NCBI RefSeq assembly: GCF_033096445.1
Contig: NZ_AP028155.1
Location: forward strand, 3,105,880 to 3,169,879
DNA from: Butyricimonas faecihominis
Lineage (GTDB): Bacteria > Bacteroidota > Bacteroidia > Bacteroidales > Marinifilaceae
Length of the DNA stretch: 64,000 nucleotides
Direction: 5' to 3'
Under the pieces are notes generated by a model. It ran no database searches and was not told the origin of the DNA. It worked only from the letters and a program-made list of their open reading frames with translations. Below, one piece after another: positions 1 through 64,000 of this stretch; the stretch's first letter is position 1, and each line of letters begins with the position of its first letter. The translations under genes were made by a program, and so were the position numbers.

Positions 1-1659
1 TAAATAATTCTTCATTTCAGAACTTATCCCAGAAAATTGAGGATTATACAACATCCAAAATTCAGGAGAGGTTCTCTGTTCGTCATTTAACGAGGCAAAT
101 AACTCTACGGCAACAAGGGCCATCTTAGAACTATTAGCCACCTTACTCAATGCCGTTAAATATTGGACCATAAACTCCGGAGAGCGATCTCCACTAACGT
201 ACCTAGCCTCAAGAACACCAAAAGCTTTATTATCATCGAAAGTCTCCTGTACGCGTTCGATAAAATTACCATTCATGACATTAGATATCATGTGTCGAAC
301 ATTCCCTTCCTTATCAAGCACAAGCATTACATTAGGAATATTTATACCGTATCTTCTGATAACCTTGGCCCCTTCTCCTTCCTCAAGATTCACCCTGTAA
401 TTTATAAAAAATTTATTCAGTAAATCCTCTACTTCTTTCTGCGTAAAGAGTTGATCATCAATCGCCTTTGTGGTCTGCCCATTGTTGTGACAATCCAAAA
501 ATACATACTTGTCTTCCACTTCAGCTTGTGCCAGAACCTCTCTTAATGTCTTCAAATTCTCCCAATATACCCCATCATTGCCCGCACGTCTAAAGTTAAA
601 AGCTATTTTAGTAACCTTGCTTTTAGCGACCTCGTCTCTGATCAATTCTTTTTCACGAATAGCGATCTCTCCCAGTCTCTTCAGTTGTGCTTTATCTTTG
701 AACATCGAAATAAACAGATTTGCACCTTCAAATACCCAACTTTTTTCGGAATCATTCAATACATCCAAATTTGTATCAAGAGCATCCATAAAGCCGGTTG
801 CATCATATTTTCCCCGGGCTTCCGCCAAGTCTATCATTTTAAAAAGTGCATCCTTACGAGGTACGTCGTTATTCTCAAGTAAATCTCGAATACCCGGAAT
901 CTTATCATATTTCTTTGCGGGCAATTGGTACACGATCATCAAGTTTAATTCCGACATAAAAGAATTATAAATCAAATCTCCGACCTCTTCTTTTCCTATC
1001 TCCTTTTCAAAATGCCCCCGGTTGGCACAAACAAATTTCAGTTCCTCACTCTCCAAAGAGGTCGCTCTTGATTGTAACAAAGGCCAATAAGCGGCACTCA
1101 ATTTATCTTTCTCCGTAAGCTTTCCCCAAAGATTATCACCTACACTTTGAGCCTTGACAACATCACCTGAAACAGAAAGTAATTTCCAGTACGCCATTTG
1201 TTCTGTCAAATCCAGTTTCCCGGCTTGGTATAATGCCTCGTATTCAGCAAGACTACTGGCTTTTAAGCCGATCTCTACACTCTCTATTAACTTTTCAAGA
1301 GGCATCGCTCCAACCACTTTATGCATTAACTTACCATTCGCATTGATAATCAAAAAGGTCGGATACGCATCAACACCGTATTGCTTACCAATAGCCGGTC
1401 CGCCTCCTTTTTCCATGTCCGTTTTCACACAGACAAAGTTCTTATTAAAATAATCACCGGCCTCTTTCAGCGTGAAGACCTCATTTGCCATCATTTTACA
1501 CGGGCCACACCAAGAGGTATAACAATCCAAGAATATAGGTTTATTTTCCGTTTTTGCCTTCTTGCAAGCTTCCTCTAAAGACAACTCTTGAAAATCTGTT
1601 TGAGCAAAAACAGCGACGGAGCATAATAGTCCCACAAACACCGATAATAATTTTTTCAT
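1..1659 (-). CDS. Thioredoxin-family exported protein with two thioredoxin-like domains (3' end outside window)
   Basis: The frame is open from the ATG at 1659 to the left edge (553 codons, no stop), so the C-terminus is missing. Residues 1-20 form a type I signal peptide ending in VFAQ, so the product should be periplasmic. The first thioredoxin fold carries the redox motif WCGPC (C51, C54) and a YPTFLI cis-proline segment. After a helical stretch a second thioredoxin-like region begins near residue 380, but the motif position reads GQTT (394-397), with no cysteines. It follows the next thioredoxin gene by 24 bp and is the last visible gene of locus A. Role inferred: reduction or handling of disulfides in substrates entering through the locus A SusCD pair. 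Confidence 0.85.
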   Translation of the reverse strand, partial: MKKLLSVFVGLLCSVAVFAQTDFQELSLEEACKKAKTENKPIFLDCYTSWCGPCKMMANEVFTLKEAGDYFNKNFVCVKTDMEKGGGPAIGKQYGVDAYPTFLIINANGKLMHKVVGAMPLEKLIESVEIGLKASSLAEYEALYQAGKLDLTEQMAYWKLLSVSGDVVKAQSVGDNLWGKLTEKDKLSAAYWPLLQSRATSLESEELKFVCANRGHFEKEIGKEEVGDLIYNSFMSELNLMIVYQLPAKKYDKIPGIRDLLENNDVPRKDALFKMIDLAEARGKYDATGFMDALDTNLDVLNDSEKSWVFEGANLFISMFKDKAQLKRLGEIAIREKELIRDEVAKSKVTKIAFNFRRAGNDGVYWENLKTLREVLAQAEVEDKYVFLDCHNNGQTTKAIDDQLFTQKEVEDLLNKFFINYRVNLEEGEGAKVIRRYGINIPNVMLVLDKEGNVRHMISNVMNGNFIERVQETFDDNKAFGVLEARYVSGDRSPEFMVQYLTALSKVANSSKMALVAVELFASLNDEQRTSPEFWMLYNPQFSGISSEMKNYL

Positions 1660-1683
1660 TTCCTTCTTTTTATAAAATTAATC

Positions 1684-2784
1684 TTACTTGTTTTTCTTCG
1701 TCCCAGAAAGCATATTTCCCAAGCCTATCTTCAAAGGATTATGCTCGGTATGTTCATACACGTACTCGTGAAGTTTACATACCCGTTTATACTGCGCCTC
1801 CGTCCCAACATTGGCAATGTAAATTGTCACGGGAAAATAAAAATACACCAGATGTTCCCCGTCAATCTTGGGAAATTCATTCTCGCATAATTCCAGTAAT
1901 TTCTCCACCCCTTTTTCGCTATTATCCTTTCTGGCCTCACACAAAGCTTTCCCCAAAGCGACATACGTATCCATACGCTCCCGTGAGTTAAAATGATGCG
2001 GGGCCATCTGTTTGGCAACCTTATCCAAATCATCCATAGGCTCACGTCCACGGATCATGTCACGTAGTTTAATCTCGAAGGCTTCAGCGATCCGGTTCAA
2101 CACTTTTTCTTCTCCCATGCTCCGGGTAAATTGTTCAAAATGGGAAAACAAGAAATCCATGAAAGGAGAACCCACCGGAGATAAAGCCTGATCTTTAAAA
2201 ATAAACCAATACTCCCGATTTGATTTTTCTGTATCAGGCAATACCTTAAATAATGCCACACACACCTCTTGAGCTTTCTCGTTCATGGAGGCCGTTAACA
2301 ACGCTTTTAAATAATCGGTAAGGAACGAAACGTCTCTATTCCCGTTCTCGTATTGCTGTCCCAAACTGGCAAGCGAAGCTTTCAGCGCCGCCTCGACTTG
2401 GTTCATGAAATCCGATGGTTCAAGGGTTGCCCCAACAATCTGGTTTTCCAATCCCTTATCCACGTTCAAGATCAAAAACGTGGGATAGGCCTGAACATTA
2501 AACATCTTCGCCAATTCCGAACCATCCTTATCAGCTCCCGTGTCATATTTCACACACACGAAACGCTCGTTCATAAACGCTCCTAACTTTACATCTGGGA
2601 ACACCTTGTCCGCCATCATCTTACACGGGGCACACCAAGAGGTGTAAAGATCCACGAAAATCAGCTTTTTCTCCGCTCTTGCTTTCGTACAAGCCTCATC
2701 TAATGTCAATTTCTGGAAATTTGTCTGTCCGAAAGCCAGCACAGAACAAAAAATCCCGACATAAATCAATAACAATTTTTTCAT
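1684..2784 (-). CDS. Periplasmic thioredoxin-family protein (locus A)
   Basis: 366 residues from the ATG at 2784; the longer frame to 2832 adds 16 residues ahead of a clear signal peptide (MKKLLLIYVG..., cleavage near AFGQ), so the inner start is preferred. The thioredoxin fold is N-terminal, with WCAPC (C51, C54) and a YPTFLI segment. The remaining roughly 240 residues look helical and have no recognised domain. The N-terminal half closely resembles the neighbouring gene at 1-1659, pointing to tandem duplication. A 290 bp gap carrying palindromic repeats separates it from the upstream lipoprotein gene. Probable role: periplasmic thiol-disulfide reductase serving the SusCD system. The substrate is unknown. 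Confidence 0.88.
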   Translation of the reverse strand: MKKLLLIYVGIFCSVLAFGQTNFQKLTLDEACTKARAEKKLIFVDLYTSWCAPCKMMADKVFPDVKLGAFMNERFVCVKYDTGADKDGSELAKMFNVQAYPTFLILNVDKGLENQIVGATLEPSDFMNQVEAALKASLASLGQQYENGNRDVSFLTDYLKALLTASMNEKAQEVCVALFKVLPDTEKSNREYWFIFKDQALSPVGSPFMDFLFSHFEQFTRSMGEEKVLNRIAEAFEIKLRDMIRGREPMDDLDKVAKQMAPHHFNSRERMDTYVALGKALCEARKDNSEKGVEKLLELCENEFPKIDGEHLVYFYFPVTIYIANVGTEAQYKRVCKLHEYVYEHTEHNPLKIGLGNMLSGTKKNK

Positions 2785-2878
2785 TTCAGTTCTTTCTAAA
2801 TGATACAATACAAAACATCCTTTTCCTGCCAATAAGGCGCTACACTTTTTCCATGAGGTTGTATAAAAAGCCTTTTTT

Positions 2879-3009
2879 AAACTCCCTCCCCCCTTCGGGG
2901 TACTCCCTCTATAAACAGAGGGAGAGCTAGATTACTCACCATTTTCGGGAAAAAATACCAGCTCCTCCTCTGTTTATAGAGGAGGTGGCCGAAGGCCGGA
3001 GGAGTTCAT
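2879..3009. repeat. Inverted pair of REP-like palindromic elements
   Basis: Two copies of a roughly 48 bp element lie head to head (about 2879-2928 and 2959-3009). Each can form two hairpins. One has arms CTCCCTCT/AGAGGGAG in the first copy and CTCCTCT/AGAGGAG in the second; the other is CCCC-TTCG-GGGG in the first copy and GGCC-GAAG-GCC in the second. Stem differences are compensatory, so folding is conserved. The rest of the 2785-3076 gap holds no gene that I can see. The pair sits inside the locus A operon and could act as a mRNA-processing or stability element. Confidence 0.75.
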
Positions 3010-3076
3010 TGAACGACAATCGGGACTTTTTAGTCAACCTCAGTTAGTAGTAATATCCTATAAATAAGTTGATAAC

Positions 3077-3973
3077 CTATATAGAGACCCCGATATCCCG
3101 CAATACCGTTTTCATAATTTCATATTTCGTCATCACGACACTAAACGTCCCGTACAACGCTTCAAATTCTTCCGGCGTGTAAATAAACATCGCCTTGATA
3201 TACATACCTACATCTTGAACCTCCGTGGGCATACTACCATAATCACTAGGATTCGGATCCTTCAAGAAGCCAACGGCTCTCGGGTCAGAGAATCCATACC
3301 TATTGTAAAAATACCAACCGGCACAACCGTATAAATTCTCCGTGTAACAACTGCGGGTTGCCTGATAAAATGCAGCCAACTCTTCCGTATAACCGGAAAC
3401 AGGCGTGGCAAGAACGGCATTAAAAATGGCACCCTTCATATTCAGACGTTCCGCATCGCTCATATCTTTTAACTCTGAAACACGGGAAATAAGCACCGTA
3501 TTCAATCCTTTAAAAGCCTCATTACTTACCACCGCCGGGTTCCAAGGAGTCAAAGATTTCAGCAACAAGAAACTAGTAATCTTGATACTCTCAGGTAAAA
3601 CAGGCACTATCTCCTCGCGTAAGAATTCTAACCCATCGACAACGTCCTCTTTCGGACACAACTCGTAAGAACTGAAAGGATTGGGTGTTTCTGTTCCACC
3701 GAGAGAAGAACTTCCAAATTGCAGGATTTCATAATGTGTATAAGAATTCCCCCAATGATCAAAACGAGTTTCTTCTCCAATCGTATCATTATAAAACACG
3801 GGAATACCTGTCTCCGTGTAAAATTGATAAATCGCATGATCTACCGGATCATTTGAATCCTCTATCGTGAACCAATCTCGACCAACATTGGACGGTGTCA
3901 AATGATCTTCCTTATCACAAGCCGTGAACAAGACGGATAAAAATAATATATAAAGGAAATTATTCTTTTTCAT
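3077..3973 (-). CDS. SusCD-associated lipoprotein, metallohydrolase-like with degenerate active site
   Basis: Start taken at the ATG at 3973; the two extra codons upstream begin with TTG. A lipobox FTAC (C19) indicates a lipoprotein. The layout (a Y-TETGIPVFY strand early, a long middle, and a C-terminal TPEEFEALYG...MTKYEIMK region) resembles the SusCD-linked family of zinc metallohydrolase lipoproteins (LP_HExxH type). Where that family has HExxH this protein reads FNAVL (184-188), so I expect no metal catalysis. The start is 2 bp after the SusD stop, so the two are probably coupled. Possible role: surface substrate-binding partner of SusD. Family assignment is by pattern only. Confidence 0.6.
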   Translation of the reverse strand: MKKNNFLYILFLSVLFTACDKEDHLTPSNVGRDWFTIEDSNDPVDHAIYQFYTETGIPVFYNDTIGEETRFDHWGNSYTHYEILQFGSSSLGGTETPNPFSSYELCPKEDVVDGLEFLREEIVPVLPESIKITSFLLLKSLTPWNPAVVSNEAFKGLNTVLISRVSELKDMSDAERLNMKGAIFNAVLATPVSGYTEELAAFYQATRSCYTENLYGCAGWYFYNRYGFSDPRAVGFLKDPNPSDYGSMPTEVQDVGMYIKAMFIYTPEEFEALYGTFSVVMTKYEIMKTVLRDIGVSI

Positions 3974-3975
3974 AC

Positions 3976-5559
3976 TCAATTTCTTATAAGTTCTCTATTC
4001 GGACGAATCTCATTTTGAAGTTCTCCCCTGTTAAATTCAATTGCATAATTTGGAATTGGCACTATCCAAGCGGCATGATCCTGAGTGTAAGCATTTAATT
4101 CATAGTAACCGTTTTCATACCAAGTCATTGAATTCGCCTCGTAATCATTATTCTGATGACGAATACGGAAATTCTCCGGAAGAGGACGAATGCTATTTAC
4201 AGCATAACGGCGCAGGTCAAACCAACGATGTCCCTCGAAACAAAGTTCACGACGGCGTTCATCACGAATAAAATCAATCAATGCCTCCCCCGTTTCTGTC
4301 ACCGACGGTGCAACAGCAAATCGTTTAGAAAGAAGTTTTTCCAACTCGGTTTTCGCTTCCCCTTCCCGATTTAACATCGCCAACGCCTCCGCCTTATTTA
4401 AAATCACCTCAGGCAAACGAATCAGAAAATCCATACCGACCTCATCCGTATCACTGTAGTCTACCCAAGTCTTATATTTATCGGGTATCGCTGCATGTAA
4501 AGAACTCTTAAAGAATGCTGTTCTACGCAAATCCCCTGCAGCATAACATTCCAACAAATCTTCTGACGCTTGAAATGAAAATGCTTGATTAACCGGGGTA
4601 GAACCACTCCAACCTGATGTATAACTCAAGAAAGTCAGGATCATTGAATTTCCTCCTTGAGTGAAAATTGTTTCGGGTGATGTCCAAGAGACCACATTTT
4701 GCCCGCTTGTCCAATTATTCAAATCCATCACCGAATAAGCTCCGCCCATAGCCTCATTGGCTGCCGCAATACAAGCCTCGTAGTTTTCCATGTACAAGTA
4801 AACTCTAGACAGTAATGCATTAGCGGCAGTTTCTCCTACTCGCAATGTTGAAGAAGGAGTGATCCCTTTCAAACAAACGGCAGCCCGTTGAAGATCCTCG
4901 ATAATCAGCGAATATACCGCCTCTACCGAGCTACGGCTAAAATATTTATCTTCCACATGCTCGGAAGTTTTCAAAGGGACTCCGGCATCTTTTGATGCCG
5001 TGGCCTTGCAATAAGGCATGCCATAAATATTCACCAACAAAAAGTAGTAACCGGCCCGGAGAAAACGCGCTTCCCCTTCCACCCTGTTCAATAGCTCAAT
5101 ATCCTCCTCTTTCGAACGGAAGTCATTTGCCATATAAATGATTGAGTTCAACACACCTATATTTTTGTAAAATTTTTCCCAATCATTATCCTTGTACTGA
5201 GTGTTCTCTAATGTCAGAAACGGGTCGGCTCCCCAATGATAAAAAGAACCCAACACGTTACGCGGATAACTATCCGTGTAAGGTAATCCCCCGGATACAA
5301 ATTCTTCCGCATCATCATCCATGACATGTAGCCAAGGATAATTCATCGTAAGCCCGCTACTGTAACTCATCGTCTCCTGGCTACTTACATAATAACTACT
5401 CTGAAATGCCATAAAACACTCCCCTCTAAGTAACTCGTCCAAATCCTGTGCAGTCTCGGCGTAACGTTGATTCTGCGAATACTCATCCAAAAAATCACCG
5501 CAAGAAACACAACCAAGGGTGAATACACTTAAAATATAGATTAAAACTCTTTTTTTCAT
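3976..5559 (-). CDS. SusD/RagB-family nutrient-binding outer-membrane lipoprotein (locus A)
   Basis: 527 residues. The lipobox is LGCVSC (C20), followed by the GDFLDEYS start typical of SusD proteins. Characteristic SusD sequence is present: RAGYYFLLVNIYG in the tetratricopeptide-like first half, and the C-terminal ERRRELCFEGHRWFDLRRY block. SusD proteins sit on the cell surface as the lid over the SusC channel and bind the substrate. It begins 10 bp after the SusC stop and ends 2 bp before the next lipoprotein start, so this is a tight operon. The ligand cannot be read from the sequence. Confidence 0.95.
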   Translation of the reverse strand: MKKRVLIYILSVFTLGCVSCGDFLDEYSQNQRYAETAQDLDELLRGECFMAFQSSYYVSSQETMSYSSGLTMNYPWLHVMDDDAEEFVSGGLPYTDSYPRNVLGSFYHWGADPFLTLENTQYKDNDWEKFYKNIGVLNSIIYMANDFRSKEEDIELLNRVEGEARFLRAGYYFLLVNIYGMPYCKATASKDAGVPLKTSEHVEDKYFSRSSVEAVYSLIIEDLQRAAVCLKGITPSSTLRVGETAANALLSRVYLYMENYEACIAAANEAMGGAYSVMDLNNWTSGQNVVSWTSPETIFTQGGNSMILTFLSYTSGWSGSTPVNQAFSFQASEDLLECYAAGDLRRTAFFKSSLHAAIPDKYKTWVDYSDTDEVGMDFLIRLPEVILNKAEALAMLNREGEAKTELEKLLSKRFAVAPSVTETGEALIDFIRDERRRELCFEGHRWFDLRRYAVNSIRPLPENFRIRHQNNDYEANSMTWYENGYYELNAYTQDHAAWIVPIPNYAIEFNRGELQNEIRPNRELIRN

Positions 5560-5569
5560 CGCTCAAATT

Positions 5570-8500
5570 TTAGAAAGTGATACTAAGATTACATGAGTAA
5601 GTAGGACGCACCGAAAGATTGACATTCGGTGACGATCCTGACTGAGTAGGATCTTGTCCCCGTAACTTTTTATGGGCAATGGTAAACAGGTTCGTTCCGG
5701 TCAGGTTGATATAAGCCGACTTGAGACCTAACTTCTTACAGAATCGCTCATCAACATTGTAGCGGAAAGAGAGGGAAGACAACCGCAGATAATTTCCACT
5801 CACCACCCGAATATCCGAATTGTCATACATCTCGTAAATATTATTCGCGATTCGATGTGTCATATTCGTTCCACTAGTCCACCACGGGTTGGAGTGAGTT
5901 CCTGCAACGGTATTCAACCCGGGAATATTGGTATGTTCCTCATCACCCGGCTTTCTCCAACGATTCACAAATTCCCGTCGCAAGTTACTATGCGGGTTAG
6001 GATTGGTTGTTCCGTATTCAGTACACAATTTCAGTAACCGGATTTTATTCCCCAAACTATAAGTCAAATTAAACGATAAACTAAAATTACGATACCCTAA
6101 ATAGTTCGAAATTCCTCCTTGAAGATAAGGTTCACGCCGTCCCGATCTTTCCATCACTTCTAGAAAGACATCTTCTCGTTCCATTCCGTTGTATTTTTTA
6201 GACAACTCCTCTTGCAATTCATCCTCTGCTCCGTAAAAAATGGGGGAACCGTCCACAGAGCTTAATCCTTTAAAACGGTATGAATAGAACGTATTCAAAG
6301 GTTCCCCAGCAATCTCCACGTCCCCAGTCAACATATCGTCATACTCAATCTCATCCCGCAAGACATTATTCCGGTTATTTATCGCACTGTTCACCAATTC
6401 GTTCAACACTTGTCCCAACTGGGGATCAATTCGCCAAACAAATCCTCTCTTTCCTCCATCAAGACCGACACGGTTGATCGGGGTGAAATTTAAACTCACC
6501 TCAATACCTTTGTTTACAAGCGTTCCGCTATTCACCACATATTGTTTGATACCGTTAATTTCAGAAATAGTCTTTGTCAGAAATGCATCCCGAGTCTTTT
6601 TATAATACCAAGAAAACGAGCCGTTAATCTTATTCTTTAAAAACGAGAAATCCAAGGTCACATTCGTGGATGCCGTCTTTTCCCACCTTAAGTCCGGATT
6701 CGGGTAATGAGCAACTTTCGAATTAAATTCACCATATTTCCCAGTGTAATCAACTCCTTGCGTGATAATCATATTAGGAGTCTGGTTGCTCAGCATATTC
6801 CCCTGATAACCAAAAGATCCCCTTAATGCCAAATCATCCACCCAATCAACAGATTCCAAAATATCCCGTTTTACATTCCAACGACCGGACAAAGCCCAAA
6901 TCGGCATCATTCGATCATTCGCCCGTGATCCGAATAAGTTGGAAGCCTCCCCTCGAATATGCAGATTCAACATATAACGATTGTCATAATCGTACCCGGC
7001 CATCGCGTACCATGCCACCGAATTGGTTAAATTTTCCGTAATAACACCTAAAGCATTTGGGGAAATCATAAATTGACTATGATATTTCGTGTAAGTCGTG
7101 GGAATAGAAGAAAACAATTTACCCCGATCTCGATGATACCCCCGTCGTGTAATATTAAAACCATCGTATCTTTGAGAATTCAATTCTAACCCGGCAGAAC
7201 CACTCACATTATGCTTACCTTCTCTTCCCACATCCTTGGCGTAATTCGCTTGCACACGTGCCATCCAATTAGTATTGCGAACTTCACTCTTCCGTAATTC
7301 TCCACCAATGGGACACATATCATTCTGCACCGTCTGTTCGGCACGCAACTGATGCACGTAATAGGAGTCTTCCGTAAAATAAATCTCTTGATTTGTGTTA
7401 CTTACCCCGTAAGACAAAGTTCCTTCCAATTTCAAATCATCTATGACATTGTAACTAACATGCGCCTGCATATTAATTGCGTTTCCGTTGGTTTCATCCC
7501 CGGAATTATCCATTTCGTTCAACACGTTGAAAGCATACATCGGCATCGAACCACTTGATGCTCGTTGATAGAGGTAACGAAATCCATCGGGATTAAAAGC
7601 CGGAATGGCACGGTTCATATTATAGGCGTAGTCCAACACACCTAATTCCGAGGGATTGTAATCACGCTTCGATACATTCCCTTGAAGCTGGAACCGTGCG
7701 GCAAAACGCTCGTAATTCGCTGATAAATTTAATGTTGTCGAATATCGTCTATTGCTCTCACCCTTTATCGCACCTTTCTCATCGCTCATTCCGAGAGAGG
7801 CATAATAACGGATATTGGCCGAACCTCCCGACAAGCTCAACGTGTGGTTATGTGAAAACACATCCTGACAAACGACATCAAACCAGTCCGTGTTCAATGT
7901 TTCGTAATATCCAACCAAACGATTGAACTCTTTATAATCGATTGCCCCATTGTAATAATCCTGTATCGCGGCCTCGTATCCGGTCCAACTATCAACATTA
8001 TTGTAATAAACTCCCCGTTCTACCAACTCCCGCGAAACATCCACCCGCTCTTTCGAATTCATCAAGTAAATAGCCCGGTCGCTGTAACGAGGTCTTCTCG
8101 TATAGGAAGCTGTTCCAGAATAAGTAACACTAGGCGGACCGGCTTTCCCTTTTTTCGTCGTGATCACGATAACGCCATTACCCGCTTTTGCCCCGTAAAG
8201 AGCTGTTGCAGAAGCATCTTTCAACACGTCAATCTGTTCGATGTCATCCGGGTTCAAACCCGAAATCGCATTACCCAGCAAGTTCACGAAGTCCAAATCG
8301 TTAATCTGAGCAGGATCAACATTCACCGGATCGGTCAAAACCACCCCATCTAACACCCATAGCGGTTCTCGACTACCCAAAACGGTCGAAGTTCCTCGTA
8401 TTCTTAATTTCGGAGCGGCACCAACCTGTCCGGAATTCTGCATAAAAATCATACCGGGTATACGTCCTTCCAACATTTGGTCAATCGTGTTTACTCCCGA

Positions 8501-9217
8501 CACTTTTATATCGTCCATTCTAATCGTTTGCACGGCACTTGTCAATTTCCGTTTATCAATATTCTGATACCCGGTTCTCACAACCACTTCTTCCAGTTGT
8601 TCTGCAGACTCTTTCAGAACCACGTGAAGCGAATCCTGTCCCGTATATTGCACCTCTTGCGTTTCCATTCCTATAAATGAGAAAAGTAACGACACATTCT
8701 GCATCTTAGGCAGTGTCAACGAAAACCTTCCCTTTACATCTGTTGACGTACCCAAGGTTAAGCCTTTCACGATAACCGTTACCCCGGGCAGAGGATGTTT
8801 CTTCTCATCCGTCACGCTCCCAACAATGCGAACCTCTTTTTCCCCCTCTTTCACCTCTCCCGGAACAATAATAATAACTCCTTGTTCTATCCGATAAGAT
8901 AAATTCACCTTGCCCAAAACCGCATCCAACACCCGTTCCAAATCTTCATCAACAAATTTCGCGGACACGTCTTTCACTTTTTTCAATTCATTGTGATTGA
9001 AAAAAAACTTGTAACCCGTTTGTTGTCTCAATTCCTGAATAATCTCCAACATACTCACTCGCTCCAGATCTAAATTTATCTTCTTTTGGGAGAATCCATT
9101 CCCGGAAACCTTCAACAATAGAAACAGCGTAAAAACACATATTAATCTCATAACCAGAAACCATTTTTTTACACACGCCTCCCTAACAGGGATGCCATCA
9201 TCTCGTTTTTTTTTCAT
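5570..9217 (-). CDS. SusC/RagA-family TonB-dependent outer-membrane transporter with STN signalling domain (locus A)
   Basis: 1215 residues from the ATG at 9217. In order: a signal peptide/anchor (about 20-43, ending NGFSQ), a secretin/TonB N-terminal (STN) domain (about 47-115), a carboxypeptidase-regulatory-like domain (about 130-205), a TonB-plug domain with EEVVVRTGYQ and the signature LKDASATALYG, and a long beta barrel ending in an aromatic residue. The STN domain is what lets such receptors signal to a FecR anti-sigma factor, and a FecR/sigma pair lies just upstream. With SusD it should import an oligomeric substrate, powered by TonB. An 83 bp gap with a hairpin separates it from FecR. 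Confidence 0.96.
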   Translation of the reverse strand: MKKKRDDGIPVREACVKKWFLVMRLICVFTLFLLLKVSGNGFSQKKINLDLERVSMLEIIQELRQQTGYKFFFNHNELKKVKDVSAKFVDEDLERVLDAVLGKVNLSYRIEQGVIIIVPGEVKEGEKEVRIVGSVTDEKKHPLPGVTVIVKGLTLGTSTDVKGRFSLTLPKMQNVSLLFSFIGMETQEVQYTGQDSLHVVLKESAEQLEEVVVRTGYQNIDKRKLTSAVQTIRMDDIKVSGVNTIDQMLEGRIPGMIFMQNSGQVGAAPKLRIRGTSTVLGSREPLWVLDGVVLTDPVNVDPAQINDLDFVNLLGNAISGLNPDDIEQIDVLKDASATALYGAKAGNGVIVITTKKGKAGPPSVTYSGTASYTRRPRYSDRAIYLMNSKERVDVSRELVERGVYYNNVDSWTGYEAAIQDYYNGAIDYKEFNRLVGYYETLNTDWFDVVCQDVFSHNHTLSLSGGSANIRYYASLGMSDEKGAIKGESNRRYSTTLNLSANYERFAARFQLQGNVSKRDYNPSELGVLDYAYNMNRAIPAFNPDGFRYLYQRASSGSMPMYAFNVLNEMDNSGDETNGNAINMQAHVSYNVIDDLKLEGTLSYGVSNTNQEIYFTEDSYYVHQLRAEQTVQNDMCPIGGELRKSEVRNTNWMARVQANYAKDVGREGKHNVSGSAGLELNSQRYDGFNITRRGYHRDRGKLFSSIPTTYTKYHSQFMISPNALGVITENLTNSVAWYAMAGYDYDNRYMLNLHIRGEASNLFGSRANDRMMPIWALSGRWNVKRDILESVDWVDDLALRGSFGYQGNMLSNQTPNMIITQGVDYTGKYGEFNSKVAHYPNPDLRWEKTASTNVTLDFSFLKNKINGSFSWYYKKTRDAFLTKTISEINGIKQYVVNSGTLVNKGIEVSLNFTPINRVGLDGGKRGFVWRIDPQLGQVLNELVNSAINNRNNVLRDEIEYDDMLTGDVEIAGEPLNTFYSYRFKGLSSVDGSPIFYGAEDELQEELSKKYNGMEREDVFLEVMERSGRREPYLQGGISNYLGYRNFSLSFNLTYSLGNKIRLLKLCTEYGTTNPNPHSNLRREFVNRWRKPGDEEHTNIPGLNTVAGTHSNPWWTSGTNMTHRIANNIYEMYDNSDIRVVSGNYLRLSSLSFRYNVDERFCKKLGLKSAYINLTGTNLFTIAHKKLRGQDPTQSGSSPNVNLSVRPTYSCNLSITF

Positions 9218-9264
9218 ACATTTGTCTTGTTAATGTAAAGATTACTAAATTTAATTGACACAGC

Positions 9265-9296
9265 AACCGGCTAGGTGGTACCAACACCTACCGGTT
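9265..9296 (-). terminator. Hairpin between fecR and susC (locus A)
   Basis: AACCGG-c-TAGGTG pairs with CACCTA-CCGGTT across a short loop, with one bulged base, directly after the FecR stop. There is no T-run after it on the minus strand, so it may attenuate or mark a processing point and need not be a strong terminator. A second weaker inverted repeat lies between it and the SusC start (9223-9233 with 9251-9260). Confidence 0.5.
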
Positions 9297-9300
9297 TTTC

Positions 9301-10443
9301 TTATTTCATTTTCACAATAATCACTCTATCTTTCAGTTCAAATTCAACATTCGTAGTCATGGATATAATATCCAAGATTACATTACAATTACTATACTTC
9401 TCCAAATCCCCGGTGAACACAAGGTCTTTAGCCTCCGCATTTTGATAAAATACAGTAACATCATACCATCGAGCCAATTGTTTCATGATCTCATCCAAAC
9501 GCTCCCCCTCTATTATCCACTTTCCTTCGGTCCATGCCGTGTATATCCTCGTATCCACTTTTTCCACGTTCACGCTATTTGTCTGGACATCATAGGTAAT
9601 CTGTTCTCCGGGAGCTATTGTCCTTGCCTCCGTCATCCCTTTTCCTTGAAAAGCGACACGCCCTTCTACCAAGGTGGTTTGTACATAATCTTCACCCGAA
9701 TAAGCATTTACATTAAATACGGTTCCCAAAACCGTGACATCACCGCCATCCGTTTCAACAATAAAAGGATGTTCCACATCTTGAGCCACGTGGAATAATG
9801 CCTCTCCCTCCAAACGAACACGTCGTTCTTTCCCCTCGAAACGATCCGGAACACTTAATTTTGAATCGGAGTTTATCATCACGCTCGTGCCATCCGCCAA
9901 CACCAAATTATACTCACCGCCTCTAGGTACGATAATTTTATTATATTCTATCGCTTTGTCAACCTGACCATTAGGTTTGAATTTTTCTATCGCTTGTTCA
10001 AAGGCAATAGAATCCGTTAATTTTACCCGTTGACCGGAATTAAAGACCAACACGGCCTTTGTCGTTCCCGGCTCAATGGATATGCCCCCCGAGACGAAGG
10101 TCGTTTGGGGGGTATCATTTCCCAGAAACCAGTAACCAAGTCCCACACATAGAGGGAACAACAGAATTGCCGCATATTTAACAATCATTCTCCAGATATG
10201 TGTTTTCCGGGATTTATCCGCATAAACGACAAATTCATCCCACGCTCCCTTGGAATCCACCACGCGAGTTTCTTCCCCCGTGTAATAGGTTTCAAAATAT
10301 CGTTTTGCCTTACGGTAATATTCCCGGTTACCCTCATCTTCTGCCAGCCATCTCTCGACCTCTTCCCTCTCTTCGTCTGTAGCAACATCCATGAGATGTC
10401 TCACGATCATATCCCAATTTATGTGCCTTCTATCATCTGTCAT
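9301..10443 (-). CDS. FecR-family anti-sigma factor (locus A)
   Basis: 380 residues. A cytoplasmic N-terminal part (about 1-95) has the WLAEDEGNREYY motif usual before FecR domains. One transmembrane helix follows near 88-106 (YAAILLFPLCVGLGYWFL). The periplasmic FecR domain contains VPRGGEYNLVLADGT and LEGEALFHVAQD, and a C-terminal DUF4974-like segment ends the protein. In this system the periplasmic part senses the loaded SusC through its STN domain and releases or activates the ECF sigma factor. It lies 83 bp downstream of one sigma gene, and two sigma genes precede it. Confidence 0.94.
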   Translation of the reverse strand: MTDDRRHINWDMIVRHLMDVATDEEREEVERWLAEDEGNREYYRKAKRYFETYYTGEETRVVDSKGAWDEFVVYADKSRKTHIWRMIVKYAAILLFPLCVGLGYWFLGNDTPQTTFVSGGISIEPGTTKAVLVFNSGQRVKLTDSIAFEQAIEKFKPNGQVDKAIEYNKIIVPRGGEYNLVLADGTSVMINSDSKLSVPDRFEGKERRVRLEGEALFHVAQDVEHPFIVETDGGDVTVLGTVFNVNAYSGEDYVQTTLVEGRVAFQGKGMTEARTIAPGEQITYDVQTNSVNVEKVDTRIYTAWTEGKWIIEGERLDEIMKQLARWYDVTVFYQNAEAKDLVFTGDLEKYSNCNVILDIISMTTNVEFELKDRVIIVKMK

Positions 10444-10526
10444 GATACTTTCAATTAATTATTCACGTACAAGACACATCCATTTGAAAAACGGAGTACA
10501 AGAAATATGATTTTCTTCAAAAATCT

Positions 10527-11093
10527 TTAGAAACCTTGTTGTAAGTATTCAACGAGTAGGAAAATGGGAACCAACCTCTCACGCAACATACGATACGCTC
10601 GCTGTACCTGAGTTTTCACTGTTGTCTCGGCAATATTTAATTGTTCGGCAATCTCTTTGTTCTTCTTTCCTTCCACCACTTTTAATAAAATAATCTCCCG
10701 ACACTTATCGGGTAACGCATCCAAAGCTTCTTGAAGGCGTCGATGCACATCCTCGTCTATAACCATATCCTCGGTTCCGGAGAAAAGCTGTGCCTCAAAC
10801 AATTTATTGTTATGCTCATCCCTGATCTTCCGATCCCGTATCGCATTTAAACAACGATTCCGCACCGAGGTGAACAAGTAAGCTTTCACGGAAGTAGCCA
10901 CTTGTAATGTCCCGGCATGATTCCATAAATGGAAGAATAGGTCCTGCACTAAATCCCTTGCCTCTTCTTCATCATATAAATAACTCTCTGCAAACAGGAC
11001 CATTTTGGCAAAATAATACTCATAGAGGTATCGAAACGCCTCTTTATCGCGCTTTTTTATACGAGCTAAAATCAAATCCTCTTCTGCATCCAT
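10527..11093 (-). CDS. ECF RNA polymerase sigma factor, second of two in tandem (locus A)
   Basis: 188 residues. Sigma-70 region 2 is recognisable by DEEEARDLVQDLFFHLW (about 40-56). Region 4 is the helix-turn-helix IAEQLNIAETTVKTQVQRAYRMLRE near residues 145-172. The start at 11093 is an ATG. It lies 58 bp after another ECF sigma gene and 83 bp before the only FecR gene of the locus. By position this is the one expected to pair with FecR and transcribe SusCD. Confidence 0.93.
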   Translation of the reverse strand: MDAEEDLILARIKKRDKEAFRYLYEYYFAKMVLFAESYLYDEEEARDLVQDLFFHLWNHAGTLQVATSVKAYLFTSVRNRCLNAIRDRKIRDEHNNKLFEAQLFSGTEDMVIDEDVHRRLQEALDALPDKCREIILLKVVEGKKNKEIAEQLNIAETTVKTQVQRAYRMLRERLVPIFLLVEYLQQGF

Positions 11094-11151
11094 GAGTACA
11101 TCTAAATTGTATGGACAAATTTATGTAAGAAAATCGAATAATCACGTTCAC

Positions 11152-11730
11152 TCACGAGAATAAAATGAAAATCAACATCGCCAAACTCTCTCCTAATTCA
11201 TTGCGAACAAACGCATAGGCCCGTTTCTTCTGGGTTTTCACGGAATTCTCGCTAATCCCAAGTTGCTCCGCAATATCCTTCACTTTCGCCCCCTCCATAC
11301 TCATAAACAATACTTGCCGTTGCTGTTCCGACAATTTATCTATCGCCTCGTAGAATTTATTCACAACATCCTCTTCAACGGCAAGTTCCAGAATCACTTC
11401 GTCATCTTGCCCATCTAAAACGGCATCTCCCCATTTTTCATATAAAGCTTGTGCAATTCCCTTATCCCGAATGGAATTCAATGCTCGTGTGTAAATTGTC
11501 CGGTACAGATAACCGACCAGCGAAGGCACATCAGGAAATTGCGTTCCGGAATCCCATATCTTAATAAAGCAATCTTGAACAATATCTTCGGCGGAAATAT
11601 CGTCTTTCACAATTTTCGATGCATAGTTACACATCGCAGGATAATACTTTCGGTACATTTCCTGCCATGCACTCTCCCGCTTTTTGTTAATACTTTCGAT
11701 GAATCGACCTGTATCCATAAAGTTATGCAT
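11152..11730 (-). CDS. ECF RNA polymerase sigma factor, first of two in tandem (locus A)
   Basis: 192 residues from the ATG at 11730 (a second ATG four codons in, at 11718, is equally possible). Region 2 shows ISAEDIVQDCFIKIWD; region 4 shows IAEQLGISENSVKTQKKRAYAFVRNEL. The sequence is clearly diverged from the second sigma gene, so it is not a recent duplicate. A good Bacteroidota promoter lies 26-57 bp upstream, suggesting that the whole locus A regulatory transcript starts here. Whether both sigma factors answer to the one FecR, or this one acts above the other, cannot be told from sequence. Confidence 0.92.
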   Translation of the reverse strand: MHNFMDTGRFIESINKKRESAWQEMYRKYYPAMCNYASKIVKDDISAEDIVQDCFIKIWDSGTQFPDVPSLVGYLYRTIYTRALNSIRDKGIAQALYEKWGDAVLDGQDDEVILELAVEEDVVNKFYEAIDKLSEQQRQVLFMSMEGAKVKDIAEQLGISENSVKTQKKRAYAFVRNELGESLAMLIFILFS

Positions 11731-11755
11731 CTCCCGTTTTGAACATCACTTAATA

Positions 11756-11787
11756 CAAAGATGCAAATAAAACTTTATAACTACAAA
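11756..11787 (-). promoter_or_regulatory. Bacteroidota-type promoter for the locus A sigma genes
   Basis: On the minus strand TTTG (-33 box, 11787-11784) is followed after exactly 20 bp by CATCTTTG (-7 box, 11763-11756), one mismatch from TAnnTTTG. It lies 26 bp upstream of the first sigma start. Confidence 0.6.
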
Positions 11788-11802
11788 TTCATCGACCTTT
11801 CT

Positions 11803-12420
11803 CTAAAGATGTTCCCATAAATCTTCCACATCTTTCCGGGAAAGTACCGTGTAATCCATCCGGCTCTGAACGATAACCCGACAAGCCATCTCGAAAAAAA
11901 GAGCCCGTTCAAGCACTTCATCAAAATCACGACCACACACCACCTGTCCGTGATTACTTAACAAAACGGCATCATGATCCTTCATCGCCTCGATCACGGC
12001 ATTCGCCAATTCAAGGGAGCCGGGACGATAATAGGGAACAACTGCCACTTCGCCCACATGATAAGGAACTTCCAACGTCACGTTAAAATTTGACGGCTTA
12101 TTTTTCATACAAGCCACCACCGTAGCATATTCCGACTGGAAGTGTAACACCACGTTTACTTCCGGGCGCTCCCGCAATATCCCTAAATGAAAAACACTTT
12201 CCATAGAAGGACGTACCCCGTTTTCCACTTGCCCGGACATAATATCACACACGGCGACTTTCTCCGGGGTCAAAACCGGTAACCACGAACCCGTGCCGGA
12301 AACGAGCATCTTGTCTCCCACTCGCCAAGATAAATTACCACTACTGCAAAGCATCAGCCGAGCCTCCCCGTACCGATGGGCTTGAGCCACAAAAATTTCA
12401 ATCTGTTCTTTTGTGATCAT
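11803..12420 (-). CDS. Class II aldolase/adducin-family protein
   Basis: 205 residues from the ATG at 12420; a longer open frame to 12477 adds 19 residues without domain support. The fold is that of fuculose-phosphate aldolase, ribulose-phosphate 4-epimerase and methylthioribulose-phosphate dehydratase: SSGNLSWR near 26-33, E74 in PSMES, H93 in VLHFQS, and H157 in LSNHGQ. These match the zinc ligands and catalytic glutamate, except that the second histidine of the usual HxH is Q95. The substrate is probably a small phosphorylated sugar or sugar-like compound and cannot be named. It has its own promoter, so it is probably not part of locus B above it. Confidence 0.8.
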   Translation of the reverse strand: MITKEQIEIFVAQAHRYGEARLMLCSSGNLSWRVGDKMLVSGTGSWLPVLTPEKVAVCDIMSGQVENGVRPSMESVFHLGILRERPEVNVVLHFQSEYATVVACMKNKPSNFNVTLEVPYHVGEVAVVPYYRPGSLELANAVIEAMKDHDAVLLSNHGQVVCGRDFDEVLERALFFEMACRVIVQSRMDYTVLSRKDVEDLWEHL

Positions 12421-12442
12421 AAACGTGTTATAAGACTTTATC

Positions 12443-12474
12443 CAAAAGTATAAGAAAAAGTATTCCCGCGCAAA
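12443..12474 (-). promoter_or_regulatory. Bacteroidota-type promoter for the aldolase-family gene
   Basis: On the minus strand TTTG (12474-12471), a 20 bp spacer and TACTTTTG (12450-12443) give a perfect match to TTTG-N20-TAnnTTTG, 23 bp upstream of the chosen ATG. This also supports the shorter start. Confidence 0.75.
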
Positions 12475-12533
12475 CAAAACCCAGAATTCCTACACGCAAA
12501 GAATTCCAGGTTCATAAAGCACACGCATTTAAT

Positions 12534-14351
12534 CTATAATCCGGGCAAAGTATTCAATATTTCCAATGTTTTCCCATCAGAAGGTCGTGGCATATTCGCA
12601 TTTAAAAATTTACCATCTTGATCTATCAGTAGGAACCGGGGAATCCCCTTGCAACGAATAGCCTCCATGAAACTCTTGTCGCCTCCCATGTGTAACTGGA
12701 TTCCTCCCAATTGTTTCGCTTGAACAAATCTTTCCCACGCTTTCTGACTATCATCACAAGAAATACTGACAAAACAGATGTTGCGCCCCTCAAATTCCTC
12801 TTCCAACTTTTTCAGATGAGGGATCTCGGCATTACACGGCCCGCACCACGTGGCCCATACATCAATATACACGTATTTTCCTTTCAAATCCGACAAACTC
12901 ACTTCTTTTCCTGTTATATCCTTAAAAGTAAACGGTACGGCAGGTTGTCCCTTGAACAAAACCTTATTTGCATCATACACACGCTGATATTCCGCAACAT
13001 AATCCGGTCTATGAACCCTCTTTCGAAAAATTCGATCCATTCCTTCCGCATTTTCCATACCATGTATTCTCACGTATTCCATGACACTCTTCACCACTAA
13101 ATTTTCCACCAACCGCTTATCCCTGTACTTTTCCGCCTCTTTCAACACATCCATTAGCAAGATATAAGCATCCCCCGTTTGTCCATCCAGATTGTGGAAA
13201 GCAAATAAAGCTCTTCTAATGGATTCCGGATACTCGAAGATTCCCCAAGCTTCTTTTTTCTCAACGACCACACGCCTTAATTCTGAGCGGGATTTTTCCG
13301 ACACCTGTTTCCCACCATGCCCCATAATTACCCAAAAAGCCAACTGGTAATTGCGCTCATGGAGAATACGTTCCCTCTCTCGTTTTGTGAAATTCACATC
13401 TAACCCGGCTGTTAATAACGCTTCCTCCCGCTCTTCCACCATCTCTTGCAATCTAACCCGGAAGGGTTCTTCCTCTAGTTCGTATTCCCGCCATTGAATA
13501 TCCCGGTAAAGCCTCTTGTTCAGATAATTATTAATACCTGCACCTTCCCCTTCGAAATGTAATTCATTCAACTCGGATTTAGCCTGCCAAGGCTTACCGG
13601 GTTCCACCCATACCGTGTACTTTTTATCCCCCACCCAAAGGCGTCCGTACTCACCTCCCGACAGGGCCATTTTCCAAACGGCCTTGTTTGAACCATCAAG
13701 TTCCAACTTCATTCTCCCCCCATCGCAAGTTTCCAACGCGACTTCCCGGGTGTCATCCTCCGGCATTTGAAATTCGAAGGCGGTCTCCCGCAAGGCGACA
13801 ATCTTCTTTGCTTTTCGTGGGGCAGACGGACCATTTTCTATTCCTTTCAATTGTCGTAACATTGTTTCCGTTCGGGGATCAGAAGGACGTGTCATCTCCA
13901 AACGCGACACCCACCCTTTCCGGTCCAACAGGATAAAACGAGGAATCCGATCTACTCGAAAAGCCGTTATGAAAGAAGTATCATTACCAACCCACCATTG
14001 CTCTCCCGACATCTTTCCATTTTCCACAGCTCCCTTCCACCGCCACACGACATGATCACTGGAAATACCCACGAACACGATATTTTGTCCTTCAAATTTC
14101 TTTTCCAATTCTTGCAAATGAGGGAATTCCTTTCGACAAGGATAGCACCATGACGCCCACACGTCAATAAAAACATATTTTCCTTTAAACTCTTCTAACG
14201 ACCTAGATTGTCCTTTCATATCTTCAAACGTGAAAGCGGGACATTTGTCTCCAACTCTCACCCCCGTCGTATCTACAGGACTTCCGTACACCAACGAAGA
14301 CACCGACAGGAAACATAAACACCAAATAAATAATTCTTTCCTAACGCTCAT
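12534..14351 (-). CDS. Two-headed TlpA-like thiol-disulfide oxidoreductase (locus B)
   Basis: 605 residues with a signal peptide ending near VYGS. Residues about 30-165 form a TlpA/redoxin domain with WCYPC (C69, C72). A helical, charged middle of about 280 residues follows, then a second redoxin domain (about 470-605) with WCGPC (C503, C506). Both heads keep the cysteine pair and the IPRFLL/D-G segment with its cis-proline, so both should be redox active. It is the last gene of locus B, about 200 bp after a lipoprotein gene. Role inferred: periplasmic disulfide exchange on substrates or partner proteins of the locus. Confidence 0.88.
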   Translation of the reverse strand: MSVRKELFIWCLCFLSVSSLVYGSPVDTTGVRVGDKCPAFTFEDMKGQSRSLEEFKGKYVFIDVWASWCYPCRKEFPHLQELEKKFEGQNIVFVGISSDHVVWRWKGAVENGKMSGEQWWVGNDTSFITAFRVDRIPRFILLDRKGWVSRLEMTRPSDPRTETMLRQLKGIENGPSAPRKAKKIVALRETAFEFQMPEDDTREVALETCDGGRMKLELDGSNKAVWKMALSGGEYGRLWVGDKKYTVWVEPGKPWQAKSELNELHFEGEGAGINNYLNKRLYRDIQWREYELEEEPFRVRLQEMVEEREEALLTAGLDVNFTKRERERILHERNYQLAFWVIMGHGGKQVSEKSRSELRRVVVEKKEAWGIFEYPESIRRALFAFHNLDGQTGDAYILLMDVLKEAEKYRDKRLVENLVVKSVMEYVRIHGMENAEGMDRIFRKRVHRPDYVAEYQRVYDANKVLFKGQPAVPFTFKDITGKEVSLSDLKGKYVYIDVWATWCGPCNAEIPHLKKLEEEFEGRNICFVSISCDDSQKAWERFVQAKQLGGIQLHMGGDKSFMEAIRCKGIPRFLLIDQDGKFLNANMPRPSDGKTLEILNTLPGL

Positions 14352-14551
14352 AATAATTCATATTTAAAGCTTTACCTTGATACTACATTCAATCTTTTCT
14401 TTTGCCTACATACAACCACATCCCGAATTATACTTTCTAAAACCACCATACCTCAGCCGTGCAACTGAATCCCGACAAAACTCATCCTTCACTCACAGTA
14501 TCAAGTATCTCGGTTACCCACTAACTTCACGTACACAATACGCTCGTATTC
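14352..14551 (-). other. 200 bp gap without a recognisable gene
   Basis: No supported open frame, promoter box or strong hairpin is visible on either strand between the lipoprotein at 14552 and the TlpA gene. It is probably an intra-operon spacer or a decayed segment. Confidence 0.4.
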
Positions 14552-15178
14552 TTAAAAATTCAATGATTCAAGATCTTCCATAAAAGTTTTATCCAAATTT
14601 GACTTTTTCATCATAACAAAAATACCATGATTAAAAAATACACTCACCGATGGATACAATACTTCATTCGCAACTATTCCAATTCTTTTTTCTTCACCGA
14701 TCAGATTATTCACTTGTTTTACTTTGTCCGCCACTTGATCATATTTTTCTCCTGTAATTCCTATTTTCAAAGCATTTTCCCGATTCATTTTCAACACATA
14801 ACGACCATTTTTTTTATCAATCCAAGAACCCAGCACGGCATTATCAACAGTCCTCGCTCGTAATTCATTCAACACAATCATTTTTTCATTTTCTTCCAGT
14901 TTTTGAAGATATCTATTTACCAATCGAACAAATCCAGTAACATAATCCATGTATTCTTTAGGGACGTCCAGTACAATTGGGACCTGCAAAGAATCCCCCT
15001 TTACCTCCGGTTTTAACAATCGCCCATATCTTAATCGCTCTCCCTGTTGTTCTATTGTTAATTGTTCTCCAATATGCACTACAAAAAGTTTTTTAGGAGA
15101 CAATTGTTGTCTATTTACGGTAGAACATCCACCCAATATTCCACCTATCAACAAGCACACAGCAATAATCTTACTCAT
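14552..15178 (-). CDS. Unrecognised lipoprotein (locus B)
   Basis: 208 residues. A lipobox LGGC (C18) follows a short hydrophobic signal. The rest is a mixed alpha/beta sequence with many lysines and no motif I can assign; there is no cysteine after the lipidated one. A helical segment near 75-105 (KEYMDYVTGFVRLVNRYLQKLEEN) is the most distinct piece. It follows the previous unrecognised lipoprotein by 23 bp and is therefore probably co-transcribed with locus B. Codon use is AT-rich compared with the SusC gene. Function unknown. Confidence 0.75.
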   Translation of the reverse strand: MSKIIAVCLLIGGILGGCSTVNRQQLSPKKLFVVHIGEQLTIEQQGERLRYGRLLKPEVKGDSLQVPIVLDVPKEYMDYVTGFVRLVNRYLQKLEENEKMIVLNELRARTVDNAVLGSWIDKKNGRYVLKMNRENALKIGITGEKYDQVADKVKQVNNLIGEEKRIGIVANEVLYPSVSVFFNHGIFVMMKKSNLDKTFMEDLESLNF

Positions 15179-15201
15179 AATAATTTCATTAAACGTTAAG
15201 A

Positions 15202-16119
15202 CTAAAATCCGTATATATACATATAAAAAATGACACTTGCAATCTCCAACCCATTGTAATTCAAAATTCTTAATGTATATCTTTGTTTATACGAACAATT
15301 CGACATAAGAAGTTCCTGCCCAATGGTTAACTCTCCTGGACCACTAACCTTCGCTCCCCCACGATAAATCTCCCAACGAAAAGTACTATAATAAGAATCA
15401 TTTTTTAGTCGAATAGAATAACCTGTCGGATCAAACTTATATGCTTCCAATATAATCCCGGCTGGTAAGACACCTTCTATACCAAGGCAATTTATTCCCC
15501 AAAAAGAAGCGAATGCATTACAATTATCTCCAGCTAGCTTGGTAACCTCCCATTCCCATTTAATATTACAATCTATAGTATTATATCCGACCTCTCTCTC
15601 TTGAACTGCCCCGAAATAACTTCCAGTAAGAATAAATTGACGATTATTATTTAATAAATCTTTAAAACCTATACTCCACACTGGAGAATCTGCTCCTCCA
15701 ACGACAACAATCGAACCAGAACCTCGAAAAGCACAAGTTGTACTATGTCCATCAGGAAGTTGCATCTGACATAAAGGCATCTCGTATCCAGGGTATTGAC
15801 TCGGAACTCGAGATAACACGGAATCTCTAGCATCCATCCGATAAATTGGAACTCCTCGTTTTTTAGCATCTGCTAATGTACCGTTAACATCACATATTAA
15901 TTTACAAAATTTTTCATATGCATCAATAGAAATTCCTAATTCCACCGCCTCTGCCGTTGAAATTGACAAATTATACAAATCATCCTCAACAACTAAATAT
16001 TTAACCAAAATACTATCACATTGTTCTGGAGACAAAACTATCGACCTATCACTCAAATTACTATTATTCACACAAGCCGAAAATAAACACACATACAATA
16101 CTATAAAATACTTCTTCAT
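15202..16119 (-). CDS. Unrecognised cysteine-containing lipoprotein (locus B)
   Basis: 305 residues with a lipobox FSAC (C16). The mature part is rich in glycine, aromatic residues and cysteine (for example CKLICD, CQMQLPD, DCNIKW, NCNAFASFWGINCLG, SNCSYKQ), and the C-terminal half looks like beta strands. Several paired cysteines suggest disulfides, which fits a neighbourhood of thioredoxin-fold proteins. I do not recognise the family. It lies 32 bp after the locus B thioredoxin. The DNA is AT-rich relative to the flanking genes, so recent acquisition is possible. Confidence 0.75.
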   Translation of the reverse strand: MKKYFIVLYVCLFSACVNNSNLSDRSIVLSPEQCDSILVKYLVVEDDLYNLSISTAEAVELGISIDAYEKFCKLICDVNGTLADAKKRGVPIYRMDARDSVLSRVPSQYPGYEMPLCQMQLPDGHSTTCAFRGSGSIVVVGGADSPVWSIGFKDLLNNNRQFILTGSYFGAVQEREVGYNTIDCNIKWEWEVTKLAGDNCNAFASFWGINCLGIEGVLPAGIILEAYKFDPTGYSIRLKNDSYYSTFRWEIYRGGAKVSGPGELTIGQELLMSNCSYKQRYTLRILNYNGLEIASVIFYMYIYGF

Positions 16120-16151
16120 AATTATTTTTAATTAAATAATTCCATAATAAA

Positions 16152-17240
16152 TTACTTCTCTAAAGCGTAAGGAATGAACTGCCCTAACGAGAATTTAAAC
16201 TTATCATTTGTGGTCTCAGCCAGAAGTTTCTTAGCCAATTTCAATATTCTTTGTTGTTGGTCTTCATTCCCATTACGCTTAATCGTCAAAGACAACGGGA
16301 AGAACATCGCCAATAAATGCTCGTGTTCAATCTGGGGTATATTCTTCTCACAAACCTGCAAAAGCTTTTCCACGTCCCCACTTTTTTGGGTACGGGCAAT
16401 CTCAACAAACAATTTTAAACGAGATTTACTCGGAAACTCGTATTTCTCCATCTCTTTCTCGACCTTATCTATTGCCTCCATGCCACTCTGGCGGTCACGA
16501 CCGGTAATCATGTTGGTCAATTGAAGATCAAAAGCTGTCGCAATTTTCTCGTTCACTCGCTCAGCCCCAATACTTTTCTGAAAACGTTCCGCATTCGCCA
16601 GCAAATACTCCATATTAGGAGATCCGACTTGTGTCAGAACAGGATGTTCGTAGATAAACCAGTAGGCCGAATCTACCCGTTGCGAATCATTTAATTTAGA
16701 TATTAACTCGTTCGCAACTTGTACGGTTAAAGGATCATCCACGGCCAACAAGGCACGGGCATATTTCACTAATAATTTCACGTCCCGATCACCTTTTTCA
16801 TATTTCACCGCAAGAATCCCGATCGCCTTATCCTCATCTAATCCCTCGGCAACCCGTTTGATAAAATCCTCCACAGTCTCACTCCCTCCTACAATCCTAT
16901 GCTGTACCTCCCCCTTTGTATTCAAAATCAAAAATGTCGGAAAAGCTGAAATCTCATACCGTTTCATAATTTCAGCACCTTCCCCTTCTTCTGTGTTATA
17001 CTTCACGCAAACAAAACGGGGATTCAAATACGCTCCCATCTCCGGTTTCGGAAATATCGTATTCGCCATGTACTTGCACGGCATACACCACGATGTATAC
17101 GTGTCTACAAACACCAATTTATTTTCAGCCTTTGCTTTCTCCAAGGCCTTAGCCAACGTCAATTCCTCGAAATTCGTTTGGGCAAAAGCCCCCATTTGTA
17201 GCATAAAAAATGCTACAAAAACATACAATATTTTATTCAT
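16152..17240 (-). CDS. Periplasmic thioredoxin-family protein (locus B)
   Basis: 362 residues from the ATG at 17240; the longer frame to 17297 would place 19 unlikely residues before the signal peptide (MNKILYVFV..., cleavage near GAFAQ). The N-terminal thioredoxin fold has WCMPC (C52, C55) and FPTFLIL. A helical C-terminal region of about 230 residues follows. It closely resembles the locus A thioredoxin at 1684-2784 in length, layout and residues around the motif (YTSWC-PCK-MA). The repeated presence of this protein type at the same place in each SusCD operon argues that disulfide reduction is part of the uptake process. Confidence 0.88.
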   Translation of the reverse strand: MNKILYVFVAFFMLQMGAFAQTNFEELTLAKALEKAKAENKLVFVDTYTSWCMPCKYMANTIFPKPEMGAYLNPRFVCVKYNTEEGEGAEIMKRYEISAFPTFLILNTKGEVQHRIVGGSETVEDFIKRVAEGLDEDKAIGILAVKYEKGDRDVKLLVKYARALLAVDDPLTVQVANELISKLNDSQRVDSAYWFIYEHPVLTQVGSPNMEYLLANAERFQKSIGAERVNEKIATAFDLQLTNMITGRDRQSGMEAIDKVEKEMEKYEFPSKSRLKLFVEIARTQKSGDVEKLLQVCEKNIPQIEHEHLLAMFFPLSLTIKRNGNEDQQQRILKLAKKLLAETTNDKFKFSLGQFIPYALEK

Positions 17241-17302
17241 CCCTGTAGAAATTTTAATAAAACGGTTCCCGCACGCACCAAAGGGAACCGCCTCCATTAT
17301 GA

Positions 17303-18877
17303 TTAACTATATCTATAAATACTATTAAAAAGCCTCCAACTAGAGGTATACCAAAACATAAATCGTACTTTTCCTTCACCATTTATCTCCTGATCTGGCA
17401 AAAGCGTCAATCCCTCATTTATTGACCAGCCAAAAGAATGTATCGTGTAACTTGTTCCCGAAGTTGTAGCCACCATAAGTCGTTCGAACTGATTATCATA
17501 CAGTGGAGGATTCCAAGAAGAGTCATTGTAATCATAATTATTACCTATATATTTACAATAAGTCACCTCTCCATCAAAGGTATGAATATCCATTACAAAT
17601 TCATCTTTATCAATATCGTAATAAGAAAGCCGATTATCCTTTATAAAATAAATCAAATTATTAGTCTGGTGCATTGTATAAAAATCAGCTGTTGCAAAAG
17701 CTTCACAACGCGATATGGGAATTGTTCTTGTAAAACGGATCGGGCCATAGGTCGCATTAGGCCATTCCGCTGCTGTTAATCCATATAACAATAAATTATC
17801 GGCATCTCCTTTCTTTTTCATTAAAGCATATGCAGTACCGGATCCAGGCTTATCAGTAAGAATACTCCTATCCGTTTGTCCAAGATAAACCAGATCCGCA
17901 TTCATTTGACTAGGAGAAATTCGTAAATCATCATCCGCCTGAAAAGCATTATCAAAATATTTGATCTCCATTGTCGTATTCATTATATTTGATGCTTTAA
18001 TAAGTCCAAAAGAAGAACTTAATTCATCATATACCAACATAGGATTACTATACCCCCAACAAACTATATAAGGTGCAAGATGATAATCTCCTAAAAGAGC
18101 AGGCATAAAAGCAGCCGAAGATAACAAATAAACTTTACCATCAAAAATCAAACTGGCAGAATAATCTAATTTCATAAACGCCTCAATATTACCTGATGTA
18201 AAATCTGGAGTCTCGTAGAACAAGTCTTCGGTCTGTACCAAGACTTTCTCATCAGATACCCGATACATCAAAATATCCTTCTCGCTCACAGGAATTAAAC
18301 AGTTTTGTCTTTCTTCTCGTCCTCCTGTTTCTGGATTATACCACTGGTAATTTTGTGTAGAAAGTAGCGAAACAGGCTTCCCCTTCATGGGCCCACCCAA
18401 TGCCAATGATAATTGATCTTCTGCAAATTCAATCCCGTTTGTTTGAAGTAAGGAAACGTCCATGTCTGTATTTCCATCCATAGTCTCTTTCAAAATCAAC
18501 CAACCGTTATTGATACGGGGAACTATCGCATATTGAAAAGTGAGAATAGCTTGTATTCCGGTTTCAACATGAGTTGCCTCCAACTCCAATGTCACGGAAC
18601 CTACGGTATCTACTCTCCATTCCAAGTGAGTATCCTCTGAAATCAACTCCAGCACGGTATCACGATAACGATACCAATTATAAGTACATTCAACCTCCTC
18701 TCCACCCATTATGCATTTGGGAGTAATCTCAATTAATTCTCCCGTTTTCACGGAACCACCAGTCACATTCTCAATTACTAAATCCGGAATGCGATGAATG
18801 GTATTATCTTTATCGTAACAGGCGACAAACATCACCCCTACAATCAAAATTATCACGAGATAATATATATGTTTCAT
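17303..18877 (-). CDS. PKD-like family lipoprotein (locus B)
   Basis: 525 residues from the ATG at 18877; an ATG six codons earlier (18895) is also possible. Lipobox MFVAC (C20). Near residues 35-130 there is a PKD/Ig-like segment (GELIEITPKC, YNWYRYRDT, LELEATHVETG). The rest resembles the propeller-like C-terminal part seen in PKD-like SusCD lipoproteins, with recurrent strands such as KVYLLSSAAFM and NNLIYFIKDNRLSYYD. These proteins are thought to be surface accessories of SusCD complexes. A related partial gene stands at the right edge (63306-64000). Confidence 0.75.
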   Translation of the reverse strand: MKHIYYLVIILIVGVMFVACYDKDNTIHRIPDLVIENVTGGSVKTGELIEITPKCIMGGEEVECTYNWYRYRDTVLELISEDTHLEWRVDTVGSVTLELEATHVETGIQAILTFQYAIVPRINNGWLILKETMDGNTDMDVSLLQTNGIEFAEDQLSLALGGPMKGKPVSLLSTQNYQWYNPETGGREERQNCLIPVSEKDILMYRVSDEKVLVQTEDLFYETPDFTSGNIEAFMKLDYSASLIFDGKVYLLSSAAFMPALLGDYHLAPYIVCWGYSNPMLVYDELSSSFGLIKASNIMNTTMEIKYFDNAFQADDDLRISPSQMNADLVYLGQTDRSILTDKPGSGTAYALMKKKGDADNLLLYGLTAAEWPNATYGPIRFTRTIPISRCEAFATADFYTMHQTNNLIYFIKDNRLSYYDIDKDEFVMDIHTFDGEVTYCKYIGNNYDYNDSSWNPPLYDNQFERLMVATTSGTSYTIHSFGWSINEGLTLLPDQEINGEGKVRFMFWYTSSWRLFNSIYRYS

Positions 18878-18896
18878 ACCTTTCACTTTTATCATT

Positions 18897-19718
18897 TTAA
18901 AAATTTGCAACTGTTGGGAAAATAATATCCGTGTTCGGATCATTAGGATCATCTCTCAGAGGAGGTAATCCATCTTCAGCTCGTGCCGCATTTTCTTTCT
19001 TTAGTTCTCGGTTGAACACATACAAATAATAGTTCTTTTGGTCTAGATCAAGTGTATTTATAAATTCATCATCCCAGTCCTCTCCAGTCACCTTAATCAT
19101 GAACTCATGACGAGTTTGACTCCAAGTTCCCGCAAAAAACCAATTATTCCAAGCAGCTGGCCGAGTCAGACAATCGGCTATTCCCAACTGGATATTACAA
19201 TACTTTTCATCCCCTGCTTTCAAATCTTCCGAATCCACAATATGGAAAAAGAGAGTATATGTCGTATCTTGTAAAGATCTATCCCGCATAACAATTACCG
19301 GAATTTGAGCCTCCAACTCTCCGGGCTCCAAAGTCAAATGCTCCGCCATTCGTTCATCATCAAAAGCTACATAGTGTACTCCCGCTTCTGCCTGATGGGG
19401 AAAAACTCGTAATACAGAATCCGCAATCGCACCATCCTCCCCATAAATATATTTCCATTCCTTTCCTTCATATTGCTCCAATCTAATCCGGCTACTTCTT
19501 TCCGGTAGCAGTCCTTGCGGTCGTACGGTAAACCAAAGTGTATCCATCATCCTCGTATCTTCTTTCCCAATAAAAGAATAACTGAATCTTTCGGGATTTA
19601 GGGTTTGACCTAAAACAAACTGAACCCCACTCCAAGTTGTATTATAATCGGGCAACGCCTCCTCGCAAGCCAAACAACAAAAGCCCACGCATAAAGACAA
19701 TATTAATTTACGTATCAT
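18897..19718 (-). CDS. DUF4843-type SusCD accessory lipoprotein (locus B)
   Basis: 273 residues, lipobox CLAC (C18) with EEALPDYNTTWSGVQF after it. The two-part beta-rich layout (SYSFIGKEDTRMMDTLWFTVRPQG, then a second strand set ending YTLFFHIVDSED) and a C-terminal WNNWFFAGTWSQTRHEFM block match my recollection of DUF4843 proteins, which stand directly after SusD in many Bacteroidales loci. It is 12 bp after SusD and abuts the PKD-like gene. Probable role: surface-exposed auxiliary binding protein. Confidence 0.7.
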   Translation of the reverse strand: MIRKLILSLCVGFCCLACEEALPDYNTTWSGVQFVLGQTLNPERFSYSFIGKEDTRMMDTLWFTVRPQGLLPERSSRIRLEQYEGKEWKYIYGEDGAIADSVLRVFPHQAEAGVHYVAFDDERMAEHLTLEPGELEAQIPVIVMRDRSLQDTTYTLFFHIVDSEDLKAGDEKYCNIQLGIADCLTRPAAWNNWFFAGTWSQTRHEFMIKVTGEDWDDEFINTLDLDQKNYYLYVFNRELKKENAARAEDGLPPLRDDPNDPNTDIIFPTVANF

Positions 19719-19730
19719 AATTCTTCTCTT

Positions 19731-21122
19731 TTAATAATTTTCAGTCGTACTTAATTCCCGTAACGGTAGCGGTAACACGTAAACGTCCTCTCCACACATT
19801 CTGGAAGACCAACGCATATTTACAGTTCCCAAACGTTTGTACACGAAAAACATCTGTCCCTCCGCATAAAACTCCTTTAAATACTCCTGTAGAATAATTT
19901 CCTGTCTATTATTTTCCGTCAATTCGGTTGTCGTCAATCCCCGAGAAGCTAAAAATTCAGTATATACCATATTCGCTTCTGTCAAACCGGCACATTCTGC
20001 AATAATCAAATACATCTCAGACAAACGAATCAAAGGAACACTTTTAGTCGGTGCCGGGTTCTCGGTGTCAAATGACGCCATATTACCATATTTATTTGAA
20101 GAACGAAGGCCCCCACCATCATCAGTATACCATAAATACCGGAAACGAATATCTTCCGCCGCATACAATTCACTCAGATTAGTACTTTTTTGTTCAAAAG
20201 CAGCATAAGAACCGTCTGCAATCATGTTATCATTAAATTCTTCAAGACTTATTCCAAACAATTGCTCACAACTATACAACACTCTGTCATAACGCAAAAA
20301 ATCATTTTCAACCCCCAAAGCAAACTGTTTTTTCTCACCTGCAACCGTAGCTTCTTTTACTAATCGGGCGTAACGTAAAGCCTCATCATGCTCTCCCAGC
20401 CACAAATGTACCCGAGCCTGTAAACCAAGCACAGCATAATAATTCATCCGATTTTGCCGATATGATACTGACTTATCATTTGCCACGATCAAGTCCACTC
20501 GTTGCAATAACAATTCAGCCGAATCCAAATCTGTACAAAGTTGGGTCATGTATTCCTGATAATTAGAATACGGATAATTCTCCAATTGAACCGTAGTCAC
20601 ATAAGGTAGATAGTCCCGATTTCCATCAATCCCAGTTGGCATTGGTCCCCACAAACGAATCAAATCAAAATGGATAAAAGCCCGTAAACCTAAAGCTTCC
20701 CCTTTATACAGGTCTTCTTCATCTTCCGTCAATACGTTATTCTGAATATCAATATACTCCAACAAAGTATTCACGTTTGCAATAATCTCGTATTGTTTCA
20801 AAAATAGCTGGGACAAATTCATCTCAACCAAGTCTGCCCGATAATCATGAGACGCAAAATCATAAGCCGTTCCCCCATCCGTAGCCGTTATCCAAAGATT
20901 GGCCATATACTCCACTCCCCCGACAACCATACTCGCATCCGGAGAATAATTATCCCGCATCAAAGTATAACAACCGATCAAGGCATCATAAAATCCCCCC
21001 TGTGTCTTGAACATATCTTCTTTTGTCACTTGTGTTTCCGGCTGAATCGTCAACCAATCCTGACAACCCGCCAAGCAGAATATCAAGCAAGACATCAATA
21101 ATAAATTCTTCATATTTTTCAT
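19731..21122 (-). CDS. SusD/RagB-family outer-membrane lipoprotein (locus B)
   Basis: 463 residues with lipobox LAGC (C20) followed by QDWLTIQPE. SusD hallmarks: KGEALGLRAFIHFDLIRLWGPMP in the N-terminal helical half and PLIRLSEMYLIIAEC in the C-terminal half. It lacks the longer insertion loops of the locus A protein. It starts 16 bp after the SusC stop and ends 12 bp before DUF4843. Function: substrate capture over the SusC channel; the ligand is not predictable. Confidence 0.95.
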   Translation of the reverse strand: MKNMKNLLLMSCLIFCLAGCQDWLTIQPETQVTKEDMFKTQGGFYDALIGCYTLMRDNYSPDASMVVGGVEYMANLWITATDGGTAYDFASHDYRADLVEMNLSQLFLKQYEIIANVNTLLEYIDIQNNVLTEDEEDLYKGEALGLRAFIHFDLIRLWGPMPTGIDGNRDYLPYVTTVQLENYPYSNYQEYMTQLCTDLDSAELLLQRVDLIVANDKSVSYRQNRMNYYAVLGLQARVHLWLGEHDEALRYARLVKEATVAGEKKQFALGVENDFLRYDRVLYSCEQLFGISLEEFNDNMIADGSYAAFEQKSTNLSELYAAEDIRFRYLWYTDDGGGLRSSNKYGNMASFDTENPAPTKSVPLIRLSEMYLIIAECAGLTEANMVYTEFLASRGLTTTELTENNRQEIILQEYLKEFYAEGQMFFVYKRLGTVNMRWSSRMCGEDVYVLPLPLRELSTTENY

Positions 21123-21138
21123 AACACGTTCAAATTAA

Positions 21139-24100
21139 TTAGAAAGTACATGATATTGAAAACGACGGTTTCACGGAAAATGGATAATCAGTTCCTCTTT
21201 CTTGCTCTATCGTGGACATATACAACAAATCCATCATGCTAGCAGACAAACTCAATCTCTCCATTCGCATATATTTACAAATCCGACGCGGGAAATCATA
21301 CTGGATATTAATATTTCTCCAGATAAAGGTTGATTCATCTGCCACGAAACGGTTATTAGCAACCGTATTCTTATCATTATTCAACCCTTTATATCGAGTC
21401 ACGTCACCCGGTTTCTCCCAACGCTCACTCAACACACGTTTGTCAACATTCACCTTCGGATAAGCATTTTCCACCTTGTTCAATAAAGTCTGATTCAATT
21501 TCTGTCCTCCCAACCGTAACTCGAAACCAGTATTCAAAGAGAAAGATTTATAACGGAACATCGTGCTGAAACGTCCGTTTACCTTCGGAACCTCATTCCC
21601 GACCTTAACCTTTGCATACATATCAATATCAGAAGAAACCCGTCCGTTTCGATCCATATAAAGCACCTCTCCCGTGGCAGCATCCACACCCGGAGAAATG
21701 AACGTGTAAATAGCGTCCATGGATTCTCCCTCTTTATATTGCAAATAAACAAACGCCCCGGTCTGATTATTCACGGTTTCCTCGTTCTGCCGTTTCATTT
21801 CATCCGAAAGGGTCACGATCGTATTCTTGTTCCAAGACATCGCACCCCTCACCGACCACATAATATTCTGGTTCCGCAACAAATTTACAGATACATTCAA
21901 CTCTCCTCCCACGTTCCGAAGAGTCCCGATATTCTCCATATATTTTGGGAATCCATGAGAATAGGATAATCCCAATGAAGAAATATAATTTTTCGTTTCT
22001 TTACGGTAATAGTTACCTTGAACCGATAATATCTCATTAAACAATGTCAGATCGACCCCTATATTATGCTGATAGGTATCCTGCCAGCGCAATTTATCAT
22101 TACCAAGTCCCATCAGATAAGCTCCCATATCCCCGTTATAACGTTGATCACGGTCATATTCGTAGGTTGTCAAAGCTTGATATGGATTACTCGGCAAAGC
22201 ACTGTTCACCCCGTAAGAGTAACGTAGACGAAGTAAATTCATCCAAGGAAGATTTTCCAGTACAAAATTTTCCTGACTAACCGTATACCCAAAACCGATA
22301 GACCAGAATGGAGCAAAACGATTCTGAGAACCAAAGGATGAAGATCCATCCAACCGATAAGAAAAATCAAAGAAATAACGACTATCGTAATTGTAATTCC
22401 CGGTCACGGTGAATCCCGCTTGTCTGGAATGTGTATCCGTAGAACTGGGACGTTCATTAGCAAAACCGGCAGCGTTAGAAATATCTGTCAAATTATCATT
22501 AGCAAACCCTCGTAACCATAGTATATACCCTAGATTTTTCGTTTCATACAAGCTCCCATCTACCCCTGCAAACACGCTGTGCCGACCGAAAGTGTTCCCG
22601 TAACTAGCATTAAAACTCCATTGCCAAGAACGCATTTCACGATATTCCCACGTGTAACTACCCATAGCATCCGGATCTGATGTGTTATTAAAATCATTAC
22701 TGGATTTGGGAGAGAAACGATCACTTCTATCTGTTTGAGTGGTATAACCGACATTCGTGGATAACTTTAACCCTTTCACGACATCCCACTCGATCCTGAA
22801 TGTATTTCGGATATTCGTGTATTTACTTTTATCAAATTTATTGATAGAAGCCTCCCACAAAGGATTTGCAATCACATCCACCCCCGTGGTTGAACCAAAC
22901 GTATTAAAAGATTTCACAATACGCCCATTCTCATCATAAGGATACCAATACGGATTCATGGTTACATACTCACCAAAAGACCCGTATGGGCTATCTTCCG
23001 AATTATTCAATCCTAAAGAGAACGTATTCATGAAACGAATCTGTTTAAGTAAATAACTGATTCCCAATGTTCCATTAAAATTATTCCGAAAAGAGCCTTT
23101 CATGGCACCAGCCACGCAATTGTAAGATAAATTCATCGAGTAACGAAATTGTTCGTCACCACCACCTAAATCCAGCATATAGTTCTGCCCTACACCTGTA
23201 CGTACCGGTTCACCAATCCAGTAAGTATCCACCCCCTCTGCTATGGATTTCACATTTTGCCGATACAGGACCATACGTGCTGGACTATTGTACAATCCTG
23301 CACGTTCCTCCAAGTCTAATTTTTCCTTGGCATCCAACAAATCATAACTAGACAAATCGGGAATCTCCAAATTTATCCCACCGGAGAAAGAGACTCGTAA
23401 TTTTCCTTGACGAGGTTTTGAAGAAGTAATCACAACAACACCATTGGCCCCCCGCGAACCATAAAGAGCCGTGGAACTTGCATCTTTCAAAATCGTTACA
23501 GACTCCACATCCGATGGATTCAAGTCCATCACCCGTTCCAACGTCACCTCGAAGCCATCCAACACGAATAATGGCTGGTTCAACTCTGCCCGGGCATACG
23601 TCTGTAAGTTTGTTATATCCGGTAACCCGGAAATACCACGAATCTGAATCTCCGGCAACACGTTCGGGTTGGAACCATACGTGTTATTCTCACGAATTAC
23701 GAAAGCCGGGTCAATATTGTTTAGCGTTTGTAACAGATTCCGGTTACCATATGCCATAATATCCTCTTTCGTGATATGCGTTACCGCTCCCGTGAAACTC
23801 TCCTTCGGCTTGTTGAAAATACCGGTCACGACCACCTCATCAATCTCCGCCATATCGTTTTTCATCACGATATTCAAAGGTTTATTATCTTTTTTCAATC
23901 GAACCTCCTGTTTCTGGTACCCCACGAATGAAAAAATCAACACGAGAGTATCTCGCTTCGGCAAATCAAAATCAAATTTGCCCTCTTCATTTGTCGTGAA
24001 ACCGATAGTTGTTCCTTTCACTTGAATCGTCACTCCGGGTAACGTCATCCCGTCCACATCTTTCACGGTTCCCCTCACGGTAATCTTTTTCAACGAATCT

Positions 24101-24477
24101 GTTACAGCCAACGCCCTCACGTAGTGGATTACCACGAAGTTATCGTTAATCTCGAACTTCACGTCATACCCTTTGAAGATCAATTGTAACGCCTGTTCAA
24201 TCGTGGCATCCAGAAAATCCACGTTCACCCGTTTTGACACGTCGATCTTAGAGTTGCTGTAAAAGAAGTCCAACTGTGTGGATTCTGAAATCTTATTCAA
24301 CACCTGCTCGATCGTGGCATCCTTCATTTTCAAGTTGATACGAGCCGTCTGCGAATGTACCGCGGCCGACAAATGCATCACGCACACCAAACATAAAATC
24401 CCTGTTATTCGCATAACCTTAAGAAAATTTTTTAGCCATCTGGGGGGATAAAGCCCCAAATCACAATTTTTTTTCAT
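21139..24477 (-). CDS. SusC/RagA-family TonB-dependent transporter with STN domain (locus B)
   Basis: 1112 residues from the ATG at 24477; the longer frame starts with TTG and adds 16 residues. Signal/anchor about 23-43, STN domain about 46-115 (INLKMKDATIEQVLNKI, DFFYSNSKID), carboxypeptidase-regulatory-like domain about 128-210, plug with DEVVVTGIFNKP and LKDASSTALYGSRGANGV, then the barrel. With the STN domain it fits the FecR/ECF pair upstream. The DNA around the start (poly-A codons after ATG, ACAAATGT before it) is nearly the same as at locus A. Confidence 0.96.
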   Translation of the reverse strand: MKKNCDLGLYPPRWLKNFLKVMRITGILCLVCVMHLSAAVHSQTARINLKMKDATIEQVLNKISESTQLDFFYSNSKIDVSKRVNVDFLDATIEQALQLIFKGYDVKFEINDNFVVIHYVRALAVTDSLKKITVRGTVKDVDGMTLPGVTIQVKGTTIGFTTNEEGKFDFDLPKRDTLVLIFSFVGYQKQEVRLKKDNKPLNIVMKNDMAEIDEVVVTGIFNKPKESFTGAVTHITKEDIMAYGNRNLLQTLNNIDPAFVIRENNTYGSNPNVLPEIQIRGISGLPDITNLQTYARAELNQPLFVLDGFEVTLERVMDLNPSDVESVTILKDASSTALYGSRGANGVVVITSSKPRQGKLRVSFSGGINLEIPDLSSYDLLDAKEKLDLEERAGLYNSPARMVLYRQNVKSIAEGVDTYWIGEPVRTGVGQNYMLDLGGGDEQFRYSMNLSYNCVAGAMKGSFRNNFNGTLGISYLLKQIRFMNTFSLGLNNSEDSPYGSFGEYVTMNPYWYPYDENGRIVKSFNTFGSTTGVDVIANPLWEASINKFDKSKYTNIRNTFRIEWDVVKGLKLSTNVGYTTQTDRSDRFSPKSSNDFNNTSDPDAMGSYTWEYREMRSWQWSFNASYGNTFGRHSVFAGVDGSLYETKNLGYILWLRGFANDNLTDISNAAGFANERPSSTDTHSRQAGFTVTGNYNYDSRYFFDFSYRLDGSSSFGSQNRFAPFWSIGFGYTVSQENFVLENLPWMNLLRLRYSYGVNSALPSNPYQALTTYEYDRDQRYNGDMGAYLMGLGNDKLRWQDTYQHNIGVDLTLFNEILSVQGNYYRKETKNYISSLGLSYSHGFPKYMENIGTLRNVGGELNVSVNLLRNQNIMWSVRGAMSWNKNTIVTLSDEMKRQNEETVNNQTGAFVYLQYKEGESMDAIYTFISPGVDAATGEVLYMDRNGRVSSDIDMYAKVKVGNEVPKVNGRFSTMFRYKSFSLNTGFELRLGGQKLNQTLLNKVENAYPKVNVDKRVLSERWEKPGDVTRYKGLNNDKNTVANNRFVADESTFIWRNINIQYDFPRRICKYMRMERLSLSASMMDLLYMSTIEQERGTDYPFSVKPSFSISCTF

Positions 24478-24555
24478 ACATTTGTTTTTTAAAGGTTTAC
24501 AATGAGTCTTGTCCTCTATCGCCAAATGTCGGGCAAGACTGCTAACTTTTATAAA

Positions 24556-24585
24556 TGCCGGAGAAGTCGCTATACTTTTCCGGTA
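24556..24585 (-). terminator. Hairpin between fecR and susC (locus B)
   Basis: ACCGGAAAAGT pairs with ACTTCTCCGGC (one mismatch) over a 6-base loop, 9 bp after the FecR stop and 79 bp before SusC. A second inverted repeat, AGTCTTGTCC with GGGCAAGACT (24505-24514 and 24531-24540), lies nearer the SusC start. There is no strong T-run after the stem. Confidence 0.5.
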
Positions 24586-24593
24586 TTTTTAAT

Positions 24594-25763
24594 TTACTCT
24601 GAAATTACAATTGTTTTCCCTTTCACGCTAAACCGGACTTGACTTGTACTCTCGATCATCCGAACCAAATCATCCAAAGGCTTAAACTTCACGATCGCCC
24701 CCGTGAACCGCACCTTTTTCACGCTTTCATTACTAAAAAATATTTCCACGTCATACCAGCGGGAAATCTGCTTGGCAATCTCTTCCAGTTCCGTGTTATT
24801 AAACAAGAACTTCCCGTCGATCCAAGACGTGTAAAGACGAACATTGACTTCCCGTTTCTCTAACTCGTTTTCTTTCCCATAAGCCTGTTCCCCCGGAACC
24901 AGTCGAAACGCTTGCTGACCACCTGAAACAATTTCCACGCTACCATTTACCAGCGTGGTAGAAACCTCCTCATTATCATCGTAATCATTCACGTTAAAAC
25001 GAGTACCCAACACCTTCACGTTCATCCGGGATGTTTCCACGATAAAAGGCCTTTCTGCATCATGTGCCACGTCAAAAAAAGCCTCCCCGGACAATACAAC
25101 CCGTCTCTCTTTTCCCATGAAAGATTGAGGATATATCAATCGTGATGCCGAATTCAACCAAACCTTTGTCCCGTCGGCTAACATGACTTGGTACTCTCCA
25201 CCCTTAGGAATAATTAATTCATTATTTTTATTGACATTAGCCATCCCGATAGAATCGTGTGAAGAATAACGTAACAGATGATTAGAATCCATCTCTATCC
25301 GGACATTTGCCTCGTGAGCGATCAATGAACTCTTCATTGTACTATCCAGCATAACCGTTTTTCCATCATACAACTTCAATATTGCTCGTTCTCCCCCCGG
25401 ACGAGAAACTGCACTAAATTGACGATGTACCCCCACCGGCTCATTCTTCATACCCTGCCACAAAACCAAAGCCACGCCTAACGGCAAAATAAAGAGAGCC
25501 GCATATTTCCACCAATAACGGAAACCTATTTGCCTTCCTCTTCCCCGTTTCACTCGTTTTAATACATTCTCCGTATCAGGAGCAAAATCCCGATGTAAAA
25601 GTTTTACCTGATCACGTATTTTCTTTATCTCGGCATACACTTCCTCATGTCCCACATCTTCTGCCAACCAACTTGAAAGCTCGGCTTCCTCCATTGGTGA
25701 CAGGTGATCATCCAACTTTCCGGAAATCAACTCATATATTCGATCATCTATTTTCATCTTCAT
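24594..25763 (-). CDS. FecR-family anti-sigma factor (locus B)
   Basis: 389 residues. The N-terminal cytoplasmic region has LSSWLAEDVGHEEVY. A transmembrane helix lies at about 85-103 (YAALFILPLGVALVLW). The FecR domain has IPKGGEYQVMLADGTKVWLN and LSGEAFFDVAHD, and a C-terminal DUF4974-like domain ends with VKGKTIVISE. It lies 70 bp after the sigma gene. Expected to hold the locus B ECF sigma factor until the STN domain of SusC reports substrate. Confidence 0.94.
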   Translation of the reverse strand: MKMKIDDRIYELISGKLDDHLSPMEEAELSSWLAEDVGHEEVYAEIKKIRDQVKLLHRDFAPDTENVLKRVKRGRGRQIGFRYWWKYAALFILPLGVALVLWQGMKNEPVGVHRQFSAVSRPGGERAILKLYDGKTVMLDSTMKSSLIAHEANVRIEMDSNHLLRYSSHDSIGMANVNKNNELIIPKGGEYQVMLADGTKVWLNSASRLIYPQSFMGKERRVVLSGEAFFDVAHDAERPFIVETSRMNVKVLGTRFNVNDYDDNEEVSTTLVNGSVEIVSGGQQAFRLVPGEQAYGKENELEKREVNVRLYTSWIDGKFLFNNTELEEIAKQISRWYDVEIFFSNESVKKVRFTGAIVKFKPLDDLVRMIESTSQVRFSVKGKTIVISE

Positions 25764-25833
25764 ATTTTTACATAGAGTACTTCAAAAATGAAAAACAGGG
25801 TGAAGAAAAAACAGATTTTTTGAAAAAAAGATT

Positions 25834-26418
25834 TTAATCTTCTTTTATCCCAAAAAGAAATAGTAATAACGAGAATTGTTCCTGTTTCAATTTTTCCCGC
25901 AAGGTCTTGTAAGCGATTTTCATTTGTGTTTTTACCGTGTTGACCGAAATTCCCAACGAGTCAGCCACGTCCTTGTATTTCATATCTTCCAGAATCACCA
26001 GTTTAAAAACAACTTTACATTGTAAAGGCAAATTCTCAATCTCTCCCCACAAACGGTTCAATTCCGGCGTTTCAAATTCTACGACTTCTTCCGAAACCTT
26101 TAAATTTTGTTTCACATCCTCCAGATCAACACGTTCCCGTTTATTCTTCAAAAACGTAAAACAAGCATTACGCACGGCAACAAACAAATAACTATCAATA
26201 GACGCCCTCTCGTCAATCCGAGTACTTTTTTTCCAGATCTTTTCAAAAACTTCCTGCACAATGTCTTCCGCCACGTCAAACTGCACGACAAACGTGGCTG
26301 CAAAACGACACAGGTTTTTGTAGCGAGTTCTGAAAAGGTAATCAAAGGCAGCTTCTTTTCCTTCTTTTAACTCTCTAGTCAATATTTCTATTTCATAATA
26401 TTTCTGACTATCTTCCAT
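25834..26418 (-). CDS. ECF RNA polymerase sigma factor (locus B)
   Basis: 194 residues from the ATG at 26418; the open frame to 26451 adds eleven residues not expected in the family. Region 2: DVAEDIVQEVFEKIWKK. Region 4 helix-turn-helix: VADSLGISVNTVKTQMKIAYKTLREKL. It stands at the head of locus B and should direct transcription of the SusCD operon after release by FecR. A TATTTTTG box upstream lacks a matching -33 element, so I do not call a promoter. Confidence 0.93.
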   Translation of the reverse strand: MEDSQKYYEIEILTRELKEGKEAAFDYLFRTRYKNLCRFAATFVVQFDVAEDIVQEVFEKIWKKSTRIDERASIDSYLFVAVRNACFTFLKNKRERVDLEDVKQNLKVSEEVVEFETPELNRLWGEIENLPLQCKVVFKLVILEDMKYKDVADSLGISVNTVKTQMKIAYKTLREKLKQEQFSLLLFLFGIKED

Positions 26419-26627
26419 CGTATTAACCCAACAATACAAAATATTCACCACCTAAAAACCACCTATCGCATCCATTGAATTGATTTCTCAAAAATAATAA
26501 AATCTAAAACAAAACCTTTTTTTAATGCTACTTTTGTCTCTAACAATTTTTATTTACTCGGATGATAAAAGAAAAATTACCCACGGGCAAGAAAGCAAGT
26601 AGGACACTCTTGGAATGTCAGCATGAA

Positions 26628-28949
26628 CTATTGTCCCGGTTTAACAGGCAAGGTAAACCAAAAAGTACTTCCTTGATTTTCCTCGGAAATCACCCCGATC
26701 TCTCCCCCCAACTTATGGACAATCGTCTGACAAATGGCTAATCCCAACCCAGTTCCGTTTGTAAAACTATCCAATTTGACAAAACGTTTGAAGATTTCAT
26801 CTTGCTTTTCCGCAGGAATTCCTTTCCCCGTGTCGGAAACAAAGAAACGCAACCCATTCTCCCGCTCCTCGTAACCAAAATGGATATGTCCCTCGTCGGT
26901 AAATTTAAGCGCATTATTCAGGAAATTCGAAATCACCTGCATCACCCGGTTCTTTTCCGTGTAAATAACACATTTATCCATATGGGAAGTAAAAGAAATA
27001 TCAATATTAGGATGTTCTATATTCTTCTGGCGATAACTCATTTCCAATCCCCGCAACATCTCGTTTATATCAACCATATCATAAATAAACTCCAACGTTC
27101 CCGCCTCGATCTTTGATAAATCCAGAATGTCACTAATCAACTGCAACAGTAACTCATTATTTCGATTAATAATAGCCATGTACTCCTCTTTATCCTTCGG
27201 ATCATCCGTGTTAACCAGTAATTCACTGAACCCCACGATAGCATTCAGGGGGGTACGAATCTCGTGACTCATATTGGACAGGAACATCGACTTCAACCGA
27301 TCGGACATCTCAGCCGCTTCCTTCGCCCGTTTCCATTCATTGGCAACCCGGGTGCGTTCGGAAACATCCTCGTATTTCAATACAACTCCCCGAATCTGCC
27401 TCTCGTTCTTTATATCATAAACAGGCGTGGCCGTGATCTCCACCGTAAACCCGTCATCAAAAGTAACTTCCTTCATTTCCCGTTTTCCCGTCTCCAACGC
27501 TTTCTGCATCACGCACCCCGGACAAGGAGAATCCCGATGCATCACGCTTTTGTAGCAACACAACCCGGCCTTATACCTACCGGCCAGCGGATGCTCGGAA
27601 TACTGGGCCAAGTTTTCCCACTCGATCATGTAATTCGGGTGAAGATACACTAATCCATTATTCGAGTGATCAAGAATAAGCTGGTTGATCTCCTGAATCT
27701 TTTCCACATTCTGTTTCGCCTCCATCAAGGTTTTCTCGTATAACTTACTCTCGGTTATATTACGTAACGTCCCGACAACCCGCAGGGGTTTCCCTGTAAT
27801 ATCTTTTTTCTCGATCGTCAAATACAAATCATAATAATCTGCATACACCCCCAGAACATCATAACGAATCTCCCGGTGCAAATTATCTATCCGTCCATTC
27901 TTTATATCTGCGAAAAGCCGGGACATGACCTCCCGATCGTCCGGATGCATGTAATCAACAGCCTCCAGCGAGGACAGACCATCCCGTTCTTTACAAAAAC
28001 CTTTATTTTCAACTTTAAACTCGGGATATTTAAACCGGATAAGATCATCTTCCAAATCCCAGATCATCGGAACCGTGTTCGTAACCGAGAAAGCCATCCG
28101 CAATTGCTGATTCACCTCTTGAAGTTGTTCTTGTATACGAATAAGATCTGTTATATCCCAGCGAGTGGCCAGTAACCAATGGTGTATATCGTTGGACACC
28201 ACATTTTTATTCACGATAGAAACGTGTCTCTCGCCGTCAGGAGTCTCGTATACTTCTTGCACTTGATAAGAACTTCCTTCTTCAATAATTTTAAAATCGA
28301 CATCCCGGTAATGCTCGCCTCGTTCCTTTCCATACACCTCTATATCAGTCTTACCGATAATTTCTTCCCGAGAATATCCACCCTGTAACTCACACTGCTT
28401 ATTCCAGAAAACATACTTCAAATCATCATCTATATCCTTTATGATCAGAGGCATTGGCATATTGTCCAGCACCGCATTCAATAATCGCTGATTCTGTTTT
28501 ATCGCAACTTCGTTCTTTTTCCGTCCCGTAATATCCCGTTCAAAACAAGCCACCAAATTTTCCTGTACACGCTTGAACCGCCCCTCGTAATAGGTTATCT
28601 TACCATGAACCGACACGGTATACTCCACCTCGTACACTTTATCCGAAATCAACGCTTCCCGCAAATTGGATATCACGATGTCTACAAACGGGGGATCAAC
28701 ACAATCCTTCAAATTCCGACCAATCAATGCCTCCACCGGTAAAGAAAGTTTCACAGGATCTGCATTATAAATTTTTTGTATATTAAACTGGTTATCTACC
28801 ATGAAAATCATGTCGGGGACAGAGGCAATAACCTTTTCTGCCATAATATTTTCCATATTCTCTCGTGGAATAAAGATTTTTCTCCTACGAGAAAAAAAGA
28901 AGATGAGATTTCCCAAAATCACTACTCCAGCTATAACATATCCCCACAT
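26628..28949 (-). CDS. Membrane-anchored multi-PAS sensor histidine kinase
   Basis: 773 residues. One transmembrane helix (about 3-20) is followed by basic residues, so the sensor part is cytoplasmic. There are four PAS-like units, about 37-140, 150-270, 280-402 and 418-530. The last has a cysteine cluster (C464, C465, C476, C479; ..CCYK.. and ..CPGC..) that could bind a metal or a redox centre. The dimerisation box [11 protein letters not shown] carries the phospho-acceptor H562, and ATPase boxes NNALKF, DTGKGI and GTGLGLA follow. No receiver domain and no adjacent response regulator gene are present, so it is an orphan kinase. It has its own promoter. Confidence 0.93.
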
Positions 28950-28982
28950 GGCAATCAGATTTAATTTTTACGCAATATATTG

Positions 28983-29013
28983 CAAATATAACAATAATAA
29001 ATTACCAAACAAT
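28983..29013 (-). promoter_or_regulatory. Bacteroidota-type promoter for the sensor kinase
   Basis: Minus strand: ATTG (29013-29010, one mismatch to TTTG), 19 bp, then a perfect -7 box TATATTTG (28990-28983), 33 bp upstream of the kinase start. Confidence 0.6.
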
Positions 29014-29040
29014 CCCTTTATCGCACCATGATCGAATTAA

Positions 29041-29068
29041 AAAGCCGTGCTGACATCAGCACGGCTTT
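29041..29068 (-). terminator. Rho-independent terminator of dps
   Basis: A perfect 13 bp stem (AAAGCCGTGCTGA and its complement) with a two-base loop stands 24 bp after the dps stop; on the minus strand it is followed by TTAATT. Confidence 0.85.
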
Positions 29069-29092
29069 CTAGGTACAAATTAAAACTTAAAC

Positions 29093-29569
29093 TTATTCAC
29101 TTAAATATGCACGTAGCATCCATAAATTCTTCTCTTGCTCGGAAATGTAAGGATTAATCATATCTTGAGTTCCATCATCACCGATTTCTGCGGCCAAAGC
29201 CAATATTTCACGTTCTTTTCGGATCAATATCCCCAAATTCCCCACAATCTCCTTTACGCAACGATTCCCGTCGGAAACCCCCGTTACCTCTTTAATCTCA
29301 GCCTGTTTCATGTAAGCGGAATACGAATGTAACGGGGTACCCTCCAACGTAAGTACGCGTTCAGCAATCTCGTCCACCTTCTCGATAGCATCATTATAGT
29401 ACTCTTCAAACTTAGCATGCAACTCGAAGAAGTTACTTCCTTTCACGTTCCAGTGGAATCCTCTCAAATTCTGGTAAAATATTTGGTAATTTGCCAACAA
29501 ATCATTCAAATGGTTTACTAACTCTTTTGATTTCTCTTTGTCTAATCCGATTAAATTTAGTGTTTTCAT
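29093..29569 (-). CDS. dps: Dps-family ferritin-like DNA-protecting protein
   Basis: 158 residues, the normal Dps length. All ferroxidase ligands are in place with the family spacing: H39 and H51 from one subunit face, D66 and E70 from the other (GFHWNVKG, ELHAKF, KVDEIAE). Dps dodecamers oxidise and store iron with hydrogen peroxide and shield DNA under oxidative stress or starvation. It is a single-gene transcript: a strong promoter upstream and a perfect hairpin terminator downstream. I saw no obvious OxyR site. Confidence 0.94.
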   Translation of the reverse strand: MKTLNLIGLDKEKSKELVNHLNDLLANYQIFYQNLRGFHWNVKGSNFFELHAKFEEYYNDAIEKVDEIAERVLTLEGTPLHSYSAYMKQAEIKEVTGVSDGNRCVKEIVGNLGILIRKEREILALAAEIGDDGTQDMINPYISEQEKNLWMLRAYLSE

Positions 29570-29614
29570 ATTATTTGATTTTTATTAATTACTATTCTCC
29601 TTATTTTTCTGATA

Positions 29615-29646
29615 CAAATATAGAATAAGTAATATTATAAATCAAA
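29615..29646 (-). promoter_or_regulatory. Bacteroidota-type promoter for dps
   Basis: Minus strand TTTG (29646-29643), a 20 bp spacer, and TATATTTG (29622-29615) match the Bacteroidota sigma-70 consensus perfectly, 45 bp upstream of the start. Confidence 0.8.
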
Positions 29647-29735
29647 TCAATTGTTTTTATAAATTAATCTATCAAATTTATAACACATGATTATCATTGA
29701 CATACGACCACATTAACAAGAAATCATTTCAAAAT

Positions 29736-30710
29736 TTATTTTTCTAATGTAAAATTTACAGGAACGACATAATGCACACGTGCCTTTTCACCTCTCATTT
29801 TACCTGGTTCCCAACGAGGTAAGGCCTGAATGATCCGGATCGCCTCTGCATCAAGCAAAGGATGAACACTCTTCATAACCTTCACGTTATCAACTAAACC
29901 TGATGTATCAACCACAAAAGAAACAAATACCTTTCCTTCAATTTTTTGCTCTCTAGCCTCTATCGGATACTCAATTCTCTCCGCAATATACTCCTGAAGA
30001 GATTTATGAGGAAAAACTGGCATTTCCTCTGTTACATAGCAAAAAATACCATTTTTATTTTGTAAGCTATCCAACATTTCCCGAGTAAAATTTACCGGAA
30101 TTACAACACTAACCCGTTTCAACTCGCCTTGATGCCTGCCAGGTTCCCATCTAGGCATCTTCTTAACCAACCTCAAAGCCTCTGCCTTCAGAAGAGGATG
30201 TTTTCCGTAAGCAACTTCAATACTATCCATTCGTCCATCTTTCTCGATAATAGCTGACACAAAAACCTTGCCGGTTATTCCTTGTTTTATAGCCTCTTCA
30301 GGATATCTTACATTTTCCTTTACATAGCGTTTCAAATCTCCGGGAAAAACAGGCATATCCGACACAACCGCATAAACCGTCAATGAATCCTCAACTTCAT
30401 CCCCCAATGTTACATAGCAAAACATAAATTCCTCATTTTCTCTGATCGTGTCCACTCGTAACTTTCCCGTAGAATCCGTACTCACGAAATACTCTATTTC
30501 ATTCTTACTGACAGCAGCTCTCTCCGAAATTGAAGGTATAACTTTTCTTTCTGCAGCTTGTCCCTTCTTGCTTTCTCCAACACTTAAAATTACCAAAGCT
30601 GTTCCAAAAAAGATTTTACTATCATTGATCCATCTCCAATCCCATCGAACAGACAAACAATTTAAAATCTCATACAATACTCTATATACTTTTTTACGTA
30701 ACATGTTCAT
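29736..30710 (-). CDS. TonB-family protein with two tandem TonB C-terminal domains
   Basis: 324 residues. A short cytoplasmic basic start is followed by one hydrophobic helix (about 33-45, IFFGTALVILSVG), which would anchor it in the inner membrane. Two TonB_C domains follow, near 120-210 and 230-322; each has YP.EA, GKVFVS, PLL.AEA.R and PRWEPG. TonB domains usually link inner-membrane energy to outer-membrane receptors, and having two in tandem is uncommon. The start overlaps the radical SAM stop by 4 bp (ATGA), so the two genes are coupled. The proline-rich periplasmic spacer of classic TonB is missing, so energy transduction itself is uncertain. Confidence 0.8.
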   Translation of the reverse strand: MNMLRKKVYRVLYEILNCLSVRWDWRWINDSKIFFGTALVILSVGESKKGQAAERKVIPSISERAAVSKNEIEYFVSTDSTGKLRVDTIRENEEFMFCYVTLGDEVEDSLTVYAVVSDMPVFPGDLKRYVKENVRYPEEAIKQGITGKVFVSAIIEKDGRMDSIEVAYGKHPLLKAEALRLVKKMPRWEPGRHQGELKRVSVVIPVNFTREMLDSLQNKNGIFCYVTEEMPVFPHKSLQEYIAERIEYPIEAREQKIEGKVFVSFVVDTSGLVDNVKVMKSVHPLLDAEAIRIIQALPRWEPGKMRGEKARVHYVVPVNFTLEK

Positions 30711-31735
30711 GAAATAAAAGGTTTTAATGACAATTCTTTTACGATAGGATCAACCTGTTGCAATGTTCCCCCAACTTGTTCCGAAGCCGCCCGACAGCCA
30801 CCTCTACACATATTCCATTTTTTACATCCGCGACAATTTTCGACAACGATACTATCCCAAGAACAAGCGTAACTAGAAAACAGAATATCTGGCAACGGTT
30901 GACGGTACACATTTCCAACTATATTCGGAGAATGATTACACATCCGGACATTACCAACAATATCAAAAGTTAAAGGACGATTATATACATTTGTCGGACA
31001 ATTTCCAAAACGAATAAAAGGATAATCAACCGGATCAAGCAAACAATGTGGAGTACAAACACCAGAAACAACATCCAAACCATACCGCGACGCTAGCTCA
31101 TTTACTTCACCAAAAACTTGATGCAAAGCTTCACGCCCGACCGAAAGCTGCATGGGCTGATTCAATCCCTCCCCTCCAATATTATACCGATTCACCATAA
31201 ATCGACGTATTCCCATTTGACACAACCTTTTTATACATTCTCCAACATACAAGTAATTCAAAGCTGTAATCACAATTACCGGAACTACTTCTATTCCTCT
31301 GCCCAACATCAATTGTAACGATAACATCATTTTTTCCCATGCTCCCGGAACTCCCGTAATCCGATCATGAATTTCCGGACGAAATGATAGTATTGAAAAC
31401 TCCATCAAATTCACTTGTAATGCGGCTAATTGCTCATAAACTTTTATTTCCCCATTTCCATTCGTGATAACAATTACCCTCACACCATTCACTTTTGCAT
31501 GTAAAACCAACTCTATAAATCGTTCGCTAATAGTTGGTTCCCCACCTGTAAACACTACTTTACTCAACGTTGTCTTCCTTATCAGATAATCTAACAACAG
31601 GTATGCTTTTCGAAAAGACCCCAATCTTTCCATATTTATCCCCTCTTGCTTCCACCAATTATAACAATGTTTACATCGCAAATTACAATCAGAAGTTAAC
31701 TCAATAATTGCGTGATTCAAAAACGCCTTTTCCAT
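30707..31735 (-). CDS. Radical SAM/SPASM-type peptide-modifying enzyme
   Basis: 342 residues from the ATG at 31735; the frame continues upstream but would add a hydrophobic stretch foreign to the family. The radical SAM cluster motif is C17-x3-C21-x2-C24 (TSDCNLRCKHCYN), with GGEP at 64-67. The C-terminal third has a dense cysteine array (C227, C231, C246, C266, C291, C301, C304, C310, C314), as in SPASM domains that bind extra iron-sulfur clusters. Such enzymes modify peptides or proteins, for example in RiPP pathways. I could find no precursor peptide next to it. It is coupled to a TonB-type gene, an unusual pairing. Confidence 0.85.
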   Translation of the reverse strand: MEKAFLNHAIIELTSDCNLRCKHCYNWWKQEGINMERLGSFRKAYLLLDYLIRKTTLSKVVFTGGEPTISERFIELVLHAKVNGVRVIVITNGNGEIKVYEQLAALQVNLMEFSILSFRPEIHDRITGVPGAWEKMMLSLQLMLGRGIEVVPVIVITALNYLYVGECIKRLCQMGIRRFMVNRYNIGGEGLNQPMQLSVGREALHQVFGEVNELASRYGLDVVSGVCTPHCLLDPVDYPFIRFGNCPTNVYNRPLTFDIVGNVRMCNHSPNIVGNVYRQPLPDILFSSYACSWDSIVVENCRGCKKWNMCRGGCRAASEQVGGTLQQVDPIVKELSLKPFIS

Positions 31736-31898
31736 ATTCTCTAATAAATATATGACAAGTATATAAAAAAATAGAAATAAACAACATATAAATTCCTGTA
31801 TTAAAGCCATACACCCATCTCTCTCCACCTTATTACAAATAATTCGATATTAAAATTCAGTCCTTGCTACCTTTTTTTTCAAAAAAATCAGTCAATTC

Positions 31899-31929
31899 TT
31901 TGCAGAGTTCAAAAATTGCACTACATTTG
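31899..31929 (+). promoter_or_regulatory. Bacteroidota-type promoter for tRNA-Val
   Basis: TTTG (31899-31902), a 19 bp spacer and TACATTTG (31922-31929) match the consensus perfectly, 20 bp before the tRNA. Confidence 0.8.
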
Positions 31930-31949
31930 CATCCGCAATCAAGCAACAC

Positions 31950-32027
31950 GGGCGCTTAGCTCAGCTGGTTCAGAGCATCTGGTTTACACCCAGAGGGTCG
32001 GGGGTTCGAATCCCTCAGCGCCCACCA
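31950..32027 (+). tRNA. tRNA-Val(TAC)
   Basis: A full cloverleaf: acceptor GGGCGCT/AGCGCCC, D arm GCTC/GAGC, anticodon stem TCTGG/CCAGA with loop TTTACAC (anticodon TAC, valine), T arm GGGGG-TTCGAAT-CCCTC, discriminator A and an encoded CCA end (32025-32027). Confidence 0.97.
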
Positions 32028-32054
32028 AGAGACTCATAATGAGTCTCTTTTTTT
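32028..32054 (+). terminator. Terminator of tRNA-Val
   Basis: A stem AGAGACTCA/TGAGTCTCT with a 3-base loop, directly after CCA, followed by a run of seven Ts. Confidence 0.85.
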
Positions 32055-32140
32055 GTTTTGAGGTTACTTTTTCAAATAAGTCATAAGGATTTATGATAGT
32101 GTCTCCAAAAGGAGACACTATCTTCACTCGTTCAATTCCA

Positions 32141-32272
32141 TCCGTGTACGCCCATTCAAAGAGAATATTGAATTCTTTCAACAACAGGAACACGAACGCT
32201 GCCACCGAATCATTCAACGCCAAGCAGAAAGCCTTCAGGGTTCAATTTAGGGGTGTGCTGGATATAAATTTT
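32141..32272 (+). pseudogene. Transposase C-terminal relic behind tRNA-Val
   Basis: The translation contains RILNSFNNRNTNAATESFN followed by AKQKAFRVQFRGV, which matches what I recall as the C-terminus of ISL3-type transposases (N-R-TNA-AESFNAK-KAFR-QFRGV). The homology stops abruptly after about 45 residues and nothing of the N-terminal or catalytic parts is present. A perfect 12 bp hairpin lies just before it (32095-32122, GATAGTGTCTCC arms, AAAA loop). This is a dead fragment, left between the tRNA and the M16 peptidase gene. The remaining stretch to 32437 holds no gene that I can support. Confidence 0.6.
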
Positions 32273-32437
32273 TCCTCTTTAGAGTCGCAAAAATTTTTGC
32301 TTGAAAAGAAGAAAGAAAAGCAAGAAAGAAATGGAGATCCACCTAATTTTTCACGTGAGCCTTTTTCCATCGGCCTTTTCACGTGAACTCATTTCCGCAC
32401 TCTTCCGATGATTGATGATAATTCCACACATTCTTTA

Positions 32438-35227
32438 TCAATATTTTGACTTAATCACCAAATCAACACATTGCGCTGTATTAAAAAATCTTCGGGCAAA
32501 ACCGAGTACATTTCTTGCCTTAATTTTATCAATAACAGCATCAAAATAAATCGGAGAATCCATTCTTTTTCCCGTTTTATTATAAAACTGAAGATTTTCT
32601 GTCCAAAAAGCAATTGTATTATAAGCCATTTCGTCAACCGATTTTTTCTCTTTCTCTATAGAAAGGACGAAATCTTCAACATCCTCATTTGTCATACCTT
32701 GCTTCAAAAATTCCTGAATTTGTTCATGAACTAATTCCCTCATCCGAGGACCTTCATCCAAAGATGTTGCAAAACGAATAAATAGTTCTTGTTGATAACG
32801 AGGTTTTGAAGACACTTCCCCTAACACTTGCACACTATATGCAGCCCCTCGCTCACCCCGAATCTCTTCTTGGAAACGATACTGAAAATACATTTTCAGT
32901 ATACGCATACACACCTCTTCCATTGGAGTGGTTTTCAAATTATTAACAAACTCAATACTCACCAAGTATTTACGATCCGGCATATTCACTTCTATATCTT
33001 CAGTTATATTTCCTTCCCGATCGTAATGATGTTCTACCGGTGTTTCTTTCCTGTACGCAGAAGGAATTGCCCCCACGTACTTGGCCACCAGTTCACGAGC
33101 TTTCTCCCTTTCAATATCTCCGACCAAATAAAAAGTAAAATCTGAAGCATCTTGAAAACGCTCCTTATAAATTTGAATCATCCGATCAAAATTCATCGCA
33201 GAATAATAATCGGTATCCTTTTTCCAAAGACGAGGAGACTCTACTCTTCTGATCGAGGATAACATCTCGCTAATCGTATCATTGATTGTCGCATTCGAAT
33301 TTGCTTGGTTCATTCGGTTAACCGCCACAAAACGATTAAAAAGTACACTATCAAAACGAGGTCGTTCCATTGCCAGATAAAATAACTGGAAAGCAATTTC
33401 CAAGTCAACAGATGCCCCAACAACACTAATACTCTCCGAACGTTCATCTAAAGACAAATTCATATCAACCGTATGATCTTTCAACAAGAAACCCAATGCA
33501 TTCATATCATATTTATACAATCCTCCTTGCAAAAACAAGGCAGACAAGGCATCTGCAGAGGGCAAATCCTCAGCTTTTATCACCGAACGCCCACCGGGAC
33601 TTCCAGCCAACATATTAAACATACCTTTATCTCCATCCGTGTATTTATAAAATATCCTAGCTCCATTATCCAACACCCATTCCTCAGCGTCCAACATTTT
33701 TATAGTCTTCTCTTTTACAATCCTTCCCGGTTTAATCTCAAAATCTATCAATTCAGCATTCTCTTCTATCACTTCTTCCCGAGCGGCAAGTTGTTCCATA
33801 TCAGCGGAACGGGAATCCTGAATCATCTTTTCAATTTCTTGGGCATTAGGAAAAAGATAAGTGGAATCATTACCCTGCATAAGAAATACCCAATTATCCG
33901 ATCCACCGTACCAATCAGAAATCCAATCTTGAAAATTTTTAGCCGATAACGTATCAAGGACAGACAACGTGACGTCCAACTTTTCATCAACCGTACACAA
34001 AGGTCTGCCTAATAAAAAATTATCTTGATAAATCTGGAGGAACACGCTATTCGGCATACTCCCTTCCTGCCCCATATTCGCCCTCACCCCTTGCCGGTAT
34101 TTCTCTATCAAAGGTTGCAAGACTTCATCTGTAAATCCAAAACGATGCACATACTCTATTTTGTCCAACATTTGCTGCAACGCCTCTTTTTCCTTTCCCG
34201 GCAAAGACGTTAATACCATATTGAAACTATCATAATTTCTCACCAAATTAGAAATCCACGCTCCCGCACTCAAAAGATAAGACTCCCCCGCCTCCACATA
34301 TTCCGTTATTAATCCTCTCATCACCGAATTATAAAAGTCTCGTAATAACATCTCACGTAACATATCTTCCAAAGAATTCACGCTAACCCAAGGAATACGT
34401 TTCACCAATTGAATTGAATTATTAGAGATCTCTTTATCGATCAATTTCGCGTATAAAGGCCTGTCATTATTTTCTATTTTATAAACAAGACGAGGTTTTG
34501 GATTCTTTCTTTTGGGAATAGGATCAAATAAACGTTTCACGGTCGTCTCCACCTGCTCAACATCAATATCCCCAATAATCATTACCGCTTGTTGGTCCGG
34601 ACGATAAAAATCATTATAATAACTCCTCAGTTGTTCCGGAGTAAAATTCTGCACGACATCCACGGTACCGATAATATCATGAATAGCATATTTACTCCCG
34701 TTATACAAATAAGGCTCTGCCATTTTTTTCACTCGTTTAGACACATTCATCCTTACCCGACGTTCCTCCCGAATCACTTTACGTTCTTGATCCATATCTT
34801 CCGATTTCAATTTCAAGAAACCAGACCAATCCCGTAATACTAAAACACAGGAATCTACCAACACCCGCGAGGCCGTTGGTACATGATCAATATGATATAT
34901 CGTTTCATCATATTTAGTCACAGCATTGAACGTCTCCACTCCATGACGTTGTAAAAAGGCAGGCACTCCATCCGGAAAACTCTGCGTGGAGTGAAATGCC
35001 ATATGTTCCAAGACATGAGCCAAACCATTCTGATTGTCATCTTCCAACAAAGAACCGACATTTTGCACGAGATAATAATCAGCATACCCCGATTGAACCT
35101 CTGTATGCCGAATATAGTACGTCAACCCGTTCTTTAACTTACCATAACGAAACACACCGGAACTCTCTTGAGCCACGACAAAACAACTGGAACAAAAAAA
35201 CAATAACAACAATAGTAAATTTCTCAT
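32438..35227 (-). CDS. M16-family (pitrilysin-like) zinc metallopeptidase (locus C)
   Basis: 929 residues with a signal peptide (cleavage likely at VVA-Q, about residue 19). The inverted zinc motif HVLEH (71-75) is intact, with the downstream acidic stretch KVIREERRVR near 148-157 that supplies the third ligand. The length fits a two-half M16 peptidase (about 450 residues each); the C-terminal half lacks the motif, as usual. M16 enzymes cut peptides enclosed in a clamshell, and the signal peptide places this one in the periplasm. It starts within the thioredoxin stop (4 bp overlap, ATGA) and closes locus C, suggesting that imported peptides are reduced and then cleaved. Confidence 0.93.
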   Translation of the reverse strand: MRNLLLLLLFFCSSCFVVAQESSGVFRYGKLKNGLTYYIRHTEVQSGYADYYLVQNVGSLLEDDNQNGLAHVLEHMAFHSTQSFPDGVPAFLQRHGVETFNAVTKYDETIYHIDHVPTASRVLVDSCVLVLRDWSGFLKLKSEDMDQERKVIREERRVRMNVSKRVKKMAEPYLYNGSKYAIHDIIGTVDVVQNFTPEQLRSYYNDFYRPDQQAVMIIGDIDVEQVETTVKRLFDPIPKRKNPKPRLVYKIENNDRPLYAKLIDKEISNNSIQLVKRIPWVSVNSLEDMLREMLLRDFYNSVMRGLITEYVEAGESYLLSAGAWISNLVRNYDSFNMVLTSLPGKEKEALQQMLDKIEYVHRFGFTDEVLQPLIEKYRQGVRANMGQEGSMPNSVFLQIYQDNFLLGRPLCTVDEKLDVTLSVLDTLSAKNFQDWISDWYGGSDNWVFLMQGNDSTYLFPNAQEIEKMIQDSRSADMEQLAAREEVIEENAELIDFEIKPGRIVKEKTIKMLDAEEWVLDNGARIFYKYTDGDKGMFNMLAGSPGGRSVIKAEDLPSADALSALFLQGGLYKYDMNALGFLLKDHTVDMNLSLDERSESISVVGASVDLEIAFQLFYLAMERPRFDSVLFNRFVAVNRMNQANSNATINDTISEMLSSIRRVESPRLWKKDTDYYSAMNFDRMIQIYKERFQDASDFTFYLVGDIEREKARELVAKYVGAIPSAYRKETPVEHHYDREGNITEDIEVNMPDRKYLVSIEFVNNLKTTPMEEVCMRILKMYFQYRFQEEIRGERGAAYSVQVLGEVSSKPRYQQELFIRFATSLDEGPRMRELVHEQIQEFLKQGMTNEDVEDFVLSIEKEKKSVDEMAYNTIAFWTENLQFYNKTGKRMDSPIYFDAVIDKIKARNVLGFARRFFNTAQCVDLVIKSKY

Positions 35228-36504
35228 AACGTACTCAATCTACTTTGGATCATTTTCTGTAATTGCACCATCAACTGTTTATCCTCGATCTCCGCACTCA
35301 CGATAAAAGCTTGATTATAACATTGTTTTGCTTTCACGCTATCCCCAGTTTGTTTCAAACAATCCCCTAACAAACAAAGCACTCGGGATCTTAACTGAAC
35401 TGACATTCGCGGGAAAGATAAAGCCTTTTCCAGCCACGGGATTACCTTCAGGTAAGCATTCTCGGGAATATTACCTTGATACAAGGAAAATAAATCCTCT
35501 ACCGGTCCGGTGTAATTATTAACCGTCAATGTTGCGCTCGCACCTTGAAAATATTTATTCATATTTTCAAAAAACACATCCAAATTCTTACGGTACAAAT
35601 TATAATACCCGTCCGCAAGGAAATTAACAGCTTCAAAAGCAGTAAGTTCTCCAAACGGGATTGCGCCGTAAATCTGATTCAAATCACCATTCAATCGCTC
35701 CAATTCTTGTTTGTACTCCGCCTTACCGTTACGACACAAGGATATAATATATCCATTATACAAACTGATTATATACCTGTTCACGTCCGTTTTACCCACT
35801 TGTTCTACGTATCCTTGATAATTTCTGACCAGAGCATCGAAAATCGGGTCATTCTTATCTTTTTGCTGATGGAACATTACCAATAAGGCAAAATCCTCTG
35901 GATTCACCATTTTATCCAAGGTTTTATCGGCCACGTAACTATCAAATAAAGAGCCTATACGGATAACCCATTTTTCCCGGTTATACCCTTCCTGTGTACC
36001 GATAAAAGCGGGAGCTTGTAACAATAACTCTTGCCGCAAATCCAAATTCTTCTTCTCTTTCTTAACTTTTTCATATAACTTTTCAAAACTTAAGACTTCC
36101 CCCATAACGACTTTAGCCTCATGCAATAAAGTAGCAGACTCTTTTGCACCGTTAATTGACAAAAGTATTTCCCCTTTCACGTTAAGAAATAACAGGGTCG
36201 GCAAAGCATTTACTTTATATTTTTGTACTAATGTTTTATTCTCCGGAGCCTCAGCATTCAACTGGCAACAAACAAAATTTTTGTTAAAATATTCTCCCAC
36301 CTCAGGTAATGTGAAAATCTTTTTTGCCATTTGCTTACAAGGTTCACACCAATCCGCATAGAAATCTATAAAAAGATACTTCTTTTCCTTCTTCGCCTTT
36401 GCCACGGCATCCTCAAATGTCCCTTCAAAAAAAGTAATTTGGGCAGATACCGTCTCTAGCAATCCCATAAACAAGATTACTAGCCATAATTTAATATATT
36501 TCAT
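35224..36504 (-). CDS. Periplasmic thioredoxin-family protein (locus C)
   Basis: 426 residues, signal peptide ending near VSAQ. The N-terminal thioredoxin domain has DWCEPC (C53, C56) and LPTLLFL. The long C-terminal region (about 160-426) looks helical, with a tetratricopeptide-like end (LCLLGDCLKQTGDSVKAKQCYNQA). It is the locus C counterpart of the proteins at 1684-2784 and 16152-17240, but longer. The 4 bp overlap with the M16 peptidase gene argues for linked translation and linked function. Redox direction (reductase or oxidase) is not decided by sequence; CEPC is unusual compared with CGPC. Confidence 0.88.
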   Translation of the reverse strand: MKYIKLWLVILFMGLLETVSAQITFFEGTFEDAVAKAKKEKKYLFIDFYADWCEPCKQMAKKIFTLPEVGEYFNKNFVCCQLNAEAPENKTLVQKYKVNALPTLLFLNVKGEILLSINGAKESATLLHEAKVVMGEVLSFEKLYEKVKKEKKNLDLRQELLLQAPAFIGTQEGYNREKWVIRIGSLFDSYVADKTLDKMVNPEDFALLVMFHQQKDKNDPIFDALVRNYQGYVEQVGKTDVNRYIISLYNGYIISLCRNGKAEYKQELERLNGDLNQIYGAIPFGELTAFEAVNFLADGYYNLYRKNLDVFFENMNKYFQGASATLTVNNYTGPVEDLFSLYQGNIPENAYLKVIPWLEKALSFPRMSVQLRSRVLCLLGDCLKQTGDSVKAKQCYNQAFIVSAEIEDKQLMVQLQKMIQSRLSTL

Positions 36505-36522
36505 TGTAATTAAATTTAAAAA

Positions 36523-36622
36523 GGAAGTGTGTCAAAAATTATCCTACTTCATAAACTTTCCCATCAATTACTTCCTGAAAATCAAAAAAGAAAGCAACCG
36601 ATCAAATTTTTGACACATTCCC
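36523..36622. repeat. MITE-like element with imperfect terminal inverted repeats
   Basis: GGAAGTGTGTCAAAAATT (36523-36540) faces AATTTTTGACACATTCCC (36605-36622), leaving about 64 bp without a coding frame. It fills most of the gap between the coiled-coil lipoprotein and the thioredoxin. The ends resemble the GTGTGTCAAAA ends of Bacteroidota insertion sequences. In the transcript it would fold into one long stem. No clear target duplication is visible. Confidence 0.55.
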
Positions 36623-36630
36623 TGCAATTA

Positions 36631-37416
36631 TTAATTATCCCTCAAATCAAACGTGAATATATCCGTCAGTATGGCAGAATGGCCTTCATTTTCAACCTTT
36701 AAAGAAACCGTATAACATCCAGCCGGAGAATCCACTTTCGCATCAACATACATCCGCCCTCCCCCAATAACCGTCACATATTGCGCAAAGTCATCGGCAG
36801 CCTCCTGACCGTTAACACTCTTCACACTATAAAGAGTGTATTGGAGAGGTTCTGTTCCCAATACCTGCTCTATCTGTGCCGTCGTCCACGGAATACTTTT
36901 ATCGATCTGTTCTTGCAATTGAGCAATTTCCTCCCGAAGCGTGTACGGATCAAGCACCCCTACTTCCTCACACATGGAACAGATTGTATTTTTCTGAGAA
37001 CGGATTCTACTTTCTGCAGGTTCCACCACTTCATCTTTATACAATGTATACTCATCGGCAGCTTTATCCATTAATTCTTGATAATACTCTTTATCTGCCT
37101 CCGATGCATTATTAAAGGCAGTTTTTGCCTGTTTATAAGCTTCATACAACTCATCTTTCCGTTCCTGCAAAGAAACAAATTCCGTTTCCAGTTGATCCGT
37201 TTTAGCTAAAAGATCCTGAATTTCAGGCGTGTATTGATCAAAAATACGTTTCAACTCACGAATATTATTCTCTAAAGCAGAGAAACGCGTAACCTGTAAA
37301 GTATCCATCGAATAAGAAGCCTCATTCGTGTACAAATAACCGACTGCAACATTATCGCACCCTATAAACAAGGACGTCAACCATAATATCGTGCTATATA
37401 ACCAGATTTTCATCAT
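36631..37416 (-). CDS. Coiled-coil lipoprotein of unknown function (locus C)
   Basis: 261 residues, lipobox LFIGC (C20). Residues about 45-135 are strongly helical and heptad-like (NNIRELKRIFDQYT, LAKTDQLETEFVSLQERKDE), so a long coiled coil is likely. The end (about 195-261) looks like a beta-rich Ig-type domain (YTVSLKVENEGHSAILTDIFTF). Two cysteines form CSMC in the middle. I do not recognise a family. It follows the fasciclin-like gene by 9 bp in the SusCD operon, and is probably a surface accessory that extends from the membrane. Confidence 0.7.
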   Translation of the reverse strand: MMKIWLYSTILWLTSLFIGCDNVAVGYLYTNEASYSMDTLQVTRFSALENNIRELKRIFDQYTPEIQDLLAKTDQLETEFVSLQERKDELYEAYKQAKTAFNNASEADKEYYQELMDKAADEYTLYKDEVVEPAESRIRSQKNTICSMCEEVGVLDPYTLREEIAQLQEQIDKSIPWTTAQIEQVLGTEPLQYTLYSVKSVNGQEAADDFAQYVTVIGGGRMYVDAKVDSPAGCYTVSLKVENEGHSAILTDIFTFDLRDN

Positions 37417-37425
37417 TTTTCTTTT

Positions 37426-38049
37426 TTAAATTTTATTCAAATCACAAGCATATCCCATGGCTTGCACCACCCCGTTATTCGTTTGAATATCCGTTGACAA
37501 AACCCGGAAACTGGCTGATCCGGAAGATGTTCTGATATACAAAGAAACTTCTCCCGCATCTTCTATCTCCATGTAAGGCTCTTGATGAGTCCATATAAAT
37601 ATCGCCCCTCTTAACGCTTGAGCATCCATCCCGTCCACTTTCTCTCCTGTACTGGCAATAATCTGGCCCCTGGGAACATCTTTGACCATCAATCGTTTCG
37701 GGACGATTAATTTGGATAAAATATTCTTACAATCTTCAACTGGAATATCTGTCACTTTTTTATATTCATTCTGTAACATATAATTCAAGATACTCAAGTT
37801 TGTCACGCCAAAAAATGTAATTTGCTCATGCTCTCCCTGCCCCTCGAATAACTCTTTTAAACCCGCATGTTCAATCATAATAATTGTAGAATCCCAATCA
37901 TACGGCTGAGTATGAAGATATTCCCACATAGAACAATCATGAATCCCGTAAGACAATCCCCCATCATGATAATTCCATTTCGTACATGATCCTAAGGCCA
38001 ACATCATAAATAGGATCACCCCTTTTAATATACATACTATTTTTGCCAT
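37426..38049 (-). CDS. Fasciclin (FAS1)-like lipoprotein (locus C)
   Basis: 207 residues from the ATG at 38049; the frame extends two codons further to a TTG. Lipobox LALGSC (C22). The region MWEYLHTQPYDWDSTIIMIE, then GLKELFEG, ITFFGVTNLSILNYM and NILSKLIVPKRLMVKDVPRG follows the order of a FAS1 domain (adhesion or ligand-binding fold). The C-terminal part is shorter than a full FAS1 unit. It overlaps the SusD stop by 13 bp, so it is closely coupled to it. Probable role: accessory surface binding protein. Confidence 0.65.
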   Translation of the reverse strand: MAKIVCILKGVILFMMLALGSCTKWNYHDGGLSYGIHDCSMWEYLHTQPYDWDSTIIMIEHAGLKELFEGQGEHEQITFFGVTNLSILNYMLQNEYKKVTDIPVEDCKNILSKLIVPKRLMVKDVPRGQIIASTGEKVDGMDAQALRGAIFIWTHQEPYMEIEDAGEVSLYIRTSSGSASFRVLSTDIQTNNGVVQAMGYACDLNKI

Positions 38050-39629
38050 TGCCAATAAGTATTTTGAGTCATCAATGTATTTTTTTCAAAAGCCCCGATT
38101 CCAACCGGTGCATAAAAAGCCCCGTTTATTATATCTTGCTCAGTAAGAGTCTGGAAATTACCCCTTAAATATTTTTTATGATATCTATTACGTACAATAT
38201 CAAAATAAAATTGACCTTCACCGAAAAGCTCACGTCTCCGCTCGTTGAAAACCTCTTGCCTTAAACTTTCTTTATCTGTTAGTCCATCATAACCAGACAA
38301 TTCCGCACGAGCACGAACCCGATCCAAATCATCCACAGCCGTCGTCAATCCAAGATTTGCCCGACATTCCGCTCTCAATAAAATCAAATCTGCCAATCGC
38401 CATACCACCCAATCACCGTCGGTAGCAATAACAGGCCGATCCTGCACGATTTGCGTGTTCTCTTGAATAATAACGTCTCTCCATTTGGCGATATGAGCAC
38501 AAGGACTCTTCTCTCTTCTCACCACAACAAAATCTCCCGCTTCATCATCCCATTCCGTTACCGGATAAGTCAATTCCCCCAATTGGAACCAAAATTCTCT
38601 CCGACGGGCATCCTTCTCATCCGGATAAATATTCTCAACCGTTTCCACGTAAATTTTAGTATAGTCATCCCATAGATCTTCTGCAAGCGAGGTTATCGCG
38701 GACTCATCTGTTGTCGTATAGGGATAAGACATTAACATCTGTCCTGGAAATTCAGGCCTGAAATTCGTCTCATGTTGTCGGTCATTATCAATCGGATCAT
38801 TATCAATACAAAAAATAGTCTCCACGCTATATCTCGCTTTTCCGAAAACATTCGCAATCAACCCATCTATACTTTCCAAATCATAGAAGCCGGCTTTACC
38901 TTCTATCACTTCTGAAGCGTAAAACTCAGCCTCTTTCCAATACTTCTCTTCCCGTGTTAAACCTCCCAACCAAGCATAAATATTTGCCAACAACGTATTT
39001 ACGGTACCGAGACTAGCATATTGCTTGGAAGTAATTTGTTTCCCGTCAACATCTTTCAATTGCTCATGAACCGGAAGAGTCAATGCCAATTTAGCTTCTT
39101 TAATCGCCTCCTCCAATACTTTCAAGGCCGGTTGTTTCCCTTCCGGAGCAATTGACTCGGAACCTTTTGAAATCGGAACATCTCCCCAGATTTGAGCAAG
39201 ACGGAAATAAGCTACCGCCTTACAGAAATGAGCTTGTCCCAACCAAAATTCTGCCCTTTCTTCAGATATATTTTCAAAACGGTATTCATTTTCAATCATC
39301 ACGTTAGCTATATATATTGCATCATAGAAACCAGCCCAATTAACATCTAAAACCATACTCTCTTCCGGTAAATAAGTTTCCGGATCCAACGTCCAAAATC
39401 CCTGGTAAGTCCATTCTATATTATCAGCGTCCAAAGCATTATAAAAATAAGGTTGTTTCCCTATACAAATATTCTTCATGTAGGAAGCCATACTATTGTG
39501 TAACGCTTTAAGTTCCTCCTCATTCTTGAAATAATTGACAAACGTCACTGAATCTTCAGGTTCTACAGTCAACCAATCATTACATGAAAACAGGGGTATA
39601 AATAAAAAAAGTATTAATATCTTCTTCAT
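38037..39629 (-). CDS. SusD/RagB-family outer-membrane lipoprotein (locus C)
   Basis: 530 residues, lipobox LFSC (C16) followed by NDWLTVEPEDSV. Typical blocks: FCKAVAYFRLAQIWGDVPIS in the first half, VVWRLADLILLRAECRANLG and FNERRRELFGEGQFYFDIVR in the second. It lies 11 bp after the SusC stop. Together with SusC it forms the import complex of locus C. Ligand unknown; the nearby M16 peptidase suggests a peptide. Confidence 0.95.
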   Translation of the reverse strand: MKKILILFLFIPLFSCNDWLTVEPEDSVTFVNYFKNEEELKALHNSMASYMKNICIGKQPYFYNALDADNIEWTYQGFWTLDPETYLPEESMVLDVNWAGFYDAIYIANVMIENEYRFENISEERAEFWLGQAHFCKAVAYFRLAQIWGDVPISKGSESIAPEGKQPALKVLEEAIKEAKLALTLPVHEQLKDVDGKQITSKQYASLGTVNTLLANIYAWLGGLTREEKYWKEAEFYASEVIEGKAGFYDLESIDGLIANVFGKARYSVETIFCIDNDPIDNDRQHETNFRPEFPGQMLMSYPYTTTDESAITSLAEDLWDDYTKIYVETVENIYPDEKDARRREFWFQLGELTYPVTEWDDEAGDFVVVRREKSPCAHIAKWRDVIIQENTQIVQDRPVIATDGDWVVWRLADLILLRAECRANLGLTTAVDDLDRVRARAELSGYDGLTDKESLRQEVFNERRRELFGEGQFYFDIVRNRYHKKYLRGNFQTLTEQDIINGAFYAPVGIGAFEKNTLMTQNTYWQWQK

Positions 39630-39640
39630 GCGGTTATAAT

Positions 39641-42600
39641 TTAAAAGTTTACAGACAATCCCACGGTAAACTTACGTGGTAACGGATAAGATCCCATATT
39701 ATCCACCCCTTGAGTGGGATTAACTAACTCCGGATCCAAACCAGAATAATTTGTCAACAAGAACAAATTCTCTCCCGTAATAAACACTCTGGCTCCCGAA
39801 ATTTTTAACTTGTTAAGAACCCGTTCGCCCACATTGTATCCTAACGTCAGTTGTTTCAACCGTAGGAAACTTACATTCTCGATATCACAATCATAACGGC
39901 CACTTGTTTGATTTTGTAAATAAACATACATCTGGGATTTCGGATAATCAGCCTTCGAACCGGCCCCTGTCCATATATTCACATCGTTAACATCCACGAA
40001 CAACGGTTTCGCATCCCCGTTTACCGTCAAACTCATATCATCATAAATTTTCACAATATGCCGCCCAAGTGAATAATTAAAGAATATATTCAAATCAAAA
40101 TTCTTCCAACGAAGTTGATTGATAAATCCACCATGAGCCAAGGGAAGCGGACTCTTTGCAAAATAAACATCATCATTTTCTGAAATCTTTCCATCACCAT
40201 TCAAATCGATAATCTTCCGGCTTCCCGGGAGAAAAATACCGGTCGTATTCCCGGAATAAAGAGGTTGCACCTCTCTATTGGCCAAATAATAAACTGGAAC
40301 ATCCTTCAAGGAATCATAGAAACCATCTGTTTTAAAAACCCTTATCTGATGCAGGGGCTTTCCAATCACCTGTTCCTCAAAATCAAAACCATCGGCACTC
40401 TTCTCAAAACGATTCCAGTTACGAGAAGCATTAAATTTCATTTTCCATTTTACCGACGTGTGTCTCAAAATATCAGCCTCCAGCTCAAGTTCCAGTCCTT
40501 GATTAGAAATAGCCATTCCATTCTGCCACTGGAACAAGTGATAATAAATATCTCCAGGCAAAGAGATTCTGTTCAACTGTCCTTTAGTGTAACGATAATA
40601 ATAATCCACGACAAGACGTAAACGATAATCTAAAAAACTCAAATCCAAGCCCAAATCATATTGATTTGTTTCCTCCCAACTTAATTTCTTATTAATGACA
40701 CCACCGTTTACATCTGGAAACATTGCCGCATTGCCGTGAAATGTAACCGAAGTCGCAGTTAACAATCCTTGAGACAAATACCGTTGGCTAAATTTTTGCC
40801 CGGAAATACCCCAACTTGCCCGTATCTTACCGAAACTCAACCAATAAAATGGTTTCATAAATTCTTCATCCGAAAACGTCCATCCTAATGCTATTGAAGG
40901 GAATGTTGCCCAACGAACATCCTCTCCAAACACGGAAGAACCATCCCGACGGAGTGTCGCTTCAAATAAATATTTCTCCTTGTAATTATAAGTCAATCGA
41001 CCAAAGTAACTATTCATACGTTCTTCAGAAAAACCAGAAGAATACTCAAAAGCTGACGCATAAGAGGGATTCTCCGCGGTTCCGGTATTATTCAAGCCAT
41101 TGGCTCCACCCCAACCGGACCCCACATAATGAATTTTATCATTAGGTCCGTTTATACCTTTTCCTTTATTATTAAAAGATTGATCTTTTTGGAAAGATAG
41201 CCCCAACATAACATTGAAATTATGTTTATCCAAATAATTAAAAGTATAAGTCAACAAATTTTCATTCAAGATAGACAAATCTTTTGTTATTGTCCCTTCG
41301 GAAGTAGAGAAATGAGTATAAGAATCCAAGGCTCGCGGCTTAAAAGTATTCTGATTCTGTTGATTATAATCAATCCCGGCAGAAACCTTCAAATGCAAAT
41401 TACGTATCAACTCATAATCTAATGACATATTATAACGCAGCGAATAACTATGATTTTTCTCTGAAATTTCATTATATTTTTGGATAATCAAATCCCCTAT
41501 AACACCACCTCCTGGCAATAGAGTAGACGTATTTTTAGCATCGGAACTAATCCCCTCAAACTTACTTCCACCAACACCGGCAGAAGTTCCTCGACTACGG
41601 TCACTATACGTAAGGCTCAATTGTGTGTCCATACGCAAACGCTTTGTCGGATTGGCGGTCAAATTTGACAATACATTAAAACGCTTGAAATCAGTATTAA
41701 TCGCAATTCCTTTTTCATCATAATAACCGGCTCCAACCATGTAACGCACACTCTCCGATCCCCCGGAAGCTTGCAAATTCGCATTAACCACCCCCGCATT
41801 CCTGTAATTTTGACGATACCAATGCGTTGAATTATTGTAAAAAGGATTCAAACTATCTTGTAACGCCACCGCATCTTGAGGTCCCGTTTTCCCCCAAAAC
41901 CAATTATAAATAGGACCATTAGTTCCCTTATTCGCAAAAACTTCTTCATAAGATACCGGAACTTTCCATTCTCCTGACGCCGTCTTGTAAGGCGCAACAG
42001 TGTTACGCAAAGCATTCAAAAAAAACAATCTTTCGTACCGTCCTCCTGACTGTTCTGGAGCTTTCGGCAACCAAGACACGGAATAAGACACATTTGCATT
42101 GAACTGCGCTTTTCCCGCACGCCCTTTCTTTGTTGTAATAAGAATGACACCGTTACCCGCACGAGAACCATAAATAGCAGCAGAAGCCGCATCTTTCAAG
42201 ACCTCAATAGACTCTATCATGGAAGGATCAAGATCAGATAAAGTATTCGCTCCCGTAACCGAAGAAGTAAATGCCTGCATCGGTACCCCGTCAATTACAT
42301 ACAAAGGAGTTCCATATTGACGGTCCGCACTCTCTCCCGCTACACCCAAGGAATTATAACCGCGAATAGCCACTAAAGAACCACCTCCTCCAGGAGAACC
42401 GGATATATTACTAACCTCTACTCCAGCCATATGCCCTTGTAACAAGTTTTCCAAGCTATGCGTCGGTAATTCTTTTAACTCTTCCCCTTTTACAGAAGAT
42501 ATAGCACTGATCACGGTACGCTTTTTCTGGGAACCATAAGCCACTACCTGAACTTCATCTAACCCGGAAACATCCTCCTCCATTTTCACGATCACCAATT

Positions 42601-43180
42601 TCCCCGCAGTATAAGCCACTCTTTTTGTTTTAAAACCGACAAAAGAAAATACCAAATGTCCTGCCCCTTTAGGTAGAGGTAAAACAAAATGTCCTGCCGT
42701 GTCCGTCGCTGTGCCGATTTGGGTACTATCCAAAAGCACCGTGACCCCCGGCATGGGAACATTATTGTTATCAACAACCTTCCCCTCTATGACATACACC
42801 TTTTTCTCATCATCCCTTGCGGCACGGATTATAACCACATTATCATCATAAGAAAAAGTCAATCCCAACGAAGGCAACCACTCTTCCAGCACTTGATTCA
42901 AAGGTTTATTTTGGACTTTCAAACTTACTAACCCCTTCTGCTGAATCATCTGATTATTGTACAAGAAATCACAACCTGCTTGCACACCAAGTTCTGTAAA
43001 AATTGTTTTTAAAGAGACATTTTCCATCTCCACGTTCACTACTGCCTGCTGAGAATAAACACTAGCTTGTACCGAAATAAAAAAAACAAACTGAAAAAGA
43101 AAATACAATTTCATAAAGATTAACATTTTCCGAATAAGAATGCCTCGCAAAGCCCTTATTCGAATTCGACTTTTTTGCAT
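39641..43180 (-). CDS. SusC/RagA-family TonB-dependent transporter with STN domain (locus C)
   Basis: 1179 residues from the ATG at 43180; the longer frame to 43204 adds eight residues. Signal/anchor about 18-42 (ending SVYSQ), STN domain about 45-115 (VNVEMENVSLKTIFTELG), carboxypeptidase-regulatory-like domain about 125-205, plug with DEVQVVAYGSQKKRT and LKDAASAAIYGSRAGNGV, then a beta barrel ending VGLSVNF. Plug and start region resemble loci A and B, but the barrel is divergent, which fits a different substrate. The STN domain couples it to the FecR/sigma pair just upstream. Confidence 0.96.
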   Translation of the reverse strand: MQKSRIRIRALRGILIRKMLIFMKLYFLFQFVFFISVQASVYSQQAVVNVEMENVSLKTIFTELGVQAGCDFLYNNQMIQQKGLVSLKVQNKPLNQVLEEWLPSLGLTFSYDDNVVIIRAARDDEKKVYVIEGKVVDNNNVPMPGVTVLLDSTQIGTATDTAGHFVLPLPKGAGHLVFSFVGFKTKRVAYTAGKLVIVKMEEDVSGLDEVQVVAYGSQKKRTVISAISSVKGEELKELPTHSLENLLQGHMAGVEVSNISGSPGGGGSLVAIRGYNSLGVAGESADRQYGTPLYVIDGVPMQAFTSSVTGANTLSDLDPSMIESIEVLKDAASAAIYGSRAGNGVILITTKKGRAGKAQFNANVSYSVSWLPKAPEQSGGRYERLFFLNALRNTVAPYKTASGEWKVPVSYEEVFANKGTNGPIYNWFWGKTGPQDAVALQDSLNPFYNNSTHWYRQNYRNAGVVNANLQASGGSESVRYMVGAGYYDEKGIAINTDFKRFNVLSNLTANPTKRLRMDTQLSLTYSDRSRGTSAGVGGSKFEGISSDAKNTSTLLPGGGVIGDLIIQKYNEISEKNHSYSLRYNMSLDYELIRNLHLKVSAGIDYNQQNQNTFKPRALDSYTHFSTSEGTITKDLSILNENLLTYTFNYLDKHNFNVMLGLSFQKDQSFNNKGKGINGPNDKIHYVGSGWGGANGLNNTGTAENPSYASAFEYSSGFSEERMNSYFGRLTYNYKEKYLFEATLRRDGSSVFGEDVRWATFPSIALGWTFSDEEFMKPFYWLSFGKIRASWGISGQKFSQRYLSQGLLTATSVTFHGNAAMFPDVNGGVINKKLSWEETNQYDLGLDLSFLDYRLRLVVDYYYRYTKGQLNRISLPGDIYYHLFQWQNGMAISNQGLELELEADILRHTSVKWKMKFNASRNWNRFEKSADGFDFEEQVIGKPLHQIRVFKTDGFYDSLKDVPVYYLANREVQPLYSGNTTGIFLPGSRKIIDLNGDGKISENDDVYFAKSPLPLAHGGFINQLRWKNFDLNIFFNYSLGRHIVKIYDDMSLTVNGDAKPLFVDVNDVNIWTGAGSKADYPKSQMYVYLQNQTSGRYDCDIENVSFLRLKQLTLGYNVGERVLNKLKISGARVFITGENLFLLTNYSGLDPELVNPTQGVDNMGSYPLPRKFTVGLSVNF

Positions 43181-43245
43181 ACTTTTGTTTTTAAGATTAC
43201 ACATGGTACAACAATCTTTTCACACATCCTTGTTGTACTTTATCT

Positions 43246-43275
43246 AAAGTTGGAAATTGGGGAATTTCCAACTTT
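43246..43275 (-). terminator. Hairpin between fecR and susC (locus C)
   Basis: A perfect 13 bp stem AAAGTTGGAAATT/AATTTCCAACTTT with a CCCC loop starts at the FecR stop codon. A second inverted repeat (GTACAACAA with TTGTTGTAC, 43206-43214 and 43230-43238) follows, nearer the SusC start. Hairpins occupy the same place in loci A and B. Confidence 0.6.
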
Positions 43276-44432
43276 TATTTCTTCCTTATCATAACATTTC
43301 TTCCATTTAATTCAAATTCAACCAAATTCATCTGTTCAAATTTTCGCAATAACCCTTCCACACGATCATATCGCCTTAAACGTCCCGTAAATTCCAATGA
43401 CTTAACCTCGGCATTCACATAAAAGACATTCAAATCATACCATAAAGATAATGTCTCCATGATCTCCTCTAACGTCATCTGTTCAAACTTATAATACCCA
43501 TCTTTCCACGATGTATATAACTTCGTGTCAACCGACCTCATTTTAAATTGACTATTTTTTTTGTCATAAACTACCTGTTTTCCTGGTACAACATCCACCT
43601 GCTCCTTCCCGTTCGTTATTTGAATCCGTCCCTGCTCTAAGGTAGTCTCTATTTTTTCATGCTCAGGATAAGAAGTCACGTTAAAAGAGGTACCCAATAC
43701 CCGAATCCGAACATCTCCCGTTTGTACAAAAAACGGACGATGTTCATCTTTTGCGACCTCGAAATAAGCTTCCCCCTTCAATCCCACTTCTCGTTTATCT
43801 CCGGGAAATACCACTGGATAATAAATTTCCGAACTAGCATTCAGAAACACCTTCGTGCCGTCTGCCAACACTATACTATATTCCGACCCCCGGGGAATCA
43901 CAAGAGTATCGTATCTCACCTCCGTTGATGCCACAGTATCATACGAATATTTTAACATGTAATCAAAATTAGTGATCTGGACACTATCTTCACGGATCAT
44001 CATTCCCTGATATTTATCCAGTTCAATCATTTCACCCGTACTCAATTTCAGATGAACCTTAGAAACATTCATCTTTTGAACAAGATCAACAGGAATATCA
44101 AGATCCTCTGGCTTCAATCCCGACCTTCCAAATATCAATACGCATCCTACTAATAAAACGGCAACAACAGCAACCCCGGAGTAATACCATCTAATTCTCC
44201 GCATTCTCTGCCGACGCTGCACCTCCTTTTCCATCCGTTCGAGAACAAACTCTTTCCGGCAAACCGCCTTTTCCCTCATCAAGCGGGAACTCCGAAACAT
44301 CCCTTGTAGGAGCTCGATATCCTTTTCTCCCGCGTGTTCCCGCAACCATCTTTTAACTTCCTGTCGCTCTTCTTCCAACACACATTCTCCCGCCAAATAA
44401 GCAGCTATTATTTCATGAATTTTATCACTCAT
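43275..44432 (-). CDS. FecR-family anti-sigma factor (locus C)
   Basis: 385 residues. The cytoplasmic region (about 1-80) has EERQEVKRWLREHAGEKD and is very basic before the transmembrane helix at about 84-103 (YSGVAVVAVLLVGCVLIFG). The periplasmic FecR domain includes IPRGSEYSIVLADGTKVFLN and LKGEAYFEVAKDE, with a final DUF4974-like segment. It starts 30 bp after the sigma stop. Role: transmembrane control of the locus C sigma factor by substrate-loaded SusC. Confidence 0.94.
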   Translation of the reverse strand: MSDKIHEIIAAYLAGECVLEEERQEVKRWLREHAGEKDIELLQGMFRSSRLMREKAVCRKEFVLERMEKEVQRRQRMRRIRWYYSGVAVVAVLLVGCVLIFGRSGLKPEDLDIPVDLVQKMNVSKVHLKLSTGEMIELDKYQGMMIREDSVQITNFDYMLKYSYDTVASTEVRYDTLVIPRGSEYSIVLADGTKVFLNASSEIYYPVVFPGDKREVGLKGEAYFEVAKDEHRPFFVQTGDVRIRVLGTSFNVTSYPEHEKIETTLEQGRIQITNGKEQVDVVPGKQVVYDKKNSQFKMRSVDTKLYTSWKDGYYKFEQMTLEEIMETLSLWYDLNVFYVNAEVKSLEFTGRLRRYDRVEGLLRKFEQMNLVEFELNGRNVMIRKK

Positions 44433-44462
44433 TATTAGTCATTTTTCCTTAAAGGAACCTAA

Positions 44463-45044
44463 CTATTCATTTTGGGTGACAGCAGAAAACAATTTTTTGA
44501 AAAATAATACTAGAATCAATGCATCATCCGCTCCGAGTGCTCGTCGTAGAAATTGAAAAGCCCTCCCCATCTGTGTCTTAACAGTATTAATGCTGATACC
44601 TAAACAATCTGCAACCTCTTGGTATTTCATCCCTTCCATACAAACCATATGCAATACCCGCTTGCGTTCTTCCGGTAACGTTTCTATTGCAAGGTACAAC
44701 TTTTCAATTAATTCCGAATTCTCATCAGAAACCTCACAATACAATTCATCGCGAATCTGTTCACTCTTACCCTCCCGCCGACGGGTATTTCGCAAATAAT
44801 TCAAACATCCATGCTTTACCGCCGAGAAAAGATAATGTTCCAAACTTCCCCGTAACAAAGAAAAACGACGATTCTCCCAAAAATCGACAAAACACTCCTG
44901 AACAATATCTGCAGCTTCTTCCGCCTCGCCAATAAACTGTGTAGCAAATAGAACTAAAGAATCATAAAATGAATCATATAATAGACGAAAACCTTTCCGC
45001 TCGTCATTTTTAAATTGCAACAATATCCTCTCCGAGTTTTTCAT
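44463..45044 (-). CDS. ECF RNA polymerase sigma factor (locus C)
   Basis: 193 residues from the ATG at 45044; an upstream in-frame ATG at 45062 would add six residues. Region 2 has EAADIVQECFVDFWENRR. Region 4 has YQEVADCLGISINTVKTQMG, with FQFLRRAL closing the domain. It heads locus C and lies 59 bp after the stop of the AlbA/S1-type gene, which is transcribed in the same direction, so some read-through is possible. Only an imperfect -7 box (TATTTTTA) is visible upstream. Confidence 0.92.
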   Translation of the reverse strand: MKNSERILLQFKNDERKGFRLLYDSFYDSLVLFATQFIGEAEEAADIVQECFVDFWENRRFSLLRGSLEHYLFSAVKHGCLNYLRNTRRREGKSEQIRDELYCEVSDENSELIEKLYLAIETLPEERKRVLHMVCMEGMKYQEVADCLGISINTVKTQMGRAFQFLRRALGADDALILVLFFKKLFSAVTQNE

Positions 45045-45103
45045 TCTATATTTAATCCTCATTTTACGGGCTAAAAATAATAAAAACTCTTATATATTCC
45101 ATA

Positions 45104-47680
45104 TCAATTTTCCGAATGATACTCCACCTCCCCATCAAAACGTGGAATCACGAGAACCTCCACCACTTTGTCTCCAAACTGCTTTCTTTCAATACTGATC
45201 GTCCGATCCACCTCCTCCCCGAAAGCCTCCTTGATCCTTTGGTGAAGAAACAGCTCATACTTGTCCAAATTGCAACACAAATAATCCAAATCCGCTTGAA
45301 TCCCCACAGGTACCCCCTTATCACTCATCCCGATATACACGGCTCCTCCCTGATTGTTCAAGAAACGGCACATATCCTGCATGATAGAGTCCAATTGGGC
45401 CTCCACATCCACGTGCTTCGCCCCCACCGGATAGACCAACGAATTCTTAAACGTCCTCTTTTCTTCCATATTCCCGGACACGAGATCTTCTTCACCTTTT
45501 CCCTTCAACGACAGCAATTCCAATAACTCATCCTCCCTCCAACGGGATTCTTCCGTAAGATTTCCCTGCCCCTCTTTTGCCAATATAGATTCGGCCACTT
45601 TAGCCACGTAATCATCCTTCGAATGAGAAAGACGTTCCAAATCCCCCGCGAAAGAACGGTCCCCGTAGGACGCCAGCATCCGGATCACCGCCCACAAAGG
45701 CTCCAATGCCGGGTAAGCCCGGAAGTCTTTCTCCAACACGCCCAGATCCAATGTTTCCAAACGCCCCTCTATAAATTCATACTTCACGATCAAATGATTG
45801 ATCAGGCAATCATAATACCCTTTCAAACGATAATCACCCAACACGTGAGCCAACAAGCGAATAAAATAAAGTAAATTCAGATTCTCCAAACAGACCTCTT
45901 GCGTCAGGTAAAGCTGCAACAGTCGGATCAACTCCTTCACGTACTTACCCGAAACCCCGATAGAACGCTCGATCTTGCCCGTGTTAAACTTTCCCTGCCC
46001 GTCCCCGTTTTTATATTTCTTGCACTCTTCTATATAACTGTAAACCAGATTGGCCACTGCCTCATGCCGGTCAAACCGTTCCTTCGTCGCTTCCAAAATC
46101 TTTCCCTTGATTCTTCCTACCGGGGGGACATCCGTGATTTCCAAAAGATAGTACCCCCCCCTTTCCTCGCTTACCCCCTCTGCCAGAGGAGTAGAAACCA
46201 AGAAACCACTTTCAGACAGCCATGTCACGAAACCATTCTTCTCGCTCAAGAGTAAGGCGTTACACTGATCACCAACCCGCAAATGCTCCACGGCCACCTG
46301 ATTCAGTTCCTCCCAGATCGAGAACTGCAAGCGGTCATCCTCCGACTCCACCACCGTCGCCGTCATAATATCCCCGGGATGAAGAATATCTTTCAAACTA
46401 TCCAGCCTTGCCCGTGTCACTTGACTGACATGCAGAATACCCTGCCCGTCGTACTGCGGGTCCACGATCGCGACGAAAGCCAGCGTGGGTTTAAAATTAT
46501 GCACCAGCTTCACCCGTATATTCACGACAGCCCCCACGGGCGGCCGCTTTTTATGAATCACGCTCTTTCTCAATTCATCCGAAAAGTCAGCGAGGATACC
46601 TCTCCACGCTTGAGTCGTTCCCACCAACCCTTCCTCGAAACTCAACTTTTTCTTACTGTACCCGAGTTTCAGAGCAACACCGTCAATCTCCATCAGCGTG
46701 TCAAACTTTAATGAAACCGGGGCAGCAAGCGTGATCGCTTTCGTTTCCACCAATAACTGCCCGTGTCCCTCGTACAGACGCCCCTGACAATTTCTAATCG
46801 CATCAACCGTCTTTTCTGCAATAGATTCCATCAGGACGGGAATAGAGAACTTTAACAAATCCTCCCACGTGAACACGGCATTCTTCTGGTTAAATAACAA
46901 AGAATTAAACGCGTTCTTCCGAATCACCTCATCTTCCTTATCCCGTAACACATACAAGTACCTGAAAAACATGGAACGCAAGCTTGCCAGCTCTTCCTGC
47001 ACGGGATCCCCCAACAAGATCCGGGCCCCCAGAATCCAAACAGCCTCCTGAATCTGATCCCGGGTATATCCCTCAAAACACAGCGTATCATCCTGTTCTC
47101 TCACAAGAGCTACCCGTTCGTTAAAACGTTCCATCACCCTTGGATTAGGTTTATTCAACGTGTTATACACCAGTAAAACGAGTCCCCGTGCCGGCAATAA
47201 ATGCAACCTCGGACTAAACCGAACGATCGTCAGTAGCGTTATCCACACGAGCGATTTCTTGTACAGGTAACCCGACACCATCAATTTCTCCAACTTCGAA
47301 GTAATATACTCCCCTTCTTCCCCAGCATCAATCAGCCGGACCGCCTCCCTACTGGCAATAGCCTCATCCAGATAACGTTCCACCTGCATTCGGGCATCAT
47401 TCAGCTTGACCCCCTCAAAACATTTCAAATAATCGGATCCCTCAAGCATCCATTCCAGTATACGAATAAAAATATCATTCAGAAGATCATAATCCTCCAA
47501 GATCATTTCCTCTCCCCCCAACTCCGCACGAACAACACCCAAGAAAGAAAATATCCACTCCGGCCCTTGTTTTCCAACAACCGTGAAATCATAATCGCAA
47601 ATATACTCGTCAAGAATGCCTGCCTCTTCTTTCGTGAGAGGAAGTTCCTCGAACAAATGTTCAGGAGATACAAAATCCAT
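45104..47680 (-). CDS. Large protein with S1-like and C-terminal AlbA_2-type domain
   Basis: 858 residues, no signal peptide, so cytoplasmic. The long N-terminal part (1-400) is helical with no family I recognise. A segment near 395-480 (VVNIRVKLVHNFKPTLAFVAIVD, GILHVSQVTRARL, GDIMTATVVESEDDRLQFSI) looks like an S1/OB RNA-binding domain. The last roughly 110 residues carry an AlbA_2/Schlafen-type pattern: MCRFLNNQGGAVYIGMSDKG and VVEVLVIPR. The AlbA_2 region ends early, right after its last strand. A -7 box TATGTTTG (47720-47713) is visible upstream without a -33 partner. Probable nucleic-acid-linked role; the function is unknown. Confidence 0.65.
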   Translation of the reverse strand: MDFVSPEHLFEELPLTKEEAGILDEYICDYDFTVVGKQGPEWIFSFLGVVRAELGGEEMILEDYDLLNDIFIRILEWMLEGSDYLKCFEGVKLNDARMQVERYLDEAIASREAVRLIDAGEEGEYITSKLEKLMVSGYLYKKSLVWITLLTIVRFSPRLHLLPARGLVLLVYNTLNKPNPRVMERFNERVALVREQDDTLCFEGYTRDQIQEAVWILGARILLGDPVQEELASLRSMFFRYLYVLRDKEDEVIRKNAFNSLLFNQKNAVFTWEDLLKFSIPVLMESIAEKTVDAIRNCQGRLYEGHGQLLVETKAITLAAPVSLKFDTLMEIDGVALKLGYSKKKLSFEEGLVGTTQAWRGILADFSDELRKSVIHKKRPPVGAVVNIRVKLVHNFKPTLAFVAIVDPQYDGQGILHVSQVTRARLDSLKDILHPGDIMTATVVESEDDRLQFSIWEELNQVAVEHLRVGDQCNALLLSEKNGFVTWLSESGFLVSTPLAEGVSEERGGYYLLEITDVPPVGRIKGKILEATKERFDRHEAVANLVYSYIEECKKYKNGDGQGKFNTGKIERSIGVSGKYVKELIRLLQLYLTQEVCLENLNLLYFIRLLAHVLGDYRLKGYYDCLINHLIVKYEFIEGRLETLDLGVLEKDFRAYPALEPLWAVIRMLASYGDRSFAGDLERLSHSKDDYVAKVAESILAKEGQGNLTEESRWREDELLELLSLKGKGEEDLVSGNMEEKRTFKNSLVYPVGAKHVDVEAQLDSIMQDMCRFLNNQGGAVYIGMSDKGVPVGIQADLDYLCCNLDKYELFLHQRIKEAFGEEVDRTISIERKQFGDKVVEVLVIPRFDGEVEYHSEN

Positions 47681-47891
47681 TATTCTTATTTTTATTTAAT
47701 GCAAAAAATATTCAAACATACACTTTTTGGTAAAGCGCCGCACCTCATGACAAAAAATCAATGTCTCCACTCCTCCTCAATGAATCGCAACCATGCAAAA
47801 GTAACAACTTTTTTCTGAAAATCAGCACTTCAAGCTATTACAATTTTATCCCCCTCTTTTCCAACATTTATTCCTCTCCATTAAAAAACAC

Positions 47892-47922
47892 TTTCAATCT
47901 CGCCTATTTTTTATTACATTCG
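47892..47922 (+). promoter_or_regulatory. Possible promoter for the GNAT gene
   Basis: TTTC (47892-47895), a 19 bp spacer, and TACATTCG (47915-47922), each with one mismatch to the Bacteroidota consensus, 29 bp upstream of the start. Confidence 0.45.
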
Positions 47923-47951
47923 CTCACATAAACGCAAAAATATACAAGACC

Positions 47952-48389
47952 ATGATCCGCCACTTTCAACAACAAGACGAGGCCGCCGTTATCCAGATAT
48001 GGCTGGAAGCATCCGCCATTGCCCACTCCTTCATTCCCCGTTCCTACTGGGAAAGCAAGATCCCGGATATGCGTAACAAGTACCTGCCACAAAGCCAAAC
48101 CCTCATCCACGAAGACGAACACACGAACGAGGTCACGGGATTCATCTCACTGATCAACAACTACATCGCCGCTCTCTTCGTCCCTCCCGACCGGCAAGGA
48201 CAAGGAATCGGGCAAACCCTCATGGCACATGTTAAACAACAACACCCCGAACTGGAATTAAACGTTTACGCGGAAAACACGCAAGCCTTGGCATTCTACA
48301 AACGCCAAGGCTTCACGGTCACACGTGAACAAACCGACGAACAAACCGGTCGGCAAGAGTTCACGATGAAATATCAACGGGGCGCTTAA
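47952..48389 (+). CDS. GNAT-family N-acetyltransferase
   Basis: 145 residues, a usual size for a single GNAT fold. The acetyl-CoA pyrophosphate loop is PPDRQGQGIGQTLM (about 77-90), and the late motif NTQALAFYKRQGF (about 108-120) is also typical. The overall pattern, with an early WLEASAIAHSFIP segment, resembles YjaB-like acetyltransferases. The acetyl acceptor is unknown. It converges with the TlpA gene at 48386, sharing four bases at the two stop codons. Base composition is GC-richer than in the SusCD loci. Confidence 0.88.
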   Translation: MIRHFQQQDEAAVIQIWLEASAIAHSFIPRSYWESKIPDMRNKYLPQSQTLIHEDEHTNEVTGFISLINNYIAALFVPPDRQGQGIGQTLMAHVKQQHPELELNVYAENTQALAFYKRQGFTVTREQTDEQTGRQEFTMKYQRGA

Positions 48390-50281
48390 AGCATCCCCGA
48401 CAATTCCTGTTCCAACATCCCCGATCCCCTCAAATCATTTCTCAACCGGGCATTCCCGTCCCGGTCAACAATAACATACGAGGGAATCCCGTCCACACCG
48501 AAATAATCACATATATAATCCCATTGTTTACGATTCAAACGATAATGCTCCCCCTCGATTCCTGCCACCATCTCCAACCATTTGGATTCCGGGGAAGATT
48601 CGTTCGTGATATACACGAAAACGACATCCTTATCCTTGAACTTATTCTTCCGGGGTTCAAAAGCGGCAATCGCCCCCCGGCAAGGTCCGCACCACGTAGC
48701 CCACAAGTCCACCATCACCACTTTCCCCTTATAGCGGGCCATAATCGCATCGAATAGCTTTTTATCAGACACCGACGGCACCTCCCGGATTCGTTTTTCC
48801 GCTTTCACCTTACTTTCCGCAACTTTAGCATCGATCTGCCGTTTCACCTGTTCAAAAGCCTTCGTATAGTAAGGATCGATAGTAGCTAGATTCCGTAGTT
48901 GCTCTTTTGTCAAGGGCTTCATATTCTCCAGTTGATCATAAATACCCTGCAATTTGAAATAATCGATCAAAAATCCTTCTTGACTCCCCAGTATCTTTTC
49001 CAACCGATTCAGCGACGGAATCCGGTAGCCAACAATATCAAAACAATACGGGAAATCACGAGCGTACAACATATCCAACCGATTCACATCCAAATCCTTC
49101 AACACCGCGAAATGCTTATCCGTGAACTCCGGGGCCTTGAAATCGATCTCCCGTTGATCCCACCCGATATGATTCGCCTCCCGGTAAGCCGTTTCCAAAT
49201 TAGACTCCCCGGAACAAACCAGCCTCATCACAAAACCTTTCACCCCGATCTCCCGGTATTTCCGTACCCCATCCGGTAGCGCCTTGTCATTCGCCAAACG
49301 ATCCATCTCGGTCCTGTAAAGCTTCATCACGTACGCAATATACTCGTCGGCATTCATCCCGTTGATATCCTCATAGAAAGAATACATGGAAAATCCATCC
49401 TCGTACTCATCCTGTAACGCGTAATTCAAGGGGATAAATCGACTTTCCCCGACCACGTAAGCCAAACGATGCGCCTTCATCCGGTCTTTCTGGTAGCGAG
49501 AAGCCCTTCGGGTTGCCTCTTCCAAATCGACATACACCTCCACGTCATCCCCCGGATCAAGCACGATCATCGTGTGGAAAAGCGTGTTACTCAAATGAAC
49601 ACACATCGTGGAATACTGATCAAATTCAAACGTACAACTGTGATCCTGATCTATCCTCTTCGACAACTCCTTCCCCGGGCTAAACATATCGCTCACGAAA
49701 AGCTCGACATCCCGCCCGTCCATCAAATCACGATAACCGCATAAACGCACCTTCACCCTCGTCTTCCCTGTCTTCAACTCAGCCGGTGGCAACGTGGTAG
49801 CTTCCTTCCAGTCCCGGGCAGACACGTCCGACGGGACAGCCACCGCGGCCACTTCAACATCAGGATTCAAATTCAATCCCCAGATATGCCAGCCCCCCAG
49901 ATTCATCCGGCTCTCGATCACATCGATCGAATTCACCCCTCTCGGGAGTGGCGGGAAAAACAACTTGAACGAGAGCAACCCGGTATCACGCATCTCGAAT
50001 TTCTCGCTCAACTTCAATCCTTCCGAGTTCAAGGCAAGATACTTTTGCCCGTTCGCCAAGATATAGATCCCGGAATCCACCCGGGCCCAGCCACCGGGAA
50101 ATTGCTCGACATCGGCATAAATAATAGTAGCCGAGTCATTCAAAACAATACGGGAAATCTCAAGTGATGCAGAATTTTTAGCCTGAAAGGCCGGGTAATC
50201 AATCACCCGTTCCCTCGGTTGGCAAGCGACGAGAATGCCCACGAACAGGAACATCAAGACAGTTTGACTTAATTTTATCAT
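48386..50281 (-). CDS. TlpA-family thiol-disulfide oxidoreductase lipoprotein
   Basis: 631 residues from the ATG at 50281; the longer frame adds 50 residues with no signal-like start. Lipobox LVAC (C20). The first half (about 30-500) has beta-rich then helical sequence of the type usual before AhpC/TSA domains in Bacteroidota. The C-terminal redoxin domain carries WCGPC (C531, C534) and [11 protein letters not shown]. It stands outside the SusCD loci as a single gene, divergent from RNase HI. Probable role: envelope disulfide reduction; the partner is unknown. Confidence 0.87.
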
Positions 50282-50384
50282 ATTTGCTATTTTATCAGGT
50301 CCACGCAAAGGCCTGTTGTTTCCTCGATATAAATATACAAATATTTTAACAAAATACTTACTTTTACACCGTAAAAACGAATAT

Positions 50385-50873
50385 ATGTCACATAATATCA
50401 CGATATACACAGACGGAGCCGCCAGCGGCAACCCCGGACCGGGAGGCTACGGGGTCGTACTCATGGCCGGACCGCATCGTAAAGAACTGTCGGAAGGCTT
50501 TCGCCGGACCACGAACAACCGCATGGAATTGCTCGCCGTCATCATCGGGCTTGCCGCCCTGCGCTTCGAAGGAAGCAACGTGACCATCTACTCCGACTCG
50601 AAATACGTGGTCGATGCCGTTGAAAAAGGTTGGGTATTCGGTTGGGAAAAGACCGGATTCAAGAAAAAAAAGAACCCAGATCTCTGGCGACAATTCCTCG
50701 CCCTTTATCGCAAACACCGCGTGAAATTCATTTGGGTAAAAGGACACGCCAATATCCCGGAAAACGAACGCTGTGACCAGCTCGCCGTGGCCGCCTATAA
50801 AGCCCCGAACCTGCAAATCGATGAATATTATGAAGCAGAACAGAATTCTGACGAACAACTTTTTAGTGAATAG
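50385..50873 (+). CDS. rnhA: Ribonuclease HI
   Basis: 162 residues from the ATG at 50385, where the catalytic fold begins at once; a longer frame adds 23 residues. Catalytic residues D10 ([11 protein letters not shown]), E48 (NNRMELL), D71 (YSDSKYV) and D131 (NERCDQLA), plus H121 (KGHANIPEN), are all present. It removes RNA from RNA-DNA hybrids during replication and repair in the cytoplasm. A short acidic tail (about 142-162) extends past the core. Confidence 0.95.
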
Positions 50874-50981
50874 GCAAAAAAAATTGTCAATTGTTAGTCA
50901 AGGAGATTCTAAAATAACTATTTTCGCGTTACAATCTAAAACTAGAAAAAGTAACATCATTCATCACAAAAACTTATAGAG

Positions 50982-51950
50982 ATGAAAAAAATATTAATCG
51001 TTGGTGCAGGGGGACAAATCGGTTCCGAACTGGTACCCCACTTGAGATCCATTTATGGAAACAACAATGTAGTGGCAGCTGATATTAGTGCTGAAAAATG
51101 TAAAGCATTGGCAGAAGCAGGTCCATTCGAGGAATTGAACGCTCTTGACGGGGAAGGTTTCAGTGCCATCGTGAAAAAATACAATATTGACACCATCTTC
51201 AACTTGGTTGCCCTGTTGTCAGCCACGGGAGAAAAGAACCCCAAACTCGCTTGGGACATCAATATTGGTGCTTTAACCAACTCTCTGTACATTGCCAAGG
51301 ATAACAACTGTGCCGTGTTCACGCCGAGTTCTATCGGGGCTTTCGGGAACGATACCCCAAAAGACAAAACTCCCCAAGACACGCTGCAACGTTCCAACAC
51401 CACGATTTACGGGGTTTGCAAGGTAACAGGCGAGCTTTTAAGCGACTACTACTTCAACCGTTTCGGTGTTGACACCCGTAGCGTGCGTTTCCCGGGATTG
51501 ATTTCATACGTGACTCTCCCCGGTGGTGGAACCACGGATTATGCCGTAGAGATCTACTACGACGCCATACGCAAAGGTTCATTCACCTGTAACGTGAAAG
51601 AGGGAACCTACATGGACATGATGTACATGCCGGATGCCTTAAACGCGGTTGTACAATTAATGGAAGCTGATCCCAGCAAATTAAAACACCGGAACAGCTT
51701 CAACATCGCATCCATGAGCTTCGAACCCGAGCAAATCGCAGCCGAAATCCGCAAGCACCTCCCCGACTTCAAGATGGATTACCAGATTGATCCGGTGAAA
51801 CAAGCCATCGCCAACAGCTGGCCAAACAGCATGGACGACACTTGCGCCCGCGAAGAATGGGGCTGGGCTCCGAAATTCGACCTTACCAGCATGACAAACG
51901 ATATGTTGATCAAGGTGAAAGAAAAATTCGACAAAGGATTGATCAAATAA
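50982..51950 (+). CDS. L-threonine 3-dehydrogenase, SDR-type (epimerase-like)
   Basis: 322 residues. NAD-binding loop GAGGQIG (8-14) and the catalytic pair Y143-x3-K147 (TIYGVCK), with a serine at 116/117 (TPSSIGAFG), as in extended short-chain dehydrogenases. The length and sequence (PGLISYVTLPGGGTTDYAVEIYYDA, DMMYMPDA) agree with the threonine dehydrogenase branch that oxidises L-threonine to 2-amino-3-oxobutyrate. The usual partner 2-amino-3-ketobutyrate ligase is not next to it; a terminator and an AraC gene follow. Confidence 0.88.
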   Translation: MKKILIVGAGGQIGSELVPHLRSIYGNNNVVAADISAEKCKALAEAGPFEELNALDGEGFSAIVKKYNIDTIFNLVALLSATGEKNPKLAWDINIGALTNSLYIAKDNNCAVFTPSSIGAFGNDTPKDKTPQDTLQRSNTTIYGVCKVTGELLSDYYFNRFGVDTRSVRFPGLISYVTLPGGGTTDYAVEIYYDAIRKGSFTCNVKEGTYMDMMYMPDALNAVVQLMEADPSKLKHRNSFNIASMSFEPEQIAAEIRKHLPDFKMDYQIDPVKQAIANSWPNSMDDTCAREEWGWAPKFDLTSMTNDMLIKVKEKFDKGLIK

Positions 51951-51970
51951 AGATACAACTTCAGAGCAAG

Positions 51971-52000
51971 AAAAGCAGCCTTTATCGGGCTGCTTTTTTT
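51971..52000 (+). terminator. Terminator after the threonine dehydrogenase gene
   Basis: AAAGCAGCC pairs with GGCTGCTTT over a 7-base loop, followed by a T-run; it starts 20 bp after the stop. Confidence 0.85.
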
Positions 52001-52006
52001 AATACC

Positions 52007-52021
52007 TTTTGACACACCCTC
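52007..52021. repeat. Solo IS-end-like sequence
   Basis: TTTTGACACACCCTC is the complement of GAGGGTGTGTCAAAA, an end seen in Bacteroidota insertion sequences. No partner end or transposase lies nearby; it is similar to the ends of the element at 36523-36622. Confidence 0.35.
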
Positions 52022-52110
52022 AAGCGGCCCGCCTGTACACGATTTACAGAAGTTTATACCCGAATTACGGAACTTCAAAGTACACCGATTATTTTTCCGA
52101 CAAAATATCT

Positions 52111-52118
52111 TATTTTTG
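52111..52118 (+). promoter_or_regulatory. -7 box of the probable araC-type gene promoter
   Basis: TATTTTTG matches TAnnTTTG perfectly, 22 bp before the start codon; a matching TTTG at -33 is not seen, so it may need an activator. Confidence 0.45.
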
Positions 52119-52140
52119 TGAATAGCTAATAACGAACAAC

Positions 52141-53037
52141 ATGGAAGAGATTCTGAAAATAAACAACGTGGACGACTATAACAAGCTCTACGGATTGGAA
52201 ACCCGCCACCCGTTAGTCAGCATCGTCGATTTATCACAAGCCACTCGATGGCCCACTCAAGCGGTTTTTAATTACGGCATCTATGCTCTTTTCCTGAAAG
52301 ACGTCAAATGCGGAGACATCCGCTACGGACGGCAATTCTATGACTATCAGGACGGCACCATCGTCAGTTTCGGCCCGGGACAGATCACCGGGATTGATAT
52401 GGCACCCGGGGTTCGCCCCATTGCCCACGGACTACTGTTTCATCCCGACCTGATCCGGGGTACGGCACTCGGACAAGAAATTCGTAACTACACGTTTTTC
52501 TCCTACGAAGTAAATGAAGCCCTACATCTCTCGGAGGAGGAACGCCAGACCATCATGGATTGCCTGAATAAAATACAGGCAGAACTGGAACACGCCATCG
52601 ATAAACACAGCCGACGGCTGATCACGGCGAACATTGGCGTGCTATTGGATTATTGTCTCCGCTTCTATGACCGACAATTCGTTACCCGTAACCAGCAAAA
52701 CAACGACATCATCGTCCGGTTCGAACGCTTGCTGGATGAATATTTCGATGGCCCGATGCCACAACAAGAAGGCCTACCTTCAGTCAAATACTTCGCCGAC
52801 AAGGTCTTTCTTTCCCCAAATTATTTCGGTGACATGATCCGCAAACAAACCGGAAAAACGGCCTCGGAATACATCCAGACCAAGGTCATCGAACGCGCCA
52901 AGGAAAACCTACTCTCCTCGGACAAAACGATGAGCGAAATCGCCTACGATCTAGGATTCCAATATCCCCAGCATTTAAGCCGGATGTTCAAACGGGTGGC
53001 CGGATGCACACCCAACGAGTTCCGAGCCCAAAATTGA
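52141..53037 (+). CDS. AraC-family transcriptional regulator
   Basis: 298 residues. The N-terminal part (about 1-170) looks like a cupin-type sensing domain (GTIVSFGPGQITGIDM). The C-terminal part (about 195-298) is the AraC DNA-binding domain with two helix-turn-helix units: FADKVFLSPNYFGDMIRKQ, then SEIAYDLGFQYPQHLSRMF closing with KRVAGCTPNEFR. The target is unknown; AraC genes often act on neighbours, and here the next gene is an insertion element. The gap after it (53038-53221) holds no supported gene. Confidence 0.93.
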   Translation: MEEILKINNVDDYNKLYGLETRHPLVSIVDLSQATRWPTQAVFNYGIYALFLKDVKCGDIRYGRQFYDYQDGTIVSFGPGQITGIDMAPGVRPIAHGLLFHPDLIRGTALGQEIRNYTFFSYEVNEALHLSEEERQTIMDCLNKIQAELEHAIDKHSRRLITANIGVLLDYCLRFYDRQFVTRNQQNNDIIVRFERLLDEYFDGPMPQQEGLPSVKYFADKVFLSPNYFGDMIRKQTGKTASEYIQTKVIERAKENLLSSDKTMSEIAYDLGFQYPQHLSRMFKRVAGCTPNEFRAQN

Positions 53038-53263
53038 TCAAAAAAATGAGTATCCCGTAAATACAAAACGGGTACCCATCGGGTCGTTCTCCCCACGACA
53101 AACATTTTAAGTCCCTTATTTAATAATCATTACATCAAGTATAATAGATCACTTGATGATCACTTCCGGATAAAAAATTATAATCACACTATTAAAATTC
53201 TATTAAAACGCTATCTAATATTGTATTGTCCTGAAAAAAGTTTACAGTAAACTTAGTAAACCA

Positions 53264-53689
53264 ATGTCAGAATTAAATTTTCCCCCTGTTCGTCGTCGTT
53301 ATTACGCCGTGAAGACGAAATTATCAGCGGTACGAGATCGAATAATCAATGAAATGGGTTACGCGGAAGTTCTAGCCAAGTACGAGGTCAAACCCTCGAC
53401 TTTTCACGTTTGGCTACACAAGTATAAATCTCGCGTTTTATCGGAAGAACAACACAAACGTTTATCTTCGCGTAATTACAAAATGTTATACCCGATGACC
53501 GATCAAGAACGCGCCGAGCTGGAGTCTTTACGTCAGGAAGTAGAGAAACAGAAAATACTAGTGGAAGCTTACGAGTTAATGCTAGAGTTAGCCAGGGAAC
53601 GCCTGCATGTTGATGTAAAAAAAAACTACGAGGAGATGCTATTAGCGGGATTGTCGAGAGACAAAAAGAGCGGGGAGGTAAAGCCGTGA
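53264..53689 (+). CDS. IS3-family transposase OrfA
   Basis: 141 residues. An N-terminal helix-turn-helix (about 20-50, YAEVLAKYEVKPSTFHVWLHKYK) binds the IS ends. A leucine-zipper-like helix (about 85-115, LESLRQEVEKQKILVEAYELMLELA) mediates dimer formation. A run of nine As at 53617-53625 lies in the last third; a shift to the -1 frame there enters an open frame that leads into OrfB, giving the OrfAB transposase. The unshifted stop overlaps the OrfB start by 4 bp. Confidence 0.88.
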   Translation: MSELNFPPVRRRYYAVKTKLSAVRDRIINEMGYAEVLAKYEVKPSTFHVWLHKYKSRVLSEEQHKRLSSRNYKMLYPMTDQERAELESLRQEVEKQKILVEAYELMLELARERLHVDVKKNYEEMLLAGLSRDKKSGEVKP

Positions 53690-54522
53690 CGGAACACCTT
53701 TGCAATTCCCTTGGCTACAGCAAGCAGGCTTATTACAAGAGCCTCCGTGCCGATCGTGGAGGCGAGGAACGCGAGCGTTACGTTCTTTCCATCGTCCAGG
53801 ATATTCGCCGTGACATGCCTAACCTCGGGGTTAATAAATTGTGGAACATGCTGGGGTCTAACGGGCTTCCCGTCGGTCGGGATTGGCTTTATCGTTTACT
53901 TCACCTTCACGATTTAATGATAAAACAGAAGAAGTACCGGGTCATCACGACGGATTCCCGGGCGTGGCATCGCCAGTACCCGAACCTGGTGAAAGGGCTT
54001 CGAGTTACCCGCCCCAACCAGGTATGGGTCAGTGATATCACGTACCTGTCAACGAGTGCCGGTTTCGTGTATCTCTCGCTGGTAACCGACGCTTATTCCC
54101 GGCGGATCACGGGGTGGGAAGTTCACCCCACCCTGGACTCGTCCGGTCCCGTGAAGGCGTTGTGCCGGGCGTTGGCAACGCTACCTCCCAACTTTAGCGA
54201 TAAGCTTGTTCATCACTCGGATCGGGGTGGGCAATACTGCTCCTCGCTGTACACCGGGATATTGAAAGAACACGGTATTCAAGTCAGCGTGACACAAGAT
54301 GGCTCCCCTTACGATAACGGTATCGCCGAGAGAGTGAACGGGATTTTGAAACGGGAATGGTTAAACGATATGGTCTTGAGAGATATTGACCAGGCGAGAA
54401 TGCAAGTGGAGAGAATCATCGGGATATACAACACCAGAAGACCACACATGGCTATCGGGTTGAAAGTTCCGGACCAGGCACACCGCGATAAAAAAGAGTT
54501 ATTCGCCAGGGTCATGTATTGA
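53686..54522 (+). CDS. IS3-family transposase OrfB (DDE integrase domain)
   Basis: 278 residues from a GTG at 53686. After a HTH_21-like segment (SIVQDIRRDMPNLGVNKLW), the rve-type catalytic core shows the DDE triad: D in WVSDITYL, D in HHSDRGGQY, and E in DNGIAERVNG. The C-terminus YNTRRPHMAIG is also typical. It is probably made mostly as an OrfAB fusion after a -1 slip at the A9 run, since the -1 frame is open from that run into this gene. Confidence 0.92.
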   Translation: MTEHLCNSLGYSKQAYYKSLRADRGGEERERYVLSIVQDIRRDMPNLGVNKLWNMLGSNGLPVGRDWLYRLLHLHDLMIKQKKYRVITTDSRAWHRQYPNLVKGLRVTRPNQVWVSDITYLSTSAGFVYLSLVTDAYSRRITGWEVHPTLDSSGPVKALCRALATLPPNFSDKLVHHSDRGGQYCSSLYTGILKEHGIQVSVTQDGSPYDNGIAERVNGILKREWLNDMVLRDIDQARMQVERIIGIYNTRRPHMAIGLKVPDQAHRDKKELFARVMY

Positions 54523-54531
54523 CGCCAAGTG

Positions 54532-54567
54532 TTATTGGCATCCCGGGAATTCCCGGGATGCCAATAA
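54532..54567. repeat. Perfect 36 bp palindrome after OrfB
   Basis: Eighteen-base arms beginning TTATTGGCATCCCGGG meet at a central GGAATTCC with no loop. It lies 9 bp after the OrfB stop and inside the IS right end. On the plus strand it is followed by As, so it is not a classic terminator, although it would fold strongly in RNA. Confidence 0.8.
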
Positions 54568-54594
54568 AAAAGTAAAACTATTACAGGAATTACA

Positions 54595-54976
54595 GTTTTT
54601 TGAAGTAAACTTGTAACAGAAAATAGAATTGAAAATGCTTTATACAATTTATTGAATGTCAAATCTAGTAAACCAATTTTAGGAAACTACACAGCTATTG
54701 CTCATGTATAATTCCACAAATCGTTATTAACAAGGGCATAAATAACCACTTAAAAATCATACAACTAACAATATCAAAAACGATTATTTGGAAGAAAGCT
54801 AAAATATTCTCCCCGACAAGCAATTCAAGTTGTCTAAATATCTCTCAGGAAAGAAAAATGGAGATTTTGAAACTTTATATATAAAAATACGAAAATAAAA
54901 CAGTACATTAGTAACTTCATTTAAGAAGGACAGGCGTTCTTTTAGCGCCCACACCCGATATTTTACGATTTAGATT
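54595..54976 (+). other. AT-rich 380 bp gap upstream of RNase R
   Basis: No supported gene. A TAGTAAACCAAT at 54667-54678 repeats the sequence at the OrfA start. TACATTAG near 54904 is a weak -7 candidate for RNase R, without a -33 partner. Confidence 0.4.
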
Positions 54977-57265
54977 ATGCCAAAGAAAGAGAAAAAAAGC
55001 AAGAGAGACATCGGTAAAAAAGAATTACACCGATTATTATACGATATATTTTCCGGTAACCCCGATCAAAACTTCAATTACAAGCAACTAGCCCAAAGAC
55101 TAGGCATCAAGAACATGAATGCCAAGCAATTGATCATGACGGTTCTTTACGAGATGAAAAATGACAACATGCTCACGGAAGAATCGACCGGGGTATTTAA
55201 ATTCAAGGTAAATACCATTTACGTTACCGGAATTATTGACCTGACGGCCAAAGGCACCGCCTACCTGATCTCGGATGATTGCAAGGAAGATGTTTTCATC
55301 CCCCAAGTCGGTCTGAACCACGCCTTAAACGGTGACAAGGTAAAAGTGTTGCTCTACGCCCGGAGTTCCAAAAGACGCCCCGAAGGGGAAGTAGTGGAAA
55401 TCCTCGAACGCAAGAAAGAGACCTTCGTGGGCATCATACAATGCTCCAAACAATACGCCTTTCTCGTTCCCACGGGCAAACAGTTACCCTACGATATATT
55501 TATCCCCCTAGCCGACCTGAACGGGGCCAAAGACGGGGAAAAAGCCATCGTCAAGATTACCGAGTGGCCGGAGAACCAGAAAAACCCCGTGGGTAAAGTG
55601 CTGGAAGTTCTCGGAACACCGGGAGACAACGACACGGAAATGAATGCCATCATGGCAGAATACGAACTGCCCGTGCAATTCCCCGCTAACGTGGAAAAAG
55701 CAGCGAAGAGAATAAAGGATGCCATCCCGGCAGAGGAGATCAGGACCCGGAGAGACTTCCGGGAAATCACAACGTTCACGATCGACCCGAAAGACGCCAA
55801 GGACTTTGACGATGCCCTCTCGCTCCGGAAACTGAAAAACGGGAATTACGAGGTCGGCGTGCATATCGCGGATGTCAGTTTCTACGTGACCCCGGATTCG
55901 GTGCTGGACAAGGAAGCTTACTCCCGTGCAACATCCGTGTATCTCGTGGACCGCACGATCCCGATGTTACCGGAACACCTGTCCAACGGGTTGTGTTCGC
56001 TACGCCCCGACGAGGAAAAACTTTGTTTCTCGGCGGTTTTCGAGTTGAACGACAAAGCCGAGGTGGTGAAACAATGGTTCGGACGGACCGTCATCAAGTC
56101 AAACCGCCGTTTCACTTACGAGGAAGCGCAAGCCATGATCGAGGGCGGCGAGGGTGACTATAAAGAAGAGATATTAACCCTTAACGATCTGGCCCAGAAA
56201 TTACGGGCCGCCCGTTTCCAGAACGGTGCCATCGCTTTCGACCGGATCGAGGTTCGTTTCGATATTGACGAAAACGGCAAACCCACGGGCGTGTATTTCA
56301 AACGCTCGAAAGAGGCCAACAAGCTGATCGAGGAATTTATGCTTCTCGCCAACAAAAAGGTCGCGGAAAGAATCGGAAAAGTCAAAGAAAATCAAAAAGC
56401 CAAAACGTTCGTGTATCGTATTCACGAACAACCGAACACCGAGAAACTGGAAGATTTCGGTCGCTTTATCGCCAAGTTCGGTTATCGCATCCGGACAGGC
56501 ACTCCTCGCCAAATCTCGTCTTCCATGAATAAATTAATGGAAGACGTGCAGGACCGCCCGGAACAGAACATGATCGAAACACTGGCTATCCGCACGATGG
56601 CAAAAGCCGTCTACTCGACGGTGAACGTGGGACACTACGGACTGGCTTTCGACTACTATTCGCACTTCACGTCACCGATCCGTCGGTACCCGGACGTGAT
56701 GACCCACCGCTTGCTGCAACGTTACCTTGACGGCGGACGTTCAGCCAATGCCGAGAAGTACGAGGAGATGTGTAAACATTGCTCCGACATGGAACAGATC
56801 GCCGCCAATGCAGAGAGAGCTTCTATCAAGTACAAGCAAGTCGAGTTCATGAGCGACAAACTGGGCGAGAATTTCATGGGAACGATCTCCGGCGTAACGC
56901 AATGGGGTTTCTACGTGGAACTGAATGACACCAAATGCGAAGGACTTGTTTCCATCAACGAGCTGGAAGGAGACTATTACGAGTTCGACGAAGAAAACTA
57001 CTGCATCGTGGGGCGTCACCACCGGAAAGTGTACCAGCTAGGAGATCAGGTACTCGTGAAAGTAGCAAAAGCTAATCTGGTTGCCCGCCAACTGGATTTC
57101 GCTCTCGCAGGCAGTGAAAACACCACAACGGCCGCCCCGGCAAAAGTGGTTCCCCCTAAAGCCAGTGGCAGCCGCCAACGCCCGGAACGTAAACTCCGAC
57201 GGGGAAGACGGGGAGATGCACCCACCAAACGGAAAAAAGAACAAAAGGGCAGAAAGAAAAAATAA
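54977..57265 (+). CDS. rnr: Ribonuclease R (RNase II-family 3'-5' exoribonuclease)
   Basis: 762 residues. An N-terminal winged-helix-like segment (about 10-75) is followed by cold-shock domains (about 80-140 and 148-215). The RNB catalytic domain has the metal-binding motif IDPKDAKDFDDA (269-280) with D270, D276, D278 and D279, and FTSPIRRYPDVMTHR later. A C-terminal S1 domain (GTISGVTQWGFYVEL) follows. The tail from about 725 is very basic (lysine and arginine rich), which may hold structured RNA. It degrades structured RNA in the cytoplasm. The IS3 element lies 382 bp upstream. Confidence 0.96.
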   Translation: MPKKEKKSKRDIGKKELHRLLYDIFSGNPDQNFNYKQLAQRLGIKNMNAKQLIMTVLYEMKNDNMLTEESTGVFKFKVNTIYVTGIIDLTAKGTAYLISDDCKEDVFIPQVGLNHALNGDKVKVLLYARSSKRRPEGEVVEILERKKETFVGIIQCSKQYAFLVPTGKQLPYDIFIPLADLNGAKDGEKAIVKITEWPENQKNPVGKVLEVLGTPGDNDTEMNAIMAEYELPVQFPANVEKAAKRIKDAIPAEEIRTRRDFREITTFTIDPKDAKDFDDALSLRKLKNGNYEVGVHIADVSFYVTPDSVLDKEAYSRATSVYLVDRTIPMLPEHLSNGLCSLRPDEEKLCFSAVFELNDKAEVVKQWFGRTVIKSNRRFTYEEAQAMIEGGEGDYKEEILTLNDLAQKLRAARFQNGAIAFDRIEVRFDIDENGKPTGVYFKRSKEANKLIEEFMLLANKKVAERIGKVKENQKAKTFVYRIHEQPNTEKLEDFGRFIAKFGYRIRTGTPRQISSSMNKLMEDVQDRPEQNMIETLAIRTMAKAVYSTVNVGHYGLAFDYYSHFTSPIRRYPDVMTHRLLQRYLDGGRSANAEKYEEMCKHCSDMEQIAANAERASIKYKQVEFMSDKLGENFMGTISGVTQWGFYVELNDTKCEGLVSINELEGDYYEFDEENYCIVGRHHRKVYQLGDQVLVKVAKANLVARQLDFALAGSENTTTAAPAKVVPPKASGSRQRPERKLRRGRRGDAPTKRKKEQKGRKKK

Positions 57266-57294
57266 AAGATACAGACATTATTTATTTAGAAAGA

Positions 57295-57335
57295 AGAAGT
57301 TCTCTACAAAACCATTTCGAGAGAACTTCTTTTTA
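57295..57335. terminator. Terminator between RNase R and the convergent lipoprotein gene
   Basis: AGAAGTTCTCT/AGAGAACTTCT forms an 11 bp stem with a 14-base loop and a short T-run on the plus side; it can serve both converging genes. Confidence 0.75.
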
Positions 57336-57337
57336 TG

Positions 57338-58036
57338 TTACCACCCGTAAATATCCTTCTCAGTGAAAGGAAAACTCAAAGAGAATCCATTGTGAAAATG
57401 TTCCAATATCTCTTCTCTCGTCAACGCTTTAGGATAGTGAATCGGCGGCATCCCTTTTTGTCCCAATTTATTGCCTATATATTTCAATATCTCGTATTCT
57501 TCTATTGTTGTGGAAGTTGCCTCCATAAGCCTCGAAACGAGCAACCCATTTGAAACCGGATTAAAACCCAACTTACGCCCCACGGTCACATTACCTTCAT
57601 GTGAAAAAACTGCAATCTTTGTCTTATTCCTCGCAATAGAATCAATTCGCAGAATATATTCCGAATAAGCCCAAAGAAATTCTCCTTTCCGATTCTTAAA
57701 CACGTAAGAACGAAGGGGGAATGACACGGGGTACAACGTATCTTGATGATTTAAGAAACGACAAGACTTACTCTCCCCCAGAGAATCCAGAACGTCACGA
57801 CAGGGTAATAACACTAAAGATTTTAAACCCTCCCTATACTTCTTCCGCACATCCGGCGGAAGTTGAAATCCGTGTAAAGCAAAACACGAATCCAACACCC
57901 TCCGTACTTCCATTTCTGGAAAATCATAAACATAAGACGTGGGATTTAACATTTCTCCCTCTTGGCGTACATCTTCATAATAACAAGCACAGGAAATAAA
58001 AAGCAGAGAATAAAAAAATAAAATCGCTTTTCTCAT
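57338..58036 (-). CDS. Unrecognised lipoprotein (locus D end)
   Basis: 232 residues with lipobox FISC (C16). The mature part has a helical stretch (VRRVLDSCFALHGFQLPPDVRKK), then mixed strand and helix sequence, with cysteines at LLPCRDVL and SKSCRFLN. No domain I can name. It is the last gene of the locus D run, 3 bp after the duplicated-domain gene, so it shares the transcript. It ends 3 bp from the terminator shared with RNase R. Confidence 0.7.
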   Translation of the reverse strand: MRKAILFFYSLLFISCACYYEDVRQEGEMLNPTSYVYDFPEMEVRRVLDSCFALHGFQLPPDVRKKYREGLKSLVLLPCRDVLDSLGESKSCRFLNHQDTLYPVSFPLRSYVFKNRKGEFLWAYSEYILRIDSIARNKTKIAVFSHEGNVTVGRKLGFNPVSNGLLVSRLMEATSTTIEEYEILKYIGNKLGQKGMPPIHYPKALTREEILEHFHNGFSLSFPFTEKDIYGW

Positions 58037-58039
58037 GGT

Positions 58040-58786
58040 TCATTCCCCCTCCAAAGGATACCATTCCTCATTACTACAATAATAATCTTTTCTCAATGTA
58101 TAATATCGACCGTTCAGCCGCAAACGCCGAATTACATATTTTCCCGTGGCAAGTCGATCATTCTCCCGCTCCCGCATATCCACGATGTAATCAAAAATGT
58201 TATCGGAAATTCTCAATTCCGGCGCACTAATATCTTTCCATTCATACCGGTTATTTCGGATGTACAAATATCTCTCAACACGCTCTTGAGCTTTTACAAA
58301 AGTGTAGGCATTAGCCGCGGCAACCGTTGGAATATTTAGATTTCCATTTATAAATAAAAAAGTCGAATCCTGATATTTCCCTCCCACGGGATAAAGTTGA
58401 GGATTCTTTTTAGGTTGTACAATAAATATTCCCAATTCTAAAAGAATATCATACCTCCCCGTAGCCAACCTTCTATTGTACTTTTCCCACAAGCGGACAA
58501 TATGATTGAATATCTGCTCCGAAACTTTCAGTTCTGATCCACTTTTCACATCCCACACAAAACGAATAGCTTGTCCCTCTATCTGAAATCTCATGTGTTG
58601 TTGCACCCGTCTATAAGCCCGAATATACACTTCCCAATCCCGACCTAATACCTCTGGATCTCTTAGATCTCCCCTCAAATCCAAAAAGATAGAATCCTGA
58701 TAATTCTCCTTAGCAACTTGTCCGTAAAGCTCTAGACCTATAAACGGGAAGATCATTATTAATATTATGCATCGACAATATAACAT
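58040..58786 (-). CDS. Exported protein made of two similar domains (locus D)
   Basis: 248 residues with a signal peptide (cleavage near LYGQ, residue 23). Residues 29-114 and 138-220 are clear internal repeats: both start YQDS-F, both have EL-(V/I)S--IF--IV, and both end RLATG-Y-I. Each unit has a strand, a long helix and then strands. I do not know the family. It starts 5 bp after the amidohydrolase stop, so it is part of the same operon. An exported binding or inhibitor-like protein is possible, but there is no direct evidence. Confidence 0.7.
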   Translation of the reverse strand: MLYCRCIILIMIFPFIGLELYGQVAKENYQDSIFLDLRGDLRDPEVLGRDWEVYIRAYRRVQQHMRFQIEGQAIRFVWDVKSGSELKVSEQIFNHIVRLWEKYNRRLATGRYDILLELGIFIVQPKKNPQLYPVGGKYQDSTFLFINGNLNIPTVAAANAYTFVKAQERVERYLYIRNNRYEWKDISAPELRISDNIFDYIVDMRERENDRLATGKYVIRRLRLNGRYYTLRKDYYCSNEEWYPLEGE

Positions 58787-58791
58787 TCCGT

Positions 58792-60039
58792 CTATTCTAT
58801 TACGTTACCGGTTTTGATTATCATCCGAATTTTCCGCAGCTCCTTAATATCATCATACGGGTTACCGGGGAGGACTAACAAATCAGCTTGTTTCCCGACT
58901 TCCACGGAACCCACTTTATCGGCAGCACCCAACACCTCTGCAGCTACTTTTGTCACCGTGAAAATCGCTTCCATGGGGTAAAAACCGCATTTCTCCACGT
59001 ACAAGTCAAGTTCGTCGAAAATAAAAGGGAAGGGACGTTTTAAATCATTGATGTAATCAGTACCCGCACAGATTTTCACACCGATTTGGTTTGCCCTTTT
59101 GACAAAGCGAGCAGCCCAATCCATCTTGTTCTCCATGCACAGGAAAAGAGTGGGATCAAAAATAAGCCCTTTTGATTTCACGGTTTGTAGAAACCGTTCT
59201 ACCGATATTTTATCATGATCAATCTTGTCGTAGAATTTCTCGTAATTCTCAAAGATATTCCCGCTCAACTCTTCCGAAACCCCTTCCCACTCCAACATAT
59301 AAGCATGAGAGATCACCTGCACCCCGGCATCCGCCACATCCCACGGTTTAGCGGGGAAAAGCGTGGCATGTCCCCATACCTGTAACCCGTGTTCCTTGGC
59401 TTTCCGGACAATCGGTAACAATGTTTCCCTATCAAACCCGCCATAAATTTTCACTCCCGTGCATCCCCATTCTTTCGCGTCCTCCATCGCCTTATCCAAA
59501 TCGGAATCCGGACGGATACACTGCATCCAAGGAGCGTAAGGTTCGGGCCAGCCTTCCACCATACTTTTCTCGCGGTCGTTTCCCTCAAAATAAGCCGGTC
59601 CGGCCATGAAGGCCGCGTAATAGATGTCCGGTCCCAAGTATTTCCCCTGTTGTACTCCCTCCTTCAATTCCCGCAACACACGGGCATCTCCCGCCGCATC
59701 CCGGATAGAGGTTACCCCGTGGCGTAAGAAATACTCCAAATGCTTCGCCCGATCCGCCTGTGATTCCTTCGGGTCATTTGCAATATGCACGTGTGCATCG
59801 ATCAATCCCGGCATCACGTACATTCCCGTCAGATCTTTCACCTCTCCTGAAACGCCAGTCCCGGCACCTTTACCAACCGCTTGAATTATTCCCTCTTTTA
59901 TCACGACATCCTGACCCTTACGGATGCTTCCTTCCACGACATCCACGACATTCACATTCTTCAGGATGATCGCCTTCTCCTGCGCATTTCCATGGAAACA
60001 ACACAGGAGAGATATTATAACACAACCTATTAATCTCAT
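58792..60039 (-). CDS. Exported amidohydrolase (imidazolonepropionase/prolidase-like) (locus D)
   Basis: 415 residues with a signal peptide (cleavage near GNAQ, residue 20). The metal ligands of a binuclear amidohydrolase are all in place: H83 and H85 (DAHVHI), K197 (VKIYGG), H224 (WGHAT), H245 (ISHAYM) and D328 (AGTDY). Many exported proteins of this type act on dipeptides, often with proline, so peptide hydrolysis is a fair guess. It starts inside the TlpA stop (4 bp overlap, ATGA), linking the two. The signal peptide suggests a periplasmic site. Confidence 0.9.
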   Translation of the reverse strand: MRLIGCVIISLLCCFHGNAQEKAIILKNVNVVDVVEGSIRKGQDVVIKEGIIQAVGKGAGTGVSGEVKDLTGMYVMPGLIDAHVHIANDPKESQADRAKHLEYFLRHGVTSIRDAAGDARVLRELKEGVQQGKYLGPDIYYAAFMAGPAYFEGNDREKSMVEGWPEPYAPWMQCIRPDSDLDKAMEDAKEWGCTGVKIYGGFDRETLLPIVRKAKEHGLQVWGHATLFPAKPWDVADAGVQVISHAYMLEWEGVSEELSGNIFENYEKFYDKIDHDKISVERFLQTVKSKGLIFDPTLFLCMENKMDWAARFVKRANQIGVKICAGTDYINDLKRPFPFIFDELDLYVEKCGFYPMEAIFTVTKVAAEVLGAADKVGSVEVGKQADLLVLPGNPYDDIKELRKIRMIIKTGNVIE

Positions 60040-61127
60040 GATCTCTTCTGTCTTATGATTTCATGTATCTCTTCAACCTCCGGATTCTTCAACAAGATAT
60101 TCCCGTCCGGACCTATCAGATAAACCGTGGGAACTTGTTCCACCTTGTAAGCCTTCCGCACTTCACTCTGTTCAAAACCAGTCTCGTCAATCAACTGCAC
60201 CCACGCTACCCGGTCTTCCTTCAATGCCTGTAACCAAGGAGCCTTTTTACTATCTAGAGAAACAGAAATCACTTCTAATCCCGCATCCCGTAATTCCGGA
60301 TATTGTTGGTTCAATTCCTTGTTCTTTTTTCGACAAGGAGCGCACCAAGATGCCCAAAAATCCAAAAGCACGTGTTTCCCCCGGAAATCAGCCAATCGAA
60401 TTTTCTGCCCTTTCACGTCCGGTAGTTCAAAATCCGGAGCCTGCCCGGTCAATTGTTTTGCTTTCAACTTATTGTAAGTATCAAAAATCCTCGTCTTCAT
60501 CCCGCTATTCGGAATGCTATCTCCCAATGCTTCGATTGCTTGGGTAAAGAATTTAAAATCGACCTCACAATAAAAAAGGATTTCGTGTATCAGGTTTTGT
60601 GCAATTTCCGTTCCGGCAAATTCACGAATACCTTCTAACACAAGTTCATTCTTTCTCGTGAACTTTTGATCCAGCATTTCCGAACGGGCGGCTTTCTGAT
60701 GAATGTCCGTGATGGTATCGTAACCCTGACACGCCTTCTCGTAATCCTGATTCAATTTATCGAGTTCTTTCAGGAATTCCACGTATCGATTTTGCAATGA
60801 CGATTCTTCGGAAAGCAGGTAATACTTATCCCCGGACTCAACAAGCATATAATGCTTTTGCTCGATATATACCGGTATCCGAACATAATCTTTCGGGAAA
60901 TTAACAAACACAAGCTTACCCGGTGCAATATTACCCGAAAGATGAAAAGTCCCGTCTTTCTGAATCGAAGCAACCATCAAGCGTTCTCCTCGTCGGGCAT
61001 CAGGAAGCGTGACTTCCACGCTATCACTTTTCCATTGCTTTTCAACTTCTCCCGCAATCTGGACTGTAGTTTGCTTACAGCCGAACAGAACAAGTAAAAA
61101 TAACCCGACAATAATTATTTTCTTCAT
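60036..61127 (-). CDS. TlpA-family thiol-disulfide oxidoreductase lipoprotein (locus D)
   Basis: 363 residues, lipobox VLFGC (C17). Residues about 22-110 resemble the DUF4369 beta domain that precedes many Bacteroidota TlpA proteins. A helical linker (about 110-225) follows, then the redoxin domain with WCAPC (C262, C265) and VPTVYLIGPDG. It stands between the LRR lipoprotein and the amidohydrolase, the position held by a thioredoxin in loci A to C. Expected to reduce disulfides near the membrane before hydrolysis. Confidence 0.9.
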   Translation of the reverse strand: MKKIIIVGLFLLVLFGCKQTTVQIAGEVEKQWKSDSVEVTLPDARRGERLMVASIQKDGTFHLSGNIAPGKLVFVNFPKDYVRIPVYIEQKHYMLVESGDKYYLLSEESSLQNRYVEFLKELDKLNQDYEKACQGYDTITDIHQKAARSEMLDQKFTRKNELVLEGIREFAGTEIAQNLIHEILFYCEVDFKFFTQAIEALGDSIPNSGMKTRIFDTYNKLKAKQLTGQAPDFELPDVKGQKIRLADFRGKHVLLDFWASWCAPCRKKNKELNQQYPELRDAGLEVISVSLDSKKAPWLQALKEDRVAWVQLIDETGFEQSEVRKAYKVEQVPTVYLIGPDGNILLKNPEVEEIHEIIRQKRS

Positions 61128-61180
61128 GCTATTTTCATTATATGATTATCCCAAACCACCCCCGAAGAGTAAGTTTATAA

Positions 61181-61209
61181 ATCAAGAGGGCTAAAAAAGC
61201 CCCCTTGAT
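61181..61209 (-). terminator. Hairpin after the LRR lipoprotein gene
   Basis: ATCAAGGGGGCT pairs with AGCCCTCTTGAT (one G-T) over a 5-base loop; on the minus strand TTTATAAAC follows. It may stop part of the transcript before TlpA. Confidence 0.6.
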
Positions 61210-61226
61210 AAAAACAACACACTGTA

Positions 61227-63296
61227 TTATTTTACATTCGAGAATCCATATCCCTCTTGCTGAGGATAAATATTCGTTTCCGGATATAACTTCTTCCACA
61301 CGGCTGATGATAATACTTCTGCCGGAATTTCTCCTGACATTCTGTTCCCATTCAGCTTCAATCCACTGTAACCCAAGTTCATTTTGGCCACCTCTACAGG
61401 AATTGTTCCGGTAATATTATTATTACTTAAATAGAAATAACTCAAGGTCGAACAATTTCCTAATTCGGCAGGTAATTCACCTGATAACAAGTTGTGTTCC
61501 AAGTACAGGTTCCGAACCTTCGTCAGAGTTGAAATCCCGTTCAAGTTACCTTCTAACTTGTTATTTGAAAGATAGACATCGGTCAAATTCGGACTGAACT
61601 GGCTCAAATCAAGTTGCCCGGATAATTGGTTACCATCCAATCTCAACGTCTGCAATGCCGATAGGTTTTTCAGCCAAGAAAGATCACCCGAGAATGAATT
61701 GTTACTTGCATTCAATTTTTTCAATTTCGTCAAACCAGAGAAGACATCGGCAGCAACTCCACGGATTCCCGGCGTACCCTCTTTCCCGGTAACATCCAAC
61801 TCTTCCAAGGCGGACAAAGAAGAAATCGCAGCGGGTAGTGTCGTTAAACCAGTTCTCGGCATGGTCAATTTCTTCAAACCTGTCAACTGTCCCAAGCTAG
61901 CCGGAAGAGAAGTCAGTGCTGTACATTGACTCACGTCTATTTCCGTTACTTTGGTCAGGTTACCAATGCTCTCGGGTAATGATTCCAAAGCAGCACAATC
62001 GTAAAAATTCAATTTCGTCAGTTTATCCAGTTTACCAAAACTTTCCGGGACGGCTTTCAGTAGCTTACATCCTCTTAAAGTCAAGGTGCTTACTTGTAAA
62101 TTTCCTATATCACTTGACAAACGCTCCAACCTCTCACAATCAGATAAATCTAATGCCGTCAACTGGATCAAGTTTCCAAAACCTTCGGGAAGTTCTTTCA
62201 ACACTTTACAACCGGATAAGGTCAAAGTTTTCAAATTCACTAATTTCCCGATATTCTCACCTAAAGAGGCCAAAGCCTGACATCCACGTAAATTCAATGT
62301 TGTTAAATTCTCCGCCAATTCCCCAATATCATCCGGTAAACTATAAATATTCGTTCCTGCAAGATCTAACGATTTCAAGTGTTTCAACTTGGATATTCCT
62401 TCCGGCAAGTCCCCGATCAGGTATATCGTTGATAACGACAAGGATTCCAGCGCAGGCAAAGTATAGAATGCCGCAAAAGATTCCATCGGGATTTTCAATT
62501 GTCCCGGCTTAAATTCCTTTAATGAAAGCATGGAAGACATATCATTCGGCAAGAACCACTCCGTCCCATCCGAGAAGTTCACATTCAAGGATTCCAACTT
62601 TCTCAAGTTAATCAAGCTATTCGGACATTTGTAAACTTTCCCGGTAATCCGCAGAGAGGTCAATTCCCGTAAATTACCCACTTCATTCGGCAGGTTACCA
62701 GACAAACTGAAGTCAGACAATAGCAATGCTGTCACTCGCAATTCTCCATTTATCTCTTCTAAGGTAACTCCGGACCACTCTGTCATCGGTTTTCTAGGGT
62801 TCCACGGGTTACGCCATCCTTCACCATTAAGTGATTCGTGAAGAACAAGTAATGCCAAACTATCACTTCTGCGAGTATATTTGGATTCATACGTGTACTG
62901 ACCAACGAACACGGTGTCGGTCACGCCGGTATTCTCCTGGCGAACAATCATTCTCGTGTAGCGTTCCTGCATCCCCTCGTTTACCCTCAAAGTAATCCCG
63001 ACAACAGCATTACCCTCGTCCCCGGATTTCGGTTCATAATCAAAAATCCAATTGGTTTCCTCGATCGGCTCAATACTCCACCCGCCACCAATGGAACGCA
63101 ACTCGAATCCCTGGGCATTTCCCATGGCATCGATCATGATCTCTTTCTGTGACAATTTCAAGCCCGGAGTCAGATCTTCTGGAATCACCGGATCAGGAAT
63201 ATCCTTGAAGTCGTAATCCTCGCAAGATGAAAATATCCAAAGCGACACAATGCTATAAAGCACTAGATTTACAATATATCGTTTCATAATCTTCAT
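61227..63296 (-). CDS. Leucine-rich-repeat lipoprotein (locus D)
   Basis: 689 residues from 63296 (an ATG three codons later, at 63287, is also possible). Lipobox FSSC (C25). Residues about 45-135 resemble a BACON-like Ig domain (GGGWSIEPIEETNW, YTRMIVRQENTGVTDTVFVG). A cap region near 145-200 (LVLHESLNGEGW) leads into about 18-20 leucine-rich repeats of 22-24 residues (about 190-670), of plant-type LxxLxLxxNxLxGxIP in the last third. LRR arcs bind protein ligands. It follows the PKD-like gene by 9 bp and was probably acquired as a surface binding part of locus D. Confidence 0.88.
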   Translation of the reverse strand: MKIMKRYIVNLVLYSIVSLWIFSSCEDYDFKDIPDPVIPEDLTPGLKLSQKEIMIDAMGNAQGFELRSIGGGWSIEPIEETNWIFDYEPKSGDEGNAVVGITLRVNEGMQERYTRMIVRQENTGVTDTVFVGQYTYESKYTRRSDSLALLVLHESLNGEGWRNPWNPRKPMTEWSGVTLEEINGELRVTALLLSDFSLSGNLPNEVGNLRELTSLRITGKVYKCPNSLINLRKLESLNVNFSDGTEWFLPNDMSSMLSLKEFKPGQLKIPMESFAAFYTLPALESLSLSTIYLIGDLPEGISKLKHLKSLDLAGTNIYSLPDDIGELAENLTTLNLRGCQALASLGENIGKLVNLKTLTLSGCKVLKELPEGFGNLIQLTALDLSDCERLERLSSDIGNLQVSTLTLRGCKLLKAVPESFGKLDKLTKLNFYDCAALESLPESIGNLTKVTEIDVSQCTALTSLPASLGQLTGLKKLTMPRTGLTTLPAAISSLSALEELDVTGKEGTPGIRGVAADVFSGLTKLKKLNASNNSFSGDLSWLKNLSALQTLRLDGNQLSGQLDLSQFSPNLTDVYLSNNKLEGNLNGISTLTKVRNLYLEHNLLSGELPAELGNCSTLSYFYLSNNNITGTIPVEVAKMNLGYSGLKLNGNRMSGEIPAEVLSSAVWKKLYPETNIYPQQEGYGFSNVK

Positions 63297-63305
63297 TATT
63301 AATTT

Positions 63306-64000
63306 CTATTTAATCTTGTAGAACATACTTACAGGTTCGTAAGAAATTCCCTCGTACTTATTTACCAGTTCACCAGAATCCGCATCATAGATATACAAAG
63401 AACCTTTATATTCACCCTCACGATTCGGATTATAGGTTGAAATGTAGAATTGTTTTTGGCGGGAATAATCTTGATATTCAGCATCACTGACACTACGAGA
63501 ACATTGATAATGATTCAGGCAACGAACCTCTTCACCCTCGGGTAATGTTATGAAAGGAGTTGCATCTATATCCAACTGCGAGTAAAACCATTTATAGACT
63601 TTATTACCATTAGAAACAAAAACACAAGAGTAGTAATCATTGGGTAATAATTGAGATGATTCCGTAACGATTCCTTCTCTAACAGAACGTTCAAAGAGAA
63701 CCCAAAGTCCACCGCCACCGGCAAAATTATACATCATCCCTTTTATTCCAGTAATCTTTGTCTGTCCACCATCACGACTAATAACATATACATCATCATC
63801 CAAATTCTGGAATAATTTAATCACCTTTCTATTTTTAAAATAATCAAAACAATTCTGATAAGAGAAGAAAGGATCGTACCCGTTAGCTCCACTCCAACAA
63901 ACTGCATCCCGATCTTTGCTAATGAATACCCTTGTCATACTACTTGTGTAACTCGGACGATCGTAAGCATCCGTGTACACAGTTTCTTGCGGAAGACCAG
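63306..64000 (-). CDS. PKD-like family lipoprotein, C-terminal part (locus D; 5' end outside window)
   Basis: The frame is open to the right edge; about 231 codons are visible and the start lies beyond it. The sequence resembles the C-terminal part of the locus B PKD-like protein: repeated strand units such as DDVYVISRDGGQT, NGNKVYKWFYSQLD and GSLYIYDADSGELVNKYEG, and an ending FYKIK. This suggests a propeller-like surface domain. It is immediately followed by the LRR lipoprotein, so both probably sit after an unseen SusCD pair. Confidence 0.6.
   Translation of the reverse strand, partial: GLPQETVYTDAYDRPSYTSSMTRVFISKDRDAVCWSGANGYDPFFSYQNCFDYFKNRKVIKLFQNLDDDVYVISRDGGQTKITGIKGMMYNFAGGGGLWVLFERSVREGIVTESSQLLPNDYYSCVFVSNGNKVYKWFYSQLDIDATPFITLPEGEEVRCLNHYQCSRSVSDAEYQDYSRQKQFYISTYNPNREGEYKGSLYIYDADSGELVNKYEGISYEPVSMFYKIK

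Follow-up and report, generated by a model that had tools for sequence, protein, structure and literature searches.

The minus strand of the window (the whole stretch of 64,000 nucleotides of Butyricimonas faecihominis DNA that was analysed) carries locus A (1684-11093), locus B (12534-26451) and locus C (32438-45062). According to Pfam scans each encodes an ECF sigma factor, a FecR protein, a SusC, a SusD, lipoproteins and a Thioredoxin_7 protein with a WCxPC motif; the signal peptides of these and the other locus proteins were recognized by eye. The lipoprotein of locus A belongs to a group, lipoA, that counts 25 proteins in SusC operons of the genome. The genes of loci A, B and D are listed here.

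Locus A
10527..11093, minus strand: ECF sigma factor (Pfam Sigma70_r2/r4_2)
9301..10443, minus strand: FecR anti-sigma (Pfam FecR, FecR_C)
5570..9217, minus strand: SusC with STN domain (Pfam Plug, CarbopepD_reg_2, STN; TIGR04057 match)
3976..5559, minus strand: SusD (Pfam SusD_RagB, SusD-like_3)
3077..3979, minus strand: lipoprotein of group lipoA, 4-bp overlap with SusD (no Pfam match)
1684..2832, minus strand: secreted Thioredoxin_7 protein, WCAPC (PF13899, 45.8 bits)
1..1659, minus strand: second Thioredoxin_7 protein, 693 aa, extending past the left edge (L078:3026-5107; PF13899, 59.3 bits)

Locus B
25834..26451, minus strand: ECF sigma factor (Pfam)
24594..25763, minus strand: FecR anti-sigma (Pfam)
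21139..24525, minus strand: SusC with STN domain (Pfam; TIGR04057)
19731..21122, minus strand: SusD (Pfam)
18897..19718, minus strand: DUF4843 lipoprotein (Pfam PF16132)
17303..18952, minus strand: PKD_2 lipoprotein (Pfam PF16407)
16152..17297, minus strand: secreted Thioredoxin_7 protein, WCMPC (PF13899, 46.1 bits)
15202..16119, minus strand: protein without Pfam match, lipobox by eye
14552..15178, minus strand: small protein without Pfam match
12534..14351, minus strand: protein with two TlpA-type thioredoxin domains, WCYPC and WCGPC (AhpC-TSA and PF13905, two stretches each)

Locus D
63306..64000, minus strand: PKD_2-like lipoprotein, end only (L081:5583-7079)
61227..63296, minus strand: leucine-rich-repeat lipoprotein (Pfam LRR families)
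60036..61127, minus strand: TlpA-type thioredoxin lipoprotein, WCAPC (AhpC-TSA, PF13905)
58792..60039, minus strand: secreted amidohydrolase, prolidase-like by sequence (PF01979)
58040..58786, minus strand: secreted protein without Pfam match
57338..58036, minus strand: lipoprotein without Pfam match

The preliminary description had placed four SusCD loci in the window, each ordered as sigma factor, FecR, SusC, SusD, lipoproteins and thioredoxin. Adjacent SusC and SusD genes, the mark of a SusCD locus, form three pairs inside the window, those of A to C, which also follow the stated order, whereas locus D has its DUF4843, SusD, SusC, FecR and sigma factor genes beyond the right edge of the window at base 64000 (L009 and the ORFs of L081). 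Nor does the thioredoxin gene come last in each, as had been proposed: in B it is followed by two small ORFs and the gene with two TlpA-type domains, and in A by the second Thioredoxin_7 gene. The 4-bp overlap between a hydrolase gene and the reductase gene was found as described in C (35224-35227) and D (60036-60039). In D the amidohydrolase gene is followed by two more ORFs; its product scores 111 bits with XaaProDiPepCaul, far under the 500-bit cut-off, and matches PDB entry 2p9b, a 'possible prolidase'. A Dps/ferritin-like gene at 29093-29569 lies outside all four operons.

The four loci resemble polysaccharide utilisation loci under ECF sigma/FecR control in their SusC, SusD, surface lipoproteins, sigma factor and FecR genes, and an STN domain, above or near the cut-off, is present in two of the three SusC proteins of the window. 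They differ from such loci by their thioredoxins and by the lack of glycoside hydrolases, for which, in agreement with the preliminary description, no family match was obtained at E <= 0.001 among the 48 window ORFs scanned. Other classes of carbohydrate-active enzyme, judged from the same Pfam scans, were likewise not found in A to D.

Locus C and its relatives

Locus C consists of the following genes.

44463..45062, minus strand: ECF sigma factor (Pfam)
43275..44432, minus strand: FecR anti-sigma (Pfam)
39641..43204, minus strand: SusC (Pfam; TIGR04056, 758 bits)
38037..39629, minus strand: SusD (Pfam)
37426..38055, minus strand: lipoprotein lipoC1, predicted FAS1 (fasciclin) fold (AlphaFold2 and Foldseek; no Pfam match)
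36631..37416, minus strand: small lipoprotein lipoC2 (alignment)
35224..36504, minus strand: secreted thioredoxin, WCEPC, with all-helical C-terminal domain (PF13899, 55.6 bits)
32438..35227, minus strand: two-half M16 peptidase with signal peptide, HVLEH (Pfam M16; PDB profile search)

The AlphaFold2 model of lipoC1 (pLDDT 87.8) matched the FAS1 pair of 1o70 in Foldseek with an E value of 1.5e-6, and lipoC2 carries a long coiled-coil insert that is missing in most of 13 aligned relatives. For the thioredoxin (pLDDT 91.3), the best PDB match was 2kuc from Bacteroides thetaiotaomicron (E 4.7e-37), and the match to the NCBIfam DsbD family was weak and below cut-off. A thioredoxin domain with CxxC is shared with DsbD-gamma, TlpA, Thioredoxin_7 reductases and 2kuc, from which the locus C protein is set apart by a helical domain of about 290 residues and by its place behind SusCD. 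A Foldseek search with the thioredoxin fold and the helical domain behind it placed E. coli YbbN first, but the two structures fit poorly overall (TM 0.22, rmsd 22.6). Sequence and model predict a secreted thioredoxin fold with CxxC and cis-proline, as in a periplasmic reductase fed by DsbD; DsbD itself is encoded in the genome (L200:975-3002, with DsbD_N, DsbD_TM and Thioredoxin_7), and reductase activity is a prediction from the sequence.

In a profile search of solved structures, the M16 peptidase matched 9ldy with E 5e-186 and, nearly over its full length, E. coli PqqL with 4e-99, which makes PqqL the closest named structure. Three 'Putative zinc protease' entries (6b03, 6brs and 6b05, which we take to be FusC) followed at 1e-81 to 1e-82, then the next other M16 at 8e-27 and pitrilysin at 3e-14.

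The order SusC, SusD, FAS1 lipoprotein, small lipoprotein, thioredoxin recurs from Bacteroidales, including Prevotellaceae and Porphyromonas, to Flavobacteriaceae and Echinicola. All 22 loci with full-length relatives of the locus C thioredoxin have a SusC upstream on the same strand and 21 a called SusD, whereas loci matching by the thioredoxin domain alone show any SusC-profile ORF in 8 of 58 cases. In these 22 loci, which were picked by their thioredoxin and not by M16, an M16 peptidase gene is present 13 times, 11 times directly after the thioredoxin and twice upstream of SusC; the 4-bp overlap is seen again in the relatives L120 and L122, and HxxEH is retained in all 11 downstream M16 genes. 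The other nine have no M16 within the examined DNA. In a reverse search of 20 M16 loci from genomes of the family, a thioredoxin lay directly upstream in 7 of 7 loci at >=46% identity (that of the window included) vs 1 of 13 less similar ones. All 20 aligned thioredoxins (19 of the 22 relatives plus that of the window) have WCxPCK and the cis-proline. In the genome of the window itself, CxxC is missing in two of seven locus-C-type thioredoxins, and 10 of 17 locus-C-type operons have no thioredoxin, one of these having M16 alone. On the SusD tree M16 presence requires at least seven changes, so the peptidase gene comes and goes. The thioredoxin and the M16 peptidase form a conserved pair in several families, which specifically strengthens the case for locus C.

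The Fus and PqqL/YddB systems of Pectobacterium and E. coli are protease-associated import systems (PMC6071955, PMC6793856). As in locus C, the only locus here with such an arrangement, they cluster a TonB-dependent transporter gene with a secreted two-half M16 protease, and redox enzymes beside FusA-type transporters are mentioned by the same authors. The transporter of locus C, however, is not of the FusA/YddB family; it bears the SusC/RagA signature and comes with a SusD lid and extra lipoproteins. Locus C further differs from Fus by the thioredoxin preceding the protease, by the ECF sigma and FecR control genes and by an operon that includes no gene for a FusB-like TonB. RagAB of Porphyromonas gingivalis, a SusCD-type pair presented as an oligopeptide importer in PMC11817032, shows that such pairs can import peptides. 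The passages on RagAB that were consulted mention neither a thioredoxin nor an M16 gene beside it, and the main text of that paper nowhere uses the words 'thioredoxin' or 'disulfide'. In a literature search by title and beginning of abstract, which left most subscription papers out of reach and so does not prove absence, we found no paper describing SusCD loci with thioredoxins, and SusC together with PqqL in one paper, where SusC is named once, in a figure legend.

Thioredoxins and peptidases in SusC operons

A thioredoxin-fold gene is present in 62 of the 115 SusC operons of the genome and is the last gene in 42 of these. Simple rules on ORFs and gaps defined the operons, two of which are lone SusC-like ORFs, and the SusC census is that of TIGR04057 (113 over cut-off), replacing a TIGR04056 count that covered 56 of 150 candidates. 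Taking PF13905 and PF13899 matches, merged if <=1.2 kb apart on one strand, as the gene set, 75 of 109 thioredoxin-fold genes have a same-strand SusC <=10 kb upstream of them, against a mean of 12.7 (s.d. 7.1) under circular shifts, of which 1 in 2000 was as high. Enrichment beside SusC in related genomes was a check named beforehand, and 19 of 21 Thioredoxin_7 genes indeed stand behind SusC in a second genus belonging to the family. Positions relative to SusC come from these two genomes (G000, G007), and counts from 23 other SusC-rich genomes.

The preliminary description had read the loci as modules for capture, import, reduction and cleavage. As a general rule this did not hold: at least 20 of the 115 operons contain a peptidase, at least 8 of 62 with a thioredoxin vs at least 12 of 53 without one (Fisher p = 0.22; between 0.095 and 0.48 with two unplaced Peptidase_Mx1 proteins), and a general coupling of thioredoxin and peptidase was rejected. 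Met-zincin peptidases even tend to avoid thioredoxin operons (at least 1 of 62 vs at least 7 of 53, p = 0.023), as does an ABC-2 module (p = 0.047), the p values of the three tests being uncorrected. Operon genes were annotated by Pfam on representatives and by BLAST clusters, with 25 of 52 matching families covered in one of the scans, so that counts of peptidases and glycoside hydrolases are lower bounds. Overall, what the preliminary description had observed was confirmed in part, and its interpretation found partial support.

Possible functions of the locus proteins

Locus C may be the best-defined example of a SusCD module for the capture, import, reduction and cleavage of polypeptides, with capture, import and reduction shared by the other thioredoxin loci; we give this reading a probability of roughly 0.4. 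At the surface, a polypeptide would be captured by SusD, the FAS1-fold lipoC1 and lipoC2; SusC would take it inward, powered by TonB, and the secreted thioredoxin would open its disulfides. DsbD could rereduce the thioredoxin of locus C and is perhaps the electron source, the helical domain may hold the unfolded chain, and its cleavage in the periplasm would fall to the PqqL-like M16 peptidase. In loci A, B and D, and in about 60 further thioredoxin loci, cutting would mostly be left to peptidases encoded elsewhere. The peptidase counts given above argue against this reading, as do the nine of 22 relatives without M16, the seven or more M16 changes on the SusD tree, the 10 of 17 locus-C-type operons without thioredoxin and the lack of an active-site CxxC in 6 of 88 thioredoxin-fold proteins of SusC operons.

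Alternatively, the thioredoxins could be disulfide isomerases or redox chaperones for the SusC, SusD and lipoproteins of their own locus, kept in the same operon for stoichiometry. A helical domain behind a thioredoxin fold, with YbbN as top if poorly fitting match, is consistent with this, and so is the conservation of SusD Cys422 in 28 of 28 thioredoxin-bearing locus-C-type loci vs 5 of 10 without, and of one mature cysteine of lipoC1 in 26 of 27 vs 8 of 10. Yet no cysteine column of the locus-C-type SusC is kept in half of the rows, and those of SusD (two, one uneven) and lipoC1 are lone ones. Genome-wide, cysteines per 1000 residues are similar with and without thioredoxin (SusD 9.19 and 10.15, SusC 2.46 and 1.99), which speaks against thioredoxins serving only proteins of the locus; an explanation by cysteine-rich SusC or SusD is unsupported. 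With 53 of 115 operons managing without a thioredoxin and the M16 partner left unexplained, we hold this alternative to be unlikely.

Scavenging of a protein-borne metal or cofactor, as in ferredoxin piracy, would have the thioredoxin reduce and the M16 peptidase cleave the protein so that metal or cluster is freed. PqqL, the nearest named structure, is expressed in an iron-dependent manner, and a redox enzyme that accompanies FusA might reduce an imported protein, both according to Grinter et al. 2019. The Dps/ferritin-like gene at 29093-29569 would suit this proposal, but it stands outside the four operons, none of the loci showed iron-transport genes, and about 60 thioredoxin-bearing SusCD operons are many for one nutrient, so that we regard it as quite unlikely.

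It seems very unlikely that multiplying SusC operons simply dragged a thioredoxin gene along that has no substrate-related task. Of the genera sampled, only two, both from this family, show high Thioredoxin_7 counts (31-59 and 28 matches, vs 2-9 per genome in 23 other SusC-rich Bacteroidales), and CxxC is lost in some copies, as such an expansion would have it. It is retained, however, in 82 of 88 thioredoxin-fold proteins of SusC operons; several different families (Thioredoxin_7, TlpA and doubles) occupy the same operon place, and the locus-C-type order is kept as far as Prevotellaceae, Porphyromonas, Flavobacteriaceae and Echinicola. SusCD pairs are classically glycan importers and have mostly been studied as such, FAS1 and PKD-like lipoproteins might be glycan binders, and at least 4 of the 115 SusC operons encode a glycoside hydrolase (two fucosidase-cluster proteins, a GH2 and an MGH1-like/trehalase match). 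Uptake of glycans or glycopeptides with hydrolases encoded elsewhere is hardly probable, given that A to D lack glycoside hydrolases and that at least 20 of the 115 operons contain a peptidase instead. The rarity of glycoside hydrolases in these operons supports the interpretation of the preliminary description.

Beyond the reading of locus C as an import, reduction and cutting module, we consider it rather doubtful, if conceivable, that Bacteroidota have a protein importer of their own, built on SusCD independently of Fus and ranging from Bacteroidales of the gut and mouth to Flavobacteriaceae of the sea. It would combine FAS1/SusD capture, TonB-driven passage, a disulfide-breaking and perhaps chain-pulling thioredoxin with a helical chain-holding domain, and a PqqL-like protease; its reductive half would have been copied into some 60 SusCD operons of Butyricimonas-like bacteria, with disulfide-rich peptides and proteins as a main diet. 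The frequency of thioredoxins, present in more than half of the 115 SusC operons, and the small number of glycoside hydrolases there point to a different diet and provide a testable gene set. The conserved order of SusCD, FAS1 protein, thioredoxin and M16 peptidase makes import of disulfide-bonded polypeptides in Bacteroidota directly testable, with PqqL/FusC biochemistry as the template.

SusCD loci of the window and the amidohydrolase of locus D

The genome of Butyricimonas faecihominis is a single contig of 4.85 Mb, in which the window covers positions 3105880-3169879. Pfam scans of 48 window ORFs, together with the ORF list, showed that the window contains SusCD-type loci A, B and C, whereas locus D, described at the outset as the fourth, is cut by its edge. 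Its LRR protein, TlpA and amidohydrolase genes lie inside, a PKD_2-like gene spans the edge, and the DUF4843, SusD, SusC, FecR and sigma factor genes lie beyond. The 4-bp overlaps of reductase and hydrolase genes in loci C and D were both as first described, and the reported absence of glycoside hydrolases was reproduced (0 Pfam matches in the 48 ORFs). Locus C and features outside the loci's core genes are as follows:

32438-45062, minus strand: locus C, in the order sigma factor, FecR, SusC, SusD, lipoproteins lipoC1 and lipoC2, thioredoxin, M16 peptidase
11152-11730: second ECF sigma factor gene, immediately 5' of the locus A sigma gene, without its own FecR
45104-47680: protein of 858 aa with a Schlafen AlbA_2 domain at its C-terminus, immediately 5' of the locus C sigma gene
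48386-50431: TlpA-type protein of 681 aa with no SusC gene beside it
53264-54522: IS3-like transposase pair, consisting of a helper ORF and an rve integrase, with an AraC-type regulator on one side and RNase R on the other

A close relative (at least 83%) of the locus D amidohydrolase was found in four of 39 family genomes, its own counted, with LRR and TlpA genes upstream in all four. The nearest structures by sequence are labelled possible prolidase, Xaa-Pro dipeptidase and arginine carboxypeptidase; since other amidohydrolases are also among them, dipeptide cleavage would be a guess.

Thioredoxin and peptidase genes in SusC operons

The whole genome holds 113 SusC genes (SusC/RagA signature, above cut-off), 89 matches to PF13905 (TlpA-type thioredoxin fold) and 48 to PF13899 (Thioredoxin_7), the latter two merging into 109 thioredoxin-fold genes. 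Seventy-five of these are at most 10 kb downstream of a same-strand SusC gene, against 12.7 expected from circular shifts, only one of 2000 of which reached 75; 36 lie upstream of a same-strand SusC and nine near an opposite-strand one. For Thioredoxin_7 genes alone, 33 of 42 were downstream of SusC versus 4.9 expected. When DNA was fetched around all SusC genes, and ORFs and profile matches were called by simple rules, a thioredoxin-fold gene was present in 62 of 115 SusC operons and was the last gene in 42 of the 62. The active-site CxxC is absent from six of 88 thioredoxin-fold proteins of these SusCD operons.

Six genomes of the genus gave 31 to 59 Thioredoxin_7 matches each; among other genera of the family one gave 28 and two more gave 3 and 1. 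Among 119 sampled genomes of the order, those outside the family had 0 to 10 each. Because 23 of the genomes outside the family have at least 20 SusC matches each, counted to a ceiling of 60, yet only 2 to 9 Thioredoxin_7 matches, the expansion does not simply track SusC number. The enrichment anticipated for related genomes was borne out in a member of another genus of the family, where the 10 kb stretches downstream of SusC genes hold 19 of the 21 Thioredoxin_7 genes (about 9% expected by area); one of the other two resembles a DsbD-type long frame. The coupling of SusCD to thioredoxin is real, large and family-specific.

The preliminary description had interpreted the four loci as modules that capture, import, reduce and cleave disulfide-containing peptides or proteins. 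As a general rule this fails, because peptidases are not enriched with thioredoxins in the SusC operons (8 of 62 with thioredoxin versus 12 of 53 without, p = 0.22; p = 0.095-0.48 for any placement of two unassigned Peptidase_Mx1 proteins). Peptidases occur in at least 20 of the 115 operons and comprise Met-zincins (DUF4953), S9, S8 with aspartyl proteases, M13, TldD-like, trypsin-like and M16 enzymes and the locus D amidohydrolase; at least four operons have a glycoside hydrolase match. Ten DUF4953 peptidases are spread over eight operons (e.g. L012:5722-8256), mostly thioredoxin-free (one of eight with thioredoxin), and occupy the same downstream place. In two near-duplicate SusCD operons (contig positions 1611719 and 2547212; L040, L064), genes for a subtilase and a pair of aspartyl proteases are flanked by TlpA on one side and Thioredoxin_7 on the other. 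Several SusCD operons (e.g. L019:7124-9433, L077) terminate in a GldG-like pair, which consists of an ABC ATPase (about 310 aa) and an ABC-2 permease (770 aa) carrying an ABC_transp_aux domain; part of this pair is present in seven SusC operons, one of them with thioredoxin.

The locus C module and its proteins

An alignment of five thioredoxins of locus-C type served to search named bacterial genomes, and the best 80 of at least 443 candidate relatives were analyzed. The closest named relatives among the matches listed were from Butyricimonas (72-75% identity). In 22 of these best 80 the match covered nearly the whole protein; SusC lay upstream on the same strand in 22/22, SusD was called in 21/22, and lipoC1 and lipoC2 were usually both present. 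The 22 loci come from Butyricimonas, Sanguibacteroides, Porphyromonas, Prevotella and Hoylesella, from the Flavobacteriaceae Joostella and Galbibacter, and from Echinicola and unclassified Bacteroidia; they are not all from separate genomes, four being from Butyricimonas sp. Marseille-P3923 and two from B. synergistica. In 11 of the 22 the thioredoxin gene is immediately followed by one for M16, the ten gaps computed ranging from -4 to +113 bp; in two Porphyromonas loci the M16 gene lies upstream of SusC, its start beyond the locus end. The other 58 loci matched via the thioredoxin domain and had a SusC-profile ORF in eight cases, including two Chitinophaga loci ordered sigma-FecR-SusC-SusD-thioredoxin. 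The locus C module is real, and its distribution extends across several families of the phylum.

The converse search yielded 20 M16 loci with short flanks from 39 family genomes: thioredoxin was immediately upstream in 7/7 at 46% identity or more, the window's own included, and in 1/13 at 30-33%. A SusD tree of 41 rows put every one of the 28 thioredoxin-bearing rows of locus-C type into a single supported group of 30 (96/99), which also holds two rows without thioredoxin; M16 presence required at least seven changes. Thioredoxin therefore looks old in this lineage and M16 a recurrent partner. This genome has 17 locus-C-type operons: seven with thioredoxin, two of these also with M16, one with M16 only and nine with neither.

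The predicted structure of the locus C thioredoxin (pLDDT 91.3) has a thioredoxin fold at about residues 20-135 and an all-helical domain up to 425. All 20 sequences aligned, from the window and 19 of the 22 relatives, share WCxPCK and the cis-proline; two divergent copies in this genome (L032:5153-6424, L090:6021-7301) have lost CxxC. Foldseek matched thioredoxin domains, e.g. 2kuc of B. thetaiotaomicron and DsbD-gamma. As matches reaching across the helical part were weak (YbbN, a designed TPR superhelix), a TPR-like nature of this domain is a suggestion.

The M16 protein carries an HVLEH motif and, judged by eye, a signal peptide. A ten-sequence profile matched PDB entries 9ldy ('Peptidase, M16 family', E 5e-186) and PqqL (4e-99) over nearly full length, as it did three 'Putative zinc protease' entries, which we take to be FusC; the next match was at 8e-27, and pitrilysin at 3e-14. 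For lipoC1 a FAS1 fold is predicted from the structure model. LipoC2 (36631-37416) has a long coiled-coil insert; among 13 relatives aligned with it, L122 and L123 alone share this insert.

Proposed import and possible role of the thioredoxin

Placed between importer and protease, the thioredoxin would fit disulfide-locked substrates. SusD Cys422 is kept in 28/28 thioredoxin-bearing locus-C-type loci versus 5/10 without thioredoxin, a pattern also explicable if the thioredoxin served in folding. The cysteine content of SusC and SusD did not differ between thioredoxin operons and thioredoxin-free ones, and no conserved cysteine pair was found in locus-C-type surface proteins. Elsewhere, the genome encodes a DsbD of 675 aa that has all three domains.

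RagAB illustrates that SusCD pairs can take peptides (PMC11817032). For Fus, the proposal is that M16 acts in the periplasm once TonB-dependent import has taken place; a ratchet model for ferredoxin is set out by Grinter et al. (2018), and Fus-like clusters in Proteobacteria, some with other proteases or redox enzymes replacing FusC, are reported by Grinter et al. (2019). Import of peptides or proteins is the best-supported candidate function, and it is plausible that the thioredoxin, as a putative reductase, acts on the disulfides of the imported substrate.
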